A DNA stretch of 64,000 nt from Undaria pinnatifida (Eukaryota > Sar > Phaeophyceae > Laminariales > Alariaceae), in contig JABAKD010000002.1 of assembly GCA_012845835.1 (NCBI GenBank), forward strand, positions 6,876,603-6,940,602. Reading direction: 5' to 3'. The position numbers were made by a program, and so were the translations under genes. The notes below the pieces were generated by a model. The model was not told the origin of the DNA, made no database searches, and saw only the letters and a list, made by a program, of their open reading frames with translations. This document shows positions 1 to 64,000 of this stretch, one piece after another (position 1 is the first letter of the stretch; each line of letters starts with the position of its first letter).

Positions 1-896
1 GAAAACATGTTACTAATACTAAGAGTTGCTTATATTTTGGTGTCCGTTTCCTTTTAGAAACGTACAAGTGCTCCGCATGAGCTATTGTTTTGGTGTGTGT
101 GTTTCTTTTTAGAAATGTACAAGGGCTCCGCATGAGTGCGGGCATTTGCCGGCACCCATGTCCCGGGTAGGCTTAATAAAGTCCCTGCGTCATCTGTTTG
201 CGGCCTCATGTTTTGATGTATGTTTACACACAGGATCAAGTACATGGTTAAGTGCTCCACGTACCAAGGGTGGCAGTAGGGTGAAAACCTTCGAAATCGC
301 CGTTTATTGTAGCATAAGGGCAGCGCCAGGCGTTAAAAAAGACGAAGGGGAGTTACTAGTAGAATCGTAGAAAACGAGACTTGTGCGTGAACGACCTAAC
401 ATTTAGCGATTGGGATGACAGAACTCAGTCTCACTTATCGGTTATCAACCTCGTTGCTGATTGTTTTCTTCACCAGTCCCAACTCTGGGACTCGTTGCGT
501 TTGTCAGTCTCGATTCGCAGATAGTTCTCAGTCTCACTCCTCTGACGCTTTGTTGGCCTCGTTTCTGAGGTTCTTTTGTCCGTATCGTACGGATTCCAGA
601 TCTCAATTCTGAGGTTTCTGCATCATAAAAATAAACATGAACCCCAGTTGGTGAGATCGAAGATTTCGTCGAAATTCATGTCTGTAAGCTGTGTGTGATA
701 CTCCGATCGCTCGTATATCTGAGTGTGTGCCCTCATTAAGGAAATACATCAGTGCAGCTTGTACCGGGGTCAACAGGGTGATGTTAACCAATCTGTGCGC
801 GGAAACTATAGCAGCCGTTTTTTAAGTATATCTGTCTCATTTAGGTGCAGAATTTGTTCAAGTTCTTCAGACTCAACAGATTGCACCTTAACCCTT
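1..896. other. No recognisable gene; short local duplication
   Basis: I see no exon of a recognisable family here. The only structure is an imperfect direct duplication: a T-rich stretch followed by TTAGAAA and a GCTCCGCATGAG motif occurs at about 36-82 and again at about 88-136. The short open frames are not supported by any motif. The 5' exons of the aminopeptidase gene that begins further right are expected to the left of the window or went unrecognised here. Confidence 0.5.
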
Positions 897-965
897 TCAC
901 GACTGGAAACCCATCTTTGGGGACGGATTACTTGGAGTTAGCATAGGGAGAGCTTTGGGGGCTCT
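897..965 (+). repeat. Dispersed repeat family R1, copy 1
   Basis: About 70 bp with the pattern GGAAACCCATCTTTGGGGAC, then ACTTGGAGTTAG and TTTGGGGGCTCT. Related copies are at 1525-1605, 1710-1765 and 60695-60785 on the same strand and at 36525-36590 and 36935-37010 on the opposite strand. No coding function is evident. Confidence 0.6.
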
Positions 966-1274
966 CGAGGGGCCAAAAATTCGTTGGGGAGGGCGGGGGA
1001 GTGGGTGGGGGCGGGAGAGTTTGGCTGATTTAGGGGGGGGGTTTAGTTTCTCAGAACATGGACCAGCCAAACAACGTCGACGCTCCCTTGGCTGAAAATA
1101 TTTTGTATTTTGTATACAATTACAAGGGCTCCGCTCCGCGGACCGCTGACACCCATTAGTGCGCTGCCTTGCTAGATGACAATACCCGCGTTGAAGTGGG
1201 CACCCGAACAAGCCCGGGACAAAGCGGCACGCTGTACCGGTGACCGCCGGTAGGGAACGCATGCTTTGTCATTG

Positions 1275-1415
1275 GTATGAGAACTGACGGATACGCCAGC
1301 TAGCGTTGGATTGCGAATACGGCTGAGTTGCAGTAAATTTGACACACGGGTGTGAAAAATACGTGGAAGTGTGGTGAGCTTGAGCTTTGTTTCCCCCCCC
1401 CCTCCGGCAGTGGAC
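1275..1415 (+). repeat. Dispersed repeat family R2, copy 1
   Basis: Begins near GCCAGCTAGCGTTGG and runs through AATACGTGGAAGTGTGGTGA to a C-rich CCTCCGG end. A close copy lies at 51378-51515 (+). Reversed copies lie at 60935-61030, 61110-61255 and 62330-62385. It looks like a short non-autonomous dispersed element. No open frame is shared between copies. Confidence 0.7.
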
Positions 1416-1524
1416 GAGTTCGTGACAAGCGGTTTCACCGCACTAAACTGGGCCCCCGCACTAAATGGTATCGCACTAAAGCGGGGCCACAACTATGCTT
1501 AATATTTGTGGTTAGCGCCGTTAC

Positions 1525-1605
1525 ATTTGGAACCCCGTTTTTGGTGAAGAATTACTTGGAATGAGTATAGGAAGGGGTTTTGGGGCCCTAAAGGGGTTAA
1601 CCCTT
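1525..1605 (+). repeat. Dispersed repeat family R1, copy 2
   Basis: Same pattern as at 897-965: GGAACCCCGTTTTTGG, then TTACTTGGAATGAGTATAGG and TTTTGGGGCCCTAAA. A third, shorter copy at 1710-1765 ends directly at the predicted splice acceptor of the first visible aminopeptidase exon. Confidence 0.6.
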
Positions 1606-1768
1606 TTTTTCTCACTGCTTAGAAAATCTCCCACGCTATTTTCAAGTAACTTTGTCGCCAACACCGTGTGCCCGGTGTGCAGTTCTCAAAGGGGGGGGTT
1701 AACTGTTTCATCCATGTTTTGGAGACAGGTTGCTTGGAATTTGTGGAGGCGGATTTTGGAGTAGGAAG

Positions 1769-1878
1769 CTTGGTGCCTGCTCCCCCCCCCCATCCTCTTC
1801 CCGTACGGCGGGATGAAGAAGCCCTGCCTTAGCTTCGTGACGCCGACACTGACGATGAGAAAAACTGTCTTGAGACCG
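1769..1878 (+). CDS. LTA4H: LTA4H-like exon a: FPYGGM segment with altered GxMEN motif
   Basis: Acceptor ends GGAAG at 1768; donor is CCG/GTAGGG at 1879. The frame reads LLPPPILFPYGGMKKPC and then SFVTPTL, lining up with the animal stretch before the zinc site. ATG AAG AAG CCC stands where the family has Met-Glu-Asn-Pro. About seven extra residues follow PTL before the next exon. Both features could mean a diverged or decayed exon, so the borders are less certain than for later exons. Confidence 0.7.
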
Positions 1879-4800
1879 GTAGGGTTTTACGACTTGGCGC
1901 GGTCTTAAGATGTCCTCAAACTCCTTTTTACATCTCCAGTCAACGGGTCCAACAGACGGTCTCCTACGTGCGATAATGCCTTCGCTCACGAGACTCCACC
2001 CAGTCTTTAATTATATGGGCGGTTGCTCGTATTTTTTTCTGAGATGGCGCCACCAGACAAAAATAAAATACTGCCGAGGATAGACGAAAAAACATCAAAT
2101 TAAAGCCCCCTAATTTTTTTTTTTCCTAGACAGGGGGGTACTCTACAACCAACTGAAACTAACCATATCCAAAAAAACGGTATTCTCCCTCTTCGTTCAG
2201 TGGTCACAGCCCTCCGATTTGTTTTCTGTTCTCACTTGTGGGGGTGTGGTGTTCCGTTTTCTGTTTTTGTCGCGCGCGCTTGCCCCTGCTGTCTTTTTTT
2301 TGCGACGTGCAAACCCATTGGATACGCCATTCTGAAGTCTGGAGACAAATCCCTGGCGTTTGTGATCGCACACGAGATCAGCCACAGCTGGACCGGCAAC
2401 CTGGTCACCAACAGGTGAGGTGGCAGGGTGGGGTACAGTGATTACCGTGCGGTGAGTACATGGTTAGCGTACGGCTAGTACGGTGCTCACCGTACGGTTA
2501 GTACGGTGCTTACCGTACAGTCAGTGCGGTGCTTACCGTACAGTTAGTGCGGTGCTCACCGTGCGGTGGGTTTGATGCGTACTGTGCGTACAGTTTTTAC
2601 CGCACAGTGAGCACAGGTTTGCCGTACGGTCGGTACGATGCATGTGATGCAGTGAATACGGTGCTTTTCGCCAGACGAGTACGGTTCTTGCCGTACCACA
2701 GTAGGTAAGATGGTTACCGTACGGTGGGCACGGGTTTTTACCGTATAGTGAGTATGGTGCTTACCGTATGAGGAGTTCGGTGCGTGCCGTACACACGGTG
2801 AGTACGGTTCTTACCGTACGGTGAGTACGGTGCCTGCCGTACGGCGAGTACGGTGCTTGCCGTTGTGCTCACCGTACGATGACTACAGTGCTTACCGTTG
2901 AGTACGGTGATTCCCGTACGGTGAGTACGGTGCTTACCGCACGGTGAGTACGGTGCGTACTGTGCGGTGAGTACAGAGCTTACCGTACGATGAGTATGGT
3001 GTTTCCCGAAGGGTGAATACGTTGCGTACTGTACGGTGAGTACGGTGGTTACCGTACGGTGTTTACCACACGGTATCGACCACTCAATCGGTCGAACTCA
3101 CAGCTGACGTACTGCATTTTTGAACAATTTTGTAAAATGCAGGACATGGGAGCACTTCTGGCTCAACGAAGGGTGGACCATGTGGCTAGAGCGCAACATC
3201 ATGACGAAGGTAAGATAGACGAAACGCGCCGTGCGCGTTGGCCATGTGGAGCGACCGATGATATACGGCTTAATGTGGGTAGGTAGTGGGTAACCTTTTG
3301 CCAGCAGCTCAGTGGCCTAATGCCCTCTAACCCTTAACACCCCTCACTGTTCGCAGGGACTTGAATTGAGGAAACACCTGTTCAGCGTATGACACTCGAA
3401 GTAACTCTGTTCGTCCGCATTTCGTGAAAACAATGCCGCACGAATGGAGTTGGGGTCGGGGCGGGGGGCGGAACTATCTATGGTACCCGCACACACATAC
3501 ATGATTGTTGACCCCTCCCTCTCCCCCCCTCCTTCCCGCCCTACCTCCCGTACCCGCCTCCCTCAGGTCACTGGAGACCCGAACTATTTCGATTTCGACG
3601 CAATGCAGGGGTACCGCAGTCTAGAAGATAGCGTCGAGCTGTTCAGGTCTAGCGACGCCTTGGCGTTGACGAAGCTCATTCCTGACCTGGCGGGGGTGGA
3701 TCCCGACGACGCCTTCAGGTGATTATACTGTGCGGCGTGTTGACTCGCACCGATACATCTTAGGCAACAGACGGGGCATTGTTGTATTTGTTCTTCAAAT
3801 AGTTAATGGTGTTTTTGGCACTGTATTGGTTGTGTTTTTTGTTGGCAGTATGATTGATAGCTGCTGCTCCGCGCCATTTATGGTCACCATTGCGTGTGTT
3901 CGTTTTTTTTTCGTGGTTTACTTTGTTTTCTGTCGGGTTTTGCGCTGCGAACCAAAGCTCATTTCCAGTTGTGTATCTAACGCAAGCAGTCGCTGATTTT
4001 GATGCTGGGTCGGTGGGTCACCCTCCCTCCCTCCCTCCCTCCCTCCCTCCCTCCCAACCTTCTGCCCTGGGCTTAGTTCCCCGCCCCCTTCATATGCGCT
4101 CGCATGCGTTATCTGTTTCCCGCTTACCACGATGTTGCTGCTGCCACTACCTGAACAAGTCTGTTTCCTCTTTTTTTTCGCGTTTGTGCTATCGCCCCTC
4201 CCATGAAAAACTGTGTTTTCTTGCTCATATAACGTTATCCCTGGATATATACAATAGCTCCGTTCCCTACGAAAAGGGCTTCGCACTGCTGAACGAGCTA
4301 CAGAGGAGGGTGGGAGTAGAAGCCTTCCACGCCTTCGCCAAGGACTACATAGCGAAATTCAGGTCAGCTTGAATGAGGCGGTGGGGGAAAGGGGAGTTGG
4401 GGGGGCGTAATCATTTGTTGCTTGCCTTAGTCATTGGACCATTGATCACGCCTTGAAAACGGCCAGGTGTTATATAGGTCAGCTAGAATGAGGTGGTAGG
4501 CGGAAGGAGAGTGGAGTTGATGCTATGGTTGTCGAGGGGTGTATAGCTGCCAAGAGAAAGGAGTTCAGGTCAGCTTGAACGAGGTGGTGGGGGAAAGGGA
4601 AGTGGGTTTCATAAAATATTCTCAAGGGCTTAACTTGGTCAACGTCAGCTGTACATCGTGTCGGATATAGGTAATCTATTATTAGTAGGTGGTCTAGATC
4701 GTGATCTGTCCGATGTGTGGCCGTTGTCAGGCGGATCATGGTGGACTCTAGCGCCTTTGAGGGCGTTCTTTCGCCGTACAGTTGTGCACACACGCCTTGC

Positions 4801-7800
4801 CGGATGGGATCTGTACGATACGCGGCTCTTTCGCAGCATACCCGAAGAGTTCCCCACCGCCTTTTCGTGACGTCACCACTGTCAATGGACGTACGGGTAG
4901 GGCCGAGTATTGTCTCCGTGATGGCAGGACAATTTCCATCCGCCACACAGTGGGGAATAGCTGGCGGACAGTTGAGGCGGACAACCAATGGGTTGTTCCG
5001 TACAGCCCGTGGCTGTTGATGAAATATTCATGCGCCTTGTTTGTTATTTGCTCCAGGTCGTTGGCAAGCATAGTTCGTGTTGATCATACCGCAATATAAT
5101 TCTTGCTTTAGGCCGTACTCCGCAACCTGCGGGTAGTGGCCGTCAGAGTCCTGTGGGATACACGAGGTGAGCTCGTGGTGTAGTCTGTACCACCTTGGGA
5201 TATAAAGTAATAAATGCCGTGACTCGCCTCTGTGTCGAAAAAACGTGTTTGTAGCACGACAGGTGCACCGTCCCCAGAACACCTGCTCGCGCAATCTGAT
5301 CGCCTTTGCGTATAGCGCCTGGTTGAAGAATATCGTAATATTTTTTTTTTACACCAGGTCGCTGGCAAGCGTAGTGCGTGTCGATCAGACCGCAAAACTG
5401 TTCCTGCTTCAAGCTGTATTCGGCCACCTGCGGGTAGTGGCCTGCCAGCGACCTGGAGTGAATAATAAAGATGACGATAATTTTCAACCAGGCGCTGGTG
5501 ATCAGATTGTGCGAGCAGGTGTGACGGGGACGGTGCACCTGTCATGCTACAAACACGTTTTTACGACACAGAGGTGTGAGTCACGGCATTTGGTACTTTC
5601 TATCCTATGAACGAGTGGACCAGCTTTGTCGCCAGTCCCCACGCAGCAAGACAGGCTTTCCCGTCGAATGGACGATCGACGGGGGTCAAATCGCGAACGG
5701 TACGAGCAAGCGCTCCCACACCGAAGCGATGCGTTGATGGGATCTCATCCCACATGACTAATGAGCACTTGGCGCAATATCTCGGCGCGATCGTTACTTG
5801 CGGATGTATGGACACGTCACAACACACATCCCTCTATTGAGTCTCTCTTTTGGAGGCAATGGCAAAAGCTACGGCAGGGAGAGGGTATGTTATTTTTCAA
5901 TTGTTTTTTTTTTTTATAGTGCTCCGGGGGGTCACTCGCGCTAGTGAGCCCCCCGGTTCCTTGTTTGTGCTGTTCCAATTTTTCGATGTGAATCCCCAAC
6001 TGTGTGCTTAAGCTACGCTGCGCCAAACACAACACCATCTAACGTGTTTTTTTTTTTTCTTGTTAGGGAGGAAGAGTCACTCGTGCGAGTATGATAGCTC
6101 ACACCCGGTAGCGAAAGAAGGGTATATCATAGCATCCTGTGGACTTGGTCCAATCGGAACATAAGCGTGTGCCGTACGTCCGCTAGGGAGTCCGCACGCG
6201 GCGATGCCTGTGGTAGCCACGCAAATGCAAACGTGACCCAGTGGTTGCGATCCGGCCGAAAGTGCACTGAGCGCGTTGTGTCTTGAAGGTTCCCGCTGCG
6301 GCATCCGAAAGAAAACACGCGGGTGTTGTATCCAGTGACGCGTTGAAGGACCTCGTCGTATGTCGTGCGTTGCTCATGCGTGAGTCGAGGGTAGGTTTCG
6401 TAGGTGTACGCTGGTTCCCTGTTGGCGTCGTTGGTTTGGCGCCGTCGCTCGTACTCAGTGAGGCGATGATGAGTCGTGGGTGGCCCCAAGGAACTGGCCG
6501 TTTTTCCATATCATTTGCAACATTGCGTCTATATGTTCCAGAGCTCGAGTAAGGGCAACGTGTTCTGCGACCCCTTGGAAGTCTTCCGTGAGGTCTCCGA
6601 GAAACTCCGTCCATATTCGCAAGAGTGGGGCACCAACCAGGCACACGTTGTTTGCCCAAGCGCGAAGCGCCGTGAGGTGTTCGGCGTGTCGCATGAAGGG
6701 TGAACTTCATCCATCCAAGAATCGCTCGTAAGACGGACTTCGGCACCTTGTGCCTACCTTCTTGCTTATGGATGGCAGCGCCAATGGGTTACTTTGTTTT
6801 CTGGTGTGGCCACTCCAGAGACGGCAAAGGATATTGCTATGTTTCTGCCTCGTGGGTGGCTTACCATATTCACACTACGTGATGCGATCATTCCCCTTGT
6901 GCGGAGTTAGGGTTCTCTACCGCGCACAATACAATCTAACTCGATAACTATAGCGGTGACCGCCAGAAAATAACGAGAGAAAGAAAGGGTAACGTGGGGG
7001 GGGGGGGGCATTTTGATGCGTAGCTGTAATCTGTAAGACCTATAGACCTTTCGCGTCCCTACAATGCCGGGACGGAGGGGGGGACAGGGGAGGAGAGCTG
7101 GAAGATGGGAGGGGGGATACGGATGGCTGGGTAAGTCGGTCGGTGGGGGTAGTTGTAGTGGTACGGAGGGATTTCTGAACCGGGGACGGGGGCCCTATCC
7201 TCCCCGGGTTTCGCTCGCTCTACGCGCCCCAGCCAATCAGCCATCGGCCCGTGGGATTGGGGTTTCCACACCGTGCAGGGCGGTGTCGACCCGCGAGAAC
7301 TCTCGATTTTCGTGCCCGGGGTGTCGGAGTTGGAGAAATATGGAAGGATGTTTGAATCGGGGATGGGATCCAATCCTCCCTGGGTGCGGTGGGACTGGGA
7401 GGGGTTGCCCCGAAGGACAACTCCCGCCGCGCGTGCCTCGCCCCCTGATTGGGTGAGCGCTGGTGGGGGGGGGGGAATCCTCGGCCAATGGGATTGGGGC
7501 TCGGAAAACGCAGGAATGAAAGCCATATGCCTATTGCATTTTATATTCGTAGGATGCAGATGATCTACTGTAGATCTCGATCTGTGCGCGATCTGTGAGC
7601 ATGTTTTGTCATCAGGCGGGGCACGGTAGACTCTTTCGAGTTCAAGGCTTTATTTTTGGCGGCGAAGTTGTGCTTGCGCACGTGATTCTCGGGCGGTATC
7701 TGTACGATACGCACCCTTGCACGACATACTCCAGTACAAACAGCAAGGATAGGATCTAGAAGATCTAGAGGATCTATTGGATCTAGATCGCGATCTGTCG

Positions 7801-10800
7801 GACGAGTGAAGAGGTCGGTTGTCTGGCGGGACGCGGTGGAATCGATCGAGTTCAAAGCTTTCTTTCGCGGCACAAGTTGTGTGCACGTGTTTTTGCCGGG
7901 TGGGAACTACACGACACGGCTCTTGCGCAAGATATATATTTCTCCTACAGAAAATACAGGATGTAGTCGATCTAGATCGCGACGTGTGCCATGGTTGAGT
8001 ATGTTGGGGGTGTCGGGCGGGGCACGGTGGAATCTGACACCTAGCTATTACTAATTGTAGGCTATTCACCTCGGTATAGTTGCGCGTGCGCACGTTTGCC
8101 AGCTGGGAACTGTACGATACGGCTCTTGCACAACATAGTATACCAGCAAGGATAGGATCTAGATGATCTGTTTGACATAGATCGTGACCTGTGTGGTATG
8201 TGCGTGTGTCGTTTGTCAACAGGCGGGGCACGGTGGACTCTTTCGAGTTCAAGGCTTTCTTTCTCGGAAAGTTTGCGGACAAGACGGAGGAGATGGAGGG
8301 ATTCGACTGGAACGCATGGTGAGCGATATATGGCATTTTTTTTCCTGGGGGGGGGGTTGTTTTTTGTATCGTCACTTTTGCTTACCAGCTCAACTCGTAA
8401 AAGGTTTAGGTTTTACCCTCAACGACCTTCTGACTAAGCCGTGGTTGCAAATGCCTCCCCTTTTCCCCCCCGATGCGTGCATTAGTTTTTGTCGGTTTGG
8501 TTCGATGCGGCATCGTAACGTAACGCAAATGTAACGTAACGTGACGTGATGTAACGCACGGTAAGGTCACGGTAAGGTCAGGTCAGGTAAGATACGGTAA
8601 GGCAAGGGTTTGGGTTGGTTTGGTTTTGTTTGGTTTGGTTTTGTTTTGTTTGGTTTGGTTTTAGTTTGGTTTGGTTTGGTTTGGTTTGGTTCTGGTTTGG
8701 TTTTGGTTTGGTTTGGTTTTGGTTTGGTTTTGGTGTGGTTTGGTTTGGTTTGGTGTGTTTTGGTGTGGTTTGGAATGGTTTGGTTTGGTTTGAATTGGTT
8801 TAGCTTGACTTGGCGTGGTTTTGGTCTGGTCTGGTCTTGTGCGGCTCTGTCCGGTCCGATTCGGTCCAGTTCGGTTCGGTTCGGTTCGGTTCAATTCGGT
8901 TCGGTTCGGTTCGGTTCGGTTCGGTTCAATTCGGTTCGGTTCGGTTCGGTTCGGTTCGGTTCGGTTCGGTTGTTTCGGTTCGGTTCGGTTCGGTTCGGTT
9001 CGGTTCGGTTCGGTTCGGTTCGGTTCGGTTCGGTTCGGTTCGGTTCGGTTTGGTTCGGTTCGGTTCGGTTCGGTTCGGTTCGGTTCGGTTCGGTTCGGTT
9101 CGGTTCGGTTCGGTTCGGTTCGGTTCGGTTCGGTTCGGTTCGGTTCGGTTCGGTTCGGTTCGGCTCGGCTCGGCTCGGCTCGGCTCGGGTCGGGTCGGAT
9201 CGGGTCGGTTCGGTCCGGTCCGGTCCGGTCCGGTCCGGTCCGGTCCGGTTCGGTTCGGTCCTTTGCAGGGGGTTGGACGAGTAGAGGCCCCTTGCGTCGT
9301 ACCCTGTTTGGCTGTTCTCTTTGTGATGGGCACTTTATTCCTCATTTTCTGTTTTATTTGTACCGTTGAAGGTTTTACGACGCTGGTATGCCGGCGGAAA
9401 CGCCGACGTTCAACACTACCCTCTGCGAGGAAAGTCAAGCCCTGGCAGATAAGTGGGCGGCGGCGGCAGCGGAGGAGGGGGAGCTGGCAGATCCCGAGGA
9501 GGCAAAATTTGCGGCGTGGCCATCGCCCCAGAAGGTATTGAGATTGCCTGCTGGTCGCTATGGTATCGCGCCCGCTTCTCGTATAAAGTTTGTCGTGTTA
9601 ATGATGCCGCGCGACTATTTTCGTGTGAATCTTGTGTTGATCTTCTCGCATGAATCTTGCCTTGTGAATCTTGTGGTATAAATCTTGTTGTATGAATCTA
9701 GCGGTATAAATCTTGCATTGCCGCCAAAGCTACGTTCGTGGCGTTGCACTCAGACGAGAACCGCCAAAGCTACAGCAAGCGTAGCCGTTGTTGTCAAACG
9801 TGGTCGATACCACGGGCTGCTGCCATCGTATGGTACACGCTGCTGCCGGGCGGAGCTAGGAATGTGCCGCGTTGACTAGCGGCGAGAAGCAGCAGCAGTG
9901 ATAGCAGCCAAGCCACCATTGGCGCTGTTGTATGATCCTCGTATGTGGTACCTGGTATGGGTGTGTGGATGCGTGTGTTTTTGTGGTGGGATGAGCGACG
10001 CGATGGGTAATGATTTCGATTGAGCGATCAGTTTCGCACATCCAATCGAATCGACTGGATGTGCGGGTCGAATCGCTCAGTTGAAAAAAAATGAGTCGAA
10101 GAAGCTCCCTTTCAACTGTGTAAGAAAACCCGATTTGGTCTTAAGTCGAAACATCGATTCGACTGGATGTGCGAGTCGAATCGTTCAGTCGAAAAAATGA
10201 GTTGAAAATGCTCCTCTTTGTGTAAGAAATCCCAATTTAGTCTTGAGTCTTGAGTCGAAAACGATCTTTTTCGACTGTGTAAGAAGCCTGATTTGGTCTT
10301 CAGTCGAAAAGGCCCTTTTTCGACTGACGGATACAACTGTACAATAGTTGGCCCAAGTCAAGTTACAAGTAGTTGTTTTCCAACGGCCGCCCAACCGTTA
10401 AATATTGCATTTGTAGTTCTACGGTTTCAGGCACTGGTCGGCCGATGTTTGGGTTTCCTATGATATGGGGGAGGCGTACTCATTTGTTGCTTGCCTTAGT
10501 CATGTGACTATTGACCACGCATCCCTTTCGAGGGTTGGCATGGGGAAGGGTTATTGACGTGCCTCGATTCTCCCGGAAGTGGGTGGCCTGCCTACCGAAG
10601 GCAGTCGCTGATGCTAATTCGATGCGACTCGGGTGGTGTGATACAACAATACCGCCCGTATATCTGGCCGAGGGGAGTGCCTGATGAAAAGGTACGGCTC
10701 ACTGGTGTGTGTATGCGGAGCTTTTGTGACTGCGGTGCAACTTCTCCTTGTTCTGCGTGTGTACCAGGGTCTGTGACGGAAAGGCACCACCTTTTTCCCG

Positions 10801-13672
10801 CAAAAGTTCTGGATTATTGTATAAAATCAAGTATAGAAATCGAGGAATTTGGTTTGGCCCACGTGTGCTTCCAGTATTATAAGACGGAAAATACAATGAA
10901 GAAAATCTTGCCTAAAACTCTACTTTTGACCCTTTAACCCCATAACCTCAAGCCCATAAAAATTTGTCCGGAAAATGGGCCGACATTTGCTTGTTTGTTT
11001 TTTGTTGTTGAAAATTTGGTCGACCACATTTAAACCCATATGTGAAAATTTGGCGCGATTTGCATGCTCTGTCCTAGATAATAATCTAGATGTCTCGTTA
11101 AGGCTGCTGGAAAGGTACGACTCGCGTGTGTTTTGAGTGGTGGCACGGTGCTATCTTCTTGAGCTCTCTTCGACGATCATGGTGTGACCGCGCGTGTACA
11201 GAAGTGCATGCGTTCAATGGCGGCGATTCAAAGGGAACACAGTATTAGTAAGAGCTACCCGTGAACTCCAGGCTTGTTTCACAGCCCTGCCAAGTTTTTG
11301 TCAACGCCGCGTGTTGGCATGGCGGTATGATAGTCGTGATTGAAACACCAGTTGCTCTAACGTTTTTTCCTTGGCTTCAGGTGACCTTTCTGCAGCGGCT
11401 GCTGGATCAGTTGGAAAAGCTTGGGGGATCCTACCCACTGCCGCTCATCCAGGTAGGCATCGTACCGGTACCGGCGAGGATCCTAATACATACACGAAAA
11501 TCATCATTGCCACCCCGACAGTAGTGGGTGCACAAAAACTCAAAATTGGCGACACCTCACTTTTTTGGTGGGGGGAGGGGGCGCAGACAAGGGGGTATAC
11601 TATCAATAAAACTAAGTGAAAACACCCTGAAAAAAACGCCGTTGTTAGAAATCGTGCAGAAAATGCCAACAATCCGGTTCGTTTTTTCGAACTATCCATA
11701 CCCTTTAGAGGACTGTGGCATCGTTTCCTGTTTTTGTCGTGTTCCCCTTACCCCACTACAAATTTTCCGGGCACCTATTAGGAAGCGGCGGGGTACCAGG
11801 AGCCTGTCTTGTGACCACGGACTATGTTACAGGATGGGGATTGGTTACCGTGAGGACAACAACAACCATAACGAATTTAACGCGTCCAGCCTTCGTTTCT
11901 TTTTGTCCCTGCATGCAGACCGGCGAACATTTTGCGCACTATTTCCCCGTCATAATAACACACGCAGAAACAAGCAAACACCCTGCCAGGTAATGGAATA
12001 CTCGGTAGTGTGGTTCCCGGGCAATCGTGTTATACACCCACCACCGTTATGACCTACTGTTGCGTCGCACGAGCGCAGGCGATGGACAAGGCGTACGGCC
12101 TGACCAAGACTGGGAACTCCGAGGTCCGTTTCTGCTGGCACAAGTTGTGCCTGCGCTCCAAAGCTCTGTTCATCGTGCCGCACGTGCTGGACTTTGTGAC
12201 CTCCATGGTGAGAAAGGGATCAGACAAAGGGTAGGACGAGTGATACGGTGGGTCCGGGGTAGCACCATGTGGGGTACGCAGAGAAGCGGTTACCCTCTCC
12301 TGTGTACCTTTGTGTGTAGCGTACATGCCTACGTATCAGTCGTAAACTCATCACGCCCGTGTAGCGTTGCATGTCTACATACCAGTACTAAAACTCTCAC
12401 CTCTACACCTTTGTGTAGCGTACATGCCTACGTATCAGTCGTAAGCTCATCACGCCCGTGTAGCGTTGCATGTCTACATACCAGTACTAAAACTCTCACC
12501 TCTACACCTGTGTGTAGCGTACATGCCTACGTATCAGTCGTAAACTCATCACGCCCGTGTAGCGTTGCATGTCTACATACCAGTACTAAAACTCGCTGTT
12601 AAAAGAGCTCCTAGTCTTCTTTTTTTGGCATCGTGCGTCGTGTCGCACGTGCTGGACTTCGTCACCCGCACGATGAAGGGACGGGGGTCAGACGCATGTT
12701 ACGGTCTGAGGGTAGCATAATCTCTCGCTTGGAGGGGTGCAGCAGATTATTAAGGATTTTCTGAGCTTCTAACATGAGGAGCTAGCTCGATACCAACATC
12801 ACCACCCGAAACACGACTTCGAAGACACTCGTTCGCTAGCAACCCAATCAAACATAGTGATGCGCTACAGTGGTCCTAAATCAAATGTACTCGATAAATT
12901 TTCGTTATACTAAGCTCAACCGGTCGGGATCGTTTGGCCCAAAAAGTGGAAACCCCTTTTTTATTTTTTATTTTTTTTCACACGCATCTACTTCCCAGCT
13001 TCTTCTGGACAAGCCGTGGTCACAGGTGTCGTCCCTTTCTCCCCCCCCGGTTCTTGCCTTCAATTTTTATCGCGCATAGGGTTTAGCAATCCCACTGCTC
13101 GTCGATTTTTCATCGAGTGTTGCTAACTCACGCTGTCGCGCTTTCCGCAAGTCAATTTGTGCACAAGAAAAAGCCCTACCGTGAGATGAGTCACTCTGGA
13201 GTTCCTACAGTAAAACTGAGGTACTCGTAAAATTACTTGATTATTGACTAACCAGTAGTTCCTCACTTGAGTAGCTCAACCGATCAGGTATACCTTTTTT
13301 TGGCTAAAAAAGTGCAATCCCTGCCGTGGAATGACTCACTCTGGAGTTCCTGAACGTTCGGAGGCATCTTGCCTGAGGAGCTCTGTATCTCTCACACCCA
13401 AAAACTCTCTTTCGAGAAAATAGAAATAAAACAGTAGTAGCTATGCGACACGCGCGCAGGAGGCAGGCATCATGACACCGCCGGCTCCGGTTTTCGTTTC
13501 GCAGGGGCGCATGAAGTTCACCCGGCCGCTGTACCGCGAGCTGTTTGCCCTGGAAGATACGCGGTCAATGGCCGTCGACACCTTCAAGGGCCGCGCCTTG
13601 TTCTACCACCCCATCTGTCGGTCCATGGTGGCCAAAGATCTCGGGGTGGAACTAGGCAAGACGGGCAAATGA
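1769..13672 (+). CDS. LTA4H: Leukotriene A4 hydrolase-like M1 aminopeptidase (5' part missing)
   Basis: Predicted join: 1769-1878, 2338-2414, 3143-3209, 3567-3718, 4258-4362, 8223-8318, 9372-9534, 11381-11452, 12079-12207, 13505-13672; reading phases agree at every junction and give 378 residues. The family are cytosolic zinc enzymes that remove N-terminal residues from peptides and, in vertebrates, hydrolyse leukotriene A4. Visible marks are HEISH at 2371-2385, the third zinc ligand in LNEGW exactly 18 residues later, VPYEKG with the proton-donor Tyr, the GRMKFTRPL carboxylate-binding segment and the family C-terminal helical domain. Two differences from the animal enzyme stand out. The Tyr modified by leukotriene A4 is Phe, and the exopeptidase motif GGMEN reads GGMKK. 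The N-terminal saddle domain is outside the window or unrecognised. Introns reach 3.9 kb and are full of repeats. Family assignment is secure; whether this copy is fully active is open. Confidence 0.93.
2338..2414 (+). CDS. LTA4H: LTA4H-like exon b: HEISH zinc-binding motif
   Basis: Starts at the first AG after a T-rich tract and ends AACAG/GTGAGG in phase 2. It reads SGDKSLAFVIAHEISHSW and ends in GNLVTN. The two His residues are zinc ligands and the Glu is the general base. Confidence 0.92.
2430..3065. repeat. Degenerate minisatellite in intron, units resembling 5' splice sites
   Basis: About 25 imperfect units of roughly 22-28 bp built from ACCGTACGGTGAGTACGGTG. It fills nearly all of the intron between exons b and c. 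Most units contain CGGTGAGTA, a strong 5' splice-site look-alike, and the palindrome CCGTACGG. Confidence 0.9.
3143..3209 (+). CDS. LTA4H: LTA4H-like exon c: third zinc ligand
   Basis: Acceptor AAAATGCAG, donor ACGAAG/GTAAGA. It reads TWEHFWLNEGWTMWLERN. The Glu of NEGW lies 18 residues after the second His of HEISH, the standard M1 spacing. Confidence 0.93.
3567..3718 (+). CDS. LTA4H: LTA4H-like exon d
   Basis: Acceptor CCTCCCTCAG, donor TTCAG/GTGATT in phase 2. It ends in VDPDDAF. The Asp matching animal Asp375 is present. The last full codon, Phe, stands where animal enzymes carry Tyr378. Confidence 0.92.
4021..4052. repeat. (CCCT)n polypyrimidine tract
   Basis: Eight CCCT units in a row inside the intron before exon e. 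Confidence 0.9.
4258..4362 (+). CDS. LTA4H: LTA4H-like exon e: VPYEKG active-site Tyr
   Basis: Acceptor ACAATAG, donor TTCAG/GTCAGC in phase 2. SSVPYEKGFALL contains the Tyr equivalent to Tyr383, the proton donor in peptide hydrolysis. The donor and following intron are copied twice just downstream (about 4470-4515 and 4560-4610). Confidence 0.92.
4400..4465 (+). repeat. Dispersed repeat R8, copy 1
   Basis: Contains TCATTTGTTGCTTGCCTTAG and GACCATTGATCACGC. A close copy is at 10462-10535 in a later intron of the same gene. Confidence 0.6.
4470..4610 (+). repeat. Two echoes of the exon e donor junction
   Basis: The string TTCAGGTCAGCTTGAATGAG across the real junction (4359-4378) is repeated as ATAGGTCAGCTAGAATGAG near 4475 and as TTCAGGTCAGCTTGAACGAG near 4565. 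The following GGTGGGGGAAAGGG stretch is also repeated. These are decayed copies of the exon end plus intron start. Confidence 0.8.
4692..4850 (+). repeat. Echo of exon f acceptor junction (most distant copy)
   Basis: A GATCGTGATCTGTCCGATGT leader is followed by GTTGTCAG and GCGGATCATGGTGGACTCTA, then GGGATCTGTACGATACG. The part after GTCAG matches the start of exon f at 8223 with several substitutions. It lies 3.5 kb upstream of the real exon. Confidence 0.75.
5040..5610. repeat. Compound fold-back element
   Basis: Sequence at about 5205-5335 returns as its reverse complement at about 5475-5600 (for example TGTTTGTAGCACGACAGGTG against CACCTGTCATGCTACAAACA). The arms are about 125 bp around a loop of about 140 bp. 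Inside lies a second inverted pair on GGTCGCTGGCAAGC/GCCTGCCAGCGACC. A direct copy of the loop sequence precedes the left arm at 5050-5150. No coding region is seen. Confidence 0.85.
5840..6130 (+). repeat. Dispersed repeat R6, copy 1, with hairpin
   Basis: Contains a near-perfect hairpin at 5923-5957 (CCGGGGGGTCACT ... AGTGAGCCCCCCGG) and a second GTCACTCGTGCGAGT palindrome near 6074. Related copies at 33360-33600 and 38505-38745 share the palindrome, the CACGCTGCGCC or TCCGCAATGG stretch and an ACCCGGTAGCGAAA end. Confidence 0.65.
6131..7059. other. Intron sequence without recognised features
   Basis: Unique-looking sequence inside the long intron between exons e and f. Open frames on both strands overlap each other and carry no family motif. 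A G-homopolymer lies near 7000-7010. Confidence 0.4.
7060..7560 (-). repeat. Dispersed repeat R5, long copy
   Basis: GC-rich block with two internal sub-copies (GAACCGGGGACGGGGGCCC and GAATCGGGGATGGGATCC). Its right end, read in reverse, matches 54640-54845: AATAGGCATATGGCTTT, CGAGCCCCAATCCCATTGGC, CCAATCAGGGGGCGAGGC. It is likely an old dispersed element. Confidence 0.7.
7571..8222 (+). repeat. Three tandem echoes of the exon f acceptor junction
   Basis: Units of about 190-210 bp begin near 7576, 7780 and 7967, ahead of the intact one near 8177. Each has a GATCGCGATCTGT-type leader, a version of GGCGGGGCACGGTGGACTCT and, in the fuller units, TTCGAGTTCAAGGCTTT followed by GGGATCTGTACGATACGGC. 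Similarity covers the intron end and the first 40 or so bases of exon f. The AG acceptor survives only at 7614-7615. Confidence 0.85.
8223..8318 (+). CDS. LTA4H: LTA4H-like exon f
   Basis: Acceptor GTCAACAG, donor GCATG/GTGAGC. It reads GTVDSFEFKAFF and ends GFDWNAW, matching the segment that links the catalytic and C-terminal domains. Its first half is repeated in decayed form four times upstream in the same intron. Confidence 0.88.
8395..8500 (-). repeat. Diverged copy of SINE-like family R3
   Basis: ACTAAGCCGTGGTTGCAAAT and the C-rich run followed by TTTTTGTCGG match 12985-13085, with many changes. Confidence 0.5.
8605..9256. repeat. Pentanucleotide array (TTTGG)n to (TTCGG)n
   Basis: About 225 bp of imperfect TTTGG units pass into about 300 bp of almost perfect TTCGG units (near 8860-9165). 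Short blocks of CTCGG, GTCGG and TCCGG end it. It fills most of the intron between exons f and g. The open frames across it are artefacts of the repeat. Confidence 0.97.
9372..9534 (+). CDS. LTA4H: LTA4H-like exon g
   Basis: Starts GTTTTACGACGC after GTTGAAG and ends CCAGAAG/GTATTG in phase 0. FYDAGMPAETPTFNT matches the family's LYSPGLPPIKPNYDM region, followed by an Ala/Glu-rich helix. Confidence 0.87.
9590..9720. repeat. Short minisatellite, GAATCTTG units
   Basis: About seven units of 15-20 bp containing GAATCTTG or AAATCTTG in the intron after exon g. Confidence 0.7.
10030..10335. repeat. Tandem repeat, TCGACTGGATGTGCG units
   Basis: About two and a half units of 100-120 bp. Each carries ATTCGACTGGATGTGCG, a TCAGTCGAAAAAATGAGT stretch and a TGTGTAAGAA/TTTGGTCTT pair. 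Intronic. Confidence 0.8.
10462..10535 (+). repeat. Dispersed repeat R8, copy 2
   Basis: Matches 4400-4465: TCATTTGTTGCTTGCCTTAG, GACTATTGACCACGC. Confidence 0.6.
11381..11452 (+). CDS. LTA4H: LTA4H-like exon h
   Basis: Acceptor TTGGCTTCAG, donor ATCCAG/GTAGGC; 24 codons in phase 0. VTFLQRLLDQLEKLGG is a helix of the C-terminal domain. Confidence 0.87.
12079..12207 (+). CDS. LTA4H: LTA4H-like exon i
   Basis: Acceptor GAGCGCAG, donor TCCATG/GTGAGA; 43 codons in phase 0. TGNSEVRFCWHKLCLRSK matches the family NNSEIRFRW stretch. Its 3' end is echoed downstream at 12633-12695. Confidence 0.92.
12306..12595. repeat. 99-bp tandem repeat, three copies
   Basis: GTACATGCCTACGTATCAGT recurs at 12321, 12420 and 12519, a strict 99-bp period. 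The copies are nearly identical, so the array is recent. It lies in the last intron of the aminopeptidase gene. Confidence 0.95.
12633..12695 (+). repeat. Echo of the exon i donor junction
   Basis: GTCGCACGTGCTGGACTTCG and the following AAGGGACGGGGGTCAGAC repeat the end of exon i and its intron start (12175-12235) with scattered changes. The donor GT is lost. It lies about 450 bp downstream of the true exon. Confidence 0.85.
12725..12960 (+). repeat. Dispersed repeat R7, copy 1
   Basis: Starts AGGGGTGCAGCAGATT, includes ATGAGGAGCTAGCTCGATA and ends near CTCAACCGGTCGGGATC. Other copies lie at 13200-13440, 31600-31700 and 39430-39720, with reversed copies at 38750-38890 and 39115-39270. Confidence 0.75.
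12985..13180 (-). repeat. SINE-like family R3, reversed copy
   Basis: Reverse complement of 42560-42750: TTCTGGACAAGCCGTGGTCA, CGGTTCTTGCCTTCAATTTT, ATCGAGTGTTGCTAACTCAC. The tRNA-like head seen at 42460-42535 is not present here, so this copy is 5' truncated. Confidence 0.8.
13505..13672 (+). CDS. LTA4H: LTA4H-like terminal exon with stop
   Basis: Acceptor TTTCGCAG. It begins GRMKFTRPLYREL, where the Arg and Lys bind the substrate carboxylate in the animal enzyme, and ends MVAKDLGVELGKTGK followed by TGA. Length and end agree with the family C-terminus. Confidence 0.94.
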   Translation, partial: GRMKFTRPLYRELFALEDTRSMAVDTFKGRALFYHPICRSMVAKDLGVELGKTGK

Positions 13673-14010
13673 CGTTTTTGGGGGTTCCTTTGCTGAAACT
13701 TTTGTGATCGCACGCACTACAGTAGGTGAGGGGCGACATGCCTTTCTGGGTTTCCTTACCGTGCATTTTCAACGAGCGTTTACACGACTGACTTTTTGGG
13801 GATCCCTTGCTGAAGCGTTTTTTATTCGACAGAATGGGTCAGGGGAGCACGACTTTTTTGGGTTCCTTGCTGTGCGCTTGTGTCGGACATTCCATGACTG
13901 ACTTTTTGGGGATTCCTTGCTGTAGCGTTGTTGATGTCGAAGCTACAGTAGGTAAGGGGCAGGATTTTGGTGCTCCTTACGGTGGGCTGTTGTCGGACAT
14001 TCCGTTACGC
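13673..14010. repeat. Degenerate tandem repeat downstream of the aminopeptidase gene
   Basis: Four to five imperfect units of about 60-110 bp carrying TTTTTGGG-GTTCCTTGCTG and GTCGGACATTCC. It begins right after the stop codon and therefore probably covers the 3' untranslated region. Confidence 0.6.
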
Positions 14011-14200
14011 GCTTGATTTTGACAGCTCGCCGCATGAGTGGCCGCGCGGCAACATGCCCGTGAACCTCTGGTGATGGCATGCCCAACTTAGATACGGCCC
14101 GGTTAGTGATGTCTGCCCGCCCGCCCTGCGACGTCCCGACCTCCCCTACGATTCGCCGTATACGTCGCGACCGTGTTTTCCTGCTGCTCCGCGAAAGCAG

Positions 14201-14499
14201 ACGAGGGCCCGCGTACGCCCAGCAGGTCCCTCTCCATGGCTTCCCTGAGCATGTCCCGCACCAGCAGCGAGGTCGACGTGGTGGGTGGCGGGACTGTCAA
14301 CTTTAGCGCCAGCGCGGGCGGTGGGAGGGTGGCAGGGGGCGCAACCGCCGCTTTGAGGGACATGGACATGGCGGCAGGGGTAGATGGCGGCAAGAAGTGG
14401 CTGGGGCTAAGCGGCAGAGCAGCCGCGGCAATCGCTGCGGCCGCCGCGGTGATAGCTGTGGCGGCGGTGGTTGTTAACCGTCGGCGGGGGGGGCGGTGA
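14201..14499 (+). CDS. Possible terminal exon of a small tail-anchored protein
   Basis: I do not recognise a family. The frame runs from a plausible acceptor (pyrimidine-rich GTTTTCCTGCTGCTCC, then CGAAAGCAG at 14200) to TGA at 14497-14499. It encodes about 98 residues: a Ser-rich start with SRSLSMASLSMSRTSSE, a Gly/Ala-rich middle and a C-terminal hydrophobic helix of about 20 Ala/Ile/Val residues followed by NRRRGGR. That end looks like a tail anchor. No in-frame ATG opens the frame in this exon except internal ones, so upstream exons would be needed. The opposite strand is also open and Ala/Pro-rich, so this could be a non-coding GC-rich stretch. It lies 0.5 kb downstream of the aminopeptidase stop. 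Confidence 0.3.
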
Positions 14500-14540
14500 A
14501 CGGAACGGCCCCCCACTCGAAGCACCGGGAGAGATTAACA

Positions 14541-14602
14541 GGAGCGATGAGTAGGGGGGGGGGGTAGGGGGGGTAGGGGGGGTAGGGGGGGGTAGGGGCG
14601 AG
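14541..14602 (+). repeat. G-run tract (GGGGGGGTA)n
   Basis: Repeated runs of six to ten G separated by TA, a potential quadruplex-forming tract. Confidence 0.9.
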
Positions 14603-17384
14603 GGGTAAATGAGAAGGCGTTTGGGCAGATGGAATCAATGGGATGGATTTGTTCTTGCGTCATGGAATTATTTGATCTGTCGTCTGGGTAACGTTTTTTT
14701 CATCGTTTTGTCGTAGTTTCGTATTTACTGTTTGCCAGAGTCGATGATTTCAGGACGCGCGGAGGGGGGGGCGGGAGGGGGGTGTGGAGGCGTTTAAGGA
14801 GGACACGGGGTGGTTTGGTGTGCGTTGTCGATTTACCTCCGCCTTAACGCCGCGTTGACATTTTTTTTTTCGTTGTGTTGCGGTTTCGTGTTTACTTCGT
14901 ATGCCCAGGTTGTTGAATTTTCCGCCCCAAGTCGGTACCTGTAGTAGTTGAAGCCAGTCCAGTCGACGCCCTCCTGCGAGAGAGCTTTGCCAGGCGTTTT
15001 AAGCTGTTGTTACTTCGGTTGGTGAGGTCGAGGCGCCCGGAAACGTCTCGCCGCCGTTTTGATTTACTTTTTTTCCCGCTTTTAACAAGCAGTGTTGCTG
15101 CACGCGTTTTTGATTCAAAACGCCCACCGGCAATTTGAAAAGGTTTTGGGCCTCGGTTCCCCCACCCGTAATTCGATTTTTTTCGCGCTTGATGTGTCTT
15201 GTCGCGCAAGCCATTCGAAATAGCGTACTCTGTGGACAGTGGAGCACCAGAGAGTGTGTAGTGTTGTTGGTAAGACACGACAGTTGACCTTCTTGTTGGT
15301 GATTGACTGTTGAGGATCTGATCTGGTGTGTGGACGTCATCTAGATCTGAAGACAACTACAGTAGTAGGGGTTTCTACTTATCCTATTCTGGATTCTGAT
15401 ATAGGGATTCGGGGATGAAGTTAAGATCGCTTGCTTTCTTGTGTTCGGAGCTAATACAACAACTTATCTCTCCTTCCTAGCACCTGAATGGTGCTGACCA
15501 GCCCCCCTCAGGCCAAGGGGGGACACTTTCTGGTCTGTAGACCTTGCCTAGCTTAGGCGTGTCTACAATTGTCGATAATTCAGGTTGAACACACCGACGT
15601 TAGTCAGGGATTTTTTCTGGTACGATTGCGACACTAGCAATTTTGAAAAATATCGGAGCTCTTCTCCCCTCCCTGTTGCCCGACTCTCTTTAGCTCGTGA
15701 TTTCACTGTCGCGCGGTCGGGTCCACTCGTCCACAACACCTACAGGTACCTGGTACACGATACGAAACGAGTGTTGTTTGCTTTCATGTACCGCGGGTCA
15801 GTCGTGGTTTGCGTTCCCGTTGAGCGAGGCTTTTCAGAGCCCACGTTGTGGATACAAGCACGAGATGTATGACTGAACAAGCTGGGATAGTTTGTTTGCT
15901 TTCGTGTACCGATCCGATCGCGGTTCGCTTTTTTACCGTCGAGTCGGTTGTCCCCAACGCCCCACACCCCGTTGAGGGAAATAAGTATGGTACTACATTC
16001 ATACGTGGAAGTCAAATGGGGTCGTTTTCGGAGTATATAGTCTGATTCCTTATGTTAGTAATAGTTCGATTCGAGCTCGCTTTTCCAGCTTGATTGAGCT
16101 ACTTCCGGTGACCTAAACCCACACGCTGAGGAAACGACCACGACTGGACGAGTCTTGTTTTCCTTTTTTTTCATCTTTCGGGCACAGTAGGGGTCCCTCA
16201 GCAAGGCGGTGGTGTGCCAGAGCGACATGACCGCCTTGTAATGGGCAGCCGCCTTATTCAGTCCAAGTTATGAGCTATTTGACCGCGTTATATCGGGATA
16301 CCGCCTTGCTCAGACCGCCTTTTTGAGAGACCCACCGCTGTTGGACCGGTTCGATCTTCATGTTCGAAATCCCATCGTGTCGAGTCTTCCAGTGACCTAA
16401 GGCTACTTGATGGGGGACGTACTTGTTGGAGGCGGAGCGGGATCGTTTTCTAATGGGGCAAGGACAAGGGAGCGAAAGCGACCGGGGACATTTTGCCTCG
16501 CAAGGCAAAAAAAAAGCCTCTTCGATGCGGGGTGCGTACAGTTAGATCCGTTTTTAATTGGTCTATCTGTCTGTACGCCGTGTGTGCTGTGTATTGTCTG
16601 TCTGGCAGCAAACATCACGGTATCGTTAATTGCGAAAACTGCACGTGGCCGAAATCCGCAAACTCGGCATTTACAGGAGCGGGGGCGAGCATGTGAAGCT
16701 TGTTTCGTTGAATGCCGTCTCGAGCCGGCCGTGGTCGCCACACTTTGGTGGTTTGGGGGGGCTTGAGTTGCTCATATTTTTTGTGGCGGCAATATATCAG
16801 GTATACATGTTTTCCGTAACACACACTCGGCTTACTGAATGTATCGAGCACTCTTGCCTCATTTTCCACCAGGGGTATCCATATTTCCATTATTAATTGG
16901 ATGAGGAGGACTGTAGCACCCGTGTACCAGGTACCAGATAGGTATCTACGAAATATCCCCGTTTGGTTGTATTACGCATGCCGACAAAGTACAGGTCGCG
17001 AGGGGACAGAAAGCCATGATCGACCGTTCCCGCCACATGGTCTATCGCTCGTCCGCACAAGGGCCATGGCAGACGACAACAAATCCAAGCATACGCCGTT
17101 GACTCTGGTTGCTCGCGATGCCCCAGGTCGCTGTCCAGCCAGGTGCGCTATGCCACCCTAAATCGAAGTTAAAGTCATCGAAAGAGCCGGCCTCAGTTTT
17201 ATCAATTATGGACTAATTATTGCCAAAAGATGATACAAGAAGCCTTAAAATCGTTAGACGTAGTTTCGCGCACCCTCTCCCAAATGAAATTCTCAGCACT
17301 GGTCAGTATTTATGTCTTATTAGGTACCTACTCGTACTGCTATTGCAGGGCTTGCGTGGATATAGCGGCAGAAAGCAGATCATG
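14603..17384. other. Intergenic sequence, no supported gene
   Basis: Only small duplications are visible. A segment with TTTGCTTTCATGTACCGCGG near 15777 recurs as TTTGCTTTCGTGTACCGATC near 15893. CCGCCTT is scattered several times between 16200 and 16330. Open frames are short and overlap on both strands. Confidence 0.45.
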
Positions 17385-17605
17385 GTTACAGGTGTCCCGT
17401 ACAGTACTCGTCGACAAGAAAGCGCAGCCATTGGCGGCGGGCGAGTCGTTTTGCATCAGCGTTTCCCCTTAGTATTTGACGACGGGACGGGCATCGTTCA
17501 CCGTACAGTACTCGTCTACAAGAAACCGCAGGCATTGGCGGCGGGCGAGTCGTTTTACATCAGCGTTTTTCCTTAGCATTTGACGACGGAACGGGCATCG
17601 TTGCC
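17385..17605 (+). repeat. 104-bp tandem duplication with a conserved open frame
   Basis: ACAGTACTCGTC recurs at 17401 and 17505. Both copies are open in the same local frame, reading TVLV(D/Y)KK(A/P)Q(P/A)LAAGESF and ending ISV(S/F)P before TAG. A CAG acceptor-like site precedes the first copy. It may be a duplicated terminal exon, but no family is recognised. Confidence 0.7.
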
Positions 17606-17833
17606 GTTGTATTTAGCCGGCGAAGAGCGATTTTTCCCTCCTTGTGAGTGATGGAGCAAACCTCATTTTTTTTGCGGACGTGCTATGCCTGCCCCGCTGT
17701 TCCCCCGTCCCACCCCCCTGGCATACCGGAAGCTAAAGATGCGCGCCATAACGCAGTATTTGCAACCCGCGCCTGGGAATAAACATTCAAAATTATCCGT
17801 AGGTCGCCCTTGCTTTCCTGTAGTGATTGCGGC

Positions 17834-17838
17834 TAACT
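17834..17838. other. Target site duplication TAACT (left)
   Basis: TAACT precedes the left LTR and recurs at 26053-26057 after the right LTR. This marks a 5-bp duplication, as expected for Ty3/gypsy integration. Confidence 0.85.
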
Positions 17839-18258
17839 ATTATGGAAGGGGAGGCTAGGGATAGAGGCGGATCCGATGTCTATGTGGGTCTGAGTGGTCT
17901 CTAGCCATTCATGCGGCAGGACCCTAGGTTTTGTGTGCATTGTACAGAGAGAAAGGTGCCAGGGACCCAGCCTACAAAGCACTGCTACCAACCTGATGAT
18001 AGCAGCCTCCCGATCGGTACCGAGTTCGGTGGTTGAGCCTGAACAGCGGTAGTGTGAGCCTTGAAGGTGGCTTATGAGAAGGAGTAGAAGGTCTCCGGTC
18101 GTGGATACGGTATTCGCTTTGTGGATTATTGCTAACTCAGGGCAAGCAAAGGAGTACAGAGCAGAGGGAGGCGAGGAACCAGTACTGCTAGTACCTATTG
18201 AGACTAACGCATTCCCAAAAGTGCAACTCCTATCAACCGTAACAATGTAACCGTAACA
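17839..18258 (-). repeat. 3' LTR of the retrotransposon
   Basis: 420 bp, nearly identical to 25633-26052. On the - strand it begins TGTTACGGTTACATTG and ends CCTTCCATAAT. Seen differences from the other LTR are T/C near 17842 and A/G near 17948. Confidence 0.95.
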
Positions 18259-18268
18259 TCCCCCCATT
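18259..18268 (-). other. Polypurine tract
   Basis: AATGGGGGGA on the - strand, directly upstream of the 3' LTR; the expected plus-strand primer site. Confidence 0.75.
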
Positions 18269-19062
18269 AGTATGAACAGCTGTTTGACAGCTGCAACATA
18301 CTAATTAACGGTAGCAGGGATAGTGACAACCGCGAGGTGACACACTTCCTTTGGCGAAAACTACCGGTGATGTCTTTGAGTAGGTCGAACGGCCAACCGA
18401 AAATTACAAGAGGCAAATAGTGGCAAAACTCAAATAAAATCCACTGCTCTTCATAATTCTCACTGCGCGTTGACTCGCGGCCCGACATCGACTTGCGCGA
18501 AGGTAAACCCGGCTTCCGGGAAAAACCCTTCGCTCCCCATCCCGAGAGCCCTAGAATTTAGACAACAACCGAAAACACCAAGTGACACTCGGACGTAAAA
18601 TACTCTAAAAAAAAACCGTCCCTCGCTTGGTGAATCCACTGTAGTTGCTGCCCGGCTCTCAACACCTACAGCGCGGGCAAAACCTGGCCATCCAGGAAAC
18701 CCATAGCGCAAAGCCCTAAAACACCAAGCTCACACAAACGCCACGGCACACCGCACGAACCCACTTGGGTGCTACCGGGCGCAGGGCCACCCTTCGACTA
18801 CCAATCAGACCAGAACATCTAATCAGCACGTCTCCAAACATTCAAACCTTAACTGGCTGCCAACTGGGGGCACGCTCGAAAATCGACAACACAACTGCAT
18901 AAGACTGGTACGACAAAGCCAACAACAGTCCAAACTCTTCACTTCATATAAATACGACCGCATTTTGTACGGACATCCATGATCACCCGCAGACAGTCAC
19001 ACAATCCAACACATCCTCCTCATCCAGCAATCACGGAAGCCCGAAATCCTTTCCTCCCAAGG
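18269..19062 (-). other. Retrotransposon 3' untranslated region
   Basis: About 800 bp between the integrase stop and the polypurine tract. It contains no supported open frame. Confidence 0.6.
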
Positions 19063-20358
19063 CTATCTTGAAAGTCTTTCCAGTTCGCGTCTAGACAGCT
19101 CCTCCCAGTTCCCGTCACTGTAGCGCACACACCAGTAGGGGGCAAGGTAATCGTACACCTGGCCTTGAAGTTGGATGCCTCCGGTTAGCTCCTTCTGAAA
19201 GGTAAAACCTATAGGAAAAGCATGCAAGGCTTGGGCGCGGGACAACGGAGCACGGGACTGTACTGAGTTGGGTACAGAAGCGTTTGCTAGCTGGGGAAAA
19301 TACAAGTGCCAGAAAGCAACGAAACAATCCAACTGAAGGGGCGTGAAGCTACGTCGCATGGTCTCTTCCGACAGCCAGTCCGATACTACACCATTTCCTG
19401 ACTTCCCTTTGTACTCCCAAATAGTCCTCATGCTGGAAGCCGGTTGAACTCTGCGACAGTCGGCGATGGTGACTAGACCTAAACTCTCTTTAGCTCCTGC
19501 AGGCAATTTGAAGTCGGGGCCCCACGCATACTGGGCGGACTCTTCAGCTAGCGAGTGTCGGAAAGAAAGTGCTCGAAGGTGGAAAGGTTTCACATCGGCC
19601 GTAGATACCCTTCGGCTGCGCTTCTTTCTACCATGCATCATGACTTCTACGCTGAGACCGGGCTGGATCACCCCCGTCACTTTCCACGGTCCTGTGTATA
19701 GATCGTGTTGCAACTTCCTTCCCGTGTAGTCACGATGTCGACTGCTCTCGGATTCGCGCACTAGCACCAGACTGTCCTTCACGACGCCAACTCCAGCCGA
19801 CGACCTCTCGATGGAGGCGTTCGCCTTCGCGCGTGCCGCCACTCGAAGCTCGTGCCGTTTCTCAAGGGCGAGTCGTACTTCACGGAGATTCTGCTTGCGC
19901 CTCTCCACGAAGTTGTCGAGTCCCCGCTCCTGATCCATCTCGTCCGTCAGAGGAACTAACGAATCCAGTGACGTGCGAGGCTTGCGGCCGAACAGGAGTT
20001 CGAAGGGAGTCATGGTAGATGGGAGCGAGGTGTCTGGCAAGGTGCGTTTGATCCACATAGCAGGCGAAACATATTCGTCCCATCGGTCAGGCCAGGACCT
20101 ACACAGCCCGGCTAACAGCTCCTGCAGCCATCCCCCCAGTCTCTCAACCGACCCTTGACCTCGAGGGTGGTCAGCAGCACCAAACACGATGTTTGCGCGC
20201 AACCATCTGCACAAGTGCTTAACCACCTCCGCACCAAATTCTGAGCCTCCGTCACAGCGCACCGTCTTTGGAACTCCGTAAGTTAGACACAGCTCCACCA
20301 ACACTCGGGCTACGCCTACAGCTTGCTTGGTTTCTAGCGGGAACCCGAAGGGGAACTT
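19063..20358 (-). pseudogene. Integrase, C-terminal two thirds after an in-frame stop
   Basis: Continues the pol frame directly after the TGA at 20361-20359. It holds the second catalytic Asp in RCDGGSEF and the catalytic Glu in GSVERL with 35 residues between them, the D-35-E spacing of retroviral-type integrases. Further on come the TPFELLFGRKPR motif, a basic linker and a C-terminal end with WCVRYSDGNWEELSRREL. The first internal Met is at about 20304, but this piece lacks the zinc-binding domain and first catalytic Asp. It is the remainder of one broken protein, not a separate gene. Confidence 0.9.
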
Positions 20359-23300
20359 TCAGGCGCGGTCTACCACGAGCAAGATATAGCTGTTGCCAGT
20401 TTGTGATGGTGTGTCAATCTTGAGGATGTCCATTTGCAACTCGTCCCACGGCTCAAGCGGTCTACCTGGCATCATGGCTACTCGTCTGCTGAGCGGTCTC
20501 TTACGTCTACGACAGGCACATGACAACACATAGTGTCGAGTGTCTTTCATCATCGTGGGCCAGTGGAAATGATCGCGTAGAAGTGCCAGCGTTGCTCCTA
20601 CCCCTGCATGACCGTGTAGTTTGTGCACCAACGCAATGATGTCGGCTACCATGGCAACTGGAATAGCGGGCAGTTTTCTCCCCTTCCCATCGTCATACCG
20701 AACCACATCATCCGTGTCTAGGCTATACCTGTCACACCCGCTTCCCCCCTGGCTAGAGTCAACTCCATCGCTTAGAACCTTGCGAACCTGACCCATATGG
20801 GTGTCGTCTCGTTGCCGACGAGCTAGCTCGGACGGCCTTGTAAGCACCCGTGCCGTCAGATCGATGGCCGATGCTCCACCGGTCGCCTGGCTCGACGAAG
20901 ACGTCGGAACCTCCCCCCGTGCGGCCAGCACCTCACCTATGTCGTCGTGGCCAGGTCGAACGGGGGACGGCGGTAGCGTCGATGGCGGCCGCGCCGTAGC
21001 GGGGGCTTCCACCGTGGTGAGACCGACGTTCTCTCTGCCCGGTATGGCCTCCAGTACGCTTGTCGGGGGCAGCTGCGGGTCACCGATCGGTCGTAATCGC
21101 ACCGAAGGGGTACGGTTCCGGCCGCTACGGCGAGGGGCATCCGTCTCAGAGTCAAGATCAGCACACACGGCGAAAGGCAACGCTCGAAAGGAGGACAAGA
21201 GGGAGTCAACCACCTCCGGGGTGGGGTGAGAGGTGGGGAGAGAGGTTTGGGAATCTGCATCCCCTACGTGGTCTGCCTGCACAGGGTCCAACTCAGCCAG
21301 CCTTACAGCATCCAACTCCGGTCCAAGGGTCTCTACCGAAGCGCCTGCAGCAGCGGACGACAAATCATCCGGAAATGAATCGTCGACATCGACCTCTACC
21401 GGGCTAGCAACAGGCAACCTGGACAATGCATCGGGTACTACGTGCTCTACCCCAGCCTTCCATTCCAGCTCCATGTCGTACTCCATCAGCCTCAGCGCCC
21501 ACCTGTGTAGCTTAGGACAGAGTTCACGGCTTTGTAACAACCATGTGAGGGCAGAACAGTCTGTCACAAGTTTGAACCGTCGACACGCGAGGTACGGCCG
21601 AAAATGGTCTAGCGCCCACAAGACTCCCATGCACTCCCGTTCCGTGGGACCCCGTCTAGCATCGGTTTGTGAAAACCGGTGGCTGGCAAACGCTACCGCT
21701 CTGGTGACACCGTCGATTGTCTGCATTAGCGAAGCTCCTACACCCATTGTGCTAGCATCCGTATGTAGTTCAAACGGGCGCTCAAGGTCGGGGAAAGCAA
21801 GAACCTTCGGGGAGGCCAACGTTTCTCGCAAAGACTGGAAGGCGTCTTCCTCAGCTGTGGACCAGGGAATAGTAAGCTTGCGTGCACGTTTCGAAGCTAA
21901 GGCTTTGTTGCGCAGGATATTGGTGAGCGGAGCGGCGGTCAGACTGTAGTTGGGTACAAACTGACGCAAGTGGCCGGTTAGACCCAAGAACGTGCGCAGC
22001 TCTTCTACGGTGTGCGGTCGAGGCATGCGTGCGATTGCATCTAGCTTAGACGGAGCAGGGTACAGGCCTGTACTGTCAATGATCATGCCGAGGAACTCCT
22101 GTGACGCTGCGCCAAAAATGCATTTAGCGAAGTTCACAGACAGCCCCGCCGGTAGAAGGCGGTTCAGAACGAGAGTCAGGGTGGCGAGGTGTTCGTCCCA
22201 TGTGTCGCTAGCGATCAGAATGTTGTCAAGCCAGCTAAACACGCCTGAGAGATACCCCAGAGCCGACTTTACTCTACGAGTGAAGGCTGCCGGCAGCACT
22301 GTCAGTCCGAAACCCGCGCGAGTGAATTCCCAGAGCATACCATCCGCATCTCGAAAGGCTGTCTTGTAACGGTCTTTCTCGGCAATTTCTATCTGGTGAA
22401 AACCGGAGGCGAGGTCTAGCTGAGTGAAATACTTCTTGCCCTTCAACCCGTCGAATATCGTCTGCATGTCACCCAAACTCCCGCTATCCGAGACCAAGAG
22501 TTTGTTAAGCTCACGCCAGTCGATGCACAGCCGCAATGTACCATCCTTCTTCTTAACGCACAAGCACTGGGCAGCCCACGGAGACATGGATTGGCGGATC
22601 ACGCCTCGATCTACCAACTGCTGAATCTCTGCCCTGATCATGCGTCGTTCTTCCGGAGAGAAACATCGTTGCTTGGCTGCAAAAGGTGTGCAAAACTCGT
22701 TGATAAGAGGTAGGTCAAGCTCACCGTTGATACAAGCAGGCACTCGCTTCGGGTCGATCGGAAACAGGCCATCCTCGATAAACGATGCGAGAACGTTGGC
22801 GAGCTGCTGCTTCTTGAGCGACCCTAGCGTCCCCAGGTTGGCGTCCTCGACGCGAACACGCGGGATAGGTTCCTGATCGGCTGGGGCCGGGCTCGGGGTG
22901 CGCGGTTCACGGGAAAGAAGGGGTGGGTCGGCAGCGGAAGGCGAGGCATCAAACAGCGAATCGAAAGCCGGCTTGTCGCGAACGCTGATTGCTACCATGC
23001 GAGCTATTACTCGGCTACCCTCGACTGCCACCTTCTCCTTACTGCTGTTGACCAACTTGCAGTAAACAGGCGACCCCGGAACCCACCACATCACCGCACG
23101 AGCTACTCCCACTACAGCCCCCTGCTCTAAATCAAACCGCTCGGTCGGCAAGACCATCACGAGCTTCCTGTCCTGCGGTTGCGGCCCCACAGCCGCCGCT
23201 TCCACCGCGCGAGTGGTGAAACCCTCGACGACGGTAGTCTCCGGCACTTGTCGCACGTCCCACTTGAAGGAGGTGTCGTCCTCCCACACCACGTCCTCGT

Positions 23301-23710
23301 AGCTGGGAACATCTGTGGGTACGGCGGGCACTTCGGGGGCGGTCTCGGGGGCAGCCGTAAGTAGACTAAACTGGTCCCGAGTGTTGCAGAGTGGGCTGGC
23401 AGCATGGGGGGCGTACGGTGCAGTCGACAGAAAGGGCACCCAGGGTGCGGCTGGCACAGGTCTAAAGCCTCTGTTGGAGCTAAAATCGAGCACGCTAGCA
23501 TTCCTCCTAAAGAAATCTGCTTCCACAATGAAACCGTATGGCAACCCGTCTACCACTCGTACCTCTACGTCTCTCACACGCGCATCGCCGTCAAACAACA
23601 CTGGCAGTGCTACGGATCCTAGAATACGAATCGGAGGGGTATCACTGTCGCGAGGGTTGGCAGCTTCAAGGGCTTCCACTCTACGCAAGGCTTGTCCCCT
23701 GCAATTCTCT
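20359..23710 (-). pseudogene. pol: Pol polyprotein: partial protease, reverse transcriptase, RNase H, start of integrase
   Basis: An open frame of about 1115 codons with no ATG start, entered from another frame. Residue numbers here start from 23688. Residues 1-70 are the second half of an aspartic protease (ILGSVALPV ... IVEADFF). Reverse transcriptase lies at about 340-520 with CVKKKDGTLRLCIDWRELN, the first catalytic Asp in QLDLASGFHQIEIAE and the catalytic box SWLDNILIAS near 486, where Asn replaces the second Asp. RNase H is at about 635-740 with TDAS, the Glu of TERE and TDCSALTWLL all kept. An unusual spacer of about 240 Pro/Ser/Asp-rich residues follows. The integrase zinc finger (HKLHGHAG, then a C-x-C pair) and first catalytic Asp (LQMDIL) come next, and then TGA at 20361-20359. 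Confidence 0.93.
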
Positions 23711-24278
23711 TACGCATGCGATCAATGAGCTTGGCGGCTTGAGAGGAATCAAGACTATGCTTACCCCGACCAGAGTCGGCCCACCTCAGAGCGCGTGGAC
23801 CTCCGCCTGCCGACCTTTCCGTATACGACAAACTCACGCCCCCATAGCCGCTCGGAGCCGTGGTGTGGCTACGGCGTCGAGACTTCTTGCGCGGGCGGTG
23901 CTCGTAGTCAGGGGAAAAAGAGCGGGCACGGGGGGCCGGGCGGGGTGGGTCAACATCACGATAACTGTCACTGTCGCGGCTGCTGCTACCACTGCTGCTG
24001 CTACTGTCGCTAGGCGAAGGCGAAGGGCTGCGAGGGCGAGAGCGTTTATGCTTGCTGCTACGGGAGCGCCCGCTACGGGAGCCCTTGTGGCTGCTAGTAC
24101 ACTTGCTGCTACGAAAACTCTTGGGGCGACCAGAACTCTTGGAACCACTCGATCGTTGGGTGGCGCCGCGAGGGGCTCCACCCTCGTCTTCGGTGCTGCC
24201 GCCAGTGGCCAGCTCGTCCCGAGCACGAGCCCAAATCGGGTGAGAAATGCAATACCACGAAGTGAATTCAATGCAACG
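23619..24278 (-). pseudogene. Arg/Ser-rich Gag-like tail with protease active site
   Basis: About 220 codons open on the - strand, bounded upstream by TGA at 24281-24279 and ending at TAA-type stop 23619. The first part is Ser/Arg/Lys-rich (KHKRSRPRSPSPSPSDSSSS and similar), then PPRPAPRARSFSP. The end contains RWADSGRGKHSLDSSQ, which resembles the DSG active-site turn of retropepsins. The rest of the protease domain continues in the pol frame, one base back, so the domain is split over the 23619-23712 overlap. There is no strong start codon and no CCHC knuckle that I can see. Confidence 0.6.
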
Positions 24279-24389
24279 TCATAAACAATGATGCGAGCGA
24301 GCGCGACGAAAAAAATGAAGCGGGAACAGCAGTTGCGAGGCGGCAAGAATCGCACGGAGGAAAATAGGTGTTGAAAAAAAAATATAAAT

Positions 24390-24600
24390 TGAAGAAGACA
24401 GAGGACAAAATTTGAAAAGACAGCATGACAGGTGTTGGAAAAAAAAAATAAAAAAGACGAAATCTGAAGAGACGAATGGCAAATAAATTGAAGACAGAGG
24501 ACAAAATTTGAAAAGACAGCATGACAGGTGTTGGAAAAAAAATAAAAAAAGGACGAAATCTGAAGAGACGAAAGACAAAATTTGAAAAGACGGCACGAAA
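24390..24600. repeat. About 97-bp tandem repeat inside the retrotransposon leader
   Basis: GACAGAGGACAAAATTTG recurs at 24396 and 24493. Both copies continue through GACAGCATGACAGGTGTTGG and an A-run to GACGAAATCTGAAGAGACGA. A partial third unit follows. Confidence 0.9.
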
Positions 24601-25621
24601 CACTGGTGAAACAGTACAAAGGGCACCACGTATGTAGCGGTGTGGGGAGCGCTCGCGCACAGGAACAGCGAGCGTCGCGAGGCGTACATGTGAATGCAGA
24701 CAAGGTGAAAAAATAATCCAGAAACAGTGGGGTGCTTGTTTTTTGTGCGCTATATAAAACGATGAGAACGATTGGCTCGAGCAAACAGTAGGTGGGCTGA
24801 TGAGACAGCACGGAGAGAGAGGAGTGGTATACCAGGCTTATACCAAGCGAGTAACAGTTCGGTGCATTTTTGTTTTCGGGATGAAGGTCCCAAGCTACAG
24901 TATACCCACCCACAGGGCAAAGCAAATAACTAAAAAACACAGCACGATAACACAACCCACAAGCGCGCGGGAATCCAGACGTTTTCACTTTTTTTTTTTT
25001 TTTTTTTACGATGAATGATCGAGCGTCAAGCGCCGCGTCACTAGTAGGTAGGGTGGGAAGGAGAGGTTTTACTAGAGAGGCCCAACCCACACCAAAATAG
25101 CGCTCTGACACCACGGTGGTCGACAGGTCACTGCCAAATGTGAGACTAGTCCAGGGGGGAGAGGTCACGAGGATGATCCCAAACATGCACGAGGTTCAAA
25201 CACTAGCACGCAGCTCGACTCGGGGTCTTCGGTCTTACGCACTTTTCACACTCTTTCTCATCATCGTTTCTGGCTGCCGCACGGGTGAGTCTGCTGCTGT
25301 GGAGCCGCAAGTGCGAGAGACAGGACCCATCAATGATCACTCAATCCGATCAACCTGGTAGTTCAACTGTCCAGTGGCAACCAGCTATCCACGCGGGTAC
25401 AGGAACAGCTATTGCGGTGGCGGCAACGGGCAAAGGAAAAAAAATCGAACACACCCAAGCGCTCTGCCTTCCCCTACAAGTGCGTATGAAAAAGCGGATG
25501 GAAAAAAAAACAGAAGCGCCAACACGTGCCAGCGGGCAAAAGAAAACAGAAAGGCGCGAAAGAGCTTACAAGCCACGCGGCTACAGCATGGAAAGCGCAA
25601 CCACGGCTCATCTACAGCACG

Positions 25622-25632
25622 GAGGACACCAT
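25622..25632 (-). other. Putative primer-binding site
   Basis: On the - strand the 5' LTR end is followed by ATGGTGTCCTC. TGG matches the complement of the CCA end of a tRNA. The tRNA is not identified. Confidence 0.55.
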
Positions 25633-26052
25633 ATTACGGAAGGGGAGGCTAGGGATAGAGGCGGATCCGATGTCTATGTGGGTCTGAGTGGTCTCTAGCC
25701 ATTCATGCGGCAGGACCCTAGGTTTTGTGTGCATTGTACAGAGAGGAAGGTGCCAGGGACCCAGCCTACAAAGCACTGCTACCAACCTGATGATAGCAGC
25801 CTCCCGATCGGTACCGAGTTCGGTGGTTGAGCCTGAACAGCGGTAGTGTGAGCCTTGAAGGTGGCTTATGAGAAGGAGTAGAAGGTCTCCGGTCGTGGAT
25901 ACGGTATTCGCTTTGTGGATTATTGCTAACTCAGGGCAAGCAAAGGAGTACAGAGCAGAGGGAGGCGAGGAACCAGTACTGCTAGTACCTATTGAGACTA
26001 ACGCATTCCCAAAAGTGCAACTCCTATCAACCGTAACAATGTAACCGTAACA
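25633..26052 (-). repeat. 5' LTR of the retrotransposon
   Basis: 420 bp, nearly identical to 17839-18258. On the - strand it starts TGTTACGG and ends CCTTCCGTAAT. Confidence 0.95.
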
Positions 26053-26057
26053 TAACT
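26053..26057. other. Target site duplication TAACT (right)
   Basis: Matches 17834-17838. Confidence 0.85.
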
Positions 26058-26189
26058 CGTTGCAAACCACAGGACTTCTCCGTCCCTCATGGAATTGCGA
26101 TGAGTGGCCTGAACAAAAACGAGGCATCCAAAGGTTACCCACGTTCTGCGCTCTCCGCGCGTTCGACTTTCCGCCTTATGTGGCTACTT

Positions 26190-27258
26190 CCACAAAACCT
26201 CGATGTCTCTGCACCGAACTAGTGAGCGTCCAGCACCTCCGCTCTCCTCCGCCCCCGCCCCCCTTTCCCGCCGCGTCACGCCCCTCCCGCCCGCCCGCAC
26301 GCACGCAAGCATGCACAGATTAAGCCGGACGTGGATACAAACCCTCATTGTCCTTGCACTGAAAGGACTAGGGTGCGCTCTCCGTTCCGCCACAATCCCG
26401 CCCGCTTGTCCGCATGACGCCTATATATGACTGCCAACCCTCCTTGTGCCTACAACGAACCAATGAAAGTCGCGCCCCTCCCTCTCCCCGCCACCCCCGC
26501 GCCCGCCCCCGCCCGCCTCTCGCCCCCGCCCGCCTCTCGCCCACCCGCAGTACGACTGATATGGCTACAAGCTCTCATTATTGTTTCTGCACCGAAACAG
26601 TGAGGGTTCGCCCCCCCCCCTCCCACCGCGCGGCCGCCCCCCCGCATGCCCACATTGCGCCTGAATTGGTTACTAAACCTAATTATTCCTCCTCCGAAAT
26701 AGGGAGAGTTCGCACTCCACCCCCCCCCCCTCACGCCCGCCCGAATCGCCGCTTGATGTGGTTACACAACCTCATTGCACTTGCACCGAAACAGCGAGAA
26801 TCGCGTTCCCCCGATCTCCGCCACCCCCGTCCCCCGCCCGCCCATCCGAAATACGCCTGATACGGATGCAAACCATCATTACCCTGCTCCGAAAAGTTGA
26901 AAGTTCGCTCTCCACACATACCCTCACGCCGGACCGCATTGCGCCTATAGTGGCTACAAAACCTTAGTGTCCCTGACCCGAAAAATGGTGAGAGTTCGCA
27001 CTCCAGCACATCCCCCCCCCCCGCTCACCCCTGCACGCATTACCGCTTGTTGTGGTTACAAAACATCAGTTTCCCTGCACCGAAAAAGTGATAGTTCGCT
27101 CTCCACCACCCCCCGTGGCCCCCCGCCCGCAACACGCCTGGTGTGGCTTCAAAACCTCACTGTTGTCTCTACATCGATGCAGTCAGGGCTCACTCTCCAC
27201 CCCCCTCACCCCCCTCTCGCCCGCCCCCCTTACGCCTTTGTGTGTCTTCAAACGCTCG
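26190..27258 (-). repeat. Array of decayed copies of the PIH1 gene's last codons
   Basis: About nine imperfect units of roughly 110-130 bp. On the - strand each has a version of ACTCTCACTGTTTCGGTGCA followed by an AGGGACAATAA-like end, then a long C/G-rich stretch. The same stretch in the gene (27285-27259) encodes LTVSIQGQ and TAA. Some copies still read closely: one near 26795-26770 gives ILAVSVQVQ and a stop. The array lies immediately downstream of the true stop codon. Confidence 0.85.
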
Positions 27259-28806
27259 TTATTGTCCCTGAATTGAAACAGTGAGAATCGCGGGTGACGC
27301 GCTAAATTTTGTGGTGACGCTATCCGGGTCGACAGGGAACGGCAGCGCTAACTTCAGCTGGTACACGCCTGGGACCTTCAGGCCAAAGGTCCCGGGGGAG
27401 ACTCTGAGCTTGATGTCCGACAACGTCGGGCGCTTTTTCCCACTTTCTCGACCTTCCTGGTAACGGACCTCTGTCCCCGGTGTCTTCACCGCCGCCGCCG
27501 CCCCTGCGCCATTGCAGTCGCCGTCGTCATCGTCGTCGCCAGAAGCCAAACCTCTGTCGCATGTACCAGTATCCGCCGACGGCGAAGCTCCCCGTGAGCT
27601 TTTATCCACCTTCCCCAAGTCCTTATCCACCTCCCCCAAGTTATTGTCCACCTTCCCCAAGTCCTTATCCACCCCCCCCAAGCTCTTATCACTCCCCATC
27701 TTCTTGGTTCGGAGCGAATTGGTCCCTAACACTGTTCCTCCTTCGACCAAATCTGGCAAGTCGACTACCACCACAATGCCACGATTCTGTTTTCCGGCTG
27801 GCGCGCGCTCCCTTGTTATGAAATCGTTTTCGTTTTTCTCCGCCGACGGTGACGGGGTTGGCAACCGGCGCAGCTCTTGCATCCAATACGTCGGCTCGCG
27901 TTCTTTCCTCGGAGTAGCCGCTTCTTGCTGGTGGGCTGCTTGCGGCCCTGCTGCTGCTGCTGCCCCTGGGGCCGCCGCATCTTCTTTGTCGTTGTTGGTG
28001 ACCTCGCCCTCGTTTTTGTCGTTGGCTTCTTCCCCTTTGGCTCCGCCGGAGTGTGCTGCTACGGCGGCTGCAATGTTTTTGTCTGTAAAGCATGCCGCTG
28101 CCTCAATGCGCGTGGCAGCAGCTGCAGCAGAAGCAGGTGAAGAAGCAGTAGCTTCCGCAGCAGCTTCCGCGGTAGCTTCGGCATTCGCTTCGGCATTCGC
28201 TTCCGCAGTAGCCTCCGCAGTAGCTTCAGCAATAGCTTCAGCAGCAGCTTCTGCAGTGGCTTCTGCATTAGCTTCCGCAGTAGCTCCGGCAGTAGCTCCG
28301 GCAGTAGCTTCGATGGTGGCTTCCGCAGTAGCTGCGGCAGTAGCTGCGGCAGTAGCTTTAGCAGTAGCTTCAGCAGTAGCTTCAGCAGCGGTTTCAGATT
28401 CGTGTAGTAATTGGGAGCCGTTCGGGGTAGTATTTGTAGGAGCAGCCTGCAGTTCTGCAGTCGAAGTCCGTGCTGTCGTCGGTTTCTTCGGTTCCAGCCC
28501 TCCGGCCTTTGCCGTCGTTTTGGTTTTCTTCGACGATAAATTGGGTCCGGCCTCGGTTTTTGTTGAAAGCCGAGAGCGAGTCGTCGTCGTCGTTGTAGTC
28601 GTCGTAAAGGACGAAGATGAAGATGATGTCGTGGCACTCCCAGAAGTTGTGGCGTTACTGGTAGATGCGGTATTAGATGTGGAGTTCCTAGAAGACGATG
28701 TGGCGTTTCTAGTCTCCGGGGGGAAGGAGGCATCGGGGCCCATGATCTTGGCCAGTTGAGCGAGCTGCTCTGTCAGCGGGTCGGGCTCGTTGGCGTCCGA
28801 CGCCTC
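27259..28806 (-). CDS. PIH1 gene exon 7: repeat-rich region and CS-like C-terminus
   Basis: Acceptor CCCGTACCAG/GAGGCG, stop TAA at 27261-27259; 515 codons. It starts EASDANEPDPLTEQLAQL. A Thr/Ser tract and about 40 Ala-rich units (ATAEATAEA style, 28140-28395) follow, then acidic stretches with repeated DLGKVDK units. It ends with the CS-like fold (PGVYQLKLALPFPVDPDSV). The Ala region is a pure trinucleotide expansion. The 415-codon + strand frame opposite is its shadow. Confidence 0.87.
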   Translation of the reverse strand, partial: EASDANEPDPLTEQLAQLAKIMGPDASFPPETRNATSSSRNSTSNTASTSNATTSGSATTSSSSSSFTTTTTTTTTRSRLSTKTEAGPNLSSKKTKTTAKAGGLEPKKPTTARTSTAELQAAPTNTTPNGSQLLHESETAAEATAEATAKATAAATAAATAEATIEATAGATAGATAEANAEATAEAAAEAIAEATAEATAEANAEANAEATAEAAAEATASSPASAAAAATRIEAAACFTDKNIAAAVAAHSGGAKGEEANDKNEGEVTNNDKEDAAAPGAAAAAGPQAAHQQEAATPRKEREPTYWMQELRRLPTPSPSAEKNENDFITRERAPAGKQNRGIVVVVDLPDLVEGGTVLGTNSLRTKKMGSDKSLGGVDKDLGKVDNNLGEVDKDLGKVDKSSRGASPSADTGTCDRGLASGDDDDDGDCNGAGAAAAVKTPGTEVRYQEGRESGKKRPTLSDIKLRVSPGTFGLKVPGVYQLKLALPFPVDPDSVTTKFSASPAILTVSIQGQ

Positions 28807-31800
28807 CTGGTACGGGTGGAGCAGCGGGAGCCGAGGGAGAGGGAGTGGAAATTCATCACACACGGACAGATCATATTCCCCAATTCAATATATATATACA
28901 CACATTAAGGGGTACATAGGCGGATGTATTCCCCAGTCCGTGTCTACACGCTTCGGGGCAATTACACCCGCTGGTTTGATTGGTCTACACGGTCTAGATC
29001 GTGGTTATCGGGTGGGACTTGTAGAACACCGCTCTTGTACGCGCATGTTTCCCTAGTGGGACATGCGTGATGACCCAACCCAGTCCAACTCAGTCCAACC
29101 CAACCCAATCCAACCCAACCCAACCCAACCCAACCCAACCCAACCCAACCCAACCCAACCCAACCCAACCCAACCCAACCCAACCCAACCCAACCCAACC
29201 CAACCCAACCCAACCCAACCCAACCCAACCCAACCCAACCCAACCCAACCCAACCCAATCCAGTCCAACGCAATCCAGTCCAACCCAGTCCAGCCCATCT
29301 TCGCCTCTTGCGCAACATCTCGTAACAGCAAAAGTGTGACCCGTCTAGATTGTCTACGGTAAATCGTGATCTGTTCGATGCGTCAAATTGATCATCCGAA
29401 CGGTACGCACGCGTCTATTGAGTCCGTGACCGTAGTGTGCCCATCCTCGCCGCGTTTTTTGTACTATCCGTAGTGAACGCGAGGCACGGGGACTGGGGGA
29501 GGGGGCGGGGTCGCTTGGCCGTGTAGCATCGCTTTCCGTACCATGCAAGCCGAGGCGTGTGAGCTCGCACCAATGTCATCACACATCAGATAGATCACGA
29601 TCTAGATCTGCCGTAGACCCTGTGTCTGTCATTGTGATATGTTGCGCAATATCTGTGTGGTGCAGATCTAATCAAGGAAGTGAGTAGTTCAGTGGGTAGT
29701 GCTCTATAACCAACAAAATATTTGTTTTCGCGAGTTCATTGATTGATTCTCGCCGATATCCCCACTACAAGAATCCTTAATCAAGTATGTGACTGAGTAG
29801 CTCAGTGGGTAGTGCTATATACCCCCTAACAAAACACATGTTTTTCTCTAGTTCGTTGATTGATTCTCGCCGATATCCCCACCTCAAGAATCCCTCATCA
29901 AGCATGGGACTCCCCAGTCTCCGATGGAACATCTCCGTCGTAAACCAGAGGACAACCAACCGACACTCAATTTTTTTTCCGGCCGAGGAGCGGTTCTGCC
30001 GCAGAAACTCCGAATGCTACGATGTGGGGTGGCACTTTTAGGGGTGGCGCTTCAACGCCAAAAAAAGAATGACTGGCGGGACTCCTCAACCAAAGGAAAA
30101 CACACCCAACATCGTCGTCGGAGCACCATTTGCGTTTTACAATGTTGCATATACCTCGGACACATCAACGATCTCCACATGATGATCTAGCTCTTTCGGG
30201 GAAGATCTGTGTGGTCTAGCTCATGTTACCCTGTGGGAGCCGTGCGGTCTGTATGATCTAGCACTTGTTTCCTGGATGGGATCTGCACTCGATAGATACA
30301 GACCCAGCAAAACATCTCATAGCTGCAGATACGGGATGTACTACTTTACATGATCTAGATCATGGTCTGCAGATGATCTAGATCATGGTATGCAGATGAT
30401 CTAGACCTTGGTCTGCAGATGATCTAGATCATGGTCTGCAGATGAGCTAGATCATGGTCTGCATATGGTCTAGATCATGGTCTGCATATGATCTAGACCA
30501 TGATCTGCAGATGATCTAGATCATGCTCTGCAGATGATTTATATCTCGATCTGCCGATAATCTAGATTATGGTCTGCAGATGATCTAGATCATGGTCTGC
30601 AGATGATCTAGATCATGCTCTGCAGATGATCTATATCTTGGTCTGCCGATGATCTAGATCATGATCTGCAGATGACCTAGATCATGGTCTGCAGATTATC
30701 TAGTTCTTGGTCTGCAGATAATCTAGATCTTGGTCCAGATCATGGTCTGTCCGAGGTATGCAATGTTTTCGTCACATGACACTTAGACCACGAGATTTCT
30801 CATTGGGGTTTGCACTTTCAGTGGGGTTGTTTTCGATAAGGGCTTTGGAGCGGAGGCACAGAGCCTCCTCAATTTTGAGGAACCTTAAAAAAATGTTGGT
30901 GCACCCCTACGGTAGAAGAATGCTTACCCGACCGCCGTTGCCCATGGCAGGATCAGCCAACGCCACAAGACGCTCAAAGTCGCCATCCGCCTTAGCCTTC
31001 CGGTCCTTTTTTCTCACCCCTTCGCCCTCACGACTCCCCTCGTCCCCATAGAGCGTACCGGCGGCCCCCGTCGACCCGAAAAATCCTTTCCGAATCGCCG
31101 GGCCGCCGCCATGCTTTAGTTTTGTTGGTGGTGATGGTGATCCAATAAAACCTTTTGTTGCTGACGGTTTTCCGTTTTTTTCTTTCGCGTTTGCCGATGA
31201 TTCCGAAGATTCCGAAGACGGCTTTGCGGCACCGCCGGCGTAGGCTTTCATTGCGGCATCCGTCTGTTCCGGGAACGGGAGGGGAGAGGAGGGGAATAGG
31301 TGTCAGGCACAGTGGTGACCCCTCAATAGTGCCGATTAAGTAGTGCCGGCTGCCCGCTGTAGTGCCTGCGAAATCGCTTGGCGCAGATATGGGATGGCGC
31401 AGATATGGGAACGACCAACAGTGGCAGTACGCGGGGTAGTGCCAGTTTTCGCTACAGTGCCGGTGTTTTCGGCCCTATAGCGGCAACCGGCACCGCAGAC
31501 ATGAGAACAACCAACAGTGGCAGTACGCAGGGTAGTGCCGGTTTCCGCCTTAGTTCCGGTGCTTCCGGTACTATAGCGGCAACCCGCACTGAGTCCTCCC
31601 ACAGTAGGGGTGCAGCAGCAAATTCTACGAAGTTTCTGCGCCCCTTACGTGAGGAGCTAGTTCAACCGACATTTCTATGCACTTCCATTCTGACGTTTAG
31701 TCTAACAACTGCAACCCCTCCCGCGGGATGATTCCGTGGACGTACGCATAGGGTCCAACGTTTTAGGGTCTCTCCTCAGCTCCTCAGCTTGACCAGTCCC

Positions 31801-34800
31801 GTCTATCATGATTCGCTTAACCGAAAAGTGTTTTTACCGTGAGGTACCCGGTTTGATCCGTGCTACGACCGAGGCAGCAGCAGTTTTTTTTGTTTCGGCC
31901 GTTTCGTTTCGGGAATGACGGGTCGGGCTCCTTCATCCAAAATCTCCGAAACCTCATTGGTTGATTTTTGCGATATAAGGTTTTGTTTTTTTTGTGTATC
32001 CCTATAGAGGCCGTGGGTTTTGTTCGGCAGGATTGAACTTTCAGCTTTACTTCCAAAATCAGCGTTTTTTTAGCGAGTCATGGAGCTCGATTCTCACGTG
32101 TGACGGGCCTCAAAACAAACAAAGAAAAAGGTGCACGTCTACAGTAAGGTAGCACGTGTCGTTTAAGAACGCCCAAAATTAGAGAAAAACGGACTTGAGA
32201 GCGGTCTGATCTACTTGTCACGCCTTGTGAGGCAAACACTGAGTAAAGTTTAGTCGCTACCCAATCTGAAGTAAGGGCGCCTTGTGAGGCAAACACTAAG
32301 TAAAGCCTTGTGAGGCAAACACTAAGTAAAGCCTTGTGAGGCAAACACTAAGTAAAGCCTTGTGAGGCAAACACTAAGTAAAGCCTTGTGAGGCAAACAC
32401 TAAGTAAAGCCTTGTGAGGCAAACACTAAGTAAAGCCTTGTGAGGCAAACACTAAGTAAAGCCTTGTGAGGCAAACACTAAGTAAAGCCTTGTGAGGCAA
32501 ACACTAAGTAAAGCCTTGTGAGGCAAACACTAAGTAAAGCCTTGTGAGGCAAACACTAAGTAAAGCCTTGTGAGGCAAACACTAAGTAAAGCCTTGTGAG
32601 GCAAACACTAAGTAAAGCCTTGTGAGGCAAACACTAAGTAAAGCCTTGTGAGGCAAACACTAAGTAAAGCCTTGTGAGGCAAACACTAATAAAGCCTTGT
32701 GAGGCAAACACTAAGTAAAGCCTTGTGAGGCAAACACTTAGTAAAGCCTTGTGAGGCAAACACTAAGTAAAGCCTTGTGAGGCAAACACTAAGTAAAGCC
32801 TTGTGAGGCAAACACTAAGTAAAGCCTTGTGAGGCAAACACTAAGTAAAGCCTTGTGAGGCAAACACTAAGTAAAGCCTTGTGAGGCAAACACTAAGTAA
32901 AGCCTTGTGAGGCAAACACTAAGTAAAGCCTTGTGAGGCAAACACTAAGTAAAGTTTAGTTGCTACCCAATCTGAAGCAAGGGCGGCACGGAGATGAGAG
33001 CTGCAATATTGGACGCGTGTCACGATAGAGGTGAACCATTTTTTTTCCTTAAGGTTCCTCAGTTTTTGGGAGCGTAAGACCTCTCCCCAAAACTGATTTG
33101 GGGAGAAAAAAACGAAACTGCCACAGGATGAAAAATCCCATGGCCTATAGGTACACAACGAAAATCATGTAAAAATAAATGGGGCGTATTTTCGACGATT
33201 TGGGGTTAAGGAGCCCAGTCATTCAGAAAAAAAAATCGCCAAAGAAAGGTATACCAAAATACCTCTATCGTAGCACGCGTCATTTGTCTGATTCCGAGAG
33301 TCTGACCAAGGCTAATAACGGTAGGGGGGGGGGGCCACTTTTGGGAGGCGTTTTTTTGCAAGTGGATCGGGGCCACTCGCGCGAGCAAACCTCCCTGAAG
33401 TTTTTGTGGTATTGAGCTTTCGTGCTGTTAGTTTTTCCGACCTCAATCCGCAATGGAACGGTTGGCAACGCTGCGCCAAAAAAAACGGTGTCACCGAAAG
33501 TATTCTTGCCCGTGAGGTGCGGAGTCGCTCGTGCGAGTGGCTCAAACCCGGTAGTGAAATATAGAGGTACCCGCCTACCGTAGCCTTGGTCGTCTCTTAA
33601 ATCGGACACCCCACGACTGTACACCCAAAAAGTATTCAACACTTCAGACCAAGCATATATACTTTTCTGTGCCGCACCTCCTCCTTGCTGAGCTTGGTCG
33701 TGTCCACCACCTTGCAGCGACTCATCATCTTTACGTACGCCGACGGCTCGGCGCCGTTCTCGGAGCCCTCGGGGGGGTAGAGCGCCAAACCCCCGCTCCC
33801 CTCACCCCCTAACTTCGACAGAAACCCCCTCTTCACTGCCGTCGACTGCTTTCGTGTGTGTCCCTTGGCTTGCTTACATCTCGAAGCCCCGACCTCCGCA
33901 TCTAGTTTGGCTTTCTCACGTCCAAACCCCTCCCCCGCAATGCCCTTAACTTCCTGGCGGCTCGAACCGTTCCCGGAAACGACGTCCTCTGTTGTTGGAA
34001 GCGGGCCCTTGATATCTGTTTTTGATGCGTCGCTGGCCGTCGTCGCCGGTACAATCTCCGAGATAAGCGGCGCAAACTCAGAGATAAGCGGGCCGCCGCG
34101 GCGGCTCTTGTTTCCGCCACAACTCAGGCCCAGAGCCTCCGCCACCCCTTCACCCCCCGCCAGCCCGCCCGCTCCTCCTCCTCCTCCTGCTGCTGCTGTT
34201 GTTGTCGTTCCCGTTGCTCTTCTTCCCGAGTTCGTCCTACCACCGCCTGAAACGAAACCCGCCGAAGCCGACCGTGATGACGCCAACCCGTCGCTGTTGT
34301 TTCCGCTCAAATCTTGCGCTGGGGGCGAGCGGGAACCGCGCCCGGAAGACCCCCATGTTTTTGATGCTGATGCTGTTGCTGATGCTGTTGCTCCAGCGTC
34401 AGGTGCGGGTGGGTTCTTCAGGGCTGCAAGAAGGGACAGTGGGTCGCTCATAGAATCGTCGAGTAGGCCGGAACCACCGCCGCCGCCCCCGCCGCCGTTC
34501 CCGTGAGCGCCGCCCGTTCTTCCTCCCCCCTCCCCCTGGATTTCCGCCGGAACAGGCGTGTTTCCCCTACCGCTGCTTGTTTTTTCCGGGGACGGTTTGT
34601 CTTGCATGGAGATTTCTTCCCCCGGGAAAGGAACTGGTGTTTCTCCGCGGGGTCCGGACCCCCCCTTGTAGGTGCTTTGCTGGTGGGGATTTTTGAGAAA
34701 AAATCGTGACGCAAGAGGCAAAAACACAGAATCGTGTGCGAGAAAAAAAATGGAATTATCATGGTGCGACTGACGATGTGGCGTCGTTTGGCGTGAGAAC

Positions 34801-37800
34801 ACCGAGTCACACACATAAACAATCACCGTATAGACAACAAAAACCATGAGAAAAATACATGTAGCGAGGAGAGGAAGGGAAGAAACAAGGGCAAGAGCTG
34901 GGTTAGAGCGATGCTAAGCAGGGAGCAGGTACAGAAGGAAGCAGTTGCTGTAGGTTTCCTTTTGTGACGGTTTCCCAGCTGTTGCTTTTTCTATTTTCTG
35001 GGAACGGTTGTGAGGGATCCACAACGAAGCTCAGCCGTACATTTTTACGATTGACCTCTGACAATATAGCGTAGTTGCTGTTCCGAAATAAATCGACCAT
35101 CCTTCCATAAAAAAAACAGTATTCATCGTACCTCTCCTATGGCCCTCTGCCAACCATTTCCCAATTTCCCGTTCCCCATATCCTTTCGTTTTAGCTACCG
35201 GCGTAGCCTATCCTATTCCTGATCAACGTTCTATCCCCAGGTCATTGGCCGTAGTCCTCCGGCATGGCTGGATGGAAAAAAACAGGGATTTACACGGGTC
35301 GGATCACTGGGTCGGATCGGATAAGGGTGAAACACCTCATGAGATTTCGAAGTCCACGTGACCCGACCCACGCTCGACCCGCGTTTTTTTTAAAACCTCC
35401 GGATCTCACCCACGGTCGGATCGAATAAGGGTGAACCGCCCCATGAGATTTCGAAGACCACGTGACCCGACCCGACTCAACCCGCGGTTTTTTTAAATCT
35501 CCAGTTTCAACTCACGGGCCGGTTCATGACCCATGCAAAGCCCGGGAAGGACCGATAATTATAACCATTAGACTAATCGATAGAACCAGCTCATCAAAAA
35601 AACGTTTTGACCTAAGCTGCAGGTCAGTCATGCAACCGGTGAACCCTAGCTCGTCAGCACCACTACCATTAACACAGGACATAAAGAAAAAGAAACAGGA
35701 TCGCGGGCTCAGGCCAGGTTGTTCTTTTTGAGAAAAGGTATTAGTTTTCATTCAGTATAAAAGATCCCCGAATTTCTTATTTTTCCTGCGATTGTCAGCC
35801 TGCGTTTTGTTACTAATCTGTTTCTTATTAGGTGTCTTGCTCTGTATGGCACAGGCCAAGGCAATCATGCAACCGACGAAACCCAATTCGTCCAGTCAGA
35901 CACACGTCGAACAAATCAGATCCCTATCAATGAAGTTTCCTCTTCAGGGCAAACAGATCCCTGGTCGATACGATCTGCCTGGGCTATAGATCATGTTCTC
36001 GGGTGACAGGCGGGTGATCTGAACGATAGAGCTGTGAGTCGTCACGACTTAAGTCACCAACTAGCTATTAGTCGGACTATTTATTACCAGTAGTCGTTTT
36101 CGGAAGGTATCGACTATCGGACTGATTTGGTTTCCATGCATAGGACAGACGGTTTCGTGTTGCGCGCATTTGTTCCTTTTTGGGCGCCAACCCCCGGCGG
36201 GGCCAATTGGCTCGCTTCGCTCGCCTGACATAAGTCGGCGCGTCCGCTAGCCATCAGCTTGCTTCGCCACCCGACTTGCCGACTAAAGTCAGTCAGTCGG
36301 CAAACGGCACCTACCGAATAGTTATTCGTCGTGAGATCCTGCCGACTCACAGCTCTACTGAGTGATCTAGCAGGTGCTTCCTGGGTTGGATCTGTACAGC
36401 ACAGATCCTGCACAGCTGGCCATAACGACAGATGCAGGGTCTAAATGATCTGTTAATAGATCGTGATCTGTCCGTTGTGCGAAATAATTCTGACTCGACC
36501 ATTTTAGAGCTTCAAAAACTTTTCCTATGCTAATTCCAAGTTATTTGCCCCCCAAAATGGGTTTCCGGTTTGAAGGCAGTCAGTTATGCAACATATATCA
36601 CAGACCTGAGTCGGTAAAATCTCATGAGTATTAAGTAATCGGTAGGTGCCGTTGACCGACTTTAGTCGGCAAATCGGCTAGCGAAACCAGCTGATGGCCA
36701 GCCGACTTGCCGACGTACGTCAGGCGAGCGAAGGGAGCCAATAAGCCCCCCCCGACCGATTGGGGGGGGGGGGGCGTTCCAATAAAGGAACAAAGGCGCC
36801 CCACCTTAAACAAACCCTCCTACGTATGGAAACCGAATAAGTAGGATAGTCGGTACCTTCTGGAAAGGACTAGTAAATTGTTCGACCATTAACTAGTTGG
36901 TGAATTAAGTCGTGACGGCTCACAGCTATACCCAAAACCCTTCCCTGTACAAATTCCAAGTGATTTGTCCCCAAACACGAGTTTCCGGTTGCGAAGGCAG
37001 TCAACCATGCCACCGAAGAAACAAGCAGTAATGTAAGCAGACTCCAGGGGACCAGCCCAATCTCCAATCACCTTGAGTAATTTGCACCGCTGATCGACCA
37101 CCAGCCCCTTGCGCTCCCGCATGATCCAATCCGCCGCTAGCTGATTAACCTGTGCGGGTAAAACCAGAATATATATATATAAATATATATATACCGGTTT
37201 GGATGCGAGAACATAGATATGTTACAGTTGATGAACCTAACAAAAACGGCTGAACGAAATGGGTGAAAATCATGGTTGAAAAATGTTGCACACTACGGTT
37301 GGGAAAAACGGGTGGCCAAAAGGATCGAAAAAAAAATGGTTGAACAAAGTGTTTGAACAAAAGGTTGAACAAAATCCTTGGGCAAAATGATTGAAACAGA
37401 TGGTTGATTGCACGCACGAACTTCTCAGGTGATCAGGAATATCCCGAGAACTTTCTCAGGCGGTCGGGGTTGCCGTTAAGATTGTAGGGCCGGTATGTAA
37501 GCAGCAGCAGCAGCAGTCAGGGTAAGCAACGTTTAGAAGCCCTTGCGATACGCGTGCGCTTCTACGTATGTCGATTCATGTTTGGACGTTCCGACAGCCT
37601 ACAACGAGTCAATCTCTTACAGTGCAAACACGAAAAACCAAAACGGCTCGTATGACCTCTAAAACTTTAAAAAAAACGAAAAAAAGTATTGACAAAGCTC
37701 GTCCCGCGTGCCAGATAAAGTAGCACTCGTGTGAGCTGCAGCAGCACAACACCCACGGGTTGAACACGCCAAAATAAGAACCCCGTCTCATAGCATACGG

Positions 37801-40800
37801 CCGTAAAAAAACGCTACAATGAGTTTCGACGAGATTCTCCATCTCACAGCCGAAGTGTCTTTCCTATTATAATTTTTTTTGAACACGTCTCAACCGGCTT
37901 CGGCAGTGGCTCTCGTGTGAGCTGCAGCACAACATCTACCCGGTGAAGACGACGTTGGCCGCGAGGGTTCGCTCACGGCTCGCTCAGCGGTTGGCTGCCT
38001 CTCGCACCTTGCTGACAGCAAAAAAAAAAATTAAGAAAACGTCTCATATGGCCGCTAAAAAACGACGAAAAACGACGAAAACCCGCGAGAAGGACCACGA
38101 AAAGAAAAAAAACGTCTCACCTGGCTACGAAAGTGGCGCTCGTGCACGCTGCAGCGCAATACCCACGGGTTGAAAACGACGTCGATGGCGAGGGCTCGCT
38201 CACCGCCGTGATCGGTTGTCTCCCTCACCGTGCTGACCAACATCGGCATTCTTAGCCCCGTCGGACTGCGCGCCTCCCTCGTGACGTCGACTGGCCTATC
38301 TGCCTGTAATGCAAATAGCAGATAGCAGGGCATACGTGTGTTGTTGGTATGGTTGTTGTTCTTGATGTTGTTGAGTGATCCCACGGTAGGGTTTGCACTT
38401 TTGGGTCAAAACGTTCTTGTCCGGGGGTTGAGCCCATCAAGTGAGGCTCTGTTGTTGACCCAGGCTACGGTACCATAAGGGTCCCCTTTTAGGGGCCGTT
38501 CTTTTACATTGGCTCGGGGTCACTCGCGCGAGTAACCCCTCTGTTCCTCTGCGGTGTTACGTTTTCTTGGCGATGTAACTTGACGAAATCAGTCCGCAAT
38601 GGAGTGTTTATCTTCCCTGCCCCCCCCCCCAAAAAAAAACTCGCCTAAAGCATTCTTGTCCGCGAAGTACTGGGTCACTCGCGCGAGTGCCTCAAATCAA
38701 GTAGCGAAAAACGGGGGTGTCCCCCCTACCGTAGCTTTGTTTAAGGGCTAGGGGATAGGAGCTAGGTCCGGTTGCGCGAACGAACGCCTTCGAAGTCATG
38801 GTTTCGGGTGAGGTATTGAGCTAGCTCCTCGTGTTAGGAGCCCAGAAAATTCTTACAACCTGTTGCAATCCTAGCGTCCGTGGGATGGCGCTCTGCTGTT
38901 GCTGTTGTTGTTGCTATTGGTTCTGTCTGGCGTCCGACCGTGTGCAGCAAGCACGGTGAGCTTCAACACCATCTCCCAAGAACATCCCCGGAAAGGACAA
39001 TCAACAACCGCTGTGGCGAGCCATCGCACGGTAGGGGTTGCAGTTGTTAATGTTAATGTTACAGTTGAGCTCCTCAAGCACGGGACTATCGGTTAACGTC
39101 ATCATTTTACGGGTATGCTTAGGGCCTCGTAGCGCATATAACTGTTGATCAGGCTGCGCGAACGATCGTCGTCGGAGGCATGTTTAGTGTGAGATCTTGA
39201 ACTCTTCATGTTAGGCGCTCAGAAACTTCTTAGAATCTTCTCCGCCCCTACCGTGGGGTGACCCTATTAATAGTGGTGACTGATACCTGGTGAGTATTGA
39301 TGAGTATTATTTCGATATAGCTGGTAAAGATACGTGGGGAGGGCCACTTTTATTTTATTCACACTAGTGTAATTGGAGACATTCATTGATTTCCTTGTTC
39401 GAGGGAGACGGCAGAACCCTCTTGCTACCGCAGAGTCCTCCCGCGCTACGAGGGGTGCAGCAGATTCTAAGAATTTTCTTAGTTCCTAGCATGAGGAGCT
39501 AGCTCAATATCTCACCCAAAACATGACTTCGAAGGCATTCGTTCGCGCAACCCGGCCAACAGTTCTATGCGCTACAGTAGTTATAAAACAACTACACTCG
39601 TAAAGTTGTCGTACTAACCCGATGTTCAACACTTGATAGCTCAACCGGTCAGGTATACCTTTTTTTGGCTAAACAAAAATGGAAGCCCTCCCGTGGGATG
39701 ACTCTGTAGTGCAAAGATGATCCCACACTACTACCAAAAACGTGGGTGAGGATATCAACGAGGTAAGAGACACAAAAGGCGCGCACTAGCAACAAAACGT
39801 CAGTTTGTCGAGTTGAGGCGAACCCACGTGAGTTAGACCCGTCGGTCGACATCATCAACCGAGAGGCCGCACCGCTTCCATTGCCATCGCTATCCGGGTA
39901 CATGCTCTGGGTGTTCTATCTGTCACCTCTGGTCTGCACCCTAAGCCTCCAGCTCGCCCTTCGTGAAAGGTTCTACGAACGCACCTTTCCATGTCATACC
40001 CTACCCCCCCCCCCCCCCTCGTTGTCGGTTCTACGATCGCACTTTTGCATTTTATATACCGTAGTCCCCTTAGCCCCCACCTCGTTGTGTGTGTGGATAA
40101 CGAGACTACAAATAGTACTAATAGTACGGCAGAGATGCGCCGTTTTTTTGTTTCTGGTGCTCCTAACCACTTGAGGGGAGCTCCATAAAAAAAAACTGAT
40201 TTTAGAGAAAAATTACCCAAAATGTCAACCCCAAAAACTGATTTTGGAGAAACACTATTAAAAAAATCAACGGCAAAAACTGATTTTGGAGAAAAATTAA
40301 CCCAAAAAATCAACCCGATGACCAAAAATCATCAGCCTAGCTAGGTTTACAAAAAATCAACCCCAACAACTGATTTTTGAGAACATTTGACCCAAAAAAT
40401 CAACCCGATGACCAAAACCCATTAGCCTAGGCATACAAAAAATCAACCCCAAAAACTGATTTTGGAAAACGTGTCCAAAAAATCAACGCCAAAAACTGAT
40501 TTTGGAGAAAATTTAACCCAAAAATATCAACCCGATGACCAAAACCCACTAGCCTTGGTATACAAAAGGCAACCCCAAAAACTGGTTTTTGGAGAAAATT
40601 AAACCCAAAAAATCAACCCGATGACCAAAACCCATTAGCCTAGGTATACAAAAAAACAAATCGTAAATGCAAAAACAAGAATGAAATTCTGACGATGCTT
40701 GGTCAAGGAGCCCCGTTGCGTCGCTCAGAAAACAAAAACATGCCCTAAAAGCGCTGTCTCTATCGTAGCACGCGTCTTAAGAGCAACGCACTCTTCATTG

Positions 40801-43800
40801 TGGCCATACGAGCTTAATTCTTGCCTGGTCCATAATAGTCCCCTACCTCCCTTCTCGTGCCAGCTTAGAAGAGCGCACTATCGATGTTGCCGTACGTCTT
40901 CTTGGCTCCAGTGCATAGTTAGGCCATATCTTATAACACCGTTTCTGGATCCGAAAATGAACGTTTTCGGGTCGCAAAACCGGTTTGGCTCTCTTATACC
41001 CCCGAACCTGGTGATTTTTCAGGCTTCCATTTTCGGATGTCGTTTTCGGGTCGGTCTCCACCCCAAAAAGGGAGTCCATTATTTTCGATATTAAGGCAGT
41101 TTTTATTGTTTTTTCTTCCTCGTAGTACACTGGAACCACACGCGGGCCACACCAAATTCCCCGATTGTCATGCTTTTATCTCCTAGACAATAATACAACG
41201 GTGTGGTAAACGCGGCTCATTTCTTGCTCAGTCTATGTGTTCTTCGAGCACATTTTCCGTGTTATCGCACACGTTTCGTATTTGCCGGGTCGATGGGAGT
41301 CGATAAACTCCCATGCTTGCAGAGGTTGACGAGCACCTTAAGGCCGCCTCCCTATACCCCCCCCCTCTCCCCGCCCGGTTTTGGGTCAAACGAGCGCACT
41401 TTTTATGATATCCCACGACGCTTTCTTGCCTGATCTATGGCTCCCAACCCCCCCCTCGTTTAAGTTTCTACGAGGTCACTTTCCATGCGATCCCCAACAC
41501 TACGTTCCTGTTCAATGTGTTCCACGAGTGCACGTTCCATGTTATGATGTGTCTCGCTGTATTGCCTGATCTATGAGAGTCGATATACTCCCATACCCAC
41601 AAATATCGACGAGTGCCTTAGTTGCTGGCTCCCCAGCCCCCTGCGACTAGCTCCCCAGCCCCCTGCGACTAGCTCCCCGCCGTGTTTAAGTTTCACGACC
41701 GCACTTGTTGTGTTGTCGCGCGTGTTTTTCGTTGTATGTGCCCCCTCTAACCCCCCTTCATCTAGCATTCTACTAGCACATTGATTTTTACGTTCTCCCG
41801 CGGTTCGCACTTGCCTGGTCTGTGGGGGCCGATACGCTCCCATGTTCGCAGGCGTTGACAAACGATTTATTGCCGACAGTCAATGACCGCTGATGGGCTT
41901 AACCGTAGCCCCGGACCCCCCCCCCCCCGCTCCCCCCCTCCCCCGTTTTGGGTACTACAAGCGCACTTTCCAATATATCGCACGTTGTTTTGAGGTCGGG
42001 GTTGGGGTTAGGGTTGGGGTTAGGGTCTAACGTAAGGTTCTGGGGCAGTGTTTAAAGTTTTCCTTCTCATACCCACACGTGGGTCATACCATTTTTTTTT
42101 TCTCGAATTCCGCACTTTGTCCTTGACAAGAATCCACGTTGTCTCACACTGCTTGCCTGGTCTATGGGAGCCGATACGCCCTCATGCTCGCAGACGTTGA
42201 TGAACACCTTGGTGCCGACACCCGCGCTCTCGACCGGCGCCATCTTCTCGTTCCCACTGCCGCCGTGACCATCCCCGCAGCCAATACCATTGCTAGGTGC
42301 AGGAGTAGGAGTAGGCTTCCAGGGTTGTCGGAGCGAGGTTTTGAGCACCCAGCCGGGGATGGGGACCACTAACCTTTCTCTTGGCTTGCGCTTTGTTGGG
42401 AGGGGGGGAAGAGATATTTTGCGTGCGACGGGGGGCGAGGTCGGAGGGAAGTAGTGCGTGCCGGTCGCCCCGGTGGCGTATCAGGTTCTCCTCGAGCCTG
42501 GTATAGGTCAGTTTCGTGAGTTCGAGCCCCGCCAAGGGCATACTCGTATAAATTCGTTGGGACTTTTTCTTGTGCACAAATGGGCTTGCGGAAAGCGCGA
42601 GAGCGTGAGTTAGCAACACTCGATGAAAAATCGACGAGCAGAGGTGGGATTGCTGAACCCTATGCGCGATAAAAATTAAAGGCAAGAACCGGGGGGGAGA
42701 AGGGACGACACCTGTGACCGCGGCTTGTCCAGAAGCTGGAAAGTAAAAGTGTGATAAAAAAAAAGAAGAAAAAAAGGTGCGACTTCAGCGCGATCTCTTG
42801 ATATTTCATTGCTTGCTCAGAGGTGTGGAGGATGACTAAACCTTCCTTTTGGCTTTTTTTTGTCTCTTCGTGGGGCACAGCGGGGCGGTTTAAGGCGGGT
42901 GTGTTGCGTGCGGATGAGGGAGGGAGCGCTGGCGGGGGTCGGATGAACAAAGTGTTGCAAGTTAACGAGTCTCTGGCTGCACATTGCATATTTAAGGGTG
43001 TGTGGGTGAAGCACCTCGCAAGACAGGGGGGTGACCAATATAGGCCATTTCGAAGCGAATACTCTGGGGCACCCGGGTATGAATTGCGGTTCCCCGATAC
43101 CAACATCATTGCTAGGCGCCGGAGTGCGAGTACGAGTCCATGCTTGTCGGAGCGACGTTTTCAGCACCAGCACCCTGCCCGGGATGGAGGCCAAGAACGC
43201 CAACTTTTGTTTGAGCTTTTTTTGTGGGGAATAAGGGTGTTTTGTGCGTTTTTGCGAAGGGGGGGCGAGCGGTGGAGTGTTGGCGGAGTGGGACTGAGCA
43301 AGTGATGGGAATTCGCCAAATCGCTTGCCATGGTTTGTGGATTAGGCTGGCTTCCGAAAGCGAGACACACGCACACCCACACTGGACGCAAGCCAAGCGC
43401 AGAATGTCATGGTTTTGTTTCCTTCGGTACGGTGAGCAATTCGCAAGTCTCGTCGATTTGAACCACATCATCGTTGCACAGACAGCAGTCCAGCAACAAA
43501 ACGAAAATACCGCAGGTAAATCACAATCCCCGTCACTTTGAAACGCATACATGTTCGTCCTTGCGACCATCGATGCAACAATCCGGAACAAAGTGTAAGA
43601 TTGAACGTAGTAAATCTGGGGTTTCTGAAGCGGGATTGTGTCTTAATATACTTGGAAGGCGTCGCGACCTATCCCTAGTACGGCGATGCCACCCTTGAAG
43701 CTTGTCGTCTCCTCCCCACCAGCCTTGGCCATCTCGGCGTGTGTAATCAGCCTTGTCTGTCGCTGCAAGGCTCAATCCACCACCAACAAAAAGCAAGCTG

Positions 43801-44008
43801 CAATTCTCGTCGTTTTGAAACATTATCATCCTAGCAATCAGCGAGACAATCCAGCACCAATTGCCGCGATCTATGCCTATACGTGTATCCCAAGCACGGC
43901 ACCACATTTCAAGCTTACCATCTCCTCTGCGCCTGCCTTGACCATCTCAGCGTATGCAGCCTTGTCTGTCACCGCCAGATCGTCCAGCATCTTCCACATG
44001 TTGGCAGC
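27259..44008 (-). CDS. PIH1-domain protein (R2TP / dynein-assembly factor type), N-terminal exon not found
   Basis: Predicted join on the - strand: 44008-43919, 42390-42148, 38303-38121, 37149-37072, 34679-33678, 31263-30928, 28806-27259. Every intron falls in phase 0, giving 1158 residues. Order: a helical MWKMLDDLAVTDKAAYAEM segment; the PIH1 domain (about 45-205) with PIPGWVLKTSLR, KVFINVCEHEGVSAP, LRMPMLVSTVRE, ALAIDVVFNPWVL, QLAADWIMRERKGL and CKLLKQSTYKG; a disordered Gly/Ser/Ala-rich part with three KGF-type motifs; an Ala-Thr-Glu repeat; and a C-terminal CS-like fold (LKVPGVYQLKLALPFPV to LTVSIQ). PIH1 proteins work with HSP90 and R2TP to assemble complexes, including axonemal dyneins in flagellated cells. 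Which PIH1 paralogue this is cannot be told here. It is much longer than usual family members (300-850 residues), mainly through low-complexity sequence. Confidence 0.88.
28985..29060 (+). repeat. Dispersed repeat R-A (GATCTAGATCGTGATCTG family)
   Basis: TCTAGATCGTGGTTATC and GTGGGACTTGTAGAACACCG resemble the R-A leader that precedes aminopeptidase exon f and F-box exon 6. Other copies lie at 29340-29420, 29580-29660 (reversed), 30190-30345, 36360-36490, 61370-61515 and 61965-62050. Confidence 0.6.
29083..29290. repeat. Pentanucleotide array (CCAAC)n
   Basis: About 38 units of CCAAC, nearly perfect in the middle and degenerate at both ends, in the intron between PIH1 exons 6 and 7. Confidence 0.97.
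29672..29900 (+). repeat. Two tandem tRNA-like units (SINE-like)
   Basis: Two units of about 110 bp. Each has GAGTAGYTCAGTGGGTAGTG, which contains a perfect polymerase III A box (TAGCTCAGTGGG in the second unit). An AGTTCRTTGATTGATTCTCG stretch about 50 bp later resembles a B box, and GATATCCCCAC-TCAAGAATCC follows. A tRNA-derived origin is likely; an intact cloverleaf is not seen. Confidence 0.55.
30190..30345 (+). repeat. Dispersed repeat R-A, copy
   Basis: GTTTCCTGGATGGGATCTGC and CAGCAAAACATCTCATAGCT, then GATGTACTAC, matching the second half of the units at 7640-7770. Confidence 0.55.
30345..30745. repeat. 23-bp minisatellite
   Basis: About 17 units of TGATCTAGATCATGGTCTGC plus AGA. 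It appears to be an expansion of part of dispersed repeat R-A, which ends at its left edge. Confidence 0.92.
30928..31263 (-). CDS. PIH1 gene exon 6
   Basis: Acceptor CCGGAACAG/ACGGAT, donor GGTCGG/GTAAGC; 112 codons in phase 0. It joins KLSKEE of the previous exon to TDAAMKAYAGG. It holds two motifs of the KGF type, SATKGFIGS and AIRKGFFGS, and ends with FERLVALADPAMGNGGR. Confidence 0.82.
31365..31600. repeat. Roughly 105-bp tandem duplication
   Basis: GAACGACCAACAGTGGCAGT and GAACAACCAACAGTGGCAGT each begin a unit that continues through GGGTAGTGCC and ACTATAGCGGCAACC. It lies in the PIH1 intron before exon 6. Confidence 0.75.
31600..31700 (+). repeat. Dispersed repeat R7, fragment
   Basis: GGGGTGCAGCAGCAAATTCT and GTGAGGAGCTAGTTCAACCG match 12735 and 39450. 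Confidence 0.55.
32245..32992. repeat. 26-bp minisatellite with matching flanks
   Basis: About 26 units of GCCTTGTGAGGCAAACACTA plus AGTAAA at 32277-32955. Almost all are identical; one unit is shortened (near 32685) and one has CACTTAG. The sequence TTTAGTCGCTACCCAATCTG flanks it on the left and TTTAGTTGCTACCCAATCTG on the right. So the array grew inside a duplicated unit. It lies in the intron between PIH1 exons 5 and 6. Confidence 0.97.
33360..33600 (+). repeat. Dispersed repeat R6, copy 2
   Basis: Two CACTCGCGCGAG/GCTCGTGCGAG palindromes, TCCGCAATGGAACGG, AAGTATTCTTGCCCG and CCCGGTAGTGAAA. It matches 38565-38745. Confidence 0.65.
33678..34679 (-). CDS. PIH1 gene exon 5: end of PIH1 domain and disordered linker
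   Basis: Acceptor CCCCACCAG/CAAAGC, donor GAGGAG/GTGCGG; 334 codons in phase 0. It begins QSTYKGGSG, completing the YKG end of the PIH1 domain. A Gly/Ser/Ala-rich linker with poly-Gly follows, then AVKRGFLSKLGG, a LYPPEGSENG segment and CKVVDTTKLSKEE. Confidence 0.85.
34900..36020. other. PIH1 intron, no exon recognised
   Basis: Contains a duplicated block near 35290-35510. GGTCGGATCG, AAGGGTGAA and ATGAGATTTCGAAG recur in both halves about 105 bp apart. Otherwise nothing recognisable. Confidence 0.5.
36030..36354. mobile_element. MITE-like element, 13-bp terminal inverted repeats, TA target
   Basis: Begins GAGCTGTGAGTCG and ends CGACTCACAGCTC, perfect inverted ends, flanked by TA on both sides. 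It is 325 bp and has no coding frame. It lies in the intron between PIH1 exons 4 and 5. The ends and TA target suggest a Tc1/mariner-like non-autonomous element. Confidence 0.85.
36525..36590 (-). repeat. Dispersed repeat R1, reversed copy
   Basis: AATTCCAAGTTATTTGCC and AAATGGGTTTCCGG match the reverse of 60700-60740. A second reversed copy sits at 36935-37010, so the two flank the second MITE. Confidence 0.6.
36600..36928. mobile_element. Second MITE copy, opposite orientation, diverged
   Basis: Reverse complement relative of 36030-36354: ATCGGTAGGTGCCGTTGACC, CGACTTTAGTCGGCAA and AATTAAGTCGTGACGGCTCA. Its ends are degraded compared with the first copy. It carries a C/G homopolymer insertion near 36745-36775. 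Confidence 0.75.
37072..37149 (-). CDS. PIH1 gene exon 4
   Basis: Acceptor CCCGCACAG/GTTAAT, donor CTCAAG/GTGATT; 26 codons. VNQLAADWIMRERKGLVV and then CKLLK match the last helix and strand of the PIH1 domain. Confidence 0.85.
37165..37195. repeat. (AT)n tract
   Basis: AT-alternating stretch just upstream, in transcription sense, of PIH1 exon 4. Confidence 0.9.
37712..38022 (-). repeat. Two echoes of the PIH1 exon 3 donor junction
   Basis: At 37886-38022 and 37712-37785 the end of exon 3 and its donor are repeated in decayed form. TGTGAGCTGCAGCACAACAT corresponds to CACGCTGCAGCGCAATACCC in the exon. The second copy still reads VFNPWVLCC in frame. Donor-like CGTCTCA (reversed) remains in the nearer copy. 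Both lie downstream of exon 3 in transcription sense. Confidence 0.85.
38121..38303 (-). CDS. PIH1 gene exon 3
   Basis: Acceptor GCATTACAG/GCAGAT, donor AGCCAG/GTGAGA; 61 codons. It carries LRMPMLVSTVRETTDHGG and ALAIDVVFNPWVLRCSVHE, the conserved core of PIH1. Its 3' half is echoed twice downstream. Confidence 0.88.
38505..38745 (+). repeat. Dispersed repeat R6, copy 3
   Basis: GGTCACTCGCGCGAGTAACC, TCCGCAATGGAGTG, AAGCATTCTTGTCCGCGAAG, GGTCACTCGCGCGAGTGCCT and AAGTAGCGAAAAACGG. It matches 33430-33600. Confidence 0.65.
38750..38890 (-). repeat. Dispersed repeat R7, reversed copy
   Basis: GCCTTCGAAGTCATGGTTTC, GAGCTAGCTCCTCGTGTTAG and AGAAAATTCTTA, the reverse of 39450-39545. Another reversed copy is at 39115-39270. 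Confidence 0.65.
39430..39720 (+). repeat. Dispersed repeat R7, full-looking copy
   Basis: Runs from AGGGGTGCAGCAGATTCTAA through TGACTTCGAAGGCATTCG to CTCAACCGGTCAGGTATACC and GTGGGATGACTC. It is about 290 bp with no coding frame. Confidence 0.7.
40190..40665. repeat. Tandem repeat, AAAAACTGATTTTGGAG units
   Basis: Five imperfect units of about 85-135 bp. Each carries CCCCAAAAACTGATTTTGGAG, AAAATCAACCCGATGACC and CATTAGCCTAGGTATAC. It lies in the PIH1 intron between exons 2 and 3. Confidence 0.9.
41270..41885 (-). repeat. Three echoes of the PIH1 exon 2 donor junction
   Basis: Copies at 41270-41350, 41555-41645 and 41815-41885 repeat the exon 2 end. Each has a GGTCTRTGGGAGYCGATACGC-like stretch, then CCATGYTCGCAGRCGTTGAC. 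In the exon this encodes FINVCEHEGVSAPID. Frames are partly kept. All three lie downstream of exon 2 in transcription sense, spaced about 270 bp. Confidence 0.88.
41995..42035 (+). repeat. Short telomere-like tract
   Basis: GGTTGGGGTTAGGGTTGGGG and GTTAGGGT: five units of TTAGGG/TTGGGG type. Confidence 0.7.
42148..42390 (-). CDS. PIH1 gene exon 2
   Basis: Acceptor at the first AG after a C/T tract (CCTCCCAACAAAG/CGCAAG), donor AGCAGT/GTGAGA; 81 codons in phase 0. PIPGWVLKTSLRQPW opens the PIH1 domain. A Gly-rich insert precedes VGTKVFINVCEHEGVSAP. Both ends are echoed in the neighbouring introns. Confidence 0.87.
42440..42765 (+). repeat. SINE-like element R3 with tRNA-like head
   Basis: A box TGGCGTATCAGG at 42474-42485 and B box GTTCGAGCCCC at 42520-42530, spaced as in a tRNA gene, head a unit of about 300 bp. 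Its body matches 12985-13180 in reverse. It ends in an A-rich tail (AAAAAAAAGAAGAAAAAAAG). Head, body, tail and a second copy together fit a SINE. Confidence 0.75.
43085..43215 (-). repeat. Echo of the PIH1 exon 2 acceptor junction
   Basis: Decayed copy of the exon 2 start and the intron before it. It reads IPGRVLVLKTSLRQAW and TPAPSN, against PIPGWVLKTSLRQPW and TPAPSN in the exon. It lies about 0.8 kb upstream of exon 2 in transcription sense. Confidence 0.85.
43430..43870. repeat. Intron repeat units around the exon 1 echo
   Basis: CTCGTCGATTTGAACCACAT, CCCGTCACTTTGAAACGCAT and CTCGTCGTTTTGAAACATTA begin three related stretches near 43450, 43533 and 43808. They are decayed direct copies in the intron after exon 1. 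Confidence 0.6.
43683..43790 (-). repeat. Echo of the PIH1 exon 1 donor junction
   Basis: GACAGACAAGGCTGATTACA and CGAGATGGCCAAGGCTGGTG repeat the second half of exon 1. A 2-bp insertion shifts the frame. The donor is lost and the AAGCTTCAAGGG intron start is kept. It lies downstream of exon 1 in transcription sense. Confidence 0.82.
43919..44008 (-). CDS. PIH1 gene exon 1 (first one found)
   Basis: Acceptor AACACCCAG/GCTGCC, donor GAGATG/GTAAGC; 30 codons in phase 0. It reads AANMWKMLDDLAVTDKAAYA then EMVKAGAEEM, like the helical segment ahead of PIH1 domains. No start codon, so at least one more exon lies at higher coordinates. Confidence 0.8.
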
Positions 44009-44129
44009 CTGGGTGTTTTGGGTCCGAACCGTACCAAAGCACGAAGGTAAAAGCAAAAAAGGCAACTATCTATAGGGCCGAACATGCCTGAAAATAAATG
44101 GTTGGATTGAATATGTTTGGCGTAAGCAT

Positions 44130-44225
44130 GCATGCCGCGTTGTCTGTCGCCGCGAGATCGCCCACCATCTTCCACGTATTCGCAGCCTGCTTTTTATTAT
44201 CCAAGGCAAGAAGACAACGGTCAAT
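44130..44225 (-). repeat. Echo of the PIH1 exon 1 acceptor junction
   Basis: Reads QAANTWKMVGDLAATDNAA, against AANMWKMLDDLAVTDKAA in exon 1. An AAAAGCAG acceptor is still present. The similarity stops before the exon end. It lies upstream of exon 1 in transcription sense. Confidence 0.82.
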
Positions 44226-44326
44226 CCTTTGCAAGAGGTTGAATATAAGAGGCATGTTGATATCTTTTTTTCTACAGCCTTCAAGTCATGCCGCCATCGA
44301 CGTGCTTATATTACGAGTACCAACAA

Positions 44327-44400
44327 CGCAGCTTGCAAAGATGAGTATTGACCTGAAATTCGTCAAACTCACGGCTGACGTCCTTGAAAATTAGTTACCA
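44327..44400 (+). repeat. Dispersed repeat R9
   Basis: GCAGCTTGCAAAGATGAGTA and CGTCAAACTCACGGCTGACG match 61868-61925. The last part is also at 3085-3105. Confidence 0.65.
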
Positions 44401-45589
44401 GGTATGAAATATCTCGGCAAGAAATTCGTCTTGGAATCACTTGATAAAAGTCCCCGCTTGGCTTTCAGCGCTCCCACCCGGAACACGCCCGCATAAATCC
44501 TCCTCTCGGAGAACGTTTCCGGCGGCTTTCTTTGCGTTCCTTGCTTTCTTCGCCTACTTCGTGTTCTGCAGGGCCGCTGCAACACTAACTCCAAGACAAA
44601 ATCTCCAGCACTGTTTCAAGAAAAATGTCCACACAATAATTTTCAAGATTTTTTTTTTCAACACTAAATTCAATACTTTTTTCAATAATAAGTCGAAAAA
44701 AATAGGAAAAAATATCAAAACTCGAGTCAGAATGAAAAAAGAGTCAAAGTCGAGCGATGTACATAGCCGTTTCTGCACTAAGTTCAACATGAAAAGTGTC
44801 GACAAACAAGAGCAAGTACAAAAAGTTTGTCCGAATGCGCAGTGCACGCGCGTTTTTTCTTGTCCTCTCTCGGTCCTCTTCATTTTTCTTTTTCGCAAGC
44901 TACACCCGTACTGCCGATCAGAACGTGACATCGCCAGCAAACACGTAGCACAGCTCAGGGAAATCAGCTCTGCACAAGTGGCTCTCGGCATTATCATATC
45001 GCTAGTTGCCCTAAGTCATGGATCTCTTTTTTCGGTCCCCTTCACATCTTGTTGCATTATTCCTTGCGCGAGAGTAGCGTGCCGTGTCAGCTGCCCGCGG
45101 AATGGAGCCCTTGTAACCGATACGTACACGGGGGGCGACATCTACGCCATGTGGATGGTGGTGCTGCTACAGTTTGCTTCAGTTTCGGATTAGAGGTGAC
45201 GGGCACGTTATGGATACGTGCCGGTACAGCGGTACAGGCCCAACCCCCCAACCGTCAAACCTTGCCCTTCACTCGGTACACAGTAGTACCAGGTATCTTC
45301 TTGCATGCTGCAGGAATATCCAACATTTCTCTTTCCTCGAAGTGGATACCACAACGGGCGCATCACCAGAGAAACTCAAGATACAAGATATATATAGACG
45401 CCGTGGATTGTAGGGATGCAACAACCGTACGATACCCTTCGAACCAGCAAAACGGGCAAAACTTAACCCTCCCTCTGACCCTACCGCACCGTGATACCGC
45501 GATTCTACTCTCAACGTTGATCAACTGATGTGACCAGACCTCCATACACAGACGATATTGGTGTGGACCCGTCGTGTCAAGTAAATAGA
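44401..45589. other. Gene-poor interval, no supported exon
   Basis: A 250-codon + strand frame spans much of it but is Lys/Phe/Ser-rich without motifs. The missing first PIH1 exon might lie here or further right; I could not identify it. Confidence 0.4.
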
Positions 45590-45865
45590 CAGCCTAAACA
45601 AAATTGATGGGTGGATACGGACGGAAAATTAATGTACGTTTATTACCCATATTATTATCACAACAATGCTTATATTTTGATAACAAATGATCAAAAGTAT
45701 AATAACCATTTGGTATGAAAATTAATAATAAAGTAATCCTTATTTTTAGACCTAACTTGAGATTTCATGCTGAAAGAGGACAAATGAACGTAAATGTAAG
45801 AATGTTTTATCTTTATATTAATATCAAAAAGATATTTATATTTACGATCAAATTGGCATAGGGCA
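45590..45865. other. AT-rich island, possible organelle-derived insert
   Basis: About 275 bp of strikingly AT-rich sequence in DNA that is otherwise near half GC. On the - strand a frame of about 55 codons rich in Lys, Ile, Phe and Tyr is open (reading KYKYLFDINIKIKHSYIYV in part). This composition is typical of algal mitochondrial or plastid DNA. The gene is not recognised. Confidence 0.4.
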
Positions 45866-45869
45866 TTGG

Positions 45870-47794
45870 AGACTCATCTGACCTGCGGGCCAAATTCTTG
45901 CGAAAACCCCATTTCCTTAGCTACAGCAGCGGCATCGCGCATCCCGGGACCTCCTCCTCCTCTTCCTCTCGTGCCCTCGTCACGGATGTCCCCTGGCCGG
46001 GCTATATGAAAGAGCGCCGAGTTCATTGTGACTACCCGCTGTGCGATCTGAACAGCGCAACGTCCTCACCAGTAACGAACACTCCTGCGGATCGTGAAAT
46101 TTGAAAAAGATACCAGTCCCTGAGAGATCCTGCTCCTTGTGACAATGTATTCGTAAATTTAAGGACTGATTATCCATACATATTAGTATAGAGTGACTCT
46201 TATATTTGGGGAAAGTGATGCGGCTTTTGGAAGTGGTGTCTTTTTTTGGCTTGATGCGGAAGAAGGATCGCACAGATTCGCCGCAAAAATAAATAAAGCT
46301 GGGCTGCGGCCGGGATTGTTTTGAAATTTTCCCGAACCGAACAAACGCCTCACTATCGTTTTGTGGAAGCCACCGACATCTGCTTTTATTTTGTTGCTTT
46401 GCTCCCTCTCTTTCCAGTCCGCGAAAGTGCGTCGAGCTGCAGCTTGAAGTACCACGACGATACATCCCTAGTGAAAAGTGATTTCGAGACAAAGCAGGCA
46501 TAGTTTATTTCTAGCAACGGAGAGAGCGAGGGCGCCACCCCGAGAGTCGCAGGCAGCTCTCGAGCTGGAACCTAGGTGTGAGAATACGAGTTGTATCTAC
46601 GCCTACAAGACCACGACCAATCTCCTTGCGCTTTCACCCTCTGCGAGTACGATAGCACCAGCGTCGATGTGCAAGACAAGCCACCCCAAGCCTGGCAATG
46701 GCGTCCTAGCTCGGATGCGCCACCTCAAGGATCAGATTCCGTCACCGATGGGCGGTGATTCCGCGCGGCAAGCTGGTGAGTGAAACACAGGCTTTAAAAA
46801 TGCTGTGGCAATTTTATTACGATATACACCCCGATTTAAGAGCGCGCAGCAATCGAGTCTTCGTTTTAGAGAGTTAAAAGTCGGTATATCCCGCGAATTC
46901 TCAAACATAGATATTTCCCGCGACCGATTGCGAGCCTTATAATAGTTGAGAGCTCTTGTTTGTGTTTGTCGCCGGTTGCTCTTAAATCGAGGTACCCAAT
47001 GCACAAATTTCGAGTAGACCTTGAAGTAGAACTGTCTGGCCCGGGCTCGAGCCAGAAGCCCCTAGGCCCTGAGGCGAGCACAAACAGCTTGTAGTGCTGT
47101 GCTGCCACGGCTGTGGCTCACAGCTGCAATGTGCTTGGTTGCTTGCGCCACGAGTGCAGCAGGCCAGCGGGGCCTTGTTTGTTTGCGGCGCGGGAGCTCT
47201 GCCCTATGCGGTCTTTGTGTCTTCCCATTCCCAATGCGATATTTTGGTTTTTCCGCAGGTTCAACAACCTCTCGGCTCTCCCTGTTTATTCATGAAGAAT
47301 TGATTTGCAATGAAATGCTATAGACTACGGCATGCTCGAACAACGACAGCAACACCAAAGCTGAGGGCAGAGAGCACGTGGCGAGCTGCATCACTCGTGC
47401 TCTGCAGCTCAAGTTCATGCTCTATGATGTATGCCCGACGACAAACTAAACATGGAGACCCTGGTTGCTTCACGTGCAAGCACACCCCGTGCTGCTCTGT
47501 GCGGGTCTCATCGGCAGTTCAGCGTGGACTGCTGTGGGCAGCGGAAAGAGGCAGCTGCCCCTGTAGGCCCCTGATAGAGACCAGCAGCTGCAGCAGCAGC
47601 AGCGGCCATCAGCAGCAATGTTCAGCCTTGGTTGCGTCCAATTTGTTCCTCCCTGTTCACCCACTTCAGGCTTGCTATCTCATGACGGGTTTACTTACCG
47701 CCTTAGCTCATCATTGGTCCCTCCCGTATATGTTTTACGTGCTACTGGCTGTACCGATTGTGTGGTGCTTGTGTGATACCAGTATAATTCGACG
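45870..47794. other. Gene-poor interval, no supported exon
   Basis: No exon of a recognisable family. A - strand frame near 46455-46183 (reading RRTFADWKEREQSNKIK) is the least repeat-like but has no second line of support. CAG/CTG-type trinucleotide runs occur near 47580-47610. Confidence 0.4.
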
Positions 47795-48560
47795 CGAGGC
47801 GACGAGGGAACAAAACGCTGAGTTTTTATCGCGATGAACTTAAAACACGTACCGTAGTGGGGAGGAGGGAGGAGGGCCCGCTATGTGACCCCGGATCTGA
47901 GTTACTGCTGGGAGGGAGCGCGAGAGTAGTGCCAGGATGATAGATGGGATGAAGAAAAGAAAGAAAAAGTAAAGAGTGGGGCTGTAGGATAAGCTGAACA
48001 AGGTGGTAAGATGACAACGTACACGTCAACGTATCCCACTACCTGGTGACAGGCTTACAGCCTAGGTCTGCTGCTGCTCTGCTGTAGAACACATTACGCA
48101 AATATCCATTCGTGTGCGGTATGACTTCATAGGATTATTAAGAAACAGCAGGTCGAGTACTTCTAGGTATGGGTGGAGGTAAAATAGTTATTGTAGGCAC
48201 TACCGCTTATAATAAGCATAAAGAACGCAGTGTGCGGATAGCTTGGAGGCCGAGGATTCCATCATAACTCGTCTTTGCAAGCCGCGCAGGGCTGCGTGTC
48301 GCTGCGGGTGTCATCCTTTCGAGACTTGAGAGGGAGAAATTGGCGACGACCATCTGACGATTACAGCGGCACCATCGACCACTGCTGGATGGCGATGATC
48401 AAAATGGTGTGCGAACGACGATGCCAAAAATGCAAAGACTCTTACCGGACGGGGGCAGGATGATCCTACTCGTACTGCTGCGCGCTCACGCTGCTGGTGA
48501 ACGAGTGAAAATATCGCAATAAATCGTCATTTTTGGGCCGTTATACTAATAATATTAATA
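47795..48560 (+). repeat. Dispersed repeat R4, copy 1 (split)
   Basis: Two halves, about 47795-47990 and 48330-48560, match 51545-51730 and 51785-51985. Shared stretches include GTACCGTAGTGGGGAGGA, GAAATTGGCGACGA, CATCGACCACTGCTGG and TGAAAATATCGCAAT. About 300 bp separates the halves here but not in copy 2. Confidence 0.75.
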
Positions 48561-51127
48561 TAATAAATATTGAATCGAGATATAGACTACACGGGGCCCC
48601 ACATGAGTTAACTGATTTCGAACTTACTGGAACGGTTTGGGATAGAACATGGCTGTTCGCTTTCGTTCGTTCCATTCCAACCTGTTCGTGTCCGATGTGT
48701 GTGTTCTTTACGTTTAACTGATATTTCCTGGATATTACCACCCATCTGCATCCAGCACGACCAGTGTCCGTTCCGATGCCTCCCATCATAGGGGTACCTT
48801 ACCGCTTTTTCGAGAAAATGGTTGACATACTCTTGAAAATTTATGTACCCCAATCCTAACCCAATGAAACGCAACCAACCAATGTAGGGTGAAACCCCTT
48901 TCGTCTCGCACGCAGTGTGCGTCAACCATCGTCTCGAAGAAGGTAAGCTCTACTGGAGGGCCTCCTATTAATAGAGAGACGAGCTTTGTGGTCGCTAGGA
49001 GACAGAGATACACATTGCAAATACAGCATGGTGATTTGGGCGAACAATCAATGAACCGCAATGAACGCGGGCCAAAAACATGCAAGCCAGCTTCTTACCA
49101 GGCTATAATTTGCAACCAAAGGAAAAACAAAAGAAAATGGTAAGACGGAAGAACAAAAAAAAATGAAAAACAGCAGATGGAAACAAAGAGAGAAACAGGA
49201 CGGCACGAGAAAAATAATGAAGCAAGCACAACGCCAGTGCAATATTGTTCCGTTCCATGTTCCAAGTTTCAAGCGTTCCAATGACTTTTCGGGGGAGACA
49301 CCCCGTCAGGTGCACGCGTCAAGGTTGAGACCCGATTCATTCGCTGCCATTCAACTTCATAACTGCAACCCAATTCGGCGAGCCTGCTGAACAGACCAGC
49401 GATGGGCTGGGGCGGTGTCAGCGGTCAGGAATTACGAAACCAGCAAGAACCCGAAGATAAATGTCTGGAGCCAACGCTTTAGGACCAGTTTTAACGATAA
49501 CAACGCATCAATTTTGGATACAGCATGAAATCTATATTTGGATGTGATTGGTCAAGACATGCGGCGTGATTACATTATCCGATTTCGGGTTTTTTTTTCA
49601 ACGTTTGGATTGAACGAAAAAAATTGAAAAAAGTCTTGAAAGATTGTTTGGGGAGAAATCCGAATCCTAGTTGGGAATTGGCCCAACTTGATGTGGCATG
49701 TTCCCGGCGGGACAGCACACCCGGGGCACCCTGGCGTTATTTTTGGCCGCGTCGACGACGACGATCGAGACGATGAAATGCGAACCTCAACGAGAGGCGA
49801 TTGGGGCAATAGCCGCGCCCACGCCTACAGACCTTAGAACATCGTACCCCGGCGGTGGCGCCTCGAAAAATGTCACGGCGGCCGCGATCCTACTGTTTTA
49901 ACCATCTCGCTCTTCCAAGCCGCGCGAAAACCGACCCAACGAACCGAAAACGAGTATTCCCTCAACAGTTCGATATCGTCATCGCCGTCGCTGTTCCGCG
50001 CGTGGCGTTTTGAAGCTCCTTCCGTCCACCCACGAGACCCTGGGGGTGATGGCTTCCTCGCCTGGGCCTTCGAAAGAATGGAGAGGCTGGTGGCGGCGCG
50101 CACGCGACGACGCAAGCCGGCGCTCTTGTCTACTCTCGTCGGTGTTCTTCGGCAGGATGGGGTTTGTCTTTTTCCTAATTGAATTTTTTTCTTCGTTACT
50201 ACTGGCCCTTCCCCTTTTTGCTTGATGTGCCAGACAACTTTTCTTGAACCTGTCTTGATTGGCGCCAAACTTGTAGGTTGTACGAGCTGGGCCAACCAAA
50301 AAAACGGAGAATGTTCCCTGAAGCTCTATCTACCAGCACCGCTTCTTAGAGTTAGGACTTGAAAATTGGAAGCGCTGCCCCTGACACAACATTGCTCACG
50401 CACCAAAAAGTAGAAACAAAAGAGGTTTGAAAAATTGCATGTTTTTTTTCTTTCCCCCTACTCGATCTCGCCGAGATATCCGCGAAAAACTCAAAAGCAA
50501 TAAGTTCTCCACACTAAGTTCATACCGCGTGTTTCGGTGGCGTTTAGAAAAAAAAATCGCGGCCGAAAGACCAGCCTCAACCAATCAGACAGTGGTCCTG
50601 TGCTAGTAAATTTACAAGGTAGTCTTGTAAACTCGATTCCATACCTGTACGTATAAGTCAAACGTTTTCGACAAAAAGTGGAGAGAATGGCATTTATGCG
50701 ATGCCCTGCTCAATTTTACGGTTGTCGATCTAATTTTTAACCTCGTATTTGGACCGCACGTGCAAAAAACTTTTGAAAGCCGACTTTTTTTTCTGCTTTT
50801 TTTCAAGTCAAGTTCTGGTCGCTTTTGTTTTTTCTTCGGATCGTTGTTTCGGTCAAATCTCTCGGACAAGAACCAAAAAATTGAAAAGACTGGCTTTCGG
50901 TTTGTGGGTTGGTCCATGATCAACATCGTGTCCAAAAATCGCACCTAGTTGCGAAAAATTGAGCGGGGCATGGCCAGTCTATCTCCCTGGCAGTTACTTG
51001 GCTGGCCCAGCCCGTAACGTTGGAATCTCCGCCCTGCGATCGTGATAGCGCACGTTTTCCCATGCTTGACATACCTCCTGACATCATCCAGCACTGCCGT
51101 TTGAGTGAGCACTCAGCAGTGATAACC
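48561..51127. other. Gene-poor interval, no supported exon
   Basis: Short homopolymer-rich stretches (A and T runs near 49150, 49590, 50440 and 50790). A basic, Arg-rich - strand frame at 50295-49873 is open for 140 codons but overlaps an open + frame and shows no family motif. Confidence 0.4.
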
Positions 51128-51215
51128 CGGTCGCCCCAGCGGTCTGGTAGTTAACCTCAAACACTACTAAGGTCGGGGTCAAGGGTTCAAATCTCGGTAT
51201 GGAGGCTTTTTTTTT
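51128..51215 (+). repeat. tRNA-like sequence with polymerase III signals
   Basis: AGCGGTCTGGTAGTTAACC and a B box GGGTTCAAATCTC at 51183-51195 are followed by a T-run that could terminate polymerase III. Acceptor-stem pairing is poor, so this is more likely a tRNA pseudogene or SINE head than a working tRNA. Confidence 0.45.
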
Positions 51216-51377
51216 CTATAGACACCTACTGCCGAACCTAACCCTCAGGGAACAGGCCGGGTCGACATACACACGCATCCGTATACGACTATAGTACTGT
51301 ATAGCTTGCGCTGCCGGGGTTGTAACGAGGACCGCTGATAGGGTCAGCTCACGCTATCGCTACAGTGGGATCCGAAG

Positions 51378-51515
51378 GGTGCGCCAGCTAGCGTTGGGTT
51401 GTGAAAGCAACTGAGTTGAATCGACACACAACGCGTATGAAAATACGTGGAAGTGTGGTGAGCTTGAAAAAAGCTTTATTTTTCCCCATCCGCCGGAGGA
51501 TTAAAAAAGAAAAAA
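51378..51515 (+). repeat. Dispersed repeat R2, copy 2
   Basis: GCGCCAGCTAGCGTTGGGTT, AAATACGTGGAAGTGTGGTG and a CCATCCGCCGGAGG end match 1275-1415. Confidence 0.8.
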
Positions 51516-51544
51516 AAACTACTGCCGAAAGCGCTTCGTAGCGC

Positions 51545-52000
51545 AGGTAAGCTCGATTCGACGCGAGTCGACGAGAGGAGAAAGTTGCTGAAGTTTCTCG
51601 CGATAACAATGAACGCGCGTACCGTGATGGGGAGGAAGAGCGTTTCTTATTGGACCCCGGGTTTGAGTTACGTTTAGGGAGGGGGAAAGAAAAATTGCGA
51701 AGATATTAAATAGGATGAGAAGAAAAGAAAAGGTGATGCTTTTGAGATCCGTGTTTCTTAACCCCTTTTGATACTTGATTTTGGTGTAGGGAAAAATTGG
51801 CGACGATAATTGACGATTTCGGCATCGACCATCGCTGGTTTGCGATGATAAAATTGGTGCCCGAACGGCAACAATGCAGAGACCCTTACGGTGCGGGCGC
51901 AGCATGATACCTACTCGTACTGCCGCGCGATCACGCTACTGGCAGGCACATGAAAATATCGCAATCGTCGTTTTTTTTTGTCGCTATACGATCGGTTGGT
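51545..52000 (+). repeat. Dispersed repeat R4, copy 2
   Basis: Continuous version of the split element at 47795-48560. It directly follows an R2 copy. No intact frame. Confidence 0.75.
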
Positions 52001-52022
52001 CGGTCGGTCGGTCGGTCGGTCG
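51990..52022. repeat. (CGGT)n tract
   Basis: Seven or so GGTC units in a row. Confidence 0.9.
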
Positions 52023-52412
52023 GCCGCACTATATTCAAGTTCCGAAAAGGGCACTATTATGTTCAAGTTCCAAAAGGGTCAAGAATAGAACAACCAGGTC
52101 GTACTGCGTACCCGGCAGCTACCCAGCAGGTTGCACGTGTTTTTCGCCTCAGCATCCAACAGAGTTCATTTATTTATTTTTTAATCACCAGATACCGCTT
52201 CGGCTAGGCTTGTACAGTAGGTGATACTCGTTGGTCGGGGCTAAGCAAAAAGTTTTTTGGGTGACACAAAATTTGAGGCGCCTTTGCCGGCTTTGTCCCA
52301 CAAATCGTACCAGATAAAGTACCAAATGTGTTTTACTTTATAGAGGTTTTTCAAGCTGTTTTTTGTGGTTCTGTGCATTTTTTTTGTCAAATCGAGAGAG
52401 GGCGTCGACCCA

Positions 52413-52572
52413 CCCTAACCCTAAACCCAACCGTAACCCTAACCCTTACCCTAACCCCAACCCCAACCCTAACCCCAACCCTAACCCTGACCCCAATCGT
52501 AACCCTAACCCCAATCGTAACCCTAACCCCAATCGTAACCCTAACCCTAGCCCTAACCCCGACCCTAACCCA
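52413..52572 (+). repeat. Interstitial telomere-like tract (CCCTAA-type)
   Basis: About 160 bp of CCCTAACCC mixed with CCCCAACC, CCCTGACC and CCCCAATCGTAA variants. CCCTAA matches the TTAGGG telomere type. It is internal and degenerate. Confidence 0.9.
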
Positions 52573-52949
52573 GGCTGGGGCTCCGACCCGAGCGCAGCTT
52601 CGATGCGCGTTTTGGAACAACTGATAAATAATGTGCGGACCACCTCAAACATCGAAATATATTCGGTACTTTGTTTGGTATCATTTGGGGTGAGAACACC
52701 GCAAAGGCTGCTGCAAAATTTACCTCCGATAATTAAGGCCAGCATTGAATGCATTTTGTGCCTTCGTGATATAAGGGAGTGCGTGTTTTGTGAGCCCATT
52801 TCAAACTCACAAGTCTGCTGTGAGTTTGACCGGTTGAATGGTCGATCCTCGTATTTGCAAGCGACTGCTGTTTTCAGTAATTGATGAGCAGACCGCCAGT
52901 TTTAGGCACCCTCGTAAATATTTGGTTTTGTTTTTCATCTGTTTCACAG

Positions 52950-53300
52950 TCAGAGGATAGTCGAAATAGCAACAGAGACCGCAACAGTACCACCACCACA
53001 ACAGCAACAAACAGTAGCAGCAGAGAGATCGCGATACTCGTAGCAACAATAGAGATGGCAACACTATTAATAGCAGCAAGCATCAGCAACTCATATAGAC
53101 GTAACACATCCATGCATGCGGACACTCAGACGGAAGCAAAACAAAAAGCTACAGCCCCGGAAAGATAGATGGTAGAGGCAACAGCGGCAAACAACATCGG
53201 TGTAACACTGAATCTCAACAGCAGCAACAGGGGAAAATAATCGCGGTACGAGCAGTATAGCAACGGAGGTAGCAATACCATCAGCAGCAGCAAACGGGTG
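52950..53300 (+). repeat. AACAGC/CAG-rich low-complexity region
   Basis: Dense imperfect AGCAAC, ACCACC and AGCAGC trinucleotides over about 350 bp. It is open in parts on both strands, with no motif. Confidence 0.75.
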
Positions 53301-53824
53301 CATATCGTATTCTTCCTATTAATACTTACTACGGCCCTATCTTGCGCATGAATCGCACAGCTGGCTGGCGTACAGCCTGCATGTTGATGATTGCTGACAG
53401 CAGTATCGGGCTAATTTGGTGACGTTGTCATGAATAACAGCTGTTGACATGTGTGGGCTTCTCGGTGACGTTTTGAACGAATCTTGCAACGCGTCCGTAA
53501 TACAAAGTGTGTTTGAGAGTCACAGCCTAAAGAAATCCCGCGTTCTTTTTGTATATCCACATGGTTGTTTAATTCAAATACGTCAGGTGATGCGATTTTA
53601 TCTTTGTGGTCGTGAAAATGTAGCCGGGTGTGCGCGGTTGCTGGTTTTCCCGTCGGACCTTTGCTATCGGCCACCCCACCGGCAACAATCGAATCGAAGG
53701 GGAGTACAGCTGCACCAGCTGCTGTACAGCAGTCCGGAAATTCTCCTTTTGTTTTAATACGTGCCAGGTATTTGGTTTCTGAAGGATTTACACTACGAGT
53801 AAACCGCTGATTTTTGACTTCCAT

Positions 53825-53965
53825 TTCGACCGTTTTTTTCCAACTGTTTCCGAAAAAGGTACCGAAAAGCGCCGAGATTTGATACCCAATTCGATCGTTT
53901 TTTGTTGGTTTCTGACGAAAGTACCCAAAAGGGCCGACGAGATTTGAGATTCAGTTTGAACTTTG
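53825..53965. repeat. Tandem duplication
   Basis: ATTTGATACCCAATTCGATC and AGATTTGAGATTCAGTTTGA type units repeat about 75 bp apart with GAAAAAGGTACC/GAAAGTACCC. Confidence 0.55.
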
Positions 53966-54529
53966 TGCAATAGATTGGAACTCCATTCTCGGTGGAACTC
54001 TGGGCCGGCTGCTCTCGGAATTCTATTATTGGTTATCTACTTGTAAAACTACAGGGCACCATAGGACAGACGCGGCTGACAAGAAACCCAGGGTATAATT
54101 CAAGCAGTGTGTGTTCACATTGAACTCATGTTTCCACCCGTCTACGTCCAGGACAACCAGCGTCCGTGCTGCTACCTCATTGCGTAAAGTTCTCTGTGGT
54201 ATCTGGCGCCCTACCTCTAGACTTTTGTATCCATTCCGCTGTCGCTGTTGTCCCCGCCCCCTTTTTTTTCCTGGACCATCATTAGTATATTTAGAAAAAA
54301 TGAAACTTGCACTTCTGTGGTTTTATTTGTGTAATTTATCAAATTATGCTAACAACGTCAGCTGTGAGTTCCACTAATGTTATATTACGTTTCATGTTTG
54401 CTTATTTTTCGCCCAGTCATCACTGCTCAGCTGCTCAAAAGTCCACGTGTAGATTCCAAGTAATGCTTCGCCAAAACGCTGGCGGAGCACTATAATTTGT
54501 TTTCGTGACAAAAGCCGTTTTGGCCCACC

Positions 54530-54640
54530 CTCTGCTTTTCTCGCATGCTTGCGCTCTCTCGAGAACACGTGCCGGTGCCGCCTTCACCGGCGAAATAGGC
54601 TTGAACGGAGGAAAATCCACCCCTGACCCCGGCCCCACCA
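54530..54640 (+). repeat. Echo of the F-box exon 1 acceptor junction
   Basis: TTCTCGCATGCTTGCGCTCT, GTGCCGGTGCCG, GGAGGAAAATCC and CCCTGACCCCGGCCCC repeat the intron end and first 60 bp of exon 1 (56135-56225) with many changes. It lies 1.6 kb upstream. Confidence 0.7.
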
Positions 54641-54845
54641 TGACCTCCCTCTCCCTCCCCCCATATAATACAATAGGCATGTGGTTTTTATCCCTTCGTT
54701 TTTCGAGCCCCAACACCAATGGCCGAGGGACCCCCCCTCGCCCCTCCTCGGCCAATCAGGGGGCGAGGCGAGCGCGGCGGGAATTTCCCCTCGGGGATAC
54801 CCCCCAGTCCCGCGGCACCGGTTCAGCATGTCCAGTGACTACCAC
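54640..54845 (+). repeat. Dispersed repeat R5, short copy
   Basis: AATAGGCATGTGG, CGAGCCCCAACACCAATGGC, CCAATCAGGGGGCGAGGC and GGCGGGAATTTCC match 7360-7545 in reverse. Confidence 0.75.
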
Positions 54846-54849
54846 GTCA

Positions 54850-56165
54850 TAATACTCATTAATAGAGTGGATGCAGATTCAACAACATGCTGATTTCAGC
54901 GCAACATGATTTTCGAACAGGGCAAACCTACCGCACAACATCAGCGTTCGGCAGCAACGAAAGGGAGCAACACACAACACAACAACCGCACCAACACGAC
55001 ATCCGCTTCCAGGCCGCCGACAAAACATCACCCATGTACCGCACGACACACCCACCCACCGACCAAGCCATCCACCCACGGACCAACCCACCCACCATGC
55101 TCAGCCAGTACAGCAGCAAACGGATGCATTGTTTCATGCTCGAACTTCGCCAGAGCAGGCCGGTTATACAGCGGAGAGAACAGAATACTGCTGTTGCACC
55201 AAAGACAACAACAGCTCCACCTCCCACAGGCACTAAAGCACTCACGCACGCACGAAACGACCGCCACCCACCCACCCAACCAACCGCCCGCCAACCGACC
55301 AACCCATCCTATCACCAAACACTCCAACCAACATGTGCTACAGCAGTCCAGCAATACAGCAGTGCATACCAGCAGGTACGTACTCCAGCAAACAGAGGCG
55401 ATTGGTCCGTACTTGATTTTTTATCTTAAAAACACAATCATGGGTACGTTGCACCTCCAGCGGAGTACAATAACGTGTTAAACCACCCATTCTCACCCAT
55501 CCACCGACCCACAACCCACCCACGAACCGGTACCGGTACCTATTGCTGCATGCTAGATATACACGTACCTGCGATCATAACGCCCAAGACCAAGACAAAA
55601 GCGCCCTCGGTAAGGTTTTAGTACGGCTTGGTGGTCCGTTTCAGTTCATTCTTCGCCTAGACCATTCTCTGGGGTGTTGGAAAAAAAAAAGGCAGCGAGT
55701 CTACGACTAATGCTACGATGTTTTAGCCGTGATCGTTTTTACCAGTCCAGTTGAAAAGGACGCTGCTTGATCGTCGAACGTGTCTATAGTTTCAATATAA
55801 CAAGCCCGCGCTTGCGTTGAACGGCAAATGGCCCAACCAGCAGCAGAGCAGACGGGCACCACAGCGACAGCACGGCTTTCACATCTACCAGGTACCAGGT
55901 ACCTCTGTTCGTGCTCCAACCAGTTTTGGACGAAAACGGCTATGTTTTTATACAATTACCATGAATGCAACGGTTTCCGTGGATACCATCTTCGACCTTC
56001 GCTTGGTGCAGCCCGATAAGGAGGGGAAACAGTGGCGCGCGAAGCGCACCGATTTTTTCGCTTGTATTCCTTAGGACTACGGTCAATGTGATACAATTGA
56101 TGTGATCACACCCCCCACCCCCTACCCCCCACCCCATTCTCGCATACTCGCGCGCTCGAGAGCAG
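54850..56165. other. Upstream region of the F-box/SPRY gene
   Basis: Contains ACCCACC-rich stretches near 55030-55100 and 55260-55320. The missing first coding exon(s) may lie here. An ATG with good context at 55961 opens a 37-codon frame, but I see no donor that joins it in phase, so it is not assigned. Confidence 0.4.
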
Positions 56166-56461
56166 GTGCCGACGGACTCGGCGGAAGAGGTGGGGATGGA
56201 AAAACATCTGCCCCGACCCTAGCCCCTGTAATACGCCTCCTCTCTTCGGACGTTTTGACGGAGGCGTGTTGCTTGCTGGACGCGAAATCGCTGGCGACGG
56301 CTGCATCGACGTGCCGCTCTTTCCGTGACGTGTGTCAGGGGCGCTACCCCTGGAGGGGTGCCTGCTTGAGGGAGTGGGGTTTGCAAGAGGAGAGAAGCGG
56401 TGATGGAGGGGGAGGAAGGAGAGGCGGGGAAGTTGGAGCAGAGGGTGGGGGTTCTGCAAAG
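56166..56461 (+). CDS. F-box exon 1
   Basis: Acceptor GAGAGCAG, donor GCAAAG/GTGAGA, phase 0 at the end. It holds the whole F-box. The predicted start leaves two bases of a split codon, so a coding exon precedes it. A 79-bp direct copy of its last part plus the donor follows at 56500-56575. Confidence 0.82.
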
Positions 56462-59400
56462 GTGAGAGAAGGAGAGGGCGGGCAGTAGTAGAGGGAGGAG
56501 AGGCGGGGAAGTTGGAGCAGAGGGTGGGGGTTCTGCAACGGTGAGAGAAGGAGAGGGCGGGCAGTAGTAATGTAACAATGCCTGCCGCGCAACCCTAGCC
56601 CAACAGAGACTGCAGTGTATGGTGTTGGCAAACATCACGACAGTTAGCACGTACTTCACCTTTTGATATATCGCGCCTCTCGACCACGTTTTTCTTTTTC
56701 ACTAAATCTTCTCGATTTTGCCTTTTGCCTTTTTCTTGTATTGTGCACACCGCTACCGACGGTGTGGCTTTGGAAATTTGGTCGGTGTCTCTGGCGGTCG
56801 GTTGCAGAATTTGGTGGCATCGGTTTATCGACTTCGCTTCGAGGACTCAATTCTGGACGGAGACTTCCGCAAAATTTTCCCCATGATCGAAGGGGTTCCT
56901 TGGGGCTTCGACTGCGCCCCTCTTCGAACCGTCGCTGCTACTGTGGGTGATGGTGGCGTTGGCGGCCTGGGGAATGATGGTGGTGATGGTGCCGGTAACG
57001 GCAACAATAATGACGGAAATGTCAACAATGGTGGTGGTGGTGGTGGCGGCGACGATGGTGCTCATTTCAATGGCATCGGTAACGGCATTGGCGGCGATAA
57101 CGACGACGTCAACAACAACGAGGACGCTGGCGATAACGCTGACGTGAACGACAACGCTGGTGGAAACGACGCCAATGATGGTGCTAACGACAACGATGAC
57201 GTTGCTGCCAACCACGACTACTACAACAATCACATCCACAACAACAATCAAGACGACAACCACATTAACAACCACAACGTCGGCCAACCGAGACACGGGG
57301 AGGACGGCACGGCAGCAGCACCAGCGGCGGCGGCGGTAGCAGAAACAGCAGCAGCAGAATTAGCAGCAGCAGAGTTAGCAGCAGCAGTAGCAGCAGCAGA
57401 AGCAGCAGTGGCAGCAGGAGAAGAGCAGGAAGAAGAAGTTGGGGATTTTTACATCAAGGGCTTGCGACGACCGGAAGCATTAGAAGCAGGAAGCGGTCGG
57501 ATGACTGACAAGCGGCCTCGTGCTTCTCAAGACGCAGCTCGGCAGGTTTGCACTAGACACGACATAAAATTTCTTTAGGTTTGGCTTGGTTAAGATTGGT
57601 CCGATTCAGCTCCGTTCAATTCTATTTGGCACGGCTCCGTTCAGTTCGTTCCGTTCCCCCACCGCCACCACTACTACAATAATAAAACAGGTGTGGAGTT
57701 CCCCGCCACCACCATACTAAACTAAAACAAGTGGAGTTCCGCGGAGGCCTGTCCCTGCCCCCCCCCCTCACTACCCCTCACCAACCCCCCTCTCCCCCCT
57801 GACCAACCCCCCCACCCCCCTCATCAACTGCCCCTCCCCCCTCACCAACTCCTCATCACCCCTCACCAACCCCCCGTCTCCCCCCCGCCCTCCCTCCTCT
57901 TGCCGACCCCCCCCCCCCCCCGCCCCGATGTCAACAGGTGGAGTTCCACGGAGGCCTAGGCCTCGGGAATAGGTGCGTTCGCGCAGACCTCCCGCTTCCG
58001 AGCACCATCCTAAGCGAGCGCGGGGGACTAGGGGCTAAGTCACACCACGCTAGGCACCCGGAGATGTCTCCCTTGGCCTTGTTCCGGTGGCTTTTGGCGA
58101 AAATGGCGGCTACCGCTAGTGGTGGTGGTTGTGGGAGGGGCGGTGCTAGGGGCGGGGGTGGTGGTGGAGGCGGAGGTGGAGGGGGTATGTGGACTTGGCA
58201 GCAGCAGGAGGAGGCGGGAGGAGTTGGGGGGGGGGGTGAGCAGCAGGAAGGAGAGGGTGGGGGATGGGTAGGGAGCAGGACTCACGAAGACGACGGGTTT
58301 GTCGGTGGCCCTTGGGGGGAGCGTCTGGAGCGGGCGTCATCGATGCCGAGCTCGGGGGGTGGCGGTGGCTACAGCCGAAGGGCGCCAGCGGGGGGTCCCG
58401 AGAAGCCGCTCCCGCGAGCCATGTGTTTCCCCGTGGCGTTGGGAGGGGGCGCTTACGATGTTACTCCGAGGCTCGTCAGCTACTTTGAGGTAGGGACGCG
58501 TCGGATTGGAGCTGCTGTGGTTGTTGGCTTCGGTGGTGGTATTGGGTGGGTTTGGTGGTGGTGTTGGCGTTGTTGTTGTCGCTTTCCAGGGGGAGGCGGG
58601 TGAACGGACAAGAAAGACAAGCACGGAGATACAGTAGTAAGAGCTTTCTAATTGGAGTTTACTATTGTGCATCCCTTTTTTTTGGTCGCTGTTGTTGGTG
58701 GTGAAGGTGGTGGTGCCCGCGGTGGTACTGAAGGTGTTGGTGCCGGTGCTGGTGAACTTGCGTTGTTGTTGTTGCGTCAACCTAGTCCGCGGTCATTTGA
58801 CAGGCTCCAAACGTCCTGGACCAGGACATAATAAGTACAACCACCATGAAGAAATTTAAATAGCTTGTAAACACTCCATCAAAGCCGAAAATTGGTTCTC
58901 CCCTTTCCCCTCCCCCGCGCTTGGTGCAAGCAACGCCTGCCTGGTCGGTGAAAAGCCGACGTGCTTCGTCCCGGTGCTATAAGGATGCGTATAGTATTGA
59001 GGACTACAGCTATACATGGTATGGTATGATTACAAACCCCCCTCCCTCTGCGCCTTACTCCCCAGGTTACCATCAGCGCGCCTCGCGTGGACCCACCGCA
59101 CGCCATCCCGGACTGTGTCGCCATCGGCCTCAGCGAGGGCAGCTTCCCCTTGCAGGGCAAGATGCCCGGCTGGGACTCGGCTTCGTACGGCTACCACAGC
59201 GACGATGGGGGGGCTTTCCACGACGCCGGAAGCATGCTATTCAAGTGAGTGTTGTTGGTGGTTGTTTTGTTGTTGTCGTTGTTGCTGCTCTTACCTGTGT
59301 TGCTCTACCCACAAAACGAAAAATGAAATACAACCTGTAACGCCAAATATTCTTGAAACCGGGGTCTTGTCGAAAGCAGTCCCCACACTGGGTCATTCAG

Positions 59401-62400
59401 CGTTCTGCGCTCTTTCACAGGCGCCGTGCTCCCCGCTGAAGCCGTCAATGACACACCCCGCCCGTAGGAACCCCGCCAAGTTATGATATTGTCTGATCTG
59501 TAGTTGGCATGGCGTTTGTTTTTTTAGAAATGGACAAACCCGGTGCGCCGCGGCCATGTAGTGTATCTTTTGCGCAGTTGCTACGTACGCTCCCAGCAGT
59601 CACGACGCCAGCTTAGGCATTTTTCGCCGTCACTGCCGTGGTGTTGAATGTTGATGAAATCGCCCAAGATTCGCCGTGTGCTCGTCTCTACAGGAAGGGA
59701 AGGTATTCCAACTTGGTGGGATTTGTGGTTTATTTCACCGACGCCGCATTCGCTATAGACGTGCGCCTCAAAAATCAACGAAATGTGGACAAAAAACACT
59801 GCGTTGTAGTGTAGTAGTGCTAGATCACAGCTTTTTTTTCCGACAAAAATTACACGTAAATATGATGCGTCCGGGAACTGATCATCGCTTAGCAGTAACA
59901 ATAACTTGGCCACGGTATGACAAAGAGAAAATCCATCGACCTGGAACCACATTTTCAAACTTGAGCGACACTGTCGCGGTGCTTTCAGGTCACCAAAACT
60001 GCTGCCGCTTTGCCACACTGTAGTGAAAGCACCTAAGACCCCATCGCGGGGTGGTGTGATTTCCGATTAGCTGTTGCGCCGGAGTTATGGCAGAACTGCG
60101 GAATATCATGCACATATATTACAGTGGTAGAGGTGGTTCCAGAGCTGTATTTCGGCATAGTTTGGCCCCAATCTTTTTTTTTTCGTGGGCAGAGCAACAC
60201 AGGTGTGTTGCTACTGTTGTGTTTGGTTTTTGGTCGGAATCTGAGATGTCGTGGGCGATGCCTTTCTCCCCACACCCCACTTCCTTTCCCACACCAACCC
60301 CCACTCTCACATGGGTAATGTACAGACGATGCGTGCGTGCACAGCAGTTCTTGAGAACAGCGTAGCAAAGTATCCTTTCGAGTACTGTTGGGAATTAGGT
60401 GGCGTTTGTCAGGGGCTTCCGTCACTATATGGTTGGACGACGGCCGGTCTGGTAGTGGTACCCCGCCCCAGGACCCAACCCACCCCAACTCCCACCAATG
60501 TGAATACACCGGCGACGAACAGGTGTGGGCCTTCTTTCGGCCCGGGCGACGTGGTAGGGTGTGGCTTGGACTACAGCGTGGGCGACGACTGTGCCGACAT
60601 TTTCTTCACGCTCAATGGAAGGTGTGCTCCGGTATTCACGCCTGCCTCCGATTTTTTGGCAAGACCATTTCCTGAATCTCGGGGATTATTTAACTCCTTT
60701 ATGACTGGGAACCCGTTTTGGGGAACAAATAACTTGGAATTAGTACAGGGAGGTGTTTTTGGGGTTCTAAACGGGTTACAACCCGATATCGCTATAACCC
60801 AATATCGCTGGAATGTCATGTTTCTATTGTTTTTTCTTTCTTTCGCTTTATATCTCAGGAATGTCTTTTTTCTGTTGCGTTTTCTTTCTTTCGCTCTATA
60901 TCTAGGCCATGAGATGTGTTGATCGCCTTACGCTTTTTTCTCTTTTTTTTTTCATCCTCCGGCGGATGGGGAAAAATGAAAAGCTTAAGCTCTCGCCACG
61001 CTTCCACGTATTTTCATATACCCAATGTCGCTCGAATGTCATTTTTTTATTATTAATTTTTTTAAATCGTTTTATAGCTAGGCCATGAGATGTGTTCATC
61101 GCCTTACACTTTTTTCTTCTTTTTTTTCCCTCCGGCGGATGGGGAAAAATGAAGAGCTTGAGCTCACCACGCTTCCACGTATCTTCTTGCACGCCGCCGT
61201 GTATCGATTTAACTCAATTGCTTTCGCAATCCAGCGCTAGCTGGCGTGTCCTTCGGTTCTAGCGATATTTTTTTTCTTGTGATGAGTTTTTGCCTCAGTA
61301 GAAAAAGATATCTACTCAAGCGCGGAGTTCAGAAAAATGTTGTTGCACGTCTGCAATATCATAGCATGTGTCTGGTATATGCGGTACAGATTACCCCGCT
61401 TGCCGGGTTGGGATCTGTTTAGTACGGGTTTTGGCACGCTCCATCTCAGGCATATACACGATCTGGATGATCTAGATCGTGGTCTATGTATCCGAGGTGT
61501 GCGGCTATTTGATGGGGCTCTGGGAGCGGCGGTTCGTAGCGCGAGACTCGCCCCACCGTTTCGGTGCGTTCTGTAGCATACAGCAACTGCGGGATTTAGG
61601 TTGTCTAGGTCGTGGCCTACCGGATTTGTGCGACAATTTGATATCTCTTGAGAGCCGACTTTGGTGTCGTAATGGGGTTCCTTCTATCTACTCTACTGTC
61701 CTTCTGGAAGACTCGACGAATATATCTACAATGCGGCCAATGTCTACGCCCACAACTTGCTAACCTTGGGACGAAGTACGTATAGTAGCTACTATTATTA
61801 TTGATAACTTTTAGTAGGAGTTATATACGTTGATGGGATAATCTGTGAAGTCGAGCGGCCGGTGTATCACGCAGCTTGCAAAGATGAGTATCGGCCCTAA
61901 ATTTGTCGAACTCACAGCTGATGTATTTACCTGGTATATTCTTTTTATACAATATGTCTGCGCCAAGTAGACGATCTAGATGATGTGCTATCTGTTATAT
62001 CGTGATCCTGTCGTCAATAGATGAAAGTAGTGACCTGTCCGATATGTGCGACCATACCATACAGGTCTCTGGGAGCGGCCTTTCGTGGCGTGAGGGGATC
62101 CTTCTATCCTACGGTCGGCATAGATTCCGCCTGTCCTGTGAGGATTAACTTCGGTGCCGAGCCGTTCGTGTTTGACCTGGCTGCTTCTCTCCGGGAAGGA
62201 GGACAGGAGGCCTCGGCTCGCCAGGTGAGTGAACGGGTGTGCTGGGGGTGGGGTGGGGCGTGAGGTTTATTTTGGAGAAGAATGGTGGTGGTGGTGGTTG
62301 GTAGTAATGATGATAGTTTTTCATTGTAGTTTTTTTTTTTCCTCCGGCGGACGGGGAAAAACGAAGCTTAAGCTCACCATCATGGTATTACTTTGAGTAA

Positions 62401-63141
62401 TATTGTTAATCGCGTAGTTATAGTACTGTTAATAGTATATTACTCACTACGGCTGTAGTGACTGTAGCTATACAGCGTCGTATTTGTAATATTATCAATC
62501 GTGTAGTTATAGTTCTATATAGTTCTATTATTTACGGGGGACCATAGTAAATAGGACCAAATATTGTTAGTCAAAATAGGGAAATATATTGGTTTTTGTG
62601 TGTACCGTAGGTCCTATTTACTATGGTCCCCCGTAATAACAGTATCTTACTCACTACGATTGTAGTGACTGTGGTAATACAGCGTCGTATCGGATCATAG
62701 TACCGTAATGTTACCGGACTGGCCGTTAATATGATAGTTGGACTGACACAAGAACGCTCTTCCTCCTTGCCCCCCCCCCCCCCTCCCCGTTCCTCCATTC
62801 CCCCGCCCGTTCTACGGGCCTCTACCCGACCAACAAACCGCGACTAAAATTGCAACAACGACGGCAACGACCCTCAACCACCACCACCACCACGAAAAAA
62901 AAAACAGTCTGTGGTCCATTCCAACCCTCAGGAGGGGCCCGTAGACAGCAGGAAAAAGCCTCGCAGCAAGTCTTACGGCGGCAGGGGCGGGGGGGAGGAG
63001 GACGACTTGGACACACCTGTAAAGGGGTCGAATGCTCTGGGGTCCAGGCAGAGGCAGCAGTCACTGCCCTTGCCCGCCATGTTCCGATCGTTCGGCGGCG
63101 ATGGTTCTGCGGCTGCCGGCGAAGTAGCTCTAAGCTACTAG
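56166..63141 (+). CDS. F-box and SPRY domain protein (first exon not found)
   Basis: Predicted join: 56166-56461, 56808-57545, 57938-58489, 59066-59244, 60523-60621, 62065-62224, 62932-63141, giving 743 residues with all phases in agreement. Order: an F-box at about 18-60 (VIRLLSSDVLTEACCLLD, LATAASTCRSFRDV, WRGACLREWGL), a conserved YRLRFEDSILDGDF stretch, a long Asn/Gly/Asp-rich insert, an Ala/Glu-rich helix, then a SPRY domain at about 510-672 (RLVSYFEVTIS, AIGLSEGSFPLQGKMPGWD, FGPGDVVGCGLDY, IFFTLNGR, LGAAFRGV, YPTVGIDS, INFGAEPFVFDLAAS). F-box proteins are substrate receptors of SCF ubiquitin ligases, binding SKP1; SPRY is the likely target-binding part. Animal Fbxo45 combines the same two domains but lacks the insert, so orthology is not claimed. 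The target is unknown. Confidence 0.9.
56462..56580 (+). repeat. 79-bp duplication carrying a second copy of the exon 1 donor
   Basis: GAGGCGGGGAAGTTGGAGCA recurs at 56421 and 56500. The second copy ends CTGCAACGGTGAGAGAAGGA, a near-identical donor. Reading through from the first copy meets TAG, so only the first donor keeps the frame. Confidence 0.9.
56808..57545 (+). CDS. F-box exon 2: conserved stretch and low-complexity insert
   Basis: Acceptor GGTTGCAG/AATTTG, donor CGGCAG/GTTTGC; 246 codons in phase 0. It begins NLVASVYRLRFEDSILDGDF. A Gly/Asn/Asp-rich run (56950-57290) and an Ala/Glu run follow, then VGDFYIKGLRRPEALEAG. The GTTTGC donor is weak, so the 3' border is less sure. Confidence 0.78.
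57676..57760 (+). repeat. Two echoes of the F-box exon 3 acceptor junction
   Basis: AAACAGGTGTGGAGTTCC near 57684 and AAACAAGTGGAGTTCCGCGG near 57725 repeat TCAACAGGTGGAGTTCCACG at 57931, the junction of intron 2 and exon 3. C-rich spacers separate them. Confidence 0.85.
57765..57925. repeat. C-rich tract, CCCCTCACCAAC units
   Basis: Imperfect CCCCTCACCAACCCCCC units fill the intron up to the exon 3 acceptor. Confidence 0.85.
57938..58489 (+). CDS. F-box exon 3: start of SPRY
   Basis: Acceptor GTCAACAG/GTGGAG, donor TTTGAG/GTAGGG; 184 codons in phase 0. It begins VEFHGGLGLGNRCVRADLPL, has a Gly-rich insert and ends YDVTPRLVSYFE. Confidence 0.85.
59066..59244 (+). CDS. F-box exon 4: SPRY
   Basis: Acceptor CTCCCCAG/GTTACC, donor TTCAA/GTGAGT in phase 2. 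DCVAIGLSEGSFPLQGKMPG and SYGYHSDDGG are typical SPRY strands. Confidence 0.92.
60523..60621 (+). CDS. F-box exon 5: SPRY
   Basis: Acceptor GCGACGAACAG, donor GGAAG/GTGTGC in phase 2. CGPSFGPGDVVGCGLDY and IFFTLNGR are the most conserved SPRY motifs. Confidence 0.92.
60695..60785 (+). repeat. Dispersed repeat R1, copy in intron 5
   Basis: GACTGGGAACCCGTTTTGGG, AATAACTTGGAATTAGTACA and TTTTTGGGGTTCTAAACGGG, the best-preserved copy of R1. Confidence 0.7.
60935..61255 (-). repeat. Two reversed R2 copies in tandem
   Basis: Two units of about 150-180 bp. Each has GGCCATGAGATGTGTT, ATCGCCTTAC, CTCCGGCGGATGGGGAAAAA and CACGCTTCCACGTAT. The second extends to CGCAATCCAGCGCTAGCTGG, the full family. 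Confidence 0.8.
61370..61695 (+). repeat. Two echoes of the F-box exon 6 acceptor junction with R-A leader
   Basis: At 61455-61570, GATCTAGATCGTGGTCTATG and GTGTGCGG lead to GGGCTCTGGGAGCGGCGGTT. At 61600-61695, TTTGTGCGACAATT leads to ATCTCTTGAGAGCCG, TTTGGTGTCG and GGGTTCCTTCTATC. Both follow the intron end and first 45 bp of exon 6 (62045-62110). AG acceptors are lost. Confidence 0.8.
61868..61935 (+). repeat. Dispersed repeat R9, copy 2
   Basis: CAGCTTGCAAAGATGAGTAT and GTCGAACTCACAGCTGATGT match 44327-44395. Confidence 0.65.
62065..62224 (+). CDS. F-box exon 6: end of SPRY
   Basis: Acceptor CCATACAG/GTCTCT, donor CGCCAG/GTGAGT in phase 0. It reads SLGAAFRGVRGSFYPTVGID, then RINFGAEPFVFDLAAS, the closing SPRY strands. 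Confidence 0.92.
62405..62705. repeat. Tandem duplication, second copy interrupted by a MITE
   Basis: GTAGTTATAGTACTG and TTACTCACTACGGCTGTAGT, then ATACAGCGTCGTAT (62415-62485), recur at about 62500-62690. The second copy is interrupted by the element at 62530-62636. Confidence 0.9.
62530..62636. mobile_element. 105-bp MITE with 27-bp inverted repeats
   Basis: TTACGGGGGACCATAGTAAA and on to AGGACC at the left is mirrored by GGTCCTATTTACTATGGTCC to CCGTAA at the right. The uninterrupted neighbour copy gives the pre-insertion sequence and suggests a TA target. It lies in intron 6 of the F-box/SPRY gene. Confidence 0.92.
62932..63141 (+). CDS. F-box terminal exon
   Basis: Acceptor CCAACCCTCAG/GAGGGG, stop TAG at 63139-63141. 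It encodes 69 residues, basic and Ser-rich (SRKKPRSKSYGGRGGG, LPAMFRSFGGDG), ending EVALSY. No domain is recognised. Confidence 0.82.
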   Translation, partial: EGPVDSRKKPRSKSYGGRGGGEEDDLDTPVKGSNALGSRQRQQSLPLPAMFRSFGGDGSAAAGEVALSY

Positions 63142-63219
63142 TTTTTTGGTGTTCTATTTTTTTCTCGTTTTTTGTAGTATGAATCAGGATGGGCACTGGA
63201 TGTTCTATAATGGAGGTGG

Positions 63220-63330
63220 CGTTGGGTAGAAAGAACGGGTTTTAATTTGAACACCGTTTGGGTAGAAAGAACGGGGTTCAATTTGAACACCGTTTGGGTA
63301 GAAAGAACGGGTGTTAATTTGAACACAACA
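63220..63330. repeat. 36-bp tandem repeat, three copies
   Basis: TTTGGGTAGAAAGAACGGG with ATTTGAACACCG, three times. It lies 80 bp after the F-box/SPRY stop and is therefore probably in its 3' untranslated region. Confidence 0.93.
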
Positions 63331-63599
63331 CACCTAACTAGACCTTGTTGTTTAACATGACCTTTTGTATTTGTGCTCACTGTTTATTTTAGTGTAATAT
63401 GTGCCTTCTTTATTTGTTTTCTTGTGCTTGCTTTTGTCGGTGCTTTCCACCCGACTCGCCTACACAAATATCAAGTTTTCTTCATTTTTTTCGAATTATC
63501 TCTCCTTTTTTTTGCTCTTCATTTTCTGATTTTATTCTATAGGACGGTTTGGTTAAATATTTGCGTTGGCTTGGTCTTGTTCCATAAAGTGTTTTAGTT

Positions 63600-63990
63600 G
63601 AACGGGATGGTTCGGTTATATGGGATGGATAGTTGTGGCATGAGTTGGATCCATGGGATGGGTTGGGTCCTTGGTGGGACGGGATGGTCCCATCGTGCGC
63701 GATGGTTGAGGTGCGTTTGGGATGGTTCGGTTGCATGGGACGGATAGTTCTGTGGGATGATCCGGTTCCTTGGAATTGTTTAGGCTCATGAGATGGATTG
63801 GGTCCATGGCGGTTTTGTTTCCTTATTAGGTATGTGGCTGCATGCGGTGGGTAGTTGCATGGAATGGGTCGGTTCTTTGGAAAAGTTTGGGTCCATGATT
63901 GATTTAGTTCCAGTAGGGTGATTTATTTTCAGCATGGGATGGTTGTGGTTTGTTAATGAGGTGGCTCGGTTCCAAGGGGAATCGAGTACG
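63600..63990. repeat. Degenerate GGGATGG-TTCGGTT minisatellite
   Basis: About 18 imperfect 20-bp units of the type GGATGGTTCGGTTCCATGGG, running to the right edge of the window. Confidence 0.75.
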
Positions 63991-64000
63991 GTACAGCAGA

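What the first reader, a model, noticed from the sequence alone, without database searches (positions are those of the whole stretch)
4258..62224. Junction echoes: exon borders copied repeatedly into the adjacent intron, with strict polarity, in all three genes
Decayed copies of short segments spanning an exon border occur beside at least nine exons. They are aminopeptidase exons e, f and i; PIH1 exons 1, 2, 3 and 7; and F-box exons 1, 3 and 6. Every copy of an exon 5' end lies upstream of that exon, and every copy of an exon 3' end lies downstream. Each copy includes both exon and intron bases. This polarity is what repeated tandem duplication across splice junctions would give, with only the innermost border staying functional. 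It would lengthen introns, supply spare splice sites and leave pseudo-exons. I know of no named mechanism matching this.
Basis: partly seen in the sequence, partly recalled or inferred. Interest (0 to 1): 0.88.

Follow-up and report, generated by a model that had tools for sequence, protein, structure and literature searches.

The report
Half-exon tandem duplications in kelp introns
In this brown-alga genome about a third of the exons tested have a decayed copy of one of their ends in the neighbouring intron, most likely leftovers of ordinary tandem DNA duplications that started or stopped inside an exon; they are not clearly commoner at exons than elsewhere, but they may keep supplying spare splice sites and false exons.

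Summary
The echoes are real. Of 60 exons (26 of the three genes, 34 dynein heavy-chain exon matches taken elsewhere without looking for repeats) 21 have a same-strand copy of one end within 5 kb and 0 an opposite-strand copy; 34 of 34 matches have the stated polarity. Residual similarity runs outward into the intron (z>2 in 18 of 34) and rarely inward into the exon (2 of 34), as a tandem duplication with one breakpoint inside the exon would leave. The freshest case is an abutting 79-bp duplication, 97% identical, across the predicted donor of the F-box-domain exon. But exon ends are not a visible hot spot: non-exon segments of the same loci have same-strand copies about as often (181 of 600 against 21 of 60, Fisher p=0.46), and 16% of 19 arbitrarily placed 10-kb pieces lies in local direct repeats. 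I infer that selection makes the polarity: a joint inside an exon, or a whole extra exon, would alter the mRNA. Precedents are in print (PMC4974935, PMC2671141). So: a known mutational class at high density with a clear filter, not a new junction-copying mechanism.

The parts
1787..1863 (+). echo of the 3' end of aminopeptidase exon A5 (true exon upstream of the window, L009:9213-9411), 2441 bp downstream, 83% over 77 bp; reads like an exon
4258..4362 (+). aminopeptidase exon E
   Evidence: protein relatives
4476..4512 (+). echo of exon E 3' border, 115 bp downstream; AG|GTCAGC retained
4564..4606 (+). echo of exon E 3' border, 206 bp downstream, 91% over 43 bp
4693..4835 (+). far copy of the exon F border unit in the same intron (70% to 7782-7929); not matched by exon F itself at score 32
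7550..7711 (+). echo unit of exon F 5' border (CAG|GCGGGGCACGGT retained), about 607 bp upstream
7766..7918 (+). echo unit of exon F 5' border, about 394 bp upstream
7955..8150 (+). echo unit of exon F 5' border, 206 bp upstream
8223..8318 (+). aminopeptidase exon F; its first codons are conserved in Ectocarpus
12079..12207 (+). aminopeptidase exon I
12638..12693 (+). echo of exon I 3' border, 465 bp downstream, 77%
43919..44008 (-). PIH1 gene exon P2
44132..44189 (-). echo of P2 5' end, 178 bp upstream, 84%
43670..43769 (-). echo of P2 3' end with intron bases, about 213 bp downstream, 75%
42157..42390 (-). PIH1 gene exon P3, apparent GC donor (CAG|GCAAGC)
43091..43193 (-). echo of the 5' half of P3, 819 bp upstream, 75%
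41806..41878 (-). echo of P3 3' border, 342 bp downstream, 81%; GC retained
41562..41585 (-). echo of P3 3' border, 591 bp downstream, 88% over 24 bp
41272..41330 (-). echo of P3 3' border, 871 bp downstream, 77%
38121..38303 (-). PIH1 gene exon P4
37882..38016 (-). echo of P4 3' part and intron start, 227 bp downstream, 74% over 135 bp
37717..37768 (-). echo of P4 3' part, 413 bp downstream, 79%
56166..56461 (+). F-box-domain exon F2 (5' border read from the sequence; 3' border predicted at CAAAG|GTGAGAG; neither confirmed by a relative)
56412..56569 (+). abutting 79-bp tandem duplication, 97.5% identical, crossing the predicted F2 donor; the freshest event
62065..62224 (+). F-box gene exon F7 (SPRY-type end)
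61609..61688 (+). echo of F7 5' border, 418 bp upstream, 74%
61515..61545 (+). echo of F7 5' end, 549 bp upstream, 84% over 31 bp

Best explanation
The echoes are the surviving fraction of a genome-wide process of local tandem duplication of segments of roughly 80 to 800 bp. When a duplicated segment has one end inside an exon and the other in the intron, the exon stays intact next to one copy of its border and the second copy falls inside the intron, on the side of the border that was copied. The intron copy is not needed and decays; the exon copy is held by selection on the protein, so the exon part stays recognisable longest. Segments whose joint would fall inside the exon, or which would add a whole exon with both splice sites, are removed by selection, and that gives the strict polarity. 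Several copies at one border (exons F, P3, E) mean repeated duplication. Shown: the copies, orientation, polarity, mostly outward extension, a rate not distinguishable from intron DNA, one fresh abutting case, and no sign that the F and P3 border sequences are dispersed repeats. Inferred: the molecular step (break repair with fill-in synthesis, or slippage), selection as the filter, and that the copies are unspliced.
For:: 21 of 60 exons with a same-strand copy, 0 of 60 opposite; 34 of 34 matches polar, against 227 of 390 in non-exon controls; outward residual similarity z>2 in 18 of 34, inward 2 of 34, while 199 control pairs are symmetric (40% and 36%). The 34 dynein exons came from a family search, without looking for repeats: 11 of 34, 15 of 15 polar; 79-bp abutting duplication across the predicted F2 donor; no match covers a whole exon although about 6.5 of 24 exon-side events should if breakpoints were random (P about 9e-5; about 5.7 and 6e-4, my arithmetic, if the distant A5 case is left out); no full copy of the exon F or P3 border elsewhere in the genome at that sensitivity; exon F's first codons are conserved in Ectocarpus, so the exon is the source; rate like that of introns; the 377 local pairs thin out steeply with distance.
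Against: 12 of 30 echoes have outward z below 1.5, including those 2441 and 877 bp away, so a plain tandem duplication is not visible in every case; later insertions (such as the repeat-bearing stretch between P3 and its first echo) or spaced repair copies may explain these. Matches at one exon are not independent (34 matches at 21 exons), and one match (L035 exon at 4874) lies almost wholly in the flank and has inward z 4.1. Exons show no inverted copies where controls show 60 of 600 (p=0.004), so the intron background holds repeat types that exons lack and the similar rate may hide a modest excess at exons. No comparison with a sister species was possible, so no event is dated.
Confidence: 0.84

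Rival explanations
1. A process aimed at splice junctions (for instance coupled to splicing, R-loops or transcription) copies exon borders into the adjacent intron.
For: Several borders carry two to four copies; polarity is perfect; the same-minus-opposite difference is larger at exons (21-0 of 60) than in controls (181-60 of 600).
Against: Borders and exons are hit at about the rate of intron DNA of the same loci; 19 pieces from elsewhere are as full of local direct repeats; polarity follows from tandem geometry plus selection.
Confidence: 0.07
2. Repair-mediated duplication: a short piece of nearby DNA is copied into a break a few hundred bases away, as described in vertebrates (PMC2671141), without the copies abutting.
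For: Some echoes are short and show no similarity beyond the matched stretch (A5, E, L030 exon 1); some pairs elsewhere are spaced, such as L016 954-1042 and 1243-1331.
Against: Copies should then land on either side of the exon; 34 of 34 matches are on one side. About half of the echoes extend outward towards their source and 2 of 34 inward.
Confidence: 0.12
3. The echoes are copies of a dispersed repeat or mobile element that happens to include the exon ends, or an exonised element.
For: The genome is repeat-rich and exon F sits at the end of a roughly 200-bp repeat unit. Searches missed known diverged own-intron copies (8010 and 4740 for F; 41272 for P3), so they would also miss diverged copies elsewhere.
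Against:: besides the query itself only two own-intron copies and one match elsewhere, to query bases 4-70, which stop short of the border; 96 further matches, all within query bases 74-231, an intron stretch, none at the border or the echo bases (40 of 82 candidates scored). The exon F coding start is conserved in Ectocarpus.
Confidence: 0.04
4. Chance matches or low-complexity sequence picked out by eye.
For: One counted match (F4 5') is a polypyrimidine stretch with many matches elsewhere; the G-rich intron part of exon E's border also has five weak matches of 19-30 bp in 190 kb.
Against: 0 of 60 exons match on the opposite strand against 21 of 60 on the same strand; dinucleotide shuffles give about one local match of score 30 or more where the window gives 167.
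Confidence: 0.01

Closest known systems
Tandem genomic duplication crossing an intron-exon boundary, potato RdRp gene (Ma, Lan and Niu 2016, PMC4974935; abstract seen)
   Same: A duplicated segment that spans an intron-exon boundary, splice signals copied with it.
   Different: There a new intron arose; here the copies lie inside existing introns, decay, and occur at about a third of the exons tested.
Repair-mediated duplications in vertebrates (Pace et al. 2009, PMC2671141; abstract and passages seen)
   Same: Closely linked duplications of up to 619 bp; some donors are partial exon plus intron.
   Different: That data set leaves out copies within 50 bp of the template, includes an inverted exon copy, and has 4 of 824 donors of the partial exon/intron type; here same strand only and polar.
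Small tandem duplications from break fill-in by CST and Pol alpha-primase (PMC8355091; abstract seen)
   Same: A named route to small tandem duplications.
   Different: Shown in human and mouse cells; not tested in brown algae, and whether it reaches 80-800 bp was not checked.
Duplicated donor elements in [D] stwintrons of Lipomyces (PMC7138796; abstract seen)
   Same: Proposed duplication of an intron donor element leaving two donors in one intervening sequence.
   Different: There both donors can be used in stepwise splicing; use of the echoes here is unknown.
Short paired duplications and tandem-duplication insertions in mammals (Thomas et al. 2004; Messer and Arndt 2007; seen only as reference-list entries)
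   Same: By their titles, local paired or tandem short duplications as a general mutation class.
   Different: Not read; no claim is made about exon borders in them.

Membership tests
local tandem duplication | copies on the same strand | tested here: met
   21 of 60 exons same strand, 0 of 60 opposite
local tandem duplication | copies abut, or similarity runs from one copy to the other | tested here: inconclusive
   met exactly for F2 (spacing = length = 79); outward z>2 in 18 of 34 echoes; not seen in the rest
local tandem duplication | one breakpoint inside the exon, similarity not continuing inward | tested here: met
   inward z>2 in 2 of 34
junction-targeted copying | excess at exon borders over intron DNA | tested here: not met
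   8 of 40 borders against 15-23% of intron positions; 21 of 60 exons against 181 of 600 segments, p=0.46; modest excess not excluded
repair-mediated (spaced) duplication | copy inserted away from its source, on either side and in either orientation | tested here: not met
   34 of 34 on one side, 0 of 60 exons with an inverted copy
dispersed mobile element or introner | many copies across the genome | tested here: not met
   two borders tested; the searches miss diverged copies
intron gain by tandem duplication | new intron spliced at the duplicated site | not testable with these tools
   no RNA data available

The most novel reading that the evidence does not exclude
In this brown alga local tandem duplication is so frequent that about a third of coding exons carry at least one decayed half-exon in the next intron. 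That would make tandem duplication across exon borders a main source of intron growth, decoy splice sites and pseudo-exons in a long-intron lineage, held in check by strong selection that removes duplications whose joint falls in an exon or that add a whole exon.
Probability: 0.5. Interest if true: 0.62.

Novelty: new variant of a known kind. Interest (0 to 1): 0.45.

Why it matters
The copies are a readable record of duplications that hit exons, with selection visible in what is missing: whole-exon copies and wrong-side copies. They give a direct way to measure how often decoy splice sites arise next to real ones. It has been proposed that species with many large introns need stronger exonic splicing signals because of decoys, and Ectocarpus is one of the examples discussed (PMC4476162, passages seen). 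They also mislead gene finding: I took the A5 echo for the true exon until the upstream sequence was fetched.

Tried and rejected
Rejected: chance; dispersed repeat for two borders (with the sensitivity limits stated); junction hot spot. Dropped before counting: exon P8 (terminal exon, 36-score match at its 3' end), and the aminopeptidase echo at 1798-1851, which I had first listed as exon A_A. Kept although probably chance: F4 (polypyrimidine); without it 20 of 60 exons and 33 of 33 matches. In one search F2 was entered with a 3' end 72 nt short, so its fresh tandem copy is not among the 34. The dynein exons are family-profile matches, so their borders are approximate, and 5 of the 34 have a stop codon inside the match. 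One search treated 1798-1851 as an exon, which only shields it from the intron control. In one search the letters L and R are chromosome sides, not gene sides, for minus-strand genes. Control polarity is above one half in the window genes (169 of 270) and even in the dynein loci (58 of 120). The 19 pieces were placed by me at round coordinates of contigs seen, not drawn at random, and one holds 2680 N. My notebook says 21 same-strand matches; the answer lists 20. On rechecking I changed '13 of 30' to 12 of 30 in the evidence against, and moved two odds by 0.01 because miss known diverged copies. I found no published account of half-exon echoes in brown algae in the listings of searches, of a library that lacks most subscription journals; this is weak evidence.
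Full report
What the window is. The window is G000:C26:6876603-6940602 of a 511-Mb genome in 68 contigs. Its proteins match Laminaria digitata (86% over about 58 residues) and Ectocarpus (57-80%), so it is a brown alga, probably a kelp; the size resembles Undaria, which is recall and not from a call. Three genes were mapped: an LTA4H-type M1 aminopeptidase (+), whose first exons lie upstream of the window in L009; a PIH1 gene (-) with exons P1-P8, mapped with an Ectocarpus relative; and an F-box/SPRY gene (+), with exon F1 at 46667 on the strength of one Laminaria relative.

Is the observation there? Yes, with corrections. A self-comparison (window without 17601-26199, distance up to 2 kb) finds 167 same-strand matches of score 30 or more, where dinucleotide shuffles give about one. 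Exon plus 30-bp flank searched against 5 kb on either side, for 27 exons, gives 20 same-strand matches and no opposite-strand match. Every upstream match covers the 5' part of its exon and every downstream match the 3' part; none covers a whole exon. The A5 echo (about 1787-1863, 83% over 77 bp) reads so well as an exon that I used it as one until one search showed the true exon 2.4 kb upstream.

Replicate taken without looking for repeats. A Dynein_C family search gave 51 exon-sized matches across the genome. I fetched seven clusters, chosen for exons per base, holding 34 of them (5 of the 34 with a stop inside the match; borders approximate). Result: 11 of 34 exons have same-strand copies, 0 of 34 opposite-strand copies, and 15 of 15 matches have the same polarity. 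Together with 26 exons of the three genes: 21 of 60 exons, 0 of 60, and 34 of 34 matches. One of the 21 (F4, polypyrimidine) is probably chance. Seventeen matches were not examined.

Is it more than background? Not detectably. Of 600 non-exon segments of similar length in the same loci 181 have a same-strand copy (30%; exons 35%; Fisher p=0.46) and 60 an opposite-strand copy (10%; exons none; p=0.004). An earlier run in the window genes alone gave 115 of 300 and 33 of 300 against 11 of 27 exons. By borders, 8 of 40 are crossed by a local direct repeat, against 15% of non-array and 23% of all intron positions. In 19 arbitrarily placed 10-kb pieces 16.3% of bases lie in direct repeats within 1.5 kb and 5.0% in inverted ones. 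Local direct duplication is therefore widespread in the genome and exon borders take their share. Two biases cut opposite ways: exon copies are easier to see because one copy is held by selection, and the intron background holds repeat types, as the inverted matches show, that exons lack. A modest excess or deficit at exons is not excluded.

Why the polarity? A tandem duplication with one end inside an exon leaves a copy of that exon end in the intron, on the matching side. If the joint fell inside the exon instead, the message would be broken. Copies pasted at a distance would land on either side. The extension test separates these: beyond the matched stretch, source and copy still resemble each other outward into the intron in 18 of 34 cases (z>2; 14 with z>3) and inward in 2 of 34 (1 with z>3); in 199 control pairs the two directions are alike (40% and 36%). 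In a first run 12 of 30 echoes showed no outward similarity to speak of (z<1.5). The F-box-domain exon F2 shows the process fresh: 79 bp duplicated with no gap, two mismatches, across its predicted donor. Reading on through the first donor meets a stop codon soon after, so the first copy is presumably the one used. At exon F four copies of a unit of about 200 bp, which appear to share one joint, lie upstream (alignment; three of them match exon F itself); at P3 four copies of the border follow downstream (three matched, the fourth is only about 20 bases). With random breakpoints about 6.5 of 24 exon-side events should hold a whole exon; none does (P about 9e-5; about 6e-4 without the distant A5 case, my arithmetic). 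I infer that selection removes them.

Are the echoes dispersed repeats? Not the two tested, within limits. The exon F border query finds itself, two of its own-intron copies and one match on another contig to query bases 4-70, which stop short of the border. The 411-bp P3 query finds 97 matches (40 of 82 candidates scored); all but the query itself fall in query positions 74-231, an intron stretch with telomere-like repeats between the border and the first echo. That repeat stretch may also explain why the tandem connection is not visible there. Both searches miss known diverged copies in the same intron, so diverged copies elsewhere cannot be excluded. In the 19 pieces the border probes had no long match; short weak matches were seen for E (five, 19-30 bp, G-rich intron part), F, P2 and P4, and many for the polypyrimidine F4 probe. 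Exon F's first codons are conserved in Ectocarpus, so the exon is the source and not the copy.

Spare splice sites. By reading the sequences the splice dinucleotide is still present in 10 of 16 echo borders: E 2 of 2, F 2 of 4, P2 5' 1 of 1, P2 3' 0 of 1, P3 4 of 4 (GC), A5 0 of 1, I 0 of 1, P4 0 of 1, F2 1 of 1. The F7 and A2 echoes were not read for this.

What is known. Tandem duplication across an intron-exon boundary is described in potato (PMC4974935, abstract). Repair-mediated local duplications in vertebrates include donors of the partial exon/intron type, 4 of 824 (PMC2671141, abstract and passages). A route to small tandem duplications by break fill-in is described in mammalian cells (PMC8355091, abstract). 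Donor duplication is proposed for stwintrons (PMC7138796, abstract). [quoted passage not shown] I found no account of frequent half-exon copies in brown algae in the listings of searches, which is weak evidence of absence.

Verdict. What is unusual is the density, and the clean picture of selection that it gives. Whether the density is unusual among eukaryotes could not be measured here, since no other eukaryotic genome was at hand.

Noticed in passing
17838-26053: LTR-flanked element: two 422-bp direct terminal repeats, 99.5% identical; 41 matches genome-wide to a 1-kb internal piece, itself included, a lower bound.
   Followed up: partly
42157 (-) and L009:7490: Two introns (after PIH1 exon P3 and aminopeptidase exon A3) appear to start with GC instead of GT.
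   Followed up: no
46026-46667: PIH1 and F-box genes are head to head, about 640 bp between start codons; the first F-box-gene intron would be about 9.4 kb, on the strength of one relative.
   Followed up: no
8607-9259 and 29073-29287: Long 5-bp arrays (GGTTT/CGGTT in an aminopeptidase intron; ACCCA elsewhere); also a 26-bp array at 32279-32954 with 99% matches and a 23/46-bp array at 2433-3060.
   Followed up: no
41985-42095: Intron stretch with a telomere-like GGGTTGGGGTTA core; related stretches at no fewer than 38 other places in the genome by my count.
   Followed up: no
L016:954-1331 and L016:1835-2514: Spaced direct repeats (98% over 89 bp, 289 bp apart; 95% over 221 bp, 463 bp apart) that do not abut; may be small terminal-repeat elements or repair copies.
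   Followed up: no
377 local pairs in the window (without 17601-26300) plus 20 fetched 10-kb pieces: Spacing of local direct repeats is densest at 90-120 bp with a second rise at 180-240 bp; cause unknown, arrays included.
   Followed up: no
10-kb pieces L010-L028: Local direct-repeat cover ranges from 0.3% to 39% between pieces; the piece at 0.3% holds 2680 N.
   Followed up: no
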